The notes under the pieces are model-generated. The model saw only the letters and a program-made list of their open reading frames with translations. It was not told where the DNA came from and made no database searches. Both the position numbers and the translations under genes were made by a program. From Bolinopsis microptera (taxonomy: Eukaryota; Ctenophora; Tentaculata; Lobata; Bolinopsidae), in the NCBI RefSeq assembly GCF_026151205.1, contig NC_087081.1:374001-434000 (forward strand): a stretch of DNA of 60,000 bases, written 5' to 3'. Below are positions 1 to 60,000 of the stretch, one piece after another. Position 1 is the first letter of the stretch. Each line of letters begins with the position of its first letter.

Positions 1-1467
1 CTTATCTGATATCGTAATAGTTGGGATTCGGTTCTGTATGTGATGGAACAGGATTTTCTTAAAACGGAACCATCCTGTTTCTGCATCACAGTTAAGGTGA
101 TCATCCCATCTAACTGATTTCAGATCATTGTTCAGGCCGATCCAGTCTGCTTTTTTGTAATTTAAGATTTTTCGTTTGGTGACCTTCTTTCTAAACTTCA
201 TTTTAGCACTAAAAGTTATTCCAAAGTGATCTGAGGAGCATATCTCATTTTTCCCCAGGACCGCCAAATTTTCAACAACACTTATCATATTACAGAAGAG
301 AAGATCGAGGACCTTCCCTTTATCATGAGTGGGTTGGTTTATCATTTGTGTTAAGCCTAGGTCATTAAACAGATCTATAAAACGGCCACCAAGAAGTGTG
401 GGGGACACACCGTCTGACCAGTTAACTTCAGGTAGATTGAAGTCCCCAACTACAAAGTGGGCCTTAAACTTTCTCCGTCCTACCACATTTCTGAGGTGTT
501 TCTCAATTTCATTAAAATTATTTTCACCAAGGGTGCCAACTCTATAGCAGGCAGTTATGCAGTAGCATGTGTTGTTTGATTTTAGGCTGACTGAGATCAT
601 TTCAGCCCTAGAGCTGACATCAATCTTGTCATTTTCAATACTGATGCCAGTCTTGACTGCAATAAGGACTCCACCCCCCTTCCTTCGAAACTTATTTGGG
701 TTATCAGGATCCGGGGGGTGGGATCTTTTGGATCTATCCTTCCGATATATCTTGTAGATGCTATCAGGGAGGATCTCATTTTCCAGGTGCTCTTTTGAAA
801 GCCAAGTCTCAGTCAGAACAATAACATCAGGCTTGTCTTCATAGATCTTAGATTGGAGCTCTAGTAGTTTACCAGCATCAAGCGGCATGTTTTTAGATGC
901 TAGGCCACTAAAGGGGACAAGCCCTCTCAAATTTTGGTACATTACCTTTAGATGACTGAGGTTATTGTTATCAACTGGACCTGGGTTAAGTATGCTTGTA
1001 TTGCAGATAACAAGAAAAACTAAGTTCAGAATGGTCGTCCAGATGGTGAACATGTTACTTAGGAACTGATGTCCACTACACTTAGCGGAGGAGTAACGTC
1101 TGGGACAACCATACTTCACTATCCATAGGGCTATTCCATTTTGTTTCTTTGAATAGATGATCATTAGGACTACAAGATTTGCACTGTTCATAAGGCAGTC
1201 CCAGTCATTGGTCAGGTGTAGTCCGATCTTGTACGAGCGATGCATACGAAATGTTTGGTCTGAGTATTCACTTGCTGTTTCAATGGCCCCCGCCAATAAC
1301 AGACAGATCATATACACATATACAACAATCACTACTCCATAAATCATCTTTAAAATAGCACTTTTCTCTATAGTGGTAATTGAATCTATATTTAATTTAG
1401 CATTGCATTTGACTTTGGGAGAGTATAGACCAATCACTGTTCTGTGTTGTAAAAACGTGACTCCCAT
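1..1467 (-). CDS. LINE-A ORF2, endonuclease part (runs off the left edge)
   Basis: Reading the minus strand from ATG at 1465-1467, the frame stays open for 489 codons to position 1, so the reverse transcriptase lies outside the window. Residues ~37-61 and ~136-157 are strongly hydrophobic, and a weaker hydrophobic stretch lies near 97-117. After an NPGP motif (~161-164) an APE-type (EEP) endonuclease begins: MYQNLRGLVPF near 176, LTETW near 218, VVGDFNLPEVNW, a QPTHDKGKVLDLL segment, and SSDHFGITF as the C-terminal catalytic SDH. In LINEs this domain nicks target DNA to prime reverse transcription. It is collinear with LINE-B ORF2, including shared HPPDP, RFRR/KFRR and YRVGTLG segments. No stop or frameshift is seen. 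Confidence 0.85.
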   Translation of the reverse strand, partial: MGVTFLQHRTVIGLYSPKVKCNAKLNIDSITTIEKSAILKMIYGVVIVVYVYMICLLLAGAIETASEYSDQTFRMHRSYKIGLHLTNDWDCLMNSANLVVLMIIYSKKQNGIALWIVKYGCPRRYSSAKCSGHQFLSNMFTIWTTILNLVFLVICNTSILNPGPVDNNNLSHLKVMYQNLRGLVPFSGLASKNMPLDAGKLLELQSKIYEDKPDVIVLTETWLSKEHLENEILPDSIYKIYRKDRSKRSHPPDPDNPNKFRRKGGGVLIAVKTGISIENDKIDVSSRAEMISVSLKSNNTCYCITACYRVGTLGENNFNEIEKHLRNVVGRRKFKAHFVVGDFNLPEVNWSDGVSPTLLGGRFIDLFNDLGLTQMINQPTHDKGKVLDLLFCNMISVVENLAVLGKNEICSSDHFGITFSAKMKFRKKVTKRKILNYKKADWIGLNNDLKSVRWDDHLNCDAETGWFRFKKILFHHIQNRIPTITISDK

Positions 1468-1670
1468 AAATTAGTTTAAAACTCAAAGTTAGATGGAGAC
1501 TGGAAAATATGTACTGATTATACTCTGTTAAAGAAGCAAGAAGTTAATGAATTAAAATATTGTCAATTAATAAATATGGGAACAAATTATGAGAGCATTG
1601 TTAAGCTATAATGTTCGTTAAAAATGAAAGAGTTCTCTGAATTCTATAAGTTGAACATGTTACAAGGTGA

Positions 1671-3281
1671 CTACCTAGGTTGGTTAGCAACGCCAATAAG
1701 AACTTTGGCTAACACACTGGTTCCAACAGGATTAAGATGGATACCATCCCTGTTAAATATATTAAAATCTAAAAGCCACATAGTAGGTGTCTTCTTTAGG
1801 AAAAAAGAGAAAAAGTCAACAAATCTTATACTTTCTTTCTTACACATCTCACTTAATAGATCATTAAACTTATGCATATTTCTAATATGTGTAAGATAAC
1901 TTGCCTTCCTAGGGACAAGTGAAAAGAAATTAATCTTAGCTGCAGGAAATACCTGTTTTGTTAGGATTATAAGGTCATTAATGTCTTCAAATATGCGTTT
2001 TATGTCAGAGTCTACAATCAAATTTTCAACATCATTTCCCCCGACTTGAAGGAACACAGTGGAAACATTAGATGTATTAAATTGCTTGGCACACTTTTCA
2101 ACTTCGTTATAAATGTCACAAGCGTGTGCTCCAGACCGGGAGATAACTTTAAAAATTTTTCCACGCCTGGAAAGTGTTTCAGTTTTCAAGCTCTTGAGGA
2201 GGGAGCTGCCAAACACAAAGGTATCAGGGTATGTGGCATCTTTGGAGGTGCTGGTTGCAGGGGAGGTATTCGGTTCTGCAGAAGGTTGTGGGGGAGGAGG
2301 GGAGGAGGATGGGGGAGGAGAATGGATAGCAGGAGGGGCTTCTTTAGGTGGGAGCAGACGTCGGAAGGTGACACTGTAACGGACTCCCCTTTCTTTCTGT
2401 ACATCTTTGTCTCCAGCAAGTATTTCATGGTAAAAAGATTGCTGGAAACCAGGCAACATCGTGAATATGCTCCCGGGAGTAAGAGTAAGGTACTTGACGG
2501 ATTTCTTTTTGTCAAGGGAAATGTTCATTTTCCGAGTTGCACCAATCGAGAGTGTTGATATTGGTGCACCTGGATCGAGGCCTGATTCATCATCCTTGTG
2601 GGGAGGAAGGCAACACACATATGAGCTGTACTTGTTAACTAACATAGAGTTATACTTTGTTCCTAGTGTTAAGTTAACAGTCTTCAGCAGTTTATCCATG
2701 ATGGTGTTGGGTTGGATAGAGACTGGTGAGAGGGCAGCAGATCTTCGATTGTATGCGTATCGTTGGCTGCCGTACAGGAAGGTATCTGGGCTTAAGTTTG
2801 TTCCAGACCTGCTGTAATTGATCTTCTTGACGTGTTCAAGGACTTCCTCAACCAGAGGCTCACTAAGGGGGTCATGTCGAAGATTATAGTGAAGGAGCAG
2901 CGGAGATGGAGAAGGTGGGGAAGAGGATGATGGACTCGATGATTCCTGTATTTTGGGTACTGAAGAGGGTGCAGAATCAAGTAGCGTGTTGGTATATTGG
3001 AGAAGGTTCTCCAATGTATTCTGCACCTTTCTAAGTTCTTCGTTAGCGAGATTTCCCAGTTGGGGAACTATAAGGTCTTTCAGTTTATCAAGTTCCATTG
3101 TAGAAGGAGAACATCTCCAGGGGTCGACAGTCAGCACAAGCACAGCAGCCCAAGGGGTCAGACGGTACACACAGCGGCATGATGTGCCTATCTGAAACGA
3201 GAATAAACGGCAGAAAAGGAATGGTAATGAGATATTGAAAAGTTTAGTTTTAAATAAATCATTGCAATTAAGAAGACTCAC
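1671..3281 (-). CDS. LINE-A ORF1: AlkB-like dioxygenase fused to SGNH hydrolase
   Basis: 536 codons from the first ATG. The likelier start is Met62 (ATG at 3096-3098), because the first 61 residues look untranslated and LINE-B ORF1 begins with a similar M-[ND/EL]-L helix at its internal Met. Residues 62-100 are helical, followed by a Ser/Pro linker. Residues ~135-310 look like an AlkB-type 2OG-Fe(II) oxygenase: H228-K-D230 (iron ligands), an ISTLSIGATRKM strand, distal H285, and R301-YSVTF-R307, the AlkB Rx5R signature that binds 2-oxoglutarate. A Pro-rich linker leads to an SGNH hydrolase at ~352-530: FGSS with Ser360 at the nucleophile site, GGND 414-417, and D512-G-I-H515. Block I reads GSS rather than GDS. 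Enzyme activity is inferred from motifs only. Confidence 0.8.
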   Translation of the reverse strand: MSLLNCNDLFKTKLFNISLPFLFCRLFSFQIGTSCRCVYRLTPWAAVLVLTVDPWRCSPSTMELDKLKDLIVPQLGNLANEELRKVQNTLENLLQYTNTLLDSAPSSVPKIQESSSPSSSSPPSPSPLLLHYNLRHDPLSEPLVEEVLEHVKKINYSRSGTNLSPDTFLYGSQRYAYNRRSAALSPVSIQPNTIMDKLLKTVNLTLGTKYNSMLVNKYSSYVCCLPPHKDDESGLDPGAPISTLSIGATRKMNISLDKKKSVKYLTLTPGSIFTMLPGFQQSFYHEILAGDKDVQKERGVRYSVTFRRLLPPKEAPPAIHSPPPSSSPPPPQPSAEPNTSPATSTSKDATYPDTFVFGSSLLKSLKTETLSRRGKIFKVISRSGAHACDIYNEVEKCAKQFNTSNVSTVFLQVGGNDVENLIVDSDIKRIFEDINDLIILTKQVFPAAKINFFSLVPRKASYLTHIRNMHKFNDLLSEMCKKESIRFVDFFSFFLKKTPTMWLLDFNIFNRDGIHLNPVGTSVLAKVLIGVANQPR

Positions 3282-3531
3282 GATGTAATTGAGTCATTTG
3301 GAAAACAATTTCAATAATAACAACATCCGAAAGACTACCATTAGGGCTCAATACAGACAGACACACTCTTACCTAGTCCCAAAGGTTTGGGCCGACACTT
3401 CGCAAGAAGTGCCGGATGCATTCCATCCAACTCCCAGACCCACTGAGCAGGTACATCATGTCTCGCCCCAGAGATGAGAGGTTATCAGTACATACTCCCC
3501 ATACGGGGTGTTACTTAGCACATTCCCTAAA

Positions 3532-3572
3532 CTCAAATTATTTGTTATATAGTAGTGTTGAAAGTATTAAAA
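3532..3572 (+). repeat. 41-bp dispersed repeat, single arm
   Basis: A segment beginning ctcaaattatttgttatata and ending gtattaaaa. It recurs nearly identically at 43999-44040 and as a perfect inverted pair at 46806-46902. Here it sits between LINE-A and the broken PRDM exon, ending three bases before the position where the splice acceptor and exon should begin. Confidence 0.85.
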
Positions 3573-3575
3573 CTG

Positions 3576-4693
3576 GTGGAATACAGTATTATTCATATAA
3601 ACCTATTGGGTTGGGAGAAGAATTACTAGTTTTCTACGGAGAGGACTATTTCGAAGAGTTAGGGTATTCGTTGCAGACTGATGTTGAAAATGGTAAGAAA
3701 AATTCTAGAGTAACAAATAGTCGTAAATTAAATGGTCACATCGAAGATTATCTTTATTACAAAATTCTGCTGGACAGTTCCTCACTTTATAACATTAATA
3801 CAGGTCAGCAATATCATTGCACTGCAACTGGTTGTCTGAAGCTGTTTAAGACACAACAAGAACTGGAGACACACACATGTGGGAAGAATCGAGTAGTATC
3901 AGGAAAAGAGAAAGTACACAAGTGTGATGTGTGTGGGAAGATGTTTGCTCAGAGATGTACCTTAACTGCACACATCAGAACTGTACACGATAAGGTAGCG
4001 AGACTGAGCTGTCCCTACTGTAAATATAAAACTGATCAGCAACCTAACCTCACACGTCACATGTTAACACACACGGGGGACAAACAGTACAAGTGTACAC
4101 AATGTGACTATACTGCTATTACGAAGCAGAGTCTTACTACTCACATCTACAATAACCACACTAACAAGACTTATAAGTGTCAGTACAAGCAGTGTGGTGT
4201 TAAGAAACCTTCTGAACAGGAACTATATGATCATATCAGTACAGAGCACCCACTACAACAATACAGATGTGATGTGTGTCCGATGTCTTATAACAGAGCA
4301 GATACTCTTGAGGCACATAGGCGAATACATGTTGATCGTGAGCTAGAATCACAACACGAGTGTAAGTACTGTGGAAAACTGTTTTTAAAATCTGGTACTC
4401 TGAAGAAACATGGTCTGACACACACTGGAGAGAAACCACACAAGTGTAATGTGTGTGGTAAAGGGTTTAATACGAACAGTAGTTTAAATAGACACATGAG
4501 GACACACACTGGAGAGAAACCACACAAGTGTAATGTGTGTGGTAAAGGGTTTAATACGAACAGTAGTTTAAATAGACACATGAGGACACACACAGGCGAG
4601 AAACCATTCTCCTGTTCTTACTGTGATAAGAGGTTTTGTGATAGTAATAACAAAAACAAACATGAAATTTTTTGCAAGAATAGACCTTGTTGA
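3576..4693 (+). pseudogene. PRDM9-like gene copy 0, last two exons only (truncated)
   Basis: Two exons homologous to exons 7 and 8 of the complete copies downstream. The last PR/SET exon is 3576-3692 (YYSYKPIGLGEELLVFYGEDY), followed by an intron (3693-3803) and a zinc-finger exon at 3804-4693. Exon 7 no longer has an AG acceptor: intact copies read ..ctag before GTGGAATAC, whereas here the exon follows aaaactg from the 41-bp repeat. Exons 1-6 and the promoter are absent, replaced by LINE-A sequence. The zinc-finger exon is fully open and 84 bp longer than the others, giving nine C2H2 fingers because finger 7 is exactly duplicated. The remaining intron also happens to be open in frame. It is probably dead unless transcribed from a LINE-derived promoter. 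Confidence 0.85.
4420..4587 (+). repeat. exact 84-bp tandem duplication of one C2H2 finger
   Basis: Two identical 84-bp units (4420-4503 and 4504-4587) each encode one 28-residue finger with helix NTNSSLNRH. The complete copies have one finger here. Exact whole-finger duplication in register is the minisatellite-like behaviour known for PRDM9 arrays. Confidence 0.9.
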
Positions 4694-4851
4694 GAATATT
4701 GTTATTGAGTTATTGGTAACTTTCTGTTATAGTTTGTTAAATTACTTAATGCTAACTGGACTATTTCTTCTGACTAAGTTATTACATAATTCTTAATTGT
4801 ATTTGATTTGTCATTTTCCAACTGATGTTCAAACTAATATTGTCAGAATAA

Positions 4852-4961
4852 CTTTGAACCAACATTTGATTAATATTTAAATTTAAGTTATATTTATTAT
4901 ATCTCTGTTGTAAACTAACTGTCGCTTCCAACTAAATCTAGTTTGTAATATTTAGAACATA
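4852..4961 (+). promoter_or_regulatory. conserved 5' flank of PRDM9-like copy 1
   Basis: About 110 bp directly before the start codon is nearly identical to 9316-9428 before copy 2, including the run ttgaaccaacatttgatta and the stretch ending tttagaacataATG. The gap from the preceding copy's stop is only 268 bp, so the promoter and 5' UTR probably lie within it. No clear TATA position can be assigned. Part of the similarity simply reflects recent duplication. Confidence 0.45.
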
Positions 4962-7900
4962 ATGTCACTGTGGAAGTTGTTTGAAGGGGCCAGGTACTGT
5001 GGAGGTGTGTGTGAACACAGTCTCAAAAGATACAAGAGAATAAGAGACAACAGAGATAAGTTGGTGGAACTGGGTTTTATGACACTAGATGAACCACTGG
5101 AATGTTACCGGACTAAAGAATGGGAGGAACATACCTCAGCCTACTCACAGTGTAAGCTTAATCTTCATCCGTTAAACAAATAATGAACTAACAATTAATT
5201 AACCTCTCAACCTCTGAACTTCTGCTCCAACTTTAAGTAGTCACTTCAGAAAGGCTACTGTGATAGATCAAATTATTGCCAAATTTTGTGAAATTTGTTT
5301 TTGATGACACAGTAGTCTCAAAACTCATTTTTCGTATATATTAACCATTATCTCATATCGCAGATGAAACATTGCTGAATCAGTATGAAGATGGGTTGAT
5401 AAAACTTGAGGAGGTTGTTAATATTGATCCCAGAAACCCCGCTGAGAGGTACAGCTCAGACAATGACAAAGACAGTCCTGTAGTCAATAAGAAGAAGAAA
5501 TCTCCCAACAAAAAGAAGAAGTCCCAGAAGGGGAAACATAAGAATGGAAGAGTTGAGTCTAAAAAGATAAAAGTAGAACAACTGGATTGTGTAGAATGTG
5601 TAAGACAAGTTAATCAGCCTGAAGAAGCTGAAGCTCCTGAAGTAGAGGAACTAGAGATGTTCCTACACTCAGAACCTGAGTCTGTACCAGCATTACAAGA
5701 TCTACTTGTCAACAAGAATCTAGCTTCTCACCTCGGAGAAGGTCCTGTAGATGTGTGTAAACTGATTGCAGAAAACCCTGAGTTTACACATGAAATATGT
5801 GAGGCTAACATAGACTCTCTTATGTCTGATGAGGAGTTCTATAAAATTACTTGTGAGACTTATCCTGGTGGCTGGGAGAAATTCCTGGAGGACATGTTAG
5901 TTACATTATATCTTCTTATTTAATTTGATTTAATAGCTTGAATCTTGATCATAATCGTGTTTTAGAACTTTTGTTCGTGTTTCTTTTTGCATAAATATTT
6001 GTCAGATTCTCAATGAAGTTCTCTTTTGAACCTAGTAATGTTATGATATTATATATTTAATGGGTACTACTTTACAGGGAGAATGAAGAGTCCTCAGATG
6101 AGGAGATAGATAGAATTGAGCTGCCTCCTGACCTCTATAATGAACTTATGTCAGACAAGAGTAATGATGTACCTGACGATGATGAGGAACAGTATAAGTT
6201 TGGTAGAATAAACAAGGACCAGGCAGATACTTGTCTTGATCGAGCACTTGAGTTGTATGATAACTATCACAACATGACGCAGGACGAGTTAGTTTTTACT
6301 TTTGATACTTTGTTGTCTTGCACATAAATATACATTAATGGCTTCTCTTAACAACTACATATAACATAATATATATTTTTTAATTGTAGTTGATTACATA
6401 GTGCTAGTGCATTTTAAATACGACTAACATGTTAATTGTTTATTCCGCAGGTATAACAAAAAAGTGAAGGAGGTGCTCAAAGATATGGATAGAATTACTG
6501 TTCTAGATAATGATGTCGACCATACCAAAGCGAGTACTAACAAAAGTATCATACCACAAAGCAAAGAATATGCCAGAACAACACCTGAACCGAATGACAA
6601 CTTACCCTCTTGTAGCGGTACACACAACGATACTGAACGTAGTGACATGGTAACTCCAGATAAAAGTAGCAGTAGTTATCATAAGAGTGAAACAGACAAT
6701 GTGAGAATTGATAACACATCTGGTGTAACAACAGAGTCTAATACCAGCTCCAGCTCTGTAACACAAACAAAGAAACTCCCCACCATACTCAGTAACAGAG
6801 AAGTGTACGAGAATATTGACAATATTCCCCGTCCTTCTTATTGGTTACCTGAGTCAGAACCTGACTCTGAGAAGAAAGAAGAAGAGATAGATGATTTTGA
6901 GTATCTAGGAATGTTGGATGATGGTTATCTACTGAGCTTGTTTGACGAAGATAAAGAATCAGAAGAGATGCCAAACACTGCACAGACACACATTAGTGTT
7001 CCTACAGAAATGACTGCTGAGAGAGATAACATTCAGGAAGACTTCTCCAAGACAGAAGTTGAAGCAGCTGCAGGAAAAGCTTCTAAAAATAGACGTAGTA
7101 ACCCTCCTAGAGTTGCTAAAGAGGGGGTTACATACCGTGATGATAACGATAATCTGGAGGAGGTGTTACAGTCTGAATATTGTAAGTTACAATGTAGACG
7201 GGAGTTTACTTATTGTTTATCAATACTATATGGTATTTTTTGTTATGTATCAGCAACTAAAATTCAAGTCTGAATTATAAAAATCCGTCAGAATCAGATG
7301 TTCAAAAGAATCTTTGCTTAAATTAAATAGTAATGTTACTGTTACTTTTACTGTAATAATTCGGTGGATTCTTTTATGAATGATGTTTTTAATGAAATTC
7401 TGTTTTTCAGTTTGCTGGCAGTGTAAAGATTATGTGAGGGGAGAATGTGAACTACATGGTCCTTTACTCCCCTGTTTAGAAGATATCACCCAACCTGGAA
7501 CTAAGAAGACTGCAAACTTCCCAGTACCTAGTTGTATTGAAATCAAAGAATCCACAATTCCCAGGGCTGGAGATGGAGCTTTTGCGTCTCAGTTTATTGA
7601 ACCAGGAATTATATTGGGTAGGTCACGTGGTGTGGTGAGATCAGACTTTACTCCTTTTTTTGGTGTCCACTGTGCCTTTCACCAGACAACAATTGCAAGA
7701 ATCTTTTGTATCTTAAAGTGAGTTGTTCTGATTTATCTATTTTATCAGGTAACTACAAGGGAAAAGTCATATCAGAAAAGGAGTACAAGAAGTTAGAGTC
7801 TTCAGATAAAGAGAGTGGATATGCGTGGAGAGCTGTTAGTCAGGACGGGGATGTTATCTATCTAGATGGGGCAAGTCACAGGGCTAGCAACTGGTTACGG

Positions 7901-9197
7901 TATCTTAACTGTGCTCGGGGTCAATGTGAAGAGAACGTTCTTGTAAGAAATATCCCAGGTAAAATGGGGTGTTCTTATTCGCCAGTTTTCTACTGCTATG
8001 CGTCATTCTTAGTTCTTATTTATCTTACTTACTTACTCTTACTTACTTAGATTCGCTATGTCAACCTGCAACTTACCATCCTCGGATTATTAAGCTCTAT
8101 TGTATTACGATGTATTCTGGTGATAAAATACCCTTTTATCATGGAATAATTCTTCTAGGTGGAATACAGTATTATTCGTATAAACCTATTGGGTTAGGAG
8201 AAGAATTATTAGTTTTCTACGGAGAGGACTATTTCGAAGAGTTAGGGTATTCGTTGCAGACTGATGTTGAAAATGGTAAGAAAAATTCTATAGTAACAAA
8301 TAGTCGTAAATTTCACATCGAAGATTATCTTTATTTCAAGATATTGCTGGACAGTTCCTCACTTTATTTCAGTAATATTTCATTAATACAGGTCAGCAAT
8401 ATCATTGCACTGCAACTGGTTGTCTTAAGCTGTTTAAGACACAGCAAGAGCTGAAGACACACACATGTGGGAAGACTCCGAGATTGTCAGGCAAAGAGAA
8501 AGTACACAAGTGTGACAAGTGTGGGAAGATGTTTGCTCAGAGATGTACCTTAACTATACACATCAGAACAGTACACGATAAGGTAGCGAGACTGAGCTGT
8601 CCTTACTGTAAATATAGGACTGATCACCAACAAGTTCTTACCCGTCACATGTTAACTCACAATGGGGACAAACAGTACAAGTGTACACACTGTGACTATA
8701 CTGCTATTACGAAGCAGCAACTCACTGCTCACATCTACAATAACCACACTAATAAAACATACAAGTGTCGGTACAAGCAGTGTGGTGTTAAGAAACCTTC
8801 TGAACAGGATCTATATGATCATATCAGCACAGAGCATCCACTACAACAATACAGATGTGATGTGTGTCCGATGTCTTATAACAGAGCAGATAATCTTGAA
8901 TACCACAGGCGAACACATGGTGATCGTGAGCTAGAATCACAACACGAGTGTAAGTACTGTGGAAAACTGTTTTTACAATCTGGTGATCTGAAGAAACATG
9001 CTCTGATACACACTGGAGAGAAACCATACAAGTGTAGTGTGTGTGGTAAGGGGTTTACTCAGAACAATCATTTAACTAGACACATGAGGACACACACAGG
9101 CGAGAAACTGTTCTCCTGTTCTTACTGTGATAGGAGGTTTAGTGTAGCTTCTAGCAAAAACAGACATGAAATTACTTGCAAGAATAGACCTTGTTGA
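4962..9197 (+). CDS. PRDM9-like histone methyltransferase / zinc-finger protein, copy 1
   Basis: Eight exons: 4962-5151, 5364-5895, 6078-6287, 6451-7181, 7411-7617, 7749-7958, 8159-8275, 8392-9197. All junctions are GT..AG and all phases match, giving about 1000 aa. Exon 1 has a KRAB-A-like end (KRYKRIRDNRDKLVELGF) resembling PRDM9's YRNVKRNY motif. Exon 2 has a Lys-rich nuclear-localisation stretch; exons 3-4 are acidic and Ser/Thr-rich. Exon 5 opens with a zinc knuckle C-x2-C-x8-C-x2-HGP (~556-572) spaced as in PRDM9, then the PR/SET domain through exon 7 (SGYAWRAV, NWLRYLNCARG, ELLVFYGEDY with the catalytic-type Tyr). Exon 8 holds eight C2H2 fingers (~770-995). PRDM9 trimethylates H3K4/K36 and places meiotic recombination hotspots; that role here is inferred. 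Alternatively it could be a related PR-domain regulator. Confidence 0.88.
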
Positions 9198-9315
9198 AGA
9201 AATTGTTATTGGTAATTTTCTTAAAGTTTGACGAATTACTTTATCCCTATTGTTTATAGGACTATATATTTTTCTTCTATTAAAAGTTATTTTATAATTC
9301 TTGATCGTATTTATA

Positions 9316-9428
9316 TAACTTTGAACCAACATTTGATTAATATTTAAATTTAAGTTATATTTATAATATCTCTGTTGTAAACTAACTGTTGCTTCCAACT
9401 AAATCTACTTTGTAATATTTAGAACATA
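9316..9428 (+). promoter_or_regulatory. conserved 5' flank of PRDM9-like copy 2
   Basis: Counterpart of 4852-4961, lying within the 231-bp gap between the stop of copy 1 and the start of copy 2. The duplicated unit is about 4.46 kb long, measured from this block to its counterpart. Confidence 0.45.
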
Positions 9429-12400
9429 ATGTCACTGTGGAAGTTGTTTGAAGGGGCCAGGTACTGTGGAGGTGTGTGTGAACACAGTCTCAAAAGATAC
9501 AAGAGAATAAGAGATAACAGAGATAAGTTGGTGGAACTGGGTTTTATGACACTAGATGAACCACTGGAATGTTACCGGACTAAAGAATGGGAGGAACATA
9601 CCTCAGCCTGCTCACAGTGTAAGTTTAATCTTCATCCGTTAAACAAATAATGAACTAACAATTAATGAACCTCTCAACCTCTGAGCTTCTGCTCCAACTT
9701 CAAATAGGCTACTGTGATTGATCAAATTATTGCACGATTTTGTGAAATTAGTATTTTGACACGGTAGTGTCAAAACTCATTTCCGTATAAAATAACCATT
9801 ATCTCACATCGCAGATGAAATATTGCTGAATCAGTATGAAGATGGGTTGATAAAACTTGAGGAGGTTGTTAATATTGATCCCAGAAACCCCGCTGAGAGG
9901 TACAGCTCAGACAGTGACAAAGACAGTCCTGTAGTCAATAAGAAGAAGAAATCTCCCAACAAAAAGAAGAAGTCCCAGAAAGGTAAACATAAGAATGGAA
10001 GAGTTGAGACTAAAAAGATAAAAATAGAACAACTGGATTGTGTGGAATGTGTAAGACAAGTGAATCAGCCTGAAGAAGCTGAAGCTCCTGAAGTAGAGGA
10101 ACTAGAGATGTTCCTACACTCAGAACCTGAGTCTGTACCAGCATTACAAGATCTACTTGTCAACAAGAATCTAGCTTCTCACCTCGGAGAAGGTCCTGTA
10201 GATGTGTGTAAACTGATTGCAGAAAACCCTGAGTTTACACATGAAATATGTGAGGCTAACATAGACTCTCTTATGTCTGATGAGGAGTTCTATAAAATTA
10301 CTTGTGAGACTTATCCTGGTGGCTGGGATAAATTCCTGGAGGACATGTTAGTTACATTATATCTTCTTATTTAATTTGATTTAATAGCTTGAATCTTGAT
10401 CATAATCGTCTTTTAGAACTTTTGCCCGTGTTTCTTTTTGCATAAATATTTGTCAGATTCTCAATGATGTTTTGTTTTTGAACTAAACAATGTTATGATA
10501 TTATATATTTAATGGGTACTACTTTACAGGGAGAATGAAGAGTCCTCAGATGAGGATATAGATAGAATTGAGCTGCCTCCTGACCTCTATAATGAACTTA
10601 TGTCAGACAAGAGAAATGATGTACCTGACGATGATGAGGAACAGTATAAGTTTGGTAGAATAAACAAGGATCAGGCAGATACTTGTCTTGATCGAGCACT
10701 TGAGTTGTATGATAACTATCACAACATGACGCAGGACGAGTTAGTTTTTAATTTTGATACTTTGTTGTCTTACACATAAAAATTCTATGGCTTCTCGTAA
10801 CCACTGCATAATATATATTTTGTAATTGTAGTTGATTGCATAGTGCTAGTGCATATTAAATATTACTAACATGTTGATTCTTTATCCCGCAGGTATAACG
10901 AGAAAGTGAAGGAGGTGCTCAAAGATATGGATAGAATTACTGTTCTAGATAATGATGGCGACCATACCAAAGCGAGTACTAACAAAAGTATCATACCACA
11001 AAGCAAAGAATATATCAGAACAACATCTGAACCGAATGACAACTTACCCTCTTGTAGCAGAACACACAACAATACTGAACGTAGTGACATGGTAACTCCA
11101 GATAAAAGAAGCAGCAGTTATCATAAGAGTATAACAGACAATGTGAGAATTGATAACACATCTGGTGTAACAACAGAGTCTAATACCGTATCCAGCTCTG
11201 TAACACAAACAAAGAAACTTCCCACCATACTTAGTAACAGAGAAGTGTACGAGAATATTGACAATATTCCCCGTCCTTCTTATTGGTTACCTGAGTCAGA
11301 ACCTGACTCTGAGAAGAAAGAAGAAGAGATAGATGATTTTGAATATCTAGGAATGTTGGATGATGGTTATCTACTGAGCTTGTTTGACGAAGATAAAGAA
11401 TCAGAAGAGATATCAAACACTACACAGACACAGATTAGTGTTCCTACAGATACCACTGCTGAGAGTAATAACATTCAGGAAGACTTCTCCAAGACAGAAA
11501 TTGAAGCAGCTGCAAGAAAAGCTTCTAAAAATAGACGTAGTAATCCTCCTAGAGTTGCTAAAGAGGGGGTTACATACCGTGATGATAACGATAATCTGGA
11601 GGAGGTGTTACAGTCTGAATATTGTAAGTTACAATACATAGAGTTTACTTATTGTTTACTATATGGTATTTTTTGTTTGGTACGTAGCAACAACTGAAAT
11701 TTAAGTTGAAACTATCAGAATTATAATGATCCCTCAGAATTTTACTAAATCTTTGCTTAAATTAAATAGTAATGTTACTGTTTCTTTTACTGTAATAATT
11801 TGGTGGATACTTTTATAAATGATATTTATAATAGAATGGTTATGTTTTCAGTTTGCTGGCAGTGTAAAGATTATGTGAGGGGAGAATGTGAACTACATGG
11901 TCCTTTACTCCCCTGCTTAGAAGATATCAGCCAACCAGGAACTAAGAAGACTGCAAACTTCCCAGTTCCTAGTTGTATTGAAATCAAAGAATCTACAATT
12001 CCCAGGGCTGGAGATGGAGCTTTTGCGTCTCAGTTTATTGAACCAGGAAGTATATTGGGTAGGTCACGTGATTTCCTGGGATCAGCTATTACTTCTTTTT
12101 TTGGTGTCCACTTTCCCTTTCTCCAGACAGCAAGTCTATAAATGTTTTGTACCCTAAAGTGGGTTGTTCTGATTTATCTATTTTATCAGGTAACTACAAG
12201 GGAAAAGTCGTATCAGAAAAGGAGTACAAGAAGTTAGAGTCTTCAGATAAAGAGAGTGGATATGCGTGGAGAGCTGTTAGTCAGGACGGAGATGTTATCT
12301 ATCTAGATGGGGCAAGTCACAGGGCTAGCAACTGGTTACGGTTTCTTAACTGTGCTCGGGGTCAATGTGAAGAGAACGTCCTTGTTAGAAATATCCCAGG

Positions 12401-13709
12401 TAAAATTGGGTGCACATATGCGCCAGTTTTCTACGTTTTTACTTATCTATTTACATGAGTTGTGAATATTTCATACCCAAGTATGTTGGGCAGAATCGTT
12501 ATAAACCTGCAACTTACCATCCACAGATTAAATAAGCTGTATTTTACTTAGGTGTATTCTGGTGATGAAATAACATTGGTTTAGTTAATGACTATTAGTA
12601 TAAATAAATATTTGTATCGTTGTGCAATGCCTTTTATCATGGAATAATTATTCTAGGTGGAATACAGTATTATTCGTATAAACCAATTGGGTTGGGAGAG
12701 GAATTACTAGTTTTCTACGGAGAGGACTATTTCGAAGAGTTAGGGTATTCGTTGCAGACTGATATTGAAAATGGTGAGAACAATCTCTAACTTTAGTAGT
12801 ACGATTTATCCCTTAAAATGCAAAATTAATTGAACACGAGACTATCTTTATTATATTGCTGGACAATTCCTCACTTTATTTCAGTAATCTTCCATTAATA
12901 CAGGTCAACAATATCATTGCACTGCAACTGGTTGTCTTAAGCTGTTTAAGACACAACAAGAACTGGAGATACACACATGTGGGAAGACTCTGAGATTGTC
13001 AGGAAAAGAGAAAGTACACAAGTGTGACACGTGTGGGAAGATGTTTACTCAGAGGAGTCACTTAACTGCACACATCAGAACAGTACACGATAAGGTAGCG
13101 AGACTCAGCTGTCCTTACTGTAAATATAGGACTGATCACCAACACGCTCTCGCATGTCACATGTTAACACACACGGGGGACAAACAGTACAAGTGTACAC
13201 AATGTGACTATACTGCTATTATGAAGCAGAATCTTACTACTCACATCTACAATAACCACACTAACAAGACATACAAGTGTCAGTACAAGCAGTGTGGCGT
13301 TAAGAAACCTTCTGAACAGGAACTATATAATCATATCAGTACAGAGCACCCACTACAACAATACCGATGTGATGTGTGTCCGATGTCTTTTAACACAGCA
13401 CAAAATCTTGGATACCACAGGCGAACACATGGTGATCGTGAGCTAGAATCACAACACGAGTGTAAGTACTGTGGAAAACTGTTTTTAGAATCAGGTTATC
13501 TGAAGAGACATGCTCTGACACACACTGGAGAGAGACCACACAAGTGTATTGTGTGTGGTAAGGGGTTTAATACGAACAGTCATTTAACTAGTCACAAGAG
13601 GATACACACAGGGGAGAAACCCTACTCCTGTTCTTACTGTGATAGGAGGTTTAGTGAAAGTGGTAACAAAAACAAACATGAAATTACTTGCAAGAATAAA
13701 CCCTGTTGA
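9429..13709 (+). CDS. PRDM9-like histone methyltransferase / zinc-finger protein, copy 2
   Basis: Eight exons: 9429-9618, 9815-10346, 10530-10739, 10893-11623, 11852-12058, 12190-12399, 12657-12773, 12904-13709. Every exon has exactly the length of its copy-1 counterpart, so the product is again about 1000 aa. The KRAB-like start, basic region, knuckle and PR/SET exons differ from copy 1 by only scattered substitutions. Changes in the eight-finger exon concentrate in the recognition helices: finger 1 QRSHLTA versus QRCTLTI, finger 2 DHQHALAC versus DHQQVLTR, finger 5 NTAQNLGY versus NRADNLEY, finger 7 NTNSHLTS versus TQNNHLTR. Copies 1 and 2 should therefore bind different DNA. The last intron (12774-12903) has stops where copy 1's looks coding. 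Both copies appear functional. Confidence 0.88.
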
Positions 13710-14440
13710 AGATATTGTTATTGGCAGTTTTGTTTTAGTTTGACGAATTACTTTATACTTATTGAGCTATTTCTTCTTAGTTATTATATAATTCTTGATC
13801 GTTTTTTGATTGAGTGATTTTGAAACTAATTGTCTGAAAACTTTGAACAAACATTTAACTGTAAAATAATCGTTTTATTGTCTCTTGACATCAAACTTGA
13901 CTTCCCTTCCCTCGTTGATTTTGGCTAAGGTCAGGTTGTTTTCACTTGGAATTCTTCCGTCATTTCTCTATTCTCCGTACGCTATAAACGGCCCGTGTCG
14001 GCTGTCCTGAATTTATTGTTAGTTTACGTGACGCGCAATGTGATTACGCTGATCAAATAGTAAAATTTGACCAGCAACCTTGACATAAAAGCGCGGCTCA
14101 GTAAAATTTCACCTGCGCGTTCTTGATCTTCCTGCTTTTTCAACGCATGAATTTATAGGTTTATACTTTATATTATAACCGATAACCTACCGTGTCGTTA
14201 CCGGGTCTTAGTACTTACTACTGGACAGATATATTCACGGGTATCACTCTTGAAAGGGAAAGGAATAATAGATTCCGAAATTAACCTGGTATGGTGAGCA
14301 AATTTGTATTCATATATACGTGAGTTTAGTATAGAGAAGCGGGCCATCAGACTACGCTGCATCAGGGTAATTCTGAGGGTTGGCACTGGGCAATGACTAT
14401 TTATAAACTTCTTTTTTTTTAAAGAGAGGCTGGTCCTGGT
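13710..14440. other. non-coding stretch after the PRDM9-like array
   Basis: No credible exon was found. The first ~140 bp resembles the 3' flank of copies 0 and 1 and then diverges, marking the end of the duplicated unit near 13.86 kb. A GC-richer piece at 13.97-14.13 kb contains short CG-containing words but no recognised feature. Confidence 0.5.
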
Positions 14441-15097
14441 TGGCCCACGAAAGGATAGTATCTGGATGCTTTGCCTACCTCTGGGGTATGGCAGTCCTGT
14501 GGGAGGATGCCGGTGGAATCAAGATGTGTAATCAAGGATGATGGTAAGTGTTGTGGGGTGTGTCTAAGACGAGCGCTTAAATGGTGGTTGAGTGTGGAAG
14601 AGAGAGGCGAACTAAGACGGCGTTTGAGTAGTTGTAGGAGCGTGCTAAATCACTCTACAGTCGATCTTTGAGATTGTTCTAAAAGAGCCCCCGACAGTTC
14701 AAACCTAATTTAATCGATGTATTTTCGAAGTAGTTAAGGGGTTTTCCAAAACTCCAGGGGCTCGTGAAGTGTCTTACACAACCTCTCCGAGCCCAAGATC
14801 CGTAGTGCGTGGTGAAGAGCCACACCCTTCTCGAGGTGCCACTGTTAAGCTTAGTAGCCTGTTCTGGGTGATTCCAGTTAAAACAGGTGAACGGTAACAG
14901 AACACTGCGGCTCTAGACCAGTTCAGGTCGAAAAATATAACCGGGACATCTGTCTCGTTAGGACTGCATGCGGTTCATCGGGTGCGAAGGGCCAGCATCC
15001 CTTCCACCTCAAATAACAACGATACAGAAACAACAAGGAAAAACCGTGATAGTAGTGATTCTCGGAATGCAAGGAACGGTGTCACGGTGATTCCAGT
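14441..15097 (+). other. probable 5' leader of the RTE-like LINE
   Basis: Moderately GC-rich sequence unlike its AT-rich flank runs continuously into the endonuclease reading frame at 15098. No long ORF makes sense here. I infer it is the element's 5' UTR; the left boundary is not defined by any repeat I can see. Confidence 0.35.
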
Positions 15098-16543
15098 ATG
15101 AAGCGGTCTGGGCAAAGCCGCAAGGACCCCAGGACGCAGATGAGAACGAAGAGGTCACCTTATTGCCACAGTGTTATTAGTTCACACATCACCAACGTGA
15201 ACGCCGAAAAAGGGAGATCATCCCCTTCCAATTTTATAAAAAACAGACTTAACTTGGGGACGTGGAATGTTCTGTCTCTGGAAAGCAGCACATCGAAGCT
15301 TTATGAATTGTCACAGAATGTTTCTAAGTACAAGTTGGATGTTCTGGGTCTTACGGAAACACATAGACCAGGTACTGGTGAGGAAATACTGGATAATGGG
15401 TCATTGTTCATTTATTCAGGGAGATCGGATGGGCATAGGAGGCAGGGTGTTGGGTTGGTTTTGTCAAAAACCGTCAAGAATTCGCTTATCTCTTACACCC
15501 CTATGTCGGAGCGTATCCTAGCAGCTAGACTACATAGTCGGCACATCAATATTTCTGTTGTGGTGGCCTATGCTCCTACGGAGGATGCGCAGGATAGCGT
15601 AAAGGACGATTTTTATCAGCAGTTGGGTGGATCATTCGACAGCCTACCCAGTCACGACGTGAAGATTCTTCTTGGTGACTTCAACGCCAAGATTGGTCGC
15701 GACAACTCATCTTGGTCTGGGGTAATTGGAGGAGAGTCCTTACATGAGACGTCAAGTGATAACGGACTTCGGCTGTTGGATTTCTGTGCCATGTATCAGT
15801 TGACAGTTGGGGGAACATTGTTTCAACACAAGGACATCCATAAAGGCACCTGGAGGTCTCCCAATGGCCGTACTGTCAATCAGATAGATCATGTTTGTAT
15901 CTCTACCAAGTGGAGTCACTCTCTTCTTGATGTTCGAACTTATAGAGGTGCAGACATAGGCTCTGATCACTACTTGGTCAAGAGTCCTATGAGGATCAAA
16001 CTGATGGGAATCAAAAAGATACAAGGGTCACATAGAAAAGCACCAGCTATCGAGCTTCTGCGTGACCAATCTAAGGTGCAGGAGTATTGCATCGCACTGC
16101 ATAACCGATTCAGTGGTCTGCCAGTGGAAGAGAGTCTGGATGGAGAGTGGGAGTTGGTCAAGGAGGGCATCAGGGAGGTTTCTTTGGAGGTTTTGGGTCA
16201 ACGCCCGCGCCGGAGGAAGAAGCAGCACTTGTCACAAGAGACAAAGGATCTCATCACGGAGCGGAGTAAGGTCAAGCAGAAATGCCCAAGTGATGGATTC
16301 AATAGATCTGAGTATTCTCTTGCTAATAAGCGTGTTAAGAAGAGCTGCAAGAAGGACGATGAGAACTGGGCTTTACGGGTTGCAGCCGATCTGGAAACAG
16401 CTTCTTCACACGGTCAGCAGAGGGAGGTCTGGCAGATGATCAAGTCCTTGTCAGGCAAGAAAAGTCGGAAGTCAACTGCTGTCAGAGATAAAACCGAGAA
16501 GTTGATTTCTGACCCCGCTGCTCAACGAAAAACGATGGGGTGA
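15098..16543 (+). pseudogene. RTE-like LINE endonuclease half
   Basis: 481-codon frame with an EEP endonuclease: GTWNVLSL (~52), LTETH, VVVAYAPTEDA, LLGDFNAKIGRDN, TVNQIDHVCI and GSDHYLV. These are the catalytic Asn, Glu, Asp-Asn and Asp-His blocks of apurinic-type LINE endonucleases. It ends at a stop just past the frameshift (DPAAQ then TMG and stop), while the true continuation RWGEHFAELLNP reads in the next frame. The style resembles the RTE clade and the proteins often mis-annotated as craniofacial development protein 2-like. Confidence 0.8.
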
Positions 16544-17725
16544 GCACTTCGCTGAACTACTAAACCCGCAGATAGGAGACGTGGACCTTTCAGACCTAGA
16601 CAGTCTAGAGGTCGCACCATGTTTTCCGTATCTGAGTGATAGTGATATACCCCCTAGCAGAACAGAGATCTCTGAGGCTTTAAAGAGTCTGAAGAATCAC
16701 AAGAGCCCTGGAATTGATGAAATTTCCAACGAACAGCTGAAGTATGGGGCTCCTGGTCTTTTAGACAGGCTTGAGAAACTGTTTGCACGTGTATGGGAGA
16801 CAGAGAATGTGCCAGAGGATTGGGTTAAGGGTATCATTGTTATTGTCCCGAAAAAGGGTGATACATCATACTGCTCGAACAACAGGGGCATTACCCTACG
16901 CTCCACGGCATCAAAACTCTATCAGATAATAGTGTTGCGACGGATGAATGCGGGGCTTGAAGAACTGCTCCGAGATAATCAGTGCGGGTTCAGGAAAAAC
17001 AGGTCTTGCATAGATCAGATTTATTCGCTCCGTACTATTATTCACAACAGCATTGAGTTTAATCTCCCCCTTTACATAAATTTTGTTGACTTTAAAGCTG
17101 CATTCGATTCACTTAATCGGGAGTTTATCTGGAAAGCTTTCAGTCATTATGGCTTGCCTTGTAAATACATTCGCATAATGCAAGCATTCTTTTGCGGCAC
17201 CGTCAGCGCTGTCAGACATAATGGCGAGCTCTCTGAGTGGTTTGACGTTACATCTGGTTCTGGGCAGGGGGATATTCAGGGTCCACCTATTTTTAATGTT
17301 TGCATCAACCTGCCTGCGCAGCGGGCTGAGGATAACAAAGTGTTGTCACACGGGGCAGTGCTGCAGACAGCTACCACCAGCTTTGGTCAGGATACAGTCG
17401 TCCTGGATACTGACTATGCAGATGATTTGGCTATCATGGACAACACCAAGGACGGTCTCCAGGAGACGACTGATCTTTTATGCAAGTATGCGGCTCAGGC
17501 TGGCCTCAGAATCAATGCGAAGAAAACAGAGGTTATGGCCATCGGCAAGAATACATCACAGAGGCCGTATACTGAAGCATCAACGGTGGACATTACAGTA
17601 GGAGACACGGCTATCCAGCAAGTCAGCAACTTCACTTACCTTGGGTCGATTATATCAAGTGATGGGACTATTGACCGGGACTTGTCTGCACGGATCCAGA
17701 AAGCCTCAGGAGCATTCAATCAGCC
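15098..17725 (+). mobile_element. RTE-like LINE, frameshifted and 3'-truncated
   Basis: Endonuclease and reverse transcriptase lie in two frames on the plus strand, joined at a single frameshift near 16521-16540. Homology stops around 17725 after KASGAFNQ, and the C-terminal RWFGHV-type region normally found downstream is missing. It is a recognisable but dead copy. Confidence 0.8.
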
Positions 17726-17795
17726 GGTTTCACTAATTCACTCGCCCACGGTGGAAAATATTGACCATTTCGCAGATTTTCGCCATGGATTATAG
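16521..17795 (+). pseudogene. RTE-like LINE reverse transcriptase half
   Basis: The frame is open from 16521, before the first ATG at 16581, which confirms a frameshift rather than a separate gene. RT blocks in order: HKSPGIDEISNEQLKYG, VPEDWVKGIIVIVPKKGD, NNRGITL, QCGFRKNRSCIDQI, YINFVDFKAAFDSLNR, SGSGQGDIQGPPIFN and DTDYADDLAIM with an intact YADD active site, then thumb sequence NFTYLGSIIS. Reverse transcriptase would copy the element RNA at the nicked target. The final ~25 residues after AFNQ do not look like LINE protein. Confidence 0.8.
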
Positions 17796-18690
17796 GAAAC
17801 GCGCGCTATTTTGTTTTCGCATTGGATATAAAGATGACCAATGATATTGCAGTGTTTAAGTCACGTGCGCGTGATATAGCGCGCTGGCGTGTGATTGAGA
17901 TCAGATACAAACTTTTGTTCCTTCCTCTTTTTCACTGCCTTCTGATAAACCTATCGCCTGCAGTTTGTTGAATATCTCTGTCATCTGTCATTTGCCTTAA
18001 AGTGATACCCTTATCGTAAGCTTTTTTATGGTTTCAATGTCATGAGAGCTACATGCATCCAAGAAAAATGTATGATTTTAGTACTTTTCTATGTGGCACT
18101 GTTTACTGTTTCGTATTTTGCATTGTCGACCAGGACGAAAACCAATGTAACACCGAGTTGTAAACCTGACTAGAAGTAGAAAACATAATTAAAGAAAGTA
18201 CCGCAACCTCGCACGTTAATGTTTAATTTTGAACCTTAAAACTATTGAAAAGTTTAGAATCATTGCAGCCATTTCTACTGTCATTATGCGACCAACTCTT
18301 TAGTCCCACTAGTCGACTAGTATTATTCAATTTTAATAGTGTGGTGTGCCCTAATTCATGAGGAAGTAGCCAGCTGATATTATGAAGTCGTGTTACGGTT
18401 ATACTTGAGTGTACCATTAAAGCATGAGTTAAATATTTTGTGAACATACAGTAGCCCTTAACTTGTATTGATAGGTTGTATAATTGATCTGTTCAGTCGT
18501 TTATTCTTAGTCACTCATTCTCAGTGTGTCGTGTTTACAAACAAAATCTTGATTGAGTATGTATTTGGGAGTTCGTTGTCCGTCTGTTCAGTTTCGGATA
18601 TGAATCTGTAGTCTTGTTTCAGACTGGTGAGGATGTTAAACATTTTGTGACTTTATCCACCTCTTCCACTCGATCGGAGTTAAAAGATGT
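17796..18690. other. non-coding stretch between LINEs
   Basis: AT-rich with no credible ORF. Its first ~100 bp contains a gatgaccaatga ... gatatagcgcgctggcg pattern that also occurs in looser form at 28.70-28.76 kb, beside another LINE end. A small perfect palindrome actagtcgactagt lies near 18308. Confidence 0.45.
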
Positions 18691-18694
18691 AGGA

Positions 18695-18875
18695 CCTCCC
18701 TCCCTCCCTCCCTCCCTCCCTCCCTCCCTCCCTCCCTCCCTCCCTCCCTCCCTCCCTCCCTCCCTCCCTCCCTCCCTCCCTCCCTCCCTCCCTCCCTCCC
18801 TCCCTCCCTCCCTCCCTCCCTCCCTCCCTCCCTCCCTCCCTCCCTCCCTCCCTCCCTCCCTCCCTCCCTCCCTCC
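18695..18875 (+). repeat. (CCCT)n microsatellite, ~45 units
   Basis: An uninterrupted CCCT run of about 181 bp. It is open in several frames, so the Pro-Ser-Leu or Gly-Arg-Glu polypeptides predicted from it are artefacts. It ends exactly where the CR1-like LINE reading frame begins. Confidence 0.97.
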
Positions 18876-21323
18876 GTGTTGCTCTTAGTAAGATCAAGAC
18901 TAATCCTAAGGCGTTTTATACCTTCGCAAAGAGGTTTAAAACCCCTGCTGCATCTGTCGGACCCCTATTGGATAGTGATGACAAGCTCCAGTCTGATCCA
19001 GCCACTATGGGTAATATCTTACAGGATCAATATGCGAGTGCTTTCAGTGACCCTAAAAAGGCAAACCTAGCCGAAGTCCGGACGTCCAAGGTCATTGAGC
19101 AACCTCATTCTATCACAGACATCGACTTTAATGAGCAAGATATCCTCGACGCCATCAAAGCGATGAATCGTTTCTCAGCAGTCGGACCTGACAAGTTCCC
19201 AGTCCTAATCCTCAAGGAATGTGGAATTGTCCTAGCTCCTGTGATAACCAAGCTTTGGAAAGCTTCGCTAAGCTCTGGTGAGATAGCTACAAAATTCAAG
19301 AACCAGAGTATTATCCCCCTTTTTAAAAAGGGGAAAAGGTCGATTGCTGCCAACTGTCGACCGGTATCTCTAACATCCAACCTCATAAAGATGTTCGAGA
19401 GGGTCGTCCGCGCTAAGCTGGTTGACTACATTGTAGCTCAAGACATCATCAACCACGATCAACACGGCTTTCAAGCTGGAAGAAGCTGTCTTACTCAACT
19501 TCTTCACCACGTCCAAGACATCATGGATGACTTAGATGGTGACGAAAATGCTGATATTCTGTATCTTGATTTCAGCAAAGCCTTCGATAAGGTAGATCAC
19601 GCTATACTATTGAAGAAGCTCCATATGTACGGTATCCAGGGCAACGCCCACCGCTGGCTGGAAAGCTTCCTCAGTGGAAGAACCCAACATGTCGTTGTCG
19701 ATGGTATTGAATCTCTCGTCATAATGGTGCTAAGTGGGGTACCACAGGGCACTGTGTTAGGCCCACTGCTATTTATTTTGTATATCAACGACCTGTTCCT
19801 AGTTGTAAGACATTGCAAAGTAAAAGTGTTTGCTGATGACTCCAAGCTCCACAAAAACATCAGCTCCCCGTCCGACTGCAAATGTCTCCAGGAAGATCTC
19901 TATGCAGTAGTGCGATGGGCAGTAGCAAACAACATGGAGCTAAACGAAAGTAAGTTCCAACTTCTCCAGCATGGTAAGAACCATGAGCTAAAGAAACCCT
20001 ACATTTTACCATCTGGTTAGGAGGTGCACGATAAAAATAAACTTGCTCGGATTTTAAAAATTTTTGTACCACTGTTTTCTAGAGATTGTGAGAATTTCCA
20101 CAATACCAAATTTGTCATACCTTTTTGGAAAGATCAGTGAGTTTCGCCTAGGTGCCATATTTGATGGTGCGCGGCTTTTGGAGCAAAAGTAGCTGTAAAA
20201 GTCGCGTAATTTGACCAAATTCGTCCAAATTTGACCATTTTTGTCGTATTATTCGGATTTATCTTCAGTTCCTTAAATGAGATCATTCTGGAAATTGGCG
20301 ACGACCTTCCAATAGGGCTTTCACAACTGTCCGAAAAATTTGGTGGATATTGGAGTTGATATAGTGATCAAAATGGGGCAAAATACGCTACTTTTAGCTG
20401 TAACATAATGTCTGATGCTTGGATATGCTTTAAATTTTTCGGACACTTTCCTTGTAAGTCTTTAAGTAAGCTTACCAATTTTTGTTGCAATTGGAGGTCG
20501 GGAAGGATACTCAATATCTATTTGTTTGAAGAAAATTGTGCTGGCCGAAATTAGCGCTAAAAAACCATCCTACAGTCGGCACGCGCGGCTCACTGTCGAT
20601 GGCGCACTACCTAATCTGGTGCATCGATATCTTCTGATGATGTCGTGAAAGATCTCGGTGTGTATGTTGACAGTGATCTCTCCTGGCGTCAACACATCAC
20701 AAGAAAGTCTTCTGAGGCAGCGAGCAAAGCTGGATGGGTACTGAGAACTTTCTCTACCAGAGACAAAGACACGATGATGATGCTCTTCAAGACATACGTC
20801 CGCTCTATTACCGAGTATTGTTGTGCTCTCTGGTCGCCTCACCTGCAGTGTGACATAATCATGATTGAGTCGATCCAACGCTCATTCACTGCGAAAATAG
20901 CAGGATACAAGCATCTTAATTCTTAGCTACTGGGAGCGCCTGAAGCAGCTTGATCTCTACTCCCTACAGCGCCGCCGCGAGAGGTACATGATCATCCTTG
21001 TCTGGAAAATTTACTACGGTGAGATTCCCAACAGTGTAAACATTTCTTTCCAACATTCTCAAAGAAGAGGAGTTACATGTCTTCGTCCTCTTGGCGGATC
21101 AAAATACAAAAGCATCAACACCATGAGGTTCCATTCTTTCCCTTCAGTGGCCTCTGCTTTGTATAACGTTGTGCCTCACGACATCAAGTCTATCCCAACC
21201 TTGCCAAAATTCAAGGCAGCACTTGATCGCTTTCTCCATACCGTCCCCGACACCCCTCCTACCCCTGGATATACAGGGGCAAATGGCAATTCAATCTTGG
21301 AATGGGCTGTGAGCAAGACATGA
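18876..21323 (+). pseudogene. CR1-like LINE reverse transcriptase, 5'-truncated, interrupted
   Basis: Starts inside the protein just after the (CCCT)n run (VALSKIKTNPKAFYTF). RT blocks: SAVGPDKFPVLILK, IIPLFKKGKRS, NCRPVSLTSNLIKMFE, DQHGFQAGRSCLTQL, ILYLDFSKAFDKVDH, SGVPQGTVLGPLLFILYIND and VFADDSKLH with intact FADD. At 20018-20613 a hAT-like insertion cuts the frame after LPSG. Coding resumes in the same frame at 20621 with VKDLGVYVDSDLSW, then a one-base frameshift near 20922 moves it to ERLKQLDLYSLQRRRERY and onward to a stop at 21323. The endonuclease domain is absent. The element is dead. Confidence 0.85.
20018..20613. mobile_element. non-autonomous hAT-like DNA transposon nested in the LINE
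   Basis: 596 bp bounded by imperfect inverted ends, TAGGAGGTGCACGATAAA at the left and TAGGTAGTGCGCCATCGA read inward from the right. It is flanked by a 7-bp direct repeat ATCTGGT (20011-20017 and 20614-20620); the eighth base differs (c/a). Terminal TAGG with a 7-8-bp duplication fits the hAT superfamily. It has no transposase ORF. The LINE frame continues exactly across the insertion once one copy of the duplication is discounted, independently confirming the boundaries. Confidence 0.8.
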
Positions 21324-21414
21324 TAATATAACGGAGACACCGGTGGTGGAGACGCAAGATGTCTTGGCCTGGGCGTGCTAGCCCGAAACGAACCCAAGGT
21401 ACCCAAGGTAGGTT

Positions 21415-21775
21415 CCCTCCCTCCCTCCCTCCCTCCCTCCCTCCCTCCCTCCCTCCCTCCCTCCCTCCCTCCCTCCCTCCTTCCCTCCCTCCTTCCCTCC
21501 CTCCCTCCCTCCCGCCCTCCCTCCCTCCCTCCCTCCCTCCCTCCCTCCCTCCCTCCCTCCCTCCCTCCCTCCCTCCCTCCCTCCCTCCCTCCCTCCCTCC
21601 CTCCCTCCCTCCCTCCCTCCCTCCCTCCCTCCCTCCCTCCCTCCCTCCCTCCCTCCCTCCCTCCCTCCCTCCCTCCCTCCCTCCCTCCCTCCCTCCCTCC
21701 CTCCCTCCCTCCCTCCCTCCCTCCCTCCCTCCCTCCCTCCCTCCCTCCCTCCCTCCCTCCTTCCCTCCATCCCTC
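21415..21775 (+). repeat. (CCCT)n microsatellite, ~90 units, slightly imperfect
   Basis: About 361 bp of CCCT with a few TTCCC and CCCG interruptions near 21480-21515 and at the 3' end. It has the same orientation as the 18.7-kb tract, and the CR1-like LINE lies between the two. Predicted ORFs over it are spurious. Confidence 0.97.
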
Positions 21776-22546
21776 TGGTTCCATGATCGGGACGCAACCT
21801 TACTTGAATGGTATTTGGAGATATATGATCTCTAGGATAATCTTGGTTTAAGCTTTTTGATGTGTAATTATATATAGATTCGGGTGTAGGAACCAAGGCT
21901 CCTATTTGTTCTTTTAGAGCTCCACATTTGGAAATTATGAATTTGAGTGTACTCAGTGTTATAATAGTTGTTTGGCGTCAGCTAGACTGGCATAAGTGGT
22001 CCGCACCCGACTAACAGCCAGCCCTCTGATTGGGCAGCGTGACTGCTATTCGATAGCTTATTGGCCAGATTGCGTGTCACGTGGTACCCTACAGAACAGA
22101 CGCGTGTGTTCAAGTTAATTTGCAGTAGAAATTCAACTGGGATGTTCGGTTTATTCTTCTTTGGTACTCCCTGTTGGCATTCTTGATCAGCGCTAATCTC
22201 GAGGGTACCAATTACCACCATTATATATTTCTGCTTTCCACTATTTGGCTTTGACTGAGAGGATTCAGAATGACATCAAGACCTAAAAACCTTAGGTTCT
22301 TAACTCGACTCAGGATTGTTGATTTTCTGGTCAATTTCCTGGCTTTTCAACTGGTTGCTGGGGTAATTTCATTGGATCCTCCTGTCCGGGACTCCGGACA
22401 GAAATAATGACAGGTTTGTTACTATGTATTACTGATATAAGAGTCAATTTTGTTTTGAGCCTATACCGTGATCTTCATTACATCTGCTATAGTGATACCC
22501 AGTGTTATAATAGGTAGTATATAAGCTTACTGATTGTTCTACTATA
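21776..22546. other. non-coding stretch
   Basis: No ORF, splice-consistent exon or repeat structure that I can support. Around 22.0-22.2 kb it is slightly richer in CG-containing words, with a tgtcacgtggtaccc segment. Confidence 0.5.
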
Positions 22547-22630
22547 GTAACTAGTAACTAGTAACTAGTAACTAGTAACTAGTAACTAGTAACTAATAAC
22601 TAGTAACAGTAGTAACTAATAACTAGTAAC
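22547..22630 (+). repeat. TAACTAG 7-bp tandem repeat
   Basis: Roughly ten copies of the 7-mer, perfect at first and then interrupted by ataact and cagtag variants. Confidence 0.9.
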
Positions 22631-23297
22631 CAATGACTTTTTAGTTTAATTGGAATCAGTTACTGGTTAATTTTTCTACGAATCTATTCTTGGACTTAAG
22701 TTAAACTATTAATAAAGTGATTCAGCGGCACATGAAGATTGAAGAAGGTTCGAGAAGAGCGTACTAAGAAGTTCCTGGAACGTTGCCAGAAGTCCCCCCA
22801 TGGTACTGAGTTTTCCCACCCGGAGTCTTCCCTGTAATAATGTCATGTTGCAGGTTTGTTACAATCGATCGTAACTTATATAATAATATTCTATTAACTT
22901 ATGTTAAACTTAATATCATAACTTAAGGGAGGGGGGGTCCAACTACATTTTTGTACATGGCCACCAGATTTTTGCCAAATGTACATGTACAAAAATGTAC
23001 AAAAATGTACAAAATATGTTTTTTCCTGTTTGGAAATTCCCTGGATAGATTTACTTGCTGTGGCTATTTTACAATGACAGGTACATCACATGGGAATGTA
23101 TTTGATTACTTTAACACCTCAAAAAAATTGAGAAATTTACAGAATCGATCTCCAAAACCTCTCAGAAGTGATATAATTCAACCAGAACCCCTACTATGCT
23201 ATATATTGTGTTCGTTTTTGTCCGTTCGGTACCCTATATTTTCAAGACGGACAAAAAGTAGAACGGACAAAAAGAGACAAAAAATGTTATGGAAATA

Positions 23298-26165
23298 ACA
23301 TTTAGATGCTTCTCCTCCTTCTCCTCCTCCTCTTCCTAAGTCTTCCTCCTCCTTCTCATCAATCCTCCTTCTCCTCCTAAGTCTTCCTCCTCCTGAGTCC
23401 TCCTCCTCCTAAGTTTTCCTCCTCCTTCTCACCAGTCCTCCTTCTCCTCCTCTTGAGTATTCTGAGTCCTCCTGAGTCCTCATCCTCCTCATCCCCAGTC
23501 CTCCTTCTCATCCTCCTCCTCCTTCTCCTCTTCCTTTTCCTCCTCATCAGTCCTCCTCAGTCCTCTTCATAGTCGTCCTCGGGCAAGTTGATCGTTTAGC
23601 TCCGGACAGTCTATGCACGGTCCATGCAACAACAAAAGAACACTCCATGCACGGTCCCTGCACAATGAACACTTGATGCACACTCCCTGCAGGGTCAGTC
23701 CCTGCACACTCCCTGCACGGTCTATGCACGGTCTATGCACGGTCTATGCACGGTCCCTGCACAGTAACATATGAACACCGGCTACTAGCCAGCTAGTAGC
23801 CACTTTTGTAATAACAGCTCCTCAACTTCACATCGTCCTCGTTCTCGTCCTAAGTCCTCCTCCTCCCCCTCCTCAGTCCTCCTCCTCCTCCTTCTCCTCC
23901 TCCTCAGTCATCCTCCTGCTCCTCCTGCTCCTCCTGCTCCTCCTCCTCCTCCTCCTCAGTCCTCCTCCTCCTCCTCAGTCCTCCCTCAGACCTCCTCCTC
24001 ATCAGTCCTTCCCCAGACCTCCTCCTCCTCCTTCTCCTTCTTATCAGTCCTCCTCCTCAGTCCTCCTCATAGTCGTCCTCCTCCTCGTCCCCGCTCTCGT
24101 CCTCCTCCTCAGTCCTCCTCGTCCTTAGTCCTCATCCTTTTATTCCTCCTCCTCCTCAGTCCTCCTCAGTCCTTCTCCTCCTCAGTCATCCCCCAGTCTT
24201 CCTCCCTCTCCTCAGTCCTCGTTCTCAGTCCTCCTCATAGTCGTCCTCGTTTTCCTCCTCAGTCGTTCTCGTCCTTAGTCCTACTCCTCCTCCTCCTCCT
24301 CCTCCTGAGTCCTCCTCCTGATTCCTCCTCCTCCTCCTTCTCCTCTTCAGTCCTCCTCCTCATCAGTCCTCCCCCAGCCCTCCTCCTCAGTCCTCCCCAA
24401 GTCCTCCTCCTCAGTCTCCTCCCTTCCTCCATCTCCTCCACAGTCTTCCCCCTCCTCAGTCCTCCTCCTCCTCCTCCTCCTCCTACACCTCCTCCTCCTC
24501 CTTCTCCTCTTCAGTCCTCCTCCTCATCAGTCCTCCCCCAGCCCTCCTCCTCAGTCCTCCCCAAGTCCTCCTCCTCAGTCTCCTCCCTTCCTCCATCTCC
24601 TCCACAGTCTTCCCCCTCCTCAGTCCTCCTCCTCCTCCTCCTCAGTCATCCTCCTCCTCCTCCTGCACCTCCTCCTCCTCCTCCTCCTCAGTCCTCTTCC
24701 TCCTCATAGTCGTCCTCGCTCTCGTCCTCCTCCTCAGTCCTCCTCGTCCTTAGTCCTCATCCTTTTACTCCTCCTCCTCAGTCCTCCTCAGTCCTTCTCC
24801 TCCTCAGTCATCCCCCAGTCCTCCTCCCTCTCCTCAGTCCTCCTCATAGTCGTCCTCCTCGTCCTCGTCCTCGTCTTCCTCCTCAGTCCTCCTCGTCCTC
24901 AGTCCTCCTCGTCCTCATCGTCCTCAGTCCTCCTCGTCCTCAGTCCTCCTCGTCATCAGTCTTTCTCGTCCTTAGTCCTCCTCAGTCCTTAGTCCTCCTC
25001 AGTCCTCCTCGTCCTCAGTCCTCGTCCTCCTCTTCAGTCCTCCTCCTCATCAGTCCTCCCCCAGTCCTCCTCATCCTCCTCCTCCCCAGTCCTACTCCTC
25101 ATCCTCCTCCTCATTCTCCTCTTCTTTCTCCTCCACACCAGTCCTCCTCCTCAGTCATCTTCATATTCGTCCTCGTTCTCGTCCTTAGTCCACCTCCTCC
25201 TCCTCCTCAGTCCTTCTCCTCAGTCATCCTCCTCCTTCTCCTCCTCAGTCCTCCTCCTCTTCTTCAGTCCTCCTCCTCATCAGTCCTCCCCCAGTCATCC
25301 TCCTTCTCCTCCTCCTTCCTCAGTCCTCATCTTCCTCCTCAGTCATCCCCAGTCCTCCTCAGTCTCTTCCCCCTCCTCCTTCTCCTCAGTCTCTTCCCCC
25401 TCCTCCTTCTCCTTCTCAGTCCTCCTCCTCCTCAGTCCTTCCCCAGTCCTCCTCCTCCTCCTCCTTCTCCTTCTTATCAGTCCTCCTCCTCAGTCCTCCT
25501 CATAGTCGTCCTTCTCCTCCTCGCTCTCGTCCTCCTCCTCCTCGTTCTCGTCCTCCTCCTCGTCCTCGCTCTCGTCCTCCTCCTCAGTCCTCAGTCCTCC
25601 TCAGTCCTTTTCCTCCTCAGTCATCCCCCAGTCCTCCTCGTCCTCCTCAGTCCTCGTCCTCAGTCCTCCTCATCAGTCCTCGTCCTTAGTCTTTATCCTC
25701 TTACTCCTCCTCCTCCTCAATCCTCCTCCTCTTCAGTCCTCCTCGTCAGTCCTCCCTCAGTCCTCCTCCTCCTCCTCCTCCTCAGTCCTCTTCCTCCTCC
25801 TTCCTCAGTCTTCCTCCTCAGTCCTCCCCCAGTCCTCCTCCTCAGTCTCCTCCCCCCTCCTACTCCTCCTCAGTCCTCCTCCTCCTCAATCCTCCTCCTC
25901 CTCAGTCATCCTCCTCCTCAGCCCTCTTCAGTCCTTCTCCTCCACATCATTCCTCCCCCTCAGTCCTCCCCCTCAGTCCTCTTCATAATCGTCGTCCTCG
26001 TCTTCCTCCTCAGTCCTTAGTCATCCTCCTCAGTCCTCCTCGTCCTTAGTCATCCTCGTCCTCAGTCTTCCTCCTTCTCCTCAATCTTCCTCCGCCTCCT
26101 CCTCCTCCTGAGTCCTCCTCCTCGTCCTTTTTTCCTCATCATCAGTCCTCCTCCTCCTTCTCATT
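23298..26165 (+). repeat. degenerate CTCCTC / CAGTCCTCCTC pyrimidine-rich array
   Basis: About 2.9 kb of CCT triplets punctuated by CAGTCCTCCTC-like words, with some longer internal repeats: the block near 24325-24440 recurs almost unchanged at ~24500-24615. The complementary strand is almost all purine. No coding meaning: the Glu/Arg-rich ORFs on the minus strand are translations of the repeat. Confidence 0.95.
23600..23765 (+). repeat. degenerate ~11-bp repeat (tctatgcacgg / tccctgcacac)
   Basis: About a dozen diverged copies of an 11-12-bp unit built on TGCACGGTC, inside the pyrimidine array and interrupting its strand bias. Confidence 0.75.
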
Positions 26166-27162
26166 AGTTTACACAATTTATTGTTACTAAAATGTTTTTG
26201 AACGCATTTGATTCTGTAACATGTTGACATGTTACTGTTACTGACGCAAAATGTGCTCAAGAATTTTTGTGTCTAACAGAATTTTACTCTCCAGTACTAT
26301 GGAAAAGTTGTTACACGTTATTTAATAAATAAAGTGATTTTCATCCCTTTTAATGTTATTAAAAATTGTGTAGACTATTCTTTGTATCTAACTGAGGATT
26401 GAAAGTTTGAGGACCATGGTCATTAACCGTGCTACCTATTTCTGCAGATAGCCTGTTACAAACTGTGGAGACAATTTAAATCAAAAGTTACTAAAGCGTT
26501 CGCTATTTTTTACAATTGTAATTTTACCAACTGCAACCGTACCTCTTTCAATTGTGGAAAAAGGGTGTGATTTCGGAAAATGCCCCACTCGTGAAAAAGT
26601 GTACCCGAGTCAATTGTGTTATTTAGGGTCATATAAGGCGGATTAGATTGAGAAACTTAGCGCCAGTCCCAAGGTGAGCAGGACTTTTGCCTGGTCCAGG
26701 ATTAAGTACCTATGTTTACAATCATTGTTGATAAAATGATATATTGTATAAATGTACCTGTTAACATTCAGATGAACTATTATTTTGTACAGTGCAGTGT
26801 TTTACTGAATTTATTGTGTTTTGGTTCACACACATGCCACACACACAGTACTCACACACTAGCATTGTTACCATTTTAAACACGTTTTGGAAATTTTTCA
26901 ATCCGTTTCCAGGGATTTCCGATTTTTTGTACATTTATGTACATGGCCATCAGATTTTTGCCAAATGTACATGTACAAAAATGTACAAAAATGTAGTTGG
27001 ACCCCCCCACTTAAAAAAATTATTGTTCCGGACGGTAGTGATATTGCGGGGTGTAACAAGTTTACAGTTATAACCTCATTTTATTAATAATTGTTTGGTG
27101 TAATAATTGTTTTGTTAAACTGATGATTGTTTGTGTATTTCTCAAACTAACATATTGGTCAG

Positions 27163-27759
27163 GCATGTACGGAGACCTCCCTGCTAGCTCAAGCTCCTAC
27201 AAGGACCTAATCCTTCTGATAGAGAAACTGATAGAACTCCTCAGTCCTCAAGTCTTCCACTGGTAAAGACTGCAATTTGTACGAGCTGGAGCTCTTGTTT
27301 CACCCCAGGGTGGAAAGGTGGTACGCTAGTCCAGACCATGGAACATCAACGTCCTGCTGTTATTCAGAGCACTGATGTGGCTGGATGGAAACCAACCTCT
27401 AAAATTAGACTTGTTCTTCCCGGTACGTGGTGTTTGTGGGAAGAGTGCCGTTAATAAAAATTAATCTTCTTTTCCTGTAGCTTATATATCCTAATATTGA
27501 ACCCGTCTCTGATCCTCTGATCTAATACTGCAGTAATTATAGTGAGTAAGATAGAAGTAGTTAATAAACCTCTCCAAAAACGGTCGACAGGTCGTGGCTA
27601 AGTAATGAACGAACGAGAGCTCATTTTTGTCACGTGACAGCACTACTATAAAATATCCCTTATTAAGTTATTATACATTCCCTACTCTGTGATCACCCTC
27701 CCCCCTCAGATATTCTAGAAGAGGAAGGAGAGAAGGAGGAACCACACAAAGGAATGTAG
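27163..27759 (+). CDS. possible terminal exons of an unidentified host gene
   Basis: Two segments splice cleanly. A frame containing MEHQRPAVIQSTDVAGWK at 27338 runs through KIRLVLP to a donor CG|GTACGT at 27422/27423, and the acceptor ccccctcag at 27709 opens ILEEEGEKEEPHKGM and a stop (27757-27759). The phases agree and no stop intervenes. Upstream, 27163-27262 after ttggtcag encodes MYGDLPASSSSYKDLILL, which looks exon-like with a GTAAAG donor, but no acceptor in correct phase joins it to the next segment. I do not recognise the protein. It may be the 3' end of a gene, a gene fragment or chance. Confidence 0.3.
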
Positions 27760-28788
27760 AACGTGTCAGGAGGAGACCTCATCACCCAAATGTACACCGC
27801 CTCCGGGCAACTACTGGACCTCACCTACCGGTCTGGCCGGCTCTATCATACCTCACCTACCGGGCTAATACACGGGTCTTCATAGTGATATGACTGTGAT
27901 TTCGAATAAACTGATATTTACTGACATTTTTGGTCAGGTTCATGGTTAGGACATTGGACAGTTGTTATTTTTTACTTAGTTTGGTAATGTTATAATATTC
28001 TTGATGTCAACTGTTTTATAGCGTAAATATTCTGTTATTCTAACAGCACCGTCATAAAAGTGTTTTAATCCTTCGAACATATGTAGCTGATAAAATAACA
28101 TGTTGTAAAATTATTGAAATGTGATGTGCTCTGGTATCCGTATATAATATATCGACTATATATGGTAGAATCTACAAAATTAGAATCTAGATAGATAAGA
28201 ATCTGGTAGAATGTAGAATGTGGATCTATTTAACAGTTGGAGCTGAGGCACGTTTAAGAGTCAAATCGATTTCAATTTCAATTGCCCTTTCAGAAATCTC
28301 ACCGTTGATAAACAGAGCTACAAATCTAAACAATTGTGAGATTTATCCTTGGCCGTGTGACAACTTGAAATAGTGGTATCTGTTCGCGATGCAAAACTGA
28401 AAACAATTCGATATTGTTTTATTATACTGCTTATATTTTACCCTTGACCAACAAGATCTATAAAACCTTAAATGAATTAAAACTTGCAGGAATAATTTTA
28501 TTGCATATTATTGATAATTCGTGAATTTATGCAACCTACAGTACCTAAAATTCAATTAGCTAATTACCGGCCATGCGTTGCATAAACCATATTATGGCCC
28601 ATTCGGCCATTTCGGTCACAAATCGGAGCTTAAATTGAGTTTATTGCACGCGCGGTGGACAAATTGTGTGAAAACAACTGTGCTGTCACAAATAATGCGC
28701 GTTATAGAGGTGACCAATGAAATCACGGCATTAAAAACACGTGATAGCGCGCTGGCGAGTGAATTAGTAAAATCGGACGAGCAATGTT
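27760..28788. other. non-coding stretch
   Basis: Contains an AATAAA at 27905-27910 that could serve the exon candidate just upstream, then AT-rich sequence without ORFs or clear repeats. At 28.64-28.77 kb it becomes richer in CG and resembles 17.79-17.90 kb. Confidence 0.45.
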
Positions 28789-29112
28789 CAAGTGTTGGAG
28801 CGGGCAAGAATAAACCCGGTTATAACCTACATCAGTGCCAACCGTCTTCGCTGGTTTGGACATGTTTCTAGAATGCCGGACACCAGGCTACCAAAGTATC
28901 TATTTGATTGGACACCTGCTCACGGCCGAAGATCACGTGGGCGGCCAAGAAAGAATTGGCGAACCTGTGTCCTAGAAGACTCAGTAACATTCACAGGAGA
29001 TCCAGACATTGTATTTGATAAGGTCCGAGAGTTGGCTGGAAACCGAAAGCACTGGAGAGAGATGATACGACATAAGCGGCAATTCCTTGGTGCAGGCCAC
29101 TCGAATGATTGA
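28789..29112 (+). pseudogene. LINE ORF2 C-terminal fragment (RTE-like)
   Basis: The frame LERARINPVITYISANRL then RWFGHVSRMPDTRLPKYLFD, then GRRSRGRPRKNWRTCVLED and HWREMIRHKRQFL to a stop matches the conserved tail of RTE-type LINE proteins. It is 5'-truncated: nothing upstream encodes RT. It is the kind of tail the 15-17.7 kb copy lacks, but I cannot show the two came from one element. Confidence 0.75.
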
Positions 29113-29627
29113 GGAGACCTTATCAAGTATCAAATAAGTAAGTATTTTCGAACGCTGATTCCGAATCACCCCCCATGACATAAGGTTACAATGCTCCCCT
29201 GACGAGATATTGGCGAAAAACTGTCTCGATCACGTGATATGACCGTATAAGGAAGTTAGTCTAATTTCTCGTTAGGGTTAGGGTTTCAGCATATGCTTTT
29301 GTTAAGGATTGGGTTAGGGTTAGGGTTAGGGTTGGGATCAGATTAAAGGGTTATGGTTTCGAATAGTCGTTCAGGACCAGCTAGAGAACGGGTTGAAAAA
29401 GTCACGTGACAGTCGAGTGTAGAGTGATTAATCATCATCCGTAGTTGTAGGTTTACATGCAACCTACCAGGACGCGTTCGCATAGCCATGTGTATACACT
29501 ATACGCGTAGTGCGGTCGCGCGCTACTGCAAGCGAGAGGGTTCTGGTTAGAGCAACAGGACGCGCGCCGAGTTGGATAAAATATATGGAACAGATATTTT
29601 ACGAGTATTACCCGTTAATTGAGTAGT
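29113..29627. other. non-coding stretch with telomere-like repeats
   Basis: Apart from the TTAGGG runs listed separately, this has no ORF. It becomes CG-rich towards 29.47-29.57 kb. Confidence 0.5.
29271..29336 (+). repeat. interstitial TTAGGG telomere-like repeats
   Basis: Two short runs (29271-29286 and 29311-29336) of GTTAGG/GGGTTA repeats, the vertebrate-type metazoan telomere motif, separated by unrelated sequence. Confidence 0.85.
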
Positions 29628-30088
29628 TGGAGGACTTCGCCGCTTCGACGCGCCGCGCGAACTAGCATTCTTGCTTCGCATCGTTGCTCTGCATTGTTGC
29701 TCTGCTTCGCAGAGCAACGATCTCGACGGATTGACATCGTCAATCAAATTGAGTAGTCGCTATGTTACACCGGTCTGGTCCAACTCCTTTGGCATTGTAT
29801 CACGTTGCGACCCCCCACGGTCGTTTCACTATGGTGACGATACAGGGTAAGCCGCGCACATCGTGCGCGGCGGGTCATACAACGTATGACAACTTTGGCA
29901 CCATTAAGCGTTTAATGTGGTTTGCAAAGTTGACGATTGTGGAGATGTGTTGGTTGTCGAATATGTCATTGACAGATAGGTAGTTGGTTGACGATATCAA
30001 CCCATCGAGATCGTTGCTTTGCGACGATCGACGTGCGAAGCAAGAATGCTTGTTTGCGCGGCGCGTCGAAGCGGCGAAGTCCTCCAAG
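29628..30088. repeat. long inverted repeat made of LINE fragments
   Basis: Left arm 29628-29753 and right arm 29975-30088 are near-complementary (ttggaggacttcgccgcttc at each outer end); the left arm carries an extra ~25-bp piece. The spacer is about 220 bp. The right arm is the coding region of the minus-strand LINE tail listed next, so this is two copies of one LINE segment in opposite orientation. Confidence 0.8.
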
Positions 30089-30295
30089 ATAGGTAGTATA
30101 GTCCCGGAAATATTGACCTCTTATTTGGGCAATAGCCGGGCACTGTCCGAGAAAGTGTGAGACAGTCTCCTCTTCGTCGCTGCATTGAGGACAAGCACTC
30201 ATGTGTCTGATTTGCGAATATGAATGGTGTGTAGGTGTGTACTCGTTTAGTAGGTAGGAATTTTGATCATAAATTGCAGATGCCAAATGACTCAA
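29966..30295 (-). pseudogene. LINE ORF2 C-terminal tail with CCHC-like cluster
   Basis: The 109-codon minus frame contains CPQC-x9-H-x4-C (MSACPQCSDEEETVSHFLGQ, then CP), the cysteine-histidine cluster found near the end of I/Jockey-type LINE ORF2 proteins, after which RRFDAPRKQAFLL continues into the inverted repeat. There is no RT or RNase H upstream. It is a small remnant. Confidence 0.6.
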
Positions 30296-30597
30296 ATAGC
30301 TTTTTAAAGTGCTGAGAAAGGACTAATCTTTCATATTTAAAAAATAACTTTTTTTTTTCTTTTCTTTAAGGTAACCAAATTCATAAACTAATCGCTGCCG
30401 ATGAACACATCGTTTTTAGACGTACCAGTACAATACAGTAAAATTCTATTAACTTGGCGATTGAACGGCCAATTCATAGTCAACTTTGTTAATATTTTTC
30501 TTTTGGCTCCCAACGTTTGGATTACGATTTTTATGTTAAGGAGTTTACCAAACCTCTTTTTGCAAAACATGAATTACTGTAGAGAACCTGTATAGAC
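30296..30597. other. AT-rich non-coding gap
   Basis: Low-complexity T-rich sequence near 30340-30370. No credible gene. Confidence 0.5.
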
Positions 30598-30933
30598 TTT
30601 TTTTTTATTGAAATCTTTCAAATCAGTCAATTACATACAAGTTTACACAATGAATTAGTTAAATATAATATTGTCCTCTAAGCATGGATTGTCAAAGTTG
30701 AAATTGTCTCGGACAAAATGTATGTAACCAAAGGACCTGAGGGTCACCAAAACACAGATATTGAGTGCAAATGCAGCTCCTGCACAAGCATGGGCCCTTA
30801 TAAAATTGTAATAAGTTACTTTAAACAAAATCACACACCCATTCAATCAATTCATAAAATATTGTGCTGTGAGATGAAATTGAGAAATATGTGAATGCAG
30901 ACAGCAAGAATAGATAATCTTGAATAAACTATT

Positions 30934-33900
30934 TTACGGATTTGTTTCTATTGAATAGTCAAGTTCAGAGTCCGAATCCACCGGGATAATTTTCCCCCAC
31001 ATGTAAGTGGAAAGTTTACTTTTAAAATCAGTGATACTCTCTATCTCACGGATATCTAGAGGAATGTGATTCCACTTAGTGTGGGTCCTATAGAAGAAAT
31101 TCTTGGCAAAAGCGTTGGAGCTTGCTCGAGGTGAGATAGAGCTTACAAAACATAGAGAGTCCATGTGACTATTTCTGAGCCTTGAGTGGCCTTGAAATGG
31201 TTGCAAATATGAGGGTAAAGTGACAGGTATATGTTGCTTCACAATTTTAAAGAAGAAGATGAGATCCAAGAAGTCAAAGCGGTCTTCAATCGGCATAATC
31301 TTCAGCTGTCTGCATTTTTGAATGTATGTGGATGGTGGATAACTCATATACTCCTCGTGAAGAATCCACTTAATAGCACGCTTTTGGAGGCCCTCCAGCT
31401 TGCTTATCTGGGATTTTGTGACTGGTCTCCATATAACCGAGCAATGCTCAAATAGGCTCCTCACTAAAGTGAGATACAGTACTCTACGACGATTTACGTC
31501 TTGGACAAAATAACAATTTCTTCTCGCCATGCCTAATTTTTGGTTTGCCTTAGAAAGGACTTTGGAGCACTGATCTTTCCAATCGAGATTTGATGTCACA
31601 ATTACACCCAGATCCTTTTCATGATCAACATAGTCAAATGTGATTCTTCCCATGGAGTATACAAAGTTAAAGAGTGGTAGGACACTAAGGAGGGAAACTG
31701 TTTCGGATATCCTTCCTGCGACGGTGAGGACCTTACATTTGTCGGGATGAAATCTCATTTTATTAGAAAGTGACCAGTCATGGAGATAATCAATGTCCTT
31801 CTGCAGTCGCAGGATATCAGACTCCGAAACAATCTTACGCCAAATTTTAGTATCATCGGCATACAGTGACAGTTGTGTGCCTGGTGAAATCCCCACTGAT
31901 ATATCATCAATGAACATAATGAACAGCAATGGTCCCAAAATTGACCCTTGAGGTACACCAGACTGGGCGTTTCTCATAGAAGAAAACTTGCCACTTATCA
32001 AGACCTGTTGTTGCCTGTCTCTTAGATAATCAGTGATGAATTTCAGTAGCCTCCCATCAATACCAAATTTGCTCTTTAGCTTAAATAATATAAGATCATG
32101 GTTAACCGAGTCAAATGCTTTGGCAAAATCAAAGTAGACTACATCTGTTCTCATATTTTCATTCAGTGAGAGCGCTAGGCTGTCGCACAGTCCTACAAGA
32201 TTAGTTGCACAAGATCTCTCAGCTCGGAAACCATGCTGTTTGTCATTGATCATGCCATTAGTAAGTGCCAATAACTCATCTCTTATTATGCGTTCAAGAA
32301 CTTTTGTGATTAAGCATGTAAGAGAAATTGGCCTATAATTTGAAACCTCATGTTTATCCCCTTTCTTGAATATTGGTACAATGTGCCCCAGTTTCCACTC
32401 CCTTGGTAGTGTCCCAATGTTGTAGCATGAATGAAAAAGTATTGATATAGGGTATGCGAGCCCAACCGCACAGTTTTTCAAAAGTTTCCCATGGATACCA
32501 TCAGGTCCATAAGCTTTATTAGCATTAATATTGGAAAGGATTTTGCGAACCCTTCTGTGGTCAAATTCAATATCAAAGCGCCAATCATTAGAGTAATCTA
32601 TATCTATGTCATAAGTTGATGCCTCAGAGAACTGCTCGAAGAAAAAGTCATTAAATAGGTTGGCCTGGTCTTCAGGGCAGTTGCGGACAGTGCCTTTGTG
32701 GCTTACAAACTCAGGGATCCGCTGACTAGCTGTCTTCGATTTGACATAGGACCAAAATTTTTTTGTTATTAAAGCACTATCATCAGATTCATTTAATGTT
32801 TCCCTCATTTTTTGAGCAACCACATTTTTGAAATTTTTCCTAGCAAGGGAGAATGCAATTTCAGCTCTATCACTTTTATGCCTTTCTTTATGTAATCTCA
32901 CTTTCTTACGCCATGCATCATAACACTCCGAGTCAAACCATGGATCTTGGCCATCAGTCTTGACAGAGCATTTTTTAACAAATTTATCTGTGACATTAAA
33001 AAGTTTGTCCTTAAATTTTTTCCATCCAATTTCAGGTTCTGTGCCATTGAGCAATGCATCCCAATTCGTGTGTCGGAGTTCATGGTTTAGCCTCTCCCAG
33101 TTCACAGTCTTAAAGTTATAGCACATACGCCTGACTGGCTTCTTCCTACCAACTTTAACGTTGATCTTAAAATTGATGGGGAAGTGGTCAGACTTGCAAG
33201 CACTATCTCTCTCACCTACCATTAGGTCATTAATATTTGACACAGAGTTTGTGAGCAATAGGTCAAGTGTTTTGCCTTTGCAGTGGGTAGGTGTTAACAC
33301 ACATTGTTGAAGGCCTAGATCAACAAAAGATTCAACAAAAGATTGCTCAATAGGACAGGAGCTGGCCAGGGTAGACCAGGAAACTCCGGTCAGGTTAAAA
33401 TCTCCTAGTATGAAGACTTTACTCAGTCCTCTTCTTCTGAGAAGAGTTTTCAAAGACTCAACAATTTTTTCATGATTTGCGGAGCCCAGTGTACCAACAC
33501 GATAACATGTGCATACAACAAACTTAATTCCAGTGGATGTCTTAAATTCCACAGCAAGAATTTCTGCACCATACTTGAGATGAACTTCCTTTGAAGTTAG
33601 ATCAAGGTCTGCTCTCACTGCAATCATGACCCCTCCACCATTCCTCCTAAACCGGGTTGGATTAGAAGGATCTGGTGGATGAGTTTTCTTCGATCTATCA
33701 GAGCGAAATATCTTATATCTGTCAGGGTGCAGAAATTCACTATCAGCAATAGAACTCTTAAACCAGGTTTCGTTAAGTATTGCAATATCTATCTTAGCCT
33801 CATTAAGATAAGTCGACACTTCAAGACATTTAGTGGTATCAATCATTGGATGGGCATTGTTCAGTTCACCAAAAGGGATGAGACCTTGAACATTCTGAAA

Positions 33901-34464
33901 GTAAACATTCAATTTATTACCATTCCCAACTCTAACACCTATGGGAGACGGCCCTGGGTTTACAATTCCAGGGTTTACTAAAACTATCAAAAAACCATTC
34001 ATCAAAAACAACCAAATTATGCATCCCGTGAGTGTATTGCCGGTTCTACCAGTAAATATGCAATTTAAGTTCTTATGGATTGAAATCTGGCAAAATCTAT
34101 ATAAACCATCGAAACTGTAATTATTCCTCAGATAATACATATTTGCTAAATATAAAAAGAAATAAACTGTAAAGCATCGGCACAAGTTAGGAACTGGGTA
34201 TGTTGGTACAAAGGCTCGGCAATCATAAGTGACCCTAGAAAAAGCCAACCCACTTACCCCGACATATGTGATAGTGATTAGCGAAAAGTGACATATGAAT
34301 ATAACATAAAAAATATAAAATAATAAGCGAGAATCAATGCAGCTGTCTAAATAATCAAAAATACTACCTGTACCACGTCTACGGTTCTGATGTTTGATGG
34401 ATTTTGCAAAAGAATTTCCACTAAACACTCCAACTCTAAATCTGTATGTTACTAAATCGATCAT
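30934..34464 (-). CDS. LINE-B ORF2: hydrophobic leader, endonuclease, reverse transcriptase
   Basis: 1176 aa, uninterrupted. Three hydrophobic segments (~47-75, ~97-112, ~147-164) precede NPGP and the EEP endonuclease: VYFQNVQGL ~187, NETW 231-234, ILGDFNLTGVSW with GDFN 354-357, and KSDHFPINF ~424. RT blocks: AYGPDGIHGK ~651, HIVPIFKKGD, NYRPISLTCLITKVLERI, QHGFRAERSCATNL, VVYFDFAKAFDSVNHD, SGVPQGSILGPLLF ~835 and LYADDTKIW with YADD 868-871. No RNase H or terminal zinc knuckle is evident. It nicks target DNA and copies the element RNA; the domain order suits a CR1/L2-like clade. The hydrophobic leader is unusual for a LINE protein and is shared with LINE-A. Confidence 0.9.
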   Translation of the reverse strand: MIDLVTYRFRVGVFSGNSFAKSIKHQNRRRGTGSIFDYLDSCIDSRLLFYIFYVIFICHFSLITITYVGVSGLAFSRVTYDCRAFVPTYPVPNLCRCFTVYFFLYLANMYYLRNNYSFDGLYRFCQISIHKNLNCIFTGRTGNTLTGCIIWLFLMNGFLIVLVNPGIVNPGPSPIGVRVGNGNKLNVYFQNVQGLIPFGELNNAHPMIDTTKCLEVSTYLNEAKIDIAILNETWFKSSIADSEFLHPDRYKIFRSDRSKKTHPPDPSNPTRFRRNGGGVMIAVRADLDLTSKEVHLKYGAEILAVEFKTSTGIKFVVCTCYRVGTLGSANHEKIVESLKTLLRRRGLSKVFILGDFNLTGVSWSTLASSCPIEQSFVESFVDLGLQQCVLTPTHCKGKTLDLLLTNSVSNINDLMVGERDSACKSDHFPINFKINVKVGRKKPVRRMCYNFKTVNWERLNHELRHTNWDALLNGTEPEIGWKKFKDKLFNVTDKFVKKCSVKTDGQDPWFDSECYDAWRKKVRLHKERHKSDRAEIAFSLARKNFKNVVAQKMRETLNESDDSALITKKFWSYVKSKTASQRIPEFVSHKGTVRNCPEDQANLFNDFFFEQFSEASTYDIDIDYSNDWRFDIEFDHRRVRKILSNINANKAYGPDGIHGKLLKNCAVGLAYPISILFHSCYNIGTLPREWKLGHIVPIFKKGDKHEVSNYRPISLTCLITKVLERIIRDELLALTNGMINDKQHGFRAERSCATNLVGLCDSLALSLNENMRTDVVYFDFAKAFDSVNHDLILFKLKSKFGIDGRLLKFITDYLRDRQQQVLISGKFSSMRNAQSGVPQGSILGPLLFIMFIDDISVGISPGTQLSLYADDTKIWRKIVSESDILRLQKDIDYLHDWSLSNKMRFHPDKCKVLTVAGRISETVSLLSVLPLFNFVYSMGRITFDYVDHEKDLGVIVTSNLDWKDQCSKVLSKANQKLGMARRNCYFVQDVNRRRVLYLTLVRSLFEHCSVIWRPVTKSQISKLEGLQKRAIKWILHEEYMSYPPSTYIQKCRQLKIMPIEDRFDFLDLIFFFKIVKQHIPVTLPSYLQPFQGHSRLRNSHMDSLCFVSSISPRASSNAFAKNFFYRTHTKWNHIPLDIREIESITDFKSKLSTYMWGKIIPVDSDSELDYSIETNP

Positions 34465-34546
34465 GGTGTTTTACAGGTGAGTATACTTGCCAGACTACAA
34501 CTGCATATCATTAGCTTAACAAGGTTCAGAAGACAGCACAAAAGAA

Positions 34547-35992
34547 CTACTGATAGATATAAGGATTAAAATATCTACTGTGGATGGCACGAATATAAAA
34601 TCTGGCCAACACACCCATACCTTTCTGAGGATTGGGGTGAATGCCTTTGTTCTCAAATAAGGGATCAAATCTCTTAACAGGCTCACTTAGAGCTCTCTTA
34701 AACTTTGTAAAGGGATAAAACACATCCATGAAAAAGAACCTCCTAAATACACACTCATTGTATAAAATCCTATTAAAATCCATTACCCTCTTGTTAGTTA
34801 ATTTATCGTTATCATTCTGTAAAGGTAATGGCAATAGAGATTGAACATATACCTTACAGTTGGGAAATAATAGGCCTATCTTACCAAAAAGTTGCTTTAC
34901 TGGTCCCCTCAAAATACCAATTTTATCCCCCACACGCCTAATATCGTTTGTGCCTACGCTGATCAGAAGCTTCTCAACGTGGACATCAGGATGTGCCGTG
35001 CAGTAGTCCTCCAACTGTTTCTGGACTTTGTCCATTTTTGCTCCGCCTTCTGCAACATTTACGACTGTGACTTTCCCTTTTCCCAGCTTTGCGGAGTCCA
35101 ATCTTTGAGCATAAGAGTCTCCAGCAACCAACGTGACTCTTTGCGCAGGTACTTGGGCTTCGGTGCCAGAAGCTGGTGTACTAGTCTCTGTGCTGATATT
35201 CTGAGAGCTAACTTGGCCACCAGATTTCACAATAGCTCGAAATGACAGGGAGTATCTTACTTGCTCCGATTTCTTTGGAGGCTCTCCCTTTGTGGCCGGC
35301 TCTGCTCGCACAGCATGCCTCAGATTCTGCTGTGTCCCAGGCCGCATTACAACAAGACTGTTGTTCTTCATCCTTATCGTCTTGACACAATTAGGTTTCC
35401 CAGTTGTGCCCTCGTAAAACTCAAGCGTCCGTTCACATCCCAGTGAGAAAGAGCAAATCGATTTCTCCTGGTCCATTAGTTTCTCACCGTCATTGTGTAT
35501 TGAAGTACTCGCTTGGTTGTTTCCATACTTGATGACCAGACATGAGTCCAGAGGTCCAGTTATCTCCGTACTCGAGTTTACAAGACTCAGGAGTCTTTTG
35601 ATATTAGGGAAACCACTGATATCCTGTGGTGGGTGCACTGGATTTGTGTCAGTGTAAATATAGGGTGCATCCTGTGAGCACAACCAAGCTGTTGTTGCCT
35701 TGTGTCTTCCCTCGGTGTTCAGTTTCTGCAGGGACTCACATTCAACCCATACCGCATCACGGAGAACCTCATCCTCGCAGAAGTCCTCTATATGTAACAC
35801 AAAATTGTCCACCTTTCCCTCACGCTTTGGCAGCTCGTTTTGAACAGAGTTAAGGATATGACGTAGATCCTCAACTGAGGCAGCTTTGACATAGTCGAAA
35901 ATCTCTTGAAGGTTTATCATTGTTGTCAGAGATTGTCGAGTCTGGCAGCAAAGTTTGCCAGGGAACCATCCGTAACACCTCAGAGTAGGCAA
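34547..35992 (-). CDS. LINE-B ORF1: AlkB-like dioxygenase fused to SGNH hydrolase
   Basis: 481 codons from the first ATG; Met25 (ATG 35918-35920, MINLQEIFDYV) is the likely start, by analogy with LINE-A. Residues ~105-255 carry the AlkB-type signature: H166-N-D168 with preceding CLVIKYG, the strand ICSFSLGCERTLEF, distal H226 (RHAV) and R246-YSLSF-R252. A short linker follows, then an SGNH hydrolase: VAGDS with G291-D-S293, EGGAKM, SVGTND 347-350 and KGIHPN with His452. The residue three before that His, normally the catalytic Asp, is Lys449, so the hydrolase may be weakened or the Asp misaligned. The dioxygenase should need Fe(II) and 2-oxoglutarate; its substrate is unknown. Confidence 0.82.
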   Translation of the reverse strand: MPTLRCYGWFPGKLCCQTRQSLTTMINLQEIFDYVKAASVEDLRHILNSVQNELPKREGKVDNFVLHIEDFCEDEVLRDAVWVECESLQKLNTEGRHKATTAWLCSQDAPYIYTDTNPVHPPQDISGFPNIKRLLSLVNSSTEITGPLDSCLVIKYGNNQASTSIHNDGEKLMDQEKSICSFSLGCERTLEFYEGTTGKPNCVKTIRMKNNSLVVMRPGTQQNLRHAVRAEPATKGEPPKKSEQVRYSLSFRAIVKSGGQVSSQNISTETSTPASGTEAQVPAQRVTLVAGDSYAQRLDSAKLGKGKVTVVNVAEGGAKMDKVQKQLEDYCTAHPDVHVEKLLISVGTNDIRRVGDKIGILRGPVKQLFGKIGLLFPNCKVYVQSLLPLPLQNDNDKLTNKRVMDFNRILYNECVFRRFFFMDVFYPFTKFKRALSEPVKRFDPLFENKGIHPNPQKGMGVLARFYIRAIHSRYFNPYIYQ

Positions 35993-36382
35993 CCTCCCAC
36001 AACACTAAACACGACCTGGAAGGAAAATGGCACGAGAAAATGTGTAATGAAACTGCTGGTCGGGAGTAAAGTTAAATTTGCCAGTGAAAATATAGCTAGA
36101 GTAAGGATAAGAGGGGCAATATCAGAGATGTAAAAATTCACATTCAAAATAAGCTAACAATGAGAAAGAAGTAAAAGAGAAACTTACATCGTGTTTAAGG
36201 TGTTGTTGCCCAGTGCAAGCACTGGGCGAGAGGAGCCTAACTCAGGAGGCGAACTTCAGGAACCCCAGCGCACCCGCATACCAGGAGATCGGCTGTACTT
36301 CCTAGCCCGTCATGCCATTGTACATGCCTAAATAAATGTATTTAATTGTAGTTGTGAAGATAGTTTAAAACTACGTTGCCTA

Positions 36383-36583
36383 ATGGAATTTTTAAAGATA
36401 ATTAAGACAAGAGTACCAATTTCACTGTACTCTTTGTTCACCATATCTCATAGGAAAGACAATATGTTAATCACACCTTCTCCAAATAAACAATTTATCT
36501 ATAAATCAGCGTGGCTGTGGAACGAGTTTTGTAAAATTGGCTCATTTAATTTTAATTCCTCTTGTTATTCTGTTAAGAATTAA
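36383..36583 (+). pseudogene. LINE ORF2 C-terminal fragment (LINE-C-like)
   Basis: 66 codons, FLKIIKTRVPISLYSLF ... LITPSPNKQFIYKSAWLWNE, collinear with the end of LINE-C ORF2 (VLKYRTPISLYSLF ... LILTPKPSDSYIYRAGTIWN). It lies on the opposite strand to LINE-B and LINE-C, next to the LINE-B 5' end. 5'-truncated remnant of a related element. Confidence 0.75.
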
Positions 36584-36589
36584 TTACAA

Positions 36590-37700
36590 AAGTCATTGAT
36601 GAATGCTCAAAACAGGTATGGTGTTGAATGGAATGACAAAAATTTCACTGCATTTTAAGTTAAACACTATATAATCCAGGTATCGGCAGGCGCTGCTGCC
36701 AAACGACATTATCATTCTTTACTTTACTTATCATTGATACATTTCTTTATTTTCAGCAGCTAGTATGTTAGCGCACATAACAAGGAGCGCTAGCATTTTA
36801 CCGCCATTTTAGGTTTCACTGATTTCTGGGCCACAATATGTCACAAAATTAGATTCTAATTGTTGCTCCTAATCTGATAATTCTAATGACAGTGACTGCT
36901 CCCTGTTAAGAAAACTAACCGACCAACATTTTCGGTCGAACCCTAAAATTACTAATACCAAATTTAAACCCCACGTATATGCGTGTATAGTCTCCAAATC
37001 TTCTCTCTGCTCTCGGACTTTGTTCTTTTAAATGGAACTGTTTGTAAAGTTTAACAAATAGTGATTGTAACTTAGAGATAAACTGCTATATTATTATATT
37101 TTTGTACCAATGTTCACCTAACTTAACGTCTCTCACTGACACCATCGCCCGGCAATCAATTTTAAATCAATGAAACAATAAGTTTTATTTTACATTCCTT
37201 TCATAAATAAAACAAGAGCTTAAACCACGAATTAGTTAACTAGAAGTAAACTTGAGGAAATATTCTTTAGTGGTTGTATATAATTATTTAAAAAACTTTA
37301 TTTGTTAGTATTTTTATTATGGAAAGTGGTTGAATTTAGTGAGACAAGGTCAGTTTCTCTATTGTCTTAGAAAAATTTCTACTTTACAGTAGGCAATGCT
37401 GAGTGGCAGGAATGACGGACCAAAATGCTTGGGGCTAACAATGGCCCATTTACAAACCACTTCAGACATGGCAATGATGTTATTTAAATGCTTAATTCAT
37501 CTGAAACTGACCCTACTGCACTTCTAACATTCTATAAAAATCTCTTCTAAAATAGGTATAAAAATGCATAACACAAAACACACAAATAAAATGTTTATAA
37601 TCCTTCTATAATAAATTTCTATAGAACTTTTAAATTTCTATAAAACTAATAAACCTATATTATATATTCATTTTGCACCCAGAGAAAGATGTGATCACAG
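36590..37700. other. non-coding stretch, probably including the LINE-C 3' UTR
   Basis: AT-rich and ORF-free. Repeated aaatttctataaaac-type words near 37545-37660 may belong to the 3' end of LINE-C, but I cannot place its terminus. Confidence 0.4.
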
Positions 37701-37758
37701 AGGTGGTTTCGATGTTATGTTCATGACAAGGTATGGGGCTGCTGCAAGTTATATTTTG

Positions 37759-40700
37759 CTAAGATATTACAGCTTTTTCAAGCTTAAGTAATCTTGGCAA
37801 GGTCAATTTTAAAGTTTTTGAATTTTGTCGAACGCTGTTTAAGGCTAGGTTCCAGTCATTTGGTTCTCCTTCCTTTTGAGTGTGAGTGATGGTGATTCTT
37901 ATGGATGATTTGAGGTGATTGGGTTTATAACAGGTGAATGTAGTTAGCATGAGATTTTGTCGTACTGTATTCCATATTGTCCCTGCTCTGTATATGTAGC
38001 TGTCTGATGGTTTAGGTGTGAGAATGAGTGTCTCTTTGCCAAGTCTGCCAGATGTTTCAAAGAGGGAGTATAGTGATATAGGGGTTCTATATTTCAAGAC
38101 CTTGAAGATGTCATTAATACAATGGTAGAAGTACAGATTATGCACATTCATGATTTCATGAGCGTTAAAGAGGGGTTTTGTATGTTCCTTTCTGTAGAAT
38201 TCCTTGCCCAGGATTTGCTCCCCGTAGGGTCTGCATCGTGCACTAGTTTTAAATTTATCCAAGTATGCTTCTTTATCTCCAAACATTATGCGGGCACACA
38301 TTTTCTGTGCTTTGAAAAGAGGTTCAAGTTTTTTGTTAGATGCCCCTCCCCAGACAGTTATACCATATGCAAGATAGCTTTCAAACAGAGTGTGATATAG
38401 ATCTTTATGGAGTGATGTGGGAATGTTATCTTTAATTCTATTTAGCATGCCACAGCAGCTGGCTAGTTTTTTTGCTAATTTCCTTCTATGTGCGTTCCAG
38501 TTTAGGTCTTCATCGATTGTTACACCTAAGAATTTAGTTTCATGTACTCTCTCCAAAGGTATGCCATTGATATTGATTTCTTGATCAGATGGTGTATCTT
38601 CATCTTTGTTGGATCGAGAGTTTGAGAATTCAAGGTAACAGCTCTTGCCAGTGTTTATGTGAAGTTTATTGGCAAGCATGTAGCGGTGTACGGAACTTAG
38701 GACTTCATTGGCTTTTTTGTATGCTAGGTTTTTACTTTTTGCAGCGACGAAGATATTTGTGTCATCAGCAAATAGAACAAATTTAGAGTTCTTTTCAGAG
38801 TTTGTGAGATCGTTTATGTAAATTAAGAACAGAAGGGGCCCTAAGCAGCTCCCCTGTGGCACTCCAAAAAGCACAGGTAAAGTATCAGATATTTCATTGA
38901 GCACACCAACATATTGTTTACGGTCGGAAAGATAACTTTCCAGGAGTTTGTGTGCCCGTCCTCTGATCCCGTATGTGTTTAATTTTTTGAGAAGTATTGA
39001 GTGATCTATTGTATCAAATGCTTTACTTAGGTCGATAAAGATTCCTAAAACATGATTACCGGCTTTGAGTGATTGCTGAATGTGGTGAATTGAGTAGTTG
39101 AGTGCATGTGATGTTGAATGACCTTTTCGGAACCCAAACTGGCTATCGTGCAGTATTCCCTGACTTGAGAGAAAACCATAAAGCCGTGAGTAGATAACCT
39201 TTTCAAAAATTTTACCAAAAATTGGGAGAGTAGAAATTGGACGATAATTTTGTAAGTGTTCTTCATTATCTTTTTTGTAGATGGGGCTAATTTTACCTAT
39301 CTTAAGGATGGCGGGAAAGCATCCTGTTGACATAAGGTTGTTGTATTGTATGGAAAGGACTGGGCTGAGAATGTGTGAGGCCTTTTTAATAACACTGATG
39401 GGGAAATCACTAGCTTTGCCATTTTGTAGCTCGGAAATGATATGAGATATTTCACCCTCAGTGCAGTCTGTTAAGTACATCGTATTTGGGTTAGTTTTTG
39501 GTAAAAATTCAACAAATGAAGGCAGTGGCTCAATTTTCATTTCCCCATCAACTTGTTCATTCAATTTCGACGCTATTGAGGCAAAGTACTCATTAAATTT
39601 GTTGGCTATGAGTCTCCGTTCTGTGATACGTACTCCGTCGACACAGAATTGAGGCTTTATGGTTTTTTTGCATTTTCCTCTTAACTCATTGATAACTTCC
39701 CAAGTCTTTTTACTGTCTCCTTGATGACCCATAATCTTAGTACAGTAATATTTCTTTTTTTGACTTTTTATTACACCTTTAAGACAGCGACGATAGTTTG
39801 AAAATTTGGTGTGAAGATCAATATTTCCACCTGGACTAAATTCTTTTGACTTTTTCGAGGCTATCCAGTCATCATACAGCTCCTCTTTAGTTGAAATAGC
39901 TTCTGAAATTCCATCTGTCATCCAAGGATTGTTAATTGGATTTCTTTTGGAGACTTTGGGTTTTTCTAATTTGCAGTTAGAGTCAATTGTATGTGTGAAG
40001 ATGTCAAAGAAGCTTTCAAAGTTGGTACTGTTTGCCAGGATATCTTCTTTGGATTCAAGGTCTGTAATTAAAGTATCAACATTTTTCTTGGAGAAACTGT
40101 AGTGTTGGAGTAGCTTTTGATCGGAAGAATTTTCGTTCATAGGCATGCAAAGGTTGAACATGGCTATGATTGGTTTGTGGTGGGAATTCATGTCATCAAT
40201 TACCCCAGACATCGTGACGTGTTCAATGTCATCGGTGAGTATGTTATCTATACAGGAACATTGTTGAATGTTTGTGGAATGAGTTGGTAATGAGATGAGC
40301 GGAAAGAATCCCAATGAAAGAAACAAATTTTCAAATTTTTGAGTTGTGGGATTTGTTCTCTTTAGAAGGTCAAAGTTGTAGTCTCCCAAAATTATAGATT
40401 TTATGTCTTTGGGGAAGAGTGACTTCAGGTGTGTCAACTCATTGAGAAACTCTTTCGAATCCCCATTGGGTGATCTATAAACCACGCCAACATTAACTTT
40501 TTCACTCCCTTTATTGACAGTAACGAAGAGTGATTCAAGGTTTTTAGTTGTACTGATAAGCTTGTCGTTTATGGTTGCATTGAAGGAACAGTGGATATAT
40601 AAACAGACACCAGTTCCTTTTGTTTTATTTGGAATTTTATCATTATAGAAGTGCGAGTAGTTGCTTAATTTGTACAGATCACCTTTGTTTTGATTAACAT

Positions 40701-41169
40701 TTGTTTCAGCAAGAGCAATAGCTGAGTAGGTAAGTTTTTGCATGCTCATTTCTGCAGAAAAGGAGTCAAAGTTGGATAGATTTCCATCTATATTGTAGAA
40801 CATTGTGCTAAAATCAGTGTTATTTGGGACCTTTTCATGGACTGATTTAAGTTTGTAACTCTTACAGTTTTCCAAAATTGTAGATGCTTGGTTAATACAA
40901 TCAAAGGACTCCAGGAAGTCTTCTGAGTAGAACTTATCATCAGACTCTTTGTCAAGTCCTATGAGTTCCTTAAAGGGGTTGTAGATCATGACACTAATAC
41001 TGAAGCAGTTGGTACATGAGTGTCCAGAGCCTCCTTGGCTAAATTTTGATTTTTTGAAGCATAATTTGTGTATTATTTTGGGACAATTTTGACATTCCAA
41101 GTATCCTTGACCAATAAGGATGTTTTTGTTGCAGCAGTCGCATATTTCTCGTTTGATTGATGGAGTCAT
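37759..41169 (-). CDS. LINE-C ORF2: PHD-like zinc domain, endonuclease, reverse transcriptase
   Basis: 1136 aa, uninterrupted. The N-terminus has a C4HC3 zinc pattern: C10-x2-C13, C26-x2-C29, H34-x2-C37, C52-x2-C55. The endonuclease follows at ~122-340: ALAETN with E155, IILGDYNFDLLK with GDYN 262-265, and SHHKPIIAMF ~329. RT blocks: KISPIYKKDNEE, NYRPISTLPIFGKIFEKVIY, QFGFRKGHSTSHAL, GIFIDLSKAFDTIDHS, FGVPQGSCLGPLLFLIYIND and VLFADDTNIFV with FADD 800-803, then a thumb (ETKFLGVTIDEDLNW). The catalytic residues needed for nicking and reverse transcription are present. It starts four nucleotides after the ORF1 stop, so translation probably relies on termination-reinitiation. Confidence 0.9.
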   Translation of the reverse strand: MTPSIKREICDCCNKNILIGQGYLECQNCPKIIHKLCFKKSKFSQGGSGHSCTNCFSISVMIYNPFKELIGLDKESDDKFYSEDFLESFDCINQASTILENCKSYKLKSVHEKVPNNTDFSTMFYNIDGNLSNFDSFSAEMSMQKLTYSAIALAETNVNQNKGDLYKLSNYSHFYNDKIPNKTKGTGVCLYIHCSFNATINDKLISTTKNLESLFVTVNKGSEKVNVGVVYRSPNGDSKEFLNELTHLKSLFPKDIKSIILGDYNFDLLKRTNPTTQKFENLFLSLGFFPLISLPTHSTNIQQCSCIDNILTDDIEHVTMSGVIDDMNSHHKPIIAMFNLCMPMNENSSDQKLLQHYSFSKKNVDTLITDLESKEDILANSTNFESFFDIFTHTIDSNCKLEKPKVSKRNPINNPWMTDGISEAISTKEELYDDWIASKKSKEFSPGGNIDLHTKFSNYRRCLKGVIKSQKKKYYCTKIMGHQGDSKKTWEVINELRGKCKKTIKPQFCVDGVRITERRLIANKFNEYFASIASKLNEQVDGEMKIEPLPSFVEFLPKTNPNTMYLTDCTEGEISHIISELQNGKASDFPISVIKKASHILSPVLSIQYNNLMSTGCFPAILKIGKISPIYKKDNEEHLQNYRPISTLPIFGKIFEKVIYSRLYGFLSSQGILHDSQFGFRKGHSTSHALNYSIHHIQQSLKAGNHVLGIFIDLSKAFDTIDHSILLKKLNTYGIRGRAHKLLESYLSDRKQYVGVLNEISDTLPVLFGVPQGSCLGPLLFLIYINDLTNSEKNSKFVLFADDTNIFVAAKSKNLAYKKANEVLSSVHRYMLANKLHINTGKSCYLEFSNSRSNKDEDTPSDQEININGIPLERVHETKFLGVTIDEDLNWNAHRRKLAKKLASCCGMLNRIKDNIPTSLHKDLYHTLFESYLAYGITVWGGASNKKLEPLFKAQKMCARIMFGDKEAYLDKFKTSARCRPYGEQILGKEFYRKEHTKPLFNAHEIMNVHNLYFYHCINDIFKVLKYRTPISLYSLFETSGRLGKETLILTPKPSDSYIYRAGTIWNTVRQNLMLTTFTCYKPNHLKSSIRITITHTQKEGEPNDWNLALNSVRQNSKTLKLTLPRLLKLEKAVIS

Positions 41170-41173
41170 TTAT

Positions 41174-43162
41174 TCATACAGGGTTTGGTGGGCCACCTCT
41201 GAGTGCGTTAGAATATAGCCTACTGCTTGATAGTTTGGTTTTACTAGATTTAAATTGAAAGATGCAGCGTTTTAATAGAACAACAAGGATGCTGGTGCAT
41301 TTTCTATTGAGATGGAGTTCATCTCCAACATCAGTCTTTGCAAGATCATAATCTAAAAGATTTGTTCGCTTGTCTAGGAACTTAATAAAACCTTCAACTA
41401 GGATAACTTTAAGATCACACTGGCATAAATCTTCAGCAATAAACCTATTAAACAAAAATATTCTACGGTTCTTATCGTGTGACTTTGTGGGAAGTACTGG
41501 ACATATGAACATTTTACATTTAGGGTTGTACTTCCTTATCAGACTAAGTTTTGTTTTATATTGCTTATAAAGTTCTTTGACCTTTTGGTCGGTGACTTTG
41601 TTCTTAAGGTCATTAGTGCCCACCATTAGCACAACATTACGGTATGATGTGCATGATAGTGGGTCTATTGAGTCTATTGTAGGAGCCCAAGATCTGAGGC
41701 CAGGGGTCGATTCTCCAAGTTTACCTTTGCCGCTTCCGAATGTTATGGGCCCAAAGTTAGAATCCCCTACGAGAATAGTTGAGTTGAAGTTTGACCAATG
41801 GATGGCCCTGAATGTAAGGCTGAAGCGAATGCCGTCAGAAACAGAATCATCATCTTCTTCTTTGATGGTGTGTTTGAAGAAGTCTTGACTATGCCTAGTC
41901 ATCTGGTACATGCTTCTGCTATTACATTTGACAGTCATTGTTTCGTCAGACTGTAAGTTCCTAAACTGAAGGTGACGTGGGATCCCTAGAGATATGGTGA
42001 AGATAGATGACTTAGGGTCAATGTCCCCCTCATTGTCTGCGTGTTCTGGGAGAGTTGACTCCTTATCATCATACATGTTCACTAGGCAAGAGTTTAGTCT
42101 GTAGTGGTGCCTTTCCTCTTGGTGTGAAGACCCATACTCATTGTTGAGACGCTCCATCAGTTTCTTGATGGGTTCGGGCATCTCCAAAGGGTTTGACTTT
42201 GAACCCATGTACTTGTAGTGCTCTCCATATTGAAGTACATTTCTTTGCCCCTCTAATGAGAAGTCTGCAATTTGATTCTGTAGCATATTCATGAGGTCGC
42301 TCTCTTCTTTCTCTGTGATGTAGTCTTCTAGCTGGTTTTCTACATGCTTTATATCAGGAACCAAGTTGATTGAACTGACATTTTCTACTTGAATTGGGAC
42401 CCTCCTAGGGGGTTGTGGTGGTTGTGGAGGACTGTAGTCGTTCATTTGAGGAGGAGGAGGACGGTTAGGAGTGTTCTTTAAGGATGCTATGTTTTGGGTT
42501 AGCTCTGTCAGCTGATGTTGTATCGATGAAATGAAGTCAGTCGTGGGTTGGTTAATATGCTTCATTTTCTGCTCTACTATACCCTCAAGGGACTCAATTA
42601 CCTCAGCCGAGATTTGGTTTGCATAGCAAGTTGTTTGCAATGCGTTTGCTAACTTAGCAGACTTATGATTCTTTGGTCTTGGGTATGGGGCAACAAAGCA
42701 CCAGGGACAGCCCCAATTGGGAAGCAATGAATCAATCCCCTTCTGGGTAAGATCTGTACCATTCAAGTTTGCACATAGAGAGTGCCAAACTTGGCCACAG
42801 TCCTTACAGGTCAAAAGCCAAGACTTACCCCCGGAGGTTCTGCAGCAGGGGCATTTAGACTTGGTGACTTTGGATTTTGGCTTTGATGTGCTGGTGCTGT
42901 CATCACTAACATTTTCTTCAGACTCTGACACTGATGTCGCCAGAGGTGAAGCACGGCCACTTTTGAGGAGTGACGTCTGTAGGAGGCTCTTATTGCTGGG
43001 GGTTCTTTCAAAGGTAGAGTTCACGATTACACTTCGCTTATCACTTTCACTCTTGGATGATCTGGTTCTTTTATCTAGGTGGGGGCTCATCAAGGAGATG
43101 GGGGTCCTAGGTGAGTTTCTGTCAAGTCTTTTTCCGCTCATATTATTGAGAATATTGATCAC
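41174..43162 (-). CDS. LINE-C ORF1: PHD finger, AlkB-like dioxygenase, SGNH hydrolase
   Basis: 662 aa. After a Ser-rich basic start comes a PHD-type finger: C104/C107, C119/C122, H127/C130, C152/C155. Coiled-coil-like helices (~180-230), a Pro-rich linker and a helical segment follow. Residues ~345-455 match AlkB: LNSCLVNMYDD, LPEH374-A-D376, FTISLGIPRHLQF, K430-H431 and R446-FSLTF-R452. The SGNH domain follows directly: VGDS with G466-D-S468, VGTND with GTND 515-518, and D614-E-L-H617. All three signature blocks of both enzymes are present. PHD fingers usually read histone H3 tails and could guide integration. The initial Met may instead be Met8. Activity is inferred. Confidence 0.85.
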   Translation of the reverse strand: MINILNNMSGKRLDRNSPRTPISLMSPHLDKRTRSSKSESDKRSVIVNSTFERTPSNKSLLQTSLLKSGRASPLATSVSESEENVSDDSTSTSKPKSKVTKSKCPCCRTSGGKSWLLTCKDCGQVWHSLCANLNGTDLTQKGIDSLLPNWGCPWCFVAPYPRPKNHKSAKLANALQTTCYANQISAEVIESLEGIVEQKMKHINQPTTDFISSIQHQLTELTQNIASLKNTPNRPPPPQMNDYSPPQPPQPPRRVPIQVENVSSINLVPDIKHVENQLEDYITEKEESDLMNMLQNQIADFSLEGQRNVLQYGEHYKYMGSKSNPLEMPEPIKKLMERLNNEYGSSHQEERHHYRLNSCLVNMYDDKESTLPEHADNEGDIDPKSSIFTISLGIPRHLQFRNLQSDETMTVKCNSRSMYQMTRHSQDFFKHTIKEEDDDSVSDGIRFSLTFRAIHWSNFNSTILVGDSNFGPITFGSGKGKLGESTPGLRSWAPTIDSIDPLSCTSYRNVVLMVGTNDLKNKVTDQKVKELYKQYKTKLSLIRKYNPKCKMFICPVLPTKSHDKNRRIFLFNRFIAEDLCQCDLKVILVEGFIKFLDKRTNLLDYDLAKTDVGDELHLNRKCTSILVVLLKRCIFQFKSSKTKLSSSRLYSNALRGGPPNPV

Positions 43163-43210
43163 GGGGATGTGCTGGGTGCCCTCTGGGCTGCCACCACCGG
43201 CGAATTAGCT

Positions 43211-43998
43211 GCACCTGAAATGAGTAGATCATGGGTGGACGTCTGATTTATAATGGAAAAAGGGAACAATGATTACTTAAAACTATTTACTAACTATTTT
43301 ATTCATAAGAGATACCATAAAGAAGAGTTGATTTCGATTGAGACATGCAATAAGTTGCTTTAAGGGTGAATGGTTGGGTAGGTGAGGTGGTGGGTGCTGT
43401 TGATTAGATTTAATGGTTTGATGAAGCATATGTATTGTTTGGAATTGCTTTATGTGTTAGAGGTTGGGGTAAAGGGAATTGTGGGATTCCTGGGTAAGGA
43501 GACATTGTGGAAAGCTGGTTGAGTAAATAGCAATTGTAGTCGACGAGCTTTCCACAAGGGGATTTAGAGTAAAACAATACATAATCAAATAATGTGGTTA
43601 TATGGTCATTCAATAATACAAGTTACGAAAGGTTAATGTATTGTAATTAGTTTGAATTTGGGTTTTTTAAAACTTGTATTATATAATGACAAAGATACAT
43701 GCACAGTTAAATAAAGTTTACTATTAATCAGCATCAATCAACAGCACTTTACAAACAACAAATAATTTAAGGAAGAGACCAGCCAGAAGCCAGCAATCAA
43801 TGTCAGGAGCTTTTAGGGAGGGGTTGTTTATGAGAGGATGTTGGTTTTATGTTTTGTGATGTGGAATTTCACAATCTACTCATCTTCAGTTGGAGCATCA
43901 TCGCCGGCAGCAACATCCCTTTGGACACCTTCGCATCATCCCCCAGTGATCATTCTTTTACTCAGACATTGATTGCGGCTCGAAGGCTCGATCTACAT
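43211..43998. other. non-coding stretch upstream of LINE-C
   Basis: May include the LINE-C 5' leader. A frame at 43894-44000 following a tcttcag acceptor-like site (WSIIAGSNIPLDTF ... SFTQTLIAARRLDLHP) looks somewhat protein-like but matches nothing I recognise and runs into the 41-bp repeat. Confidence 0.35.
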
Positions 43999-44040
43999 CC
44001 TCAAATTATTTGTTATATAGTAGTGTTGAAAGTATTAAAA
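43999..44040 (+). repeat. 41-bp dispersed repeat, single arm
   Basis: Same sequence and orientation as 3532-3572 and the left arm of 46806-46902. Unlike the last, it has no inverted partner beside it. Confidence 0.85.
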
Positions 44041-44985
44041 CTTAAAATTTATTAACGATCTGACTACAGACTAGCGATCAACGTTCCCCGTAGCTCAACA
44101 GAGGGGGTAATCAGGGCACGTGTTAATGAAAAATGTAAGTGTCCTTCCACAATCCCTTCTGTTGGGTCACACGTTTATTGGGGACTGAGATCGCTAGCGT
44201 GTAACTAGAAGCAGTATATGTAAAGTAACATAGGTGATCATGATAGGTGATAGGCAATATGAAATTACAAATCTAATTTTATCCCATGGACTTATCAATT
44301 AAGGGCTGGTGGTGGTGTCATCGTTTGTCGTACTCAAAACGTTTCGCGGTTGTGAATGCCGGCCCATCGAGGAAAATCTTTTTACTTTGTTTTTTAACCA
44401 TTATAAAGTATGATTAGTCGGATATAATATTGAGTTCAAACAGTTCCCGAAACGAAAAAGCAAACATTTGATTTTTTTTTACAAGGCAACTTTTAATGAT
44501 TATTAATGAAATTATCGGATATTTATAATTCAAATTGTATTTTACTTTTGTAATGTCACAATCCAGTCTCGAAACATATATAATTTGCGGCTGTAGTTGG
44601 TTGGTTTAAAACCATCATTTTAAGCCGATTTTTCAACAAATTACTGCCAACTTTAATACCTTTTCTCGATGGGCATTAAATTTGGAAATTACTTATATTT
44701 TTGTTGGTTTTTGGTTGACCTGGAACCTATTACGTTTAAGTTGTGCACTTTTACTATATGTTTAACATGTTTACTGTGTTAAATTTGATCAAAGTTTAGC
44801 TTATATTCGTAAACTCTCACAATAGTCAAATGTTCACTATACAATTATGCTTAATGTAGAGTTAACATTTCAGACAAGTGTTTGCCACACTCAAGAGAGT
44901 CTTAACTTTAAAACTTTTTTTGGTGCTTGATATAACAAGTTTATCTCTTACAGTAACAATGTTTATGTGATAAGGAGTGCGAATC
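44041..44985. other. non-coding upstream region of the BEACH-like gene
   Basis: AT-rich with no ORF. A ctcttacag acceptor-like site at 44946-44953 suggests that the start codon at 44986 lies in an exon with an upstream 5' UTR exon, whose position I cannot find. Confidence 0.4.
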
Positions 44986-52475
<7,490 letters not shown>

Positions 52476-52750
52476 TTTGGGTAGTAGAATGAAGAGCTCG
52501 GAGAAGGACTTCGAAGTGAGGAAAGCTAAGGCATGGGGAGCGTGTCACAAGATGAAGCTTGTATGGAAGTCGGATATGCGTAGAGATCTCAAGATACGAC
52601 TTTTCTTGGCTACAGTTGAGTCCATCCTTCTATATGGCTCTGAAACATGGACTGTCAGCCAGACCCTCGCAAAACGTATTGATGGGTGTTATACGAGAAT
52701 GCTGATGGATGTTATACGAGAATCCTTCGGAAGGACACGGGCTGCTAAGC
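52476..52750 (+). pseudogene. LINE RT thumb fragment joined to BEACH-like exon 6
   Basis: The frame YLGSRMKSSEKDFEVRKA ... MRRDLKIRLFLATVESIL.. ..LLYGSETWTVSQTLAKRI matches the thumb region of RTE-type LINE ORF2. It starts abruptly at about 52476, in the same reading frame as host exon 6 (KLWSLISPSGSPNI), and decays after ~52700 (DVIRESFGRTRAAKH). Confidence 0.75.
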
Positions 52751-52826
52751 ACCATACACGCGAAACTCAATTATATTTCCTGATATACTGCCATTTTACC
52801 TTATCTAGCTCTAGCCTCGTGTTAAC

Positions 52827-53015
52827 AATGGGCAATTTGTCGCCGGCGGGCCGGGGAACATCGCCATGCACCCTGCGGTAACATCGCCGGATAAGTAGAA
52901 ATGTAGTCGAATTTCGCCAATACACGTCGGGACGTTGCCAGCACGCGCGCGAATTTCGCCCAAACTTCGCCGAACAGATGGGGATCAGAAGAGTAACTTC
53001 GCCACACACAAATTG
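52827..53015. other. GC-rich island with reiterated ttcgcc/atcgcc words
   Basis: About 190 bp markedly richer in GC than its surroundings, with many TCGCC words (gtcgccggcgggccgg, acatcgcc, atttcgcc). No coding frame is convincing. Confidence 0.6.
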
Positions 53016-56000
53016 AAAACTATATAATATCATTGTGTGCATCATGGCTAACTAAATTTGCCCCTTAATGAACAGGACATATGCTTATGATGTCCACAGA
53101 ATATTAAAGGAATATAATTGTAAAATATGGGAAATAGCATGCAGGAAAGTTTAGCAACTTTAAGCAATATTTCATTTGCATGAGTTTAATTAACATAGTA
53201 AAACGTTATTTTTGAATAGGAATACCTTTATAACCAATTGTTCAACACAATACTATACAAAAACTCGATCTCCTAACAATTCAAAACCAGTAAAATGATT
53301 ATTTGAAAAAGAGTGGCGAAGTTTTTCCCCGACACGGCGATTTTACCCCAATCTACGGTAAGCCGGGTGAAACACAAACCCTACTAAGGTAGGGGAATGG
53401 ACTCGAGCCACCATTTTTGGCAAGACTAATCATATGCTTGAGCTTTTAATAGTTCAATTGCGAAAAGGCAAAATTTGCCTAACTATAAAGGTCGAACAGA
53501 TAATATTTTGTAATAAATTACACCAATGAAACCAACTGAATTCTTAAGTCTATTGTCTGAAAATCTAAGCAAGACTATTATCGCACGAGAATTGAGCATA
53601 AAAGTCAACTTCTACTCCAAAACAAATATATAAGCGATTTAGGGCCTGAAAAGGAAACTTGCATGCATGCCCGCGCTAAAACTACATTCTAGACATGTAA
53701 AATTGCGGGAAACGATTGGCGTGTCGACCTGTTGATATTTTTAATCTGATTAACGATCCTTTACCATTATGTTGCGAACGTTAAAATCTTTTAGCGAACG
53801 CGTTTCAACAAACTATTTTTAGTGGGTCGTACCTAATTAATGACGTCTAAACTAGGTAATTTGCGCATGAACCTATAAATATAGGGACTGATGTAATCAA
53901 GGCAGTTTAGTGGCACAGAAATCGAAAGAATTAGTGATTTTCATAATCAGTAGTCAATGCAAGACAGGGTTATGAAAATTACAAAGAATAAAATGGCGTC
54001 CTGGACTTGGGGACAGCCTCATACACAGTTCATTAATGCAATCTGAAAAACCATTCTGCTAGCTAAAAGTAAAAAATGATTTTGTAGGTATAACCTGAAA
54101 ATAAAATTAAAGATTAAAATTGAAAACGAACTGAACTAAACTAAAAAAAGAATGACACGTCCTGCTAAAATACTTTTTCCGAAGTTAAAATTAAACCCAA
54201 CTTTTCCCCAATTGTTAAAATACTCTTGTTTTTTTTTTTTCCCCCGAACCCAAAAAAAAAAAAAGGATTTCAAACCGTTTGCGCAAGGTGCAGCAATATT
54301 AAAAACTTTGTGGTGAGGCAATTTTACGTACAAATTTTACAATCCAAAATAAAACTGTTTATAAGAACTGACTAATACACTAACGAACTAACTGACAAAA
54401 AATTTACCATAATAACTGCTTTCTTTGGGATATTCCCATCAATAGGGATAATTAATGACATCAAAATTTAATTCGAACTCTGTCTAAATTATTTTAAAAA
54501 ATTTTCCCTTAATTAAATATTGATAGTGATAGAAAGCACTAATATCAAAAAGTCAGTTTCACGAACTGAAAGTATTATTTTATTCTTATTCATCTCTAGG
54601 GAGGATATATTTCACTTAAAACCCGTTTAATTGACCAAAATCATATAAAGAAACCATACCATGAAGATTTTACTTTTCCGAGCCACCGTGAGCCTATATT
54701 GTTTCTAAATCATGGCTGAACCCATTGGATATCGTTATTCTGTTTGATAACTTATAAGCGACATGGTTGTTCAGTAACCCTCAACCCAGTTGAATCCCAT
54801 CCCCAAGCCAACAGTGATGATTAGTCGAAGCATAATGAAACTAGAGCCAATTACTTAGCGAGACACAATGATGAACTGGCAGATCAAGCACTTTTTGGGA
54901 ATCCCCAGCATAAAATTAACAACACCTGTTTCCAAACATTAAAGTTAAAGATTATAAACTTACCGTTGCCTAATTCGAGAACATGGAAACCACACGTGCA
55001 ATATGATTTTGAACGGCGCGAATTAACCCAAATTAACTGAAAACTGAAATCTGAAAGAGAATCTTATTCAGTACGGGCTATCGCGTCGCGCGGGAATAAT
55101 TTTTGGGTCACGTTCATCAGTTTGTGTTTCCCTTTTTAATTACATTACCATGCAGAGAGTGGTTTCAGAAAGGGCGCAAATTCAACTTGCAAAGATAAGT
55201 TTAAACCTGGGTACGGTACCTCCTCAGGCTGTTGCTATATATAAGGTAAACCATTGAATTAACATTGAACATATTAGGCGATTTAAAAATAGTCTATACA
55301 GATAGGGCGAATACAGGTTTATGCAACGCCCAGGAATTATAAGCAGCAAATTTCTGGCTACTGCTACGTGCATCACGGAGAATCAAAGCAAATATTATAG
55401 TGGTACCGTGGCATGTCCTTCTTGGTCACGTTGTATAGTTCATGGATTAAGTCCCTGCTTGCCTGTTGGCGTTGCTGCGTGTGATCTAGCTGGGAACAAT
55501 TTCGAGAACTCTTGGCGTCGTTCCTCTCTTCACTTCTTCTTCCGCACAAAAACTGTTTTAATCCGTGAGAGGCCCCTGTGTAAATACGTTTCCTTATGTT
55601 TCCAAACGTTAAAATCTTTAGCGAACGCGTATCACAAACTATTTTAGGGAACGTTCCCGTACGAATTCACTACAGTTACAACTAAGCTTATAAAGGCAAA
55701 AATCAACGATAAGGCTTTATCTTAAAGAGTGAAACGCGGAAACTGAAACAGATCCTATTGCACGGGAGAACTCAACGACAACGTTTTTCTATTATGAATA
55801 CGTTCAGTAGGTTGAAATTTATTGTTCTGAATTTTTACCTGTCAGATACGTATAATAACAAAGTAATCTCTCCGTAGGCTTCGGTAGGAGAAATAAAACA
55901 AGCTGATAAGAGACATAAAAATACTAAACGTAATGCCAATTATGTGGCGTGAGTATATTAATTTAATTTTTGTGGCCGACTTTAGCTTCAATGATATCAC

Positions 56001-56788
56001 CGCGCACCGTTAACATACCATAGTCTGACACACCCTCTAAAATCCGAAAAAGTGTCATTCTGTCGTATATATTTGGTAGAATTCGTCCAGCAAACTATGA
56101 AAATTTTTGCTGCGCTCCGGTCTATCACAGCCGTTTCTCCTAATACCGTAGAGAAATTTTTTTTATTAACAACATAAAACTCGATTGTCTAGACTCCGTA
56201 CCTATACGAACTAAATAAAAGATGCTCATAATGAAACTGATCATCTTATCATAAGTAAAAATAAATGCTGTTACGTGAGCTTTTGCTGGTCCCATGAATA
56301 GAATTTCAAAGGATATGAAATAATATAAATATTAATATACTTGTACATTTACGAGTCCTTCTGAATCTATTATAATACCATAATACACGACTTTCTCATT
56401 TCATAATTCTATCAAACACATTTAAATACTCCTGCAGCGAGAACAAAATATTGAGTGTCGAAACTAACACAAGCATCATATTGCCTGTTGTAAAAAAACG
56501 GCCGAACCGTTTACTACAATTAAGTCATGTCAAACAAATCAAACATATTTTAAAAACGTATACGCTATCTGCAACATTTGACATCAAGCACAACGTGCAC
56601 AGTCCGGTTTAGTCAATAATGTTACCTTGAACCTCAGGCTATCATGTTCATTAATGATAGAGAGTCGGACGGCGGAAGACAGGCGAGCGCTGCCCAATAA
56701 TCAACAATGCAGCTCTAAAACGCTGCGGACTTGCTATTATAAAATTTGGATGAGCCGCTCGATTGAAATCCCGACGCGATAAAAAACT
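53016..56788. other. long AT-rich region without recognised genes
   Basis: No exon or domain found on either strand. A 108-codon frame at 55321-55647 has no recognisable motif and is probably chance. A ~45-bp piece (gaacgttaaaatctttagcg-like) occurs at 53775-53820 and again at 55606-55645. T- and A-runs at 54230-54265 form a simple-sequence hairpin. Confidence 0.5.
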
Positions 56789-57006
56789 GCCACCTACTGG
56801 CTACTAACTGCCACTAACTGCACTAACGGCCACTACTGCTACTGTCCCGCGCGCAAATTGCGTGGGCGCGATTGTACAGTTAGTGCAGTTAGTGGCAGTT
56901 ATGGCAGTTTTGTAGCTGTTTATGGCAGTTTGTGGCAGTAGTGGCAGTTTTGTGGCAGTTAGTGGCATTTGGGGCTGTTAGTGGCATTTGTGCAGTTAGT
57001 GACAGT
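56789..57006. repeat. inverted minisatellite of ACTGCCACTA / TAGTGGCAGT
   Basis: The left part (56789-56845) has actgccacta-type words. The right part (56875-57006) has many tagtggcagtt words, their reverse complement, around a CG-rich centre (cccgcgcgcaaattgcgtgg). It could fold into a long imperfect hairpin. Confidence 0.8.
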
Positions 57007-57914
57007 TCTTTGCACTAGCTCCGCTCCTGTGAGAGGAACCCCTGCAAGCTTTAAAGGCTTGTGTTACTTTAACATCACTTTGAATTTCACGAAAGCAGAT
57101 AAAAAGGTAGGTTTTCTTGAATCAAAGTAAAGCTAATATCATTAGAACAGTATAATGGTTTACTTTAATACTTCGCTTTGGTAAACAGTATTATATAGAT
57201 TTAACTAACGACTTTCTCGCTTTAGGTATTTTATATAAAACACTTTTATCATTGTTTGATTGGACTGTCCAATCATGGCACTAGTTTTATTACAAAAGAT
57301 ATCAAAATCGTGCGGTAAAAATATTATACAAGCACCCATAAATGACAAAAGTCCATTAATTTTCAACATTCCCTCATTGCTTTTGTGTTTTCCTGCATGC
57401 TCTTACACTGGCAGCTCTTACTACATGGGGGGCAGGTCGCCCCGTGGTGGTTTCATGGAGGCGTACACAAAAAAAACTGACTGAACATAACATAAAATCT
57501 AATATGATAAGTGCTTATTACCTCTCTGCTTTAAAAATTCAAACCTTTTATAGAATCACTATAAATTACAATGTTTTGCAGTTTAGTGACTGCAAAAGAA
57601 ACTCCGGAATACTGTGGATTGGAGAGAGAAAGTGATAATTCGTTATGAGCCTGTTTCTAGGATCACGATAAACTTCCTAATAAGTTTTTTTTTCAGATAC
57701 GATAAACTTCTTAATAAGGTATGATCTTAGCTATGGTCAACGATTAACTTCCTATACAGTTATTTTATTGATTAACCTCCTTCCTCTTCGAGATCTGAGG
57801 CTAAAGTTACGGGTGCAAAGACCGGTAGCTTGAGACTACCCGTTGTTACCTAAAATCCCTAACTCACTCTTTCCACATACGCGGCTAACCTTTCCCGAAT
57901 CAATATTTCAGGTA
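57007..57914. other. non-coding stretch
   Basis: AT-rich. The only frames over 60 codons are unrecognised and overlap in different phases. Short repeats of cgataaacttcctaataag occur near 57665-57755. Confidence 0.45.
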
Positions 57915-59810
57915 GTGGAGAACTTAGAGTTAGATTATTTATTCCGCTTTTTGAATTGCCCCCCGTCTTCATCATGCTAGATTCCCGTTCATTTTTTAGA
58001 AGCTCATTAATCAGTCGGTCGGCCTTACTAAAGAACCTCTCACCCTAATAAAACCACGTTAAACTTGAAAGTCCCTGATCGACTACTAGCCTTTCAGCGC
58101 TACAGCACTAACCACTGCATTACAGAGGAGCCAAAATTTGTGGAGGCATCTCCTAGAAACGTACATATTAAAAAATATCATGCACAGTGCCATTCTTTTG
58201 TTTGTTCACACTATTTCCTACTCCTAGACTCCGTGATCGGACTTTTGATTTCTGTACCATTATCGTTAACTTAAGTTAGATTAATTTATTCCGCTTAGAT
58301 TTTCCCCACTCTCCATGCTAGATTCCCGTTCATTTTTGGAGCCTTCATTTAAGCATCGGCCCTTACTAAAGAAACCTCTCACCCTCGTAAGAACACGTAA
58401 CTTTTAATTCTGATCAACTACATAGCCTTCGCTACAGCACAACCCGTGCATTACAGAGAGCACAGTTTGCGGAGGCATCCGAGAACGTACATATTAATAT
58501 ATCATGCACGGGTCCATTCTGTTGTTAGGTTTCACATCTATTTCCACTCCTATAACTCCGCGTTTCGGATTTTGATTTCTGTACCAGTTTATCATTAACT
58601 TAGAGTTTAAGTATTTATCCGCTTTTTGATTTCCCCATCGCTCCATCTATTATTGCTAGATTCCCGTTCAATTTTAGGAGCCTCATTTAATCAGTCGGCC
58701 CTTAAGAAAGAACCCTCACTCTAATAAAACACGTAACTTGAAGCTGATCGACTACATAGCTTTCGCTACAGCACTAACACGTGCATAACAGAGGAGCAAA
58801 AGTTGCCGGAGCATCCTAGACGGTACATATTTAACATATCATGCACGGGTGGCCATTCTGTTTGTTTTGGTTCACAGCTATTTCCTACTCCTAGACTCCG
58901 TGTTCGAAGTTTGATTTCTGACCGTTTTCGTTAACTAGAGTTAATATTTTATTCGCATTTTGGATTTTTCCCCCACTCTCATGCTATTATTGCAATTCCT
59001 GTTCAATTTTTCAGACCTCATGTAATCGAGTCGCCTTACAAAGAACCTCTCCCCTAATAAAACACTTAACTTGAAGTCCCTGATCGACTACAATAGCTTT
59101 CGCTACAGCACTAACACTGCATTTACAGAGGAGCAAAAGTTTGCGGAGCCATCCGAAACGGTTACATATTTTAACAGATCATCACGGGGTGCCCTCCTGT
59201 TTGTTTGGTTCACTGCTATTATCTACTCCTAGACTTTTTGATTTCTTACCAGTTTATCGTTTAACTTAGAGTTAGTTTATTATTTCCGCGGTTTTGATTT
59301 TCCCCCACTCCTCCATGCTATTATTGCTAGATTCCTGGTCATTTCAGAGCCTCAATTTATTAAAAAAAAAAATCCTCCAGTCGGCCTTACAAAAGAAACC
59401 TCTCACCCTAATCAGAACAACTTAACATTAAAGTCCTGATCGACTACAAGCTTTCGCTACAGCACCTAAAACGTGCAATTACAGAGGAGCAAAATTTGTG
59501 AGGCACCTAGAAGAACGGTACAATATTTTAATATAACCCATGCACGGGTGCCGATCTGTTTGTTTGGTTTTCCACGAGCTAATTCCTACTCATAGACTCC
59601 GAGTACGGACTTTTGATCTTCCTGTACAGTTTAATCGTTAACTTAGAGTTAAGATTATTATTCCGCGTTTGATTTTCCCCACACTCCATTCTATTATTGC
59701 TAGATTCCTGTTCATTTCAGGCCTCATTTAATCATCCGCCTTACTTAAAGAACCTCTCACCCACTTAAGAACACGTTAACTTTAAGTCTGATCACTACAT
59801 AGCTTTGGCA
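57915..59810 (+). repeat. ~340-bp satellite, five to six diverged copies
   Basis: The word gattcccgttcat recurs at about 57980, 58321, 58659, 58993 (variant), 59330 (variant) and 59703. Between these, the blocks aaagaacctctcacc, ctacagcactaac, cagaggagcaaa, catgcacggg and tcctagactccg repeat in the same order. Differences between copies are mostly one- or two-base indels. Confidence 0.93.
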
Positions 59811-59945
59811 TACCGTATCGTATCAACGTATTTATCATCTCTCCTTCTTCCAGAGACTGGCTTTTATTTTCAACATATTACCGATCGTATCACGTTTTTT
59901 TATGTCTCTCCTTCTCAGAGACAGGCTATTCTTTCAGCATGGATA
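59811..59945 (+). repeat. two copies of a ~75-bp repeat (tctctccttc..agagac..ggct)
   Basis: The words cgtatc, tctctccttct and cagagactggct / cagagacaggct recur in order about 75 bp apart. Possibly the start of another array beyond the satellite. Confidence 0.6.
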
Positions 59946-60000
59946 CCCAGAACTTGATGGTATCAGGGTTCTTGAAGTTCTGAGTAATGAAATTTAGTTT

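Follow-up and report, generated by a model that had tools for sequence, protein, structure and literature searches.

Three LINE retrotransposons of the ctenophore Bolinopsis microptera carry an AlkB-type dioxygenase and an SGNH hydrolase in their ORF1 proteins

Results

Three LINEs with a two-enzyme ORF1

We analyzed a 60,000-nt window of the Bolinopsis microptera genome (GCF_026151205.1, contig NC_087081.1, positions 374,001 to 434,000, forward strand) and showed that it holds three LINE retrotransposons, LINE-A, LINE-B and LINE-C, whose ORF1 protein joins an ALKBH2/3-like 2OG-Fe(II) dioxygenase to an SGNH hydrolase (Table 1). All three ORF1s are open on the minus strand, and ORF1 is followed by ORF2 on the same strand in each of them, as well as in eight relatives (L015, L018, L020, L022, L025, L026, L027 and L028), with ORF2 broken across two frames in L022 and L027. 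As in type IV (esterase) ORF1 elements, an SGNH-bearing ORF1 thus lies upstream of an endonuclease–reverse transcriptase (RT) ORF2. The LINE-A ORF2 extends past the window start; in the genome assembly it is complete (record L009, 1174 aa) and is 45% identical to that of LINE-B. Seven full-length, top-scoring copies of the LINE-B ORF1 lie on five contigs. Direct repeats were sought where LINE-B ends at its 3' side, which yielded no more than four families of 12–13 nt, and reading the element ends by eye defined no firm boundary and no target-site duplications.

Table 1. Positions of the three LINEs and their domains in the window
Feature	Position	Strand	Description
LINE-A ORF2, N-terminal part	1..1470	-	remainder past window start, including RT motif
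LINE-A ORF1	1671..3098	-	475 aa from first Met; AlkB and SGNH
LINE-A SGNH hydrolase domain	1683..2225	-	GSS...GGND...DGIH
LINE-A AlkB domain	2355..2783	-	HKDDE at 2600, RYSVTFR at 2381
LINE-B ORF2	30934..34470	-	Exo_endo_phos endonuclease and RVT_1 reverse transcriptase; 1178 aa frame
LINE-B ORF1	34547..35920	-	457 aa from first Met; AlkB and SGNH
LINE-B SGNH hydrolase domain	34565..35146	-	profile match and structure model
LINE-B AlkB domain	35222..35815	-	H170-x-D172-x-E174 (HNDGE) at 35497; H230; R250-R256 (RYSLSFR) at 35257
LINE-C ORF2	37759..41169	-	endonuclease (weak) and reverse transcriptase; 1136 aa frame
LINE-C ORF1	41174..43141	-	655 aa from first Met; PHD-like finger, coiled coil, AlkB, SGNH
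LINE-C SGNH hydrolase domain	41252..41791	-	profile and structure model
LINE-C AlkB domain	41795..42358	-	HADNE at 42043, RFSLTFR at 41827
LINE-C helical, coiled-coil-like segment	42476..42649	-	secondary structure of predicted model
LINE-C PHD-like zinc finger	42695..42871	-	below Pfam cut-off; Cys/His columns conserved, 64 aligned relatives

Both domains are entire and retain their catalytic signatures

A sequence-only reading of this DNA had proposed, from motifs, that AlkB and SGNH are fused in the three ORF1s. Profile searches went beyond motifs and recovered entire AlkB and SGNH domains in 3/3. For AlkB, PF13532 matched LINE-A with 51.2 bits (E 2.3e-13), LINE-B with 60.0 bits (E 4.8e-16) and LINE-C with 75.3 bits (E 1e-20), against a cut-off of 31.2; NCBIfam gave AlkB matches below cut-off for LINE-A and LINE-C only, and none for LINE-B. 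For SGNH, LINE-A scored 23.9 with PF00657 (cut-off 23.6) and LINE-B 40.5 with PF13472 (cut-off 32.9), both above, while the GDSL/SGNH match of LINE-C was under cut-off (25.2 vs 32.9). The structure models that the reading had suggested as a check, built for LINE-B and LINE-C, gave both folds, with the AlkB-type double-stranded beta-helix. A chance motif is ruled out by the Pfam scores together with these models, and the co-occurrence of AlkB and SGNH in three ORF1s is far beyond chance.

The residues also held up. The Rx5R blocks quoted earlier (RYSVTFR, RYSLSFR and RFSLTFR for LINE-A, LINE-B and LINE-C, respectively) were exact, and the claimed HxD and distal His fell within an HDHRR residue set that is complete in all three, each ORF1 having one HxDxE (HKDDE, HNDGE and HADNE). 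In a wider AlkB alignment of 271 rows, which includes two repeated places (L005/L011 and window A/L009), a number of nearly identical copies and three host-like genes, the Fe ligands were invariant (266/266) and both 2OG-site arginines were present in 262/266. The closest folds were ALKBH2/3, whose signature HxDxE likewise is; FTO and AlkB-m6A complexes were also among the structural neighbors, and the LINE-A domain matched ALKBH2 by sequence (E 1.5e-7). This fold and signature favor a putative nucleic-acid base demethylase. In the hydrolase, SGNH blocks I (GDS), III (GxND) and V (His) were found together with the SGNH fold; an Asp three residues before the His is present in LINE-A and LINE-C and absent from LINE-B, and LINE-A SGNH matched 4c1b weakly by sequence (E 0.33).

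Purifying selection, previously suggested from motif retention, was borne out for LINE-B, LINE-C and their relatives in a dN/dS screen of ORFs shorter than 1200 aa with SGNH E<1e-8. The screen held 45 AlkB ORFs at 43 places (L005 and L011 being the same place, as are window A and L009) and compared pairs 40–98.5% identical over at least 300 columns; no LINE-A pair passed these filters, and no ratio is available for rows in which dS is saturated. For the LINE-D AlkB, dN/dS was 0.24–0.30 between near families and 0.12–0.13 between far ones. Low-divergence AlkB pairs gave 0.51 (L036–L037) and 0.72 (L042–L044), at a dS of 0.01–0.02 where changes are too few to weigh. Together, dN/dS and the invariant iron ligands rule out a decayed passenger domain.

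The same enzyme pair occurs in Helitrons

Besides several LINE lineages, the AlkB and SGNH pair was found in Helitrons of B. microptera. One of these (L010+L029) has a single 3388-aa frame with matches to PF14214 (Helitron_like_N, Rep; 80.1 bits) and PF05970 (PIF1-type helicase; 79.8 bits). The AlkB and RT histories were discordant, the RT tree being a mutual one among these elements and the LINE grouping resting on architecture and that tree. From 240 homologues, a quick AlkB tree took 58 (domain coverage of 120 aa or more, less than 55% mutual identity), together with 19 genome or window rows and three references, which were ALKBH2/3-like proteins and E. coli AlkB only; a later tree was made after removing E. 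coli AlkB, which had a long branch, and 26 of the 58 homologues. A single clade of all LINE AlkBs excluding Helitrons was rejected (p-AU 0.010), as was one of LINE-A and LINE-B AlkBs excluding Helitrons (p-AU 0.034; 0.039 with P0238), these p-values being exploratory because the groups were picked after the quick tree had been seen. On the Helitron SGNH, long branches meet in the SGNH tree. LINE-D SGNH weakly (81/63) adjoins LINE-A SGNH and LINE-D AlkB (80/57) adjoins LINE-F AlkB; the histories of the two domains may therefore differ.

Discussion

Some plant RNA viruses are selfish RNA-copying elements with an AlkB, there part of the viral replicase polyprotein and proposed to serve RNA repair. 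MBD-bearing retrotransposons are reportedly the subject of one study. As a case of nucleic-acid modification machinery captured by retroelements, PMC5890265 describes DNA methyltransferases in retrotransposons of other eukaryotes; DNMT- and MBD-bearing elements hold a methyltransferase or a reader, whereas the Bolinopsis elements hold a putative oxidative demethylase. Another related system is Gypsy_Pa_2799 of Phalaenopsis, a retroelement whose captured AlkB-type enzyme demethylates m6A RNA in vitro (PMC9289625). That plant LTR element, however, encodes an ALKBH5-like protein in a separate ORF2, while the Bolinopsis enzymes are ALKBH2/3-like, SGNH-fused and found in animal non-LTR elements and Helitrons. 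The SGNH half resembles type IV ORF1s of CR1/L2-type LINEs, such as the zebrafish ZfL2-1 ORF1p esterase (PDB 4c1b; PMC3905857, PMC4120745); transposon esterases are noted there in CR1, RTEX and Penelope of chordates, cnidarians and sponges (PMC3905857), and some LINE ORF1s have a coiled coil or PHD. The Bolinopsis ORF1s differ in having AlkB ahead of SGNH, and the word "AlkB" is absent from the main text of both papers. No earlier description of the fusion in a LINE ORF1 was found in the open-access literature, Repbase and most subscription papers lying outside the scope of the search. With ALKBH2, ALKBH3 and E. coli AlkB the domains share fold, Fe ligands and 2OG-site arginines, and with ALKBH2/3 also HxDxE, but they are 16–22% identical to ALKBH2/3 in the listed structural alignments and belong to a hydrolase-fused transposon ORF1, not to a repair gene of the host, whose own ALKBH3-like gene (L002) is a separate one.

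How might such a protein act? In the mechanism that we put forward tentatively, at a little under even likelihood, ORF1p would coat the RNA of the element, with the AlkB domain oxidatively removing Watson–Crick-face methyls (m1A/m3C), which hinder reverse transcriptases, from the template RNA and single-stranded cDNA. The sequence-only reading, which had missed the Helitrons, proposed repair of the RNA or cDNA. Because Helitrons lack an RNA template, a mechanism confined to these two substrates may not cover enough; in Helitrons, AlkB could do the equivalent on the single-stranded rolling-circle intermediate, and protection of single-stranded intermediates would account for the same module in RNA-copying and DNA-copying transposons. 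The SGNH domain may anchor or release the particle at membranes, after the proposal made for the zebrafish esterase.

It is unlikely, we judge, that AlkB instead erases regulatory marks set by the host, either m6A in RNA or N6-methyladenine in the newly made DNA copy, evading silencing or decay and not repairing damage. The orchid enzyme, the FTO and AlkB-m6A structural neighbors, the PHD-like finger coupled to AlkB in LINE-C and the captured methyltransferases all speak for such erasure, but the nearest folds and HxDxE are those of ALKBH2/3, and the m6A eraser ALKBH5 suppresses L1 in human cells (PMC7873242), so a LINE would have no obvious gain from erasing m6A. AlkB might also be kept chiefly as a fold that binds nucleic acid, standing in for the RRM/CCHC modules found in other ORF1ps, and its catalysis would then be secondary. 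It could fill the RNA-binding gap of esterase-type ORF1ps: the zebrafish authors speculate that these bind RNA via charged peptides and not a folded domain, and their esterase showed no oligo(A) binding (PMC3905857). We find this role improbable, as it leaves the invariant Fe ligands and the near-invariant 2OG-site arginines unexplained. A reading of these ORFs as genes of the host, or as fusions formed by chance, beside unrelated LINE pieces can be set aside with near certainty: one relative is predicted as an uncharacterized gene (LOC134823106), but the LINE-B copy number contradicts this idea and the shared ORF1–ORF2 order argues against it.

Returning to capture by transposons, the occurrence of the same pair in several LINE families and unrelated Helitrons points to the capture, by mobile DNA, of an enzyme for repair or mark erasure whose function has since been maintained. 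More speculatively, AlkB and SGNH could form a mobile cassette of ctenophore transposons, swapped between non-LTR retrotransposons and Helitrons, catalytically alive in both and repairing or un-marking single-stranded nucleic acid of the element itself. Such a cassette would be a transposon counterpart of viral AlkB and would counter host base methylation; we consider this possible but doubtful.

For annotation, such ORFs may inflate ctenophore AlkB gene counts. Little is understood of the ORF1 proteins of LINEs. The one described here has an enzymatic chemistry known by family, its catalytic residues are strictly conserved, and its copies are identical and presumably young, which makes its role directly testable by one-residue mutants. 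The pair common to LINEs and Helitrons exemplifies the exchange of modules across transposon classes, and its presence in both RNA-copying and DNA-copying elements suggests that transposition is limited by methylated or alkylated bases in single-stranded intermediates.

Conservation of two enzymatic sites in LINE ORF1 proteins

The ORF1s of LINE-A, LINE-B, and LINE-C are all open on the minus strand of the window, and each contains an AlkB domain scoring above the Pfam cut-off (2OG-FeII_Oxy_2, PF13532). GDSL/SGNH models likewise matched all three, with the LINE-C match below the cut-off. These open frames and matches bear out the three AlkB–SGNH ORF1s proposed in the sequence-only reading; a scan of the window for AlkB ORFs found none besides these. 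By sequence alone, LINE-A matched ALKBH2 (E 1.5e-7) and SGNH esterases (E 2.2e-5); its match to the esterase of zebrafish ORF1p, 4c1b, was weak (E 0.33). LINE-B matched ALKBH3 (E 0.0017) and LINE-C matched ALKBH2 (E 0.0045).

The ORF1 protein carries two conserved enzymatic sites. In searches across 5.8 billion proteins, 123 homologues were found for LINE-B (120 listed), 92 for LINE-C, and 28 for LINE-A. The AlkB profile built in this analysis matched all 240 listed homologues, and an SGNH domain follows AlkB in 236 of them at E<1e-5 (none at that level in four) and is present in 237 at E<0.01. In a 271-row AlkB alignment of homologues, window, and genome ORFs, which includes three host-like genes and two places twice, H-D-H-R-R was found in 262 of the 266 rows with letters at the five key columns, one or both arginines being changed in the other four, and the Glu of the HxDxE signature in 266/268. 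Among rows with letters in the 280-row SGNH set, the catalytic Ser was present in 275/275, Asn in 277/278, and His in 260/261. Three residues before the catalytic His, LINE-A and LINE-C have the Asp typical of SGNH enzymes and LINE-B has Lys, so the LINE-B hydrolase may work with a Ser-His dyad or be altered.

Selection ratios (Nei–Gojobori) covered LINE-B, LINE-C, and two further AlkB-bearing families, LINE-E and LINE-F. Against an 80%-identical family, LINE-B gave 0.15 for AlkB (dS 0.86), 0.10 for SGNH, and 0.43 for the linker; against a 40% family, dS was saturated, AlkB and SGNH alike. For the window LINE-C against two copies, ratios were 0.09 and 0.19 (AlkB), 0.12 and 0.10 (SGNH), and 0.24 and 0.28 (rest). 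Six LINE-E pairs gave 0.03–0.05, 0.10–0.17, and 0.20–0.35, respectively, and three LINE-F pairs 0.10–0.13 (AlkB) and 0.05–0.27 (SGNH). Since inserted copies drift neutrally, which pushes the ratio up, these low values are conservative. Purifying selection on both domains, as suggested earlier for all three elements, thus holds for LINE-B and LINE-C.

Distribution across LINEs and Helitrons

Among fetched loci, which were picked from the best PF13532 matches and hence no random LINE sample, and the window, 41/45 AlkB ORFs (39/43 places) also had an SGNH domain. The others were three host-like ORFs (L001–L003; L002 matched human ALKBH3 at E ~1e-39) and the interrupted L021, whose SGNH domain lies in another frame. 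Pair-bearing LINEs fell into at least four ORF2 groups in a 14-row RT tree: LINE-A and LINE-B; LINE-C with L015, L025, and L027; L022, L026, and L028; and L018 and L020 (row E23 is an opposite-strand ORF beside LINE-E ORF1, not LINE-E itself). In L018–L020 the SGNH domain sits far toward the C-terminus, with weak coiled-coil-type matches upstream of it in L019. The Penelope-like RT of L015 was recognized by visual inspection of motifs, YRDD among them, and had no Pfam match even at E 10. Because L043 and L027 are near L015 in AlkB and SGNH yet different upstream, the L015 frame is probably a chimera from one insertion. At L049, the 9.4 kb held no further ORF of ≥150 aa except simple-repeat frames; its two ORFs may be a host gene pair or an old domesticated element.

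The pair also occurs in Helitrons, where its order is the reverse of that in LINEs. The AlkB domain of the 3388-aa frame at L010 matched ALKBH3 (E 2.1e-10). L011 follows the L010 order as far as Rep. In L017, DUF6570 sits in the frame after the one holding SGNH-AlkB, and L016 likewise carries SGNH-AlkB. L012, L013, L014, L016, and L024 were called Helitrons from AlkB/SGNH similarity and, in most cases, long frames rather than from a search for Rep.

Coordinates of the features discussed
Location	Coordinates	Strand	Feature
Window	3377-4693; 8376-9197; 12888-13709	+	run of three C2H2 zinc-finger ORFs
Window	6428-7273; 10870-11697	+	two similar ORFs, alternating with zinc-finger ORFs
Window	15059-17795	+	further LINE-like element: endonuclease frame, then overlapping RT frame
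Window	18557-20020	+	long in-frame PSLP/GREG simple repeats
Window	21176-21799	-	long in-frame PSLP/GREG simple repeats
Window	34637-34648	-	LINE-B ORF1, site with Lys for the usual SGNH Asp
L015	2332-5820	+	1163-aa frame, Penelope-like RT upstream of LINE AlkB+SGNH
L049 (G000:C5, also L003)	3955-4842	+	host-like AlkB ORF
L049	5554-6411	+	separate SGNH ORF, 0.7 kb downstream
L010; L029 (G000:C10:16874382-16884545)	3383-9901; 3-3746	+	Helitron, single 3388-aa frame
3388-aa frame (residues)	10-177; 488-620; 1660-1772; 1897-2096		SGNH; AlkB; DUF6570; Rep; then PIF1 helicase

The homologue P0131 carries the Bolinopsis microptera annotation LOC134823106, and P0069, P0154, and P0164 come from Mnemiopsis leidyi. 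P0186 comes from a MAG labeled Saccharospirillaceae, in our view mis-binned. A first look at the genome yielded 587 PF13532 candidates. Scoring covered 150 of them; those listed from this set all exceeded the cut-off, and all but one were stop-free. LINE-B ORF1 had 91 genomic matches, including diverged families and some stop-bearing copies. Seven top-score copies spanning all 485 residues, the window copy included, lie on five contigs, so the elements look young.

Elsewhere in the window, the zinc-finger ORFs are possibly a PRDM-like cluster, given a weak PR-domain-like match before the fingers of the first (PRDM2_PR, E 0.004, below cut-off). The ORFs between them had no Pfam match at E 0.01, and the alternating arrangement forms a duplicated unit. 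The RT of the further LINE-like element is distant from those of LINE-A, LINE-B, and LINE-C, LINE-E being nearest, and the plus-strand simple-repeat frame continues into an RT fragment.

History of the domains

A careful tree covered 53 AlkB domains, five of them host-like domains or human ALKBH2/3. One branch (98/86) sets the 48 transposon domains apart from these five. A 13-row clade (100/97) unites Helitron and LINE-A-type domains, LINE-E branches first, and LINE-B, LINE-C, LINE-D (another AlkB-bearing family), and LINE-F group elsewhere (95/84). Two groupings without Helitrons, both chosen after the first AlkB tree, were rejected: all LINE AlkBs (p-AU 0.010) and LINE-A with LINE-B (p-AU 0.034). 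The RTs of LINE-A and LINE-B are sisters (100/99); their ORF2s share 45% identity across 1071 residues and their ORF1s 23%. The SGNH tree spoke neither for nor against a shared transfer of SGNH (p-AU 0.164). In our reading, LINEs would have exchanged ORF1 modules among themselves, and a single transfer would connect a LINE-A-like element with a Helitron.

Possible function

AlkB, ALKBH2, and ALKBH3 oxidatively remove methyl groups from N1-adenine and N3-cytosine, sites exposed in single strands. PDB titles among the structural neighbors name these lesions. In PMC12140624, tRNA treated with AlkB loses m1A and m3C, and the R2-type RT of that study is hindered by m1A. While bound to element RNA, the ORF1 protein may remove such methyls ahead of reverse transcription or in the course of it; the Helitron protein could do the same on single-stranded DNA. 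That the AlkB domain instead erases m6A or 6mA marks seems to us rather unlikely: an orchid Gypsy AlkB demethylates m6A RNA in vitro (PMC9289625), but human L1 is suppressed by ALKBH5 (PMC7873242). The SGNH part may hold the particle at membranes, by analogy with the proposal for ZfL2-1 (PMC3905857).

Esterase ORF1s, PHD ORF1s, and reticulate ORF1 evolution are already described (PMC4120745). Searches of the open-access literature showed no description of an AlkB domain in the ORF1 of a LINE or in a Helitron, Repbase and most subscription papers being beyond reach. Transposon capture of nucleic-acid-modifying enzymes is a known phenomenon; here it extends to several LINE lineages and a second transposon class.
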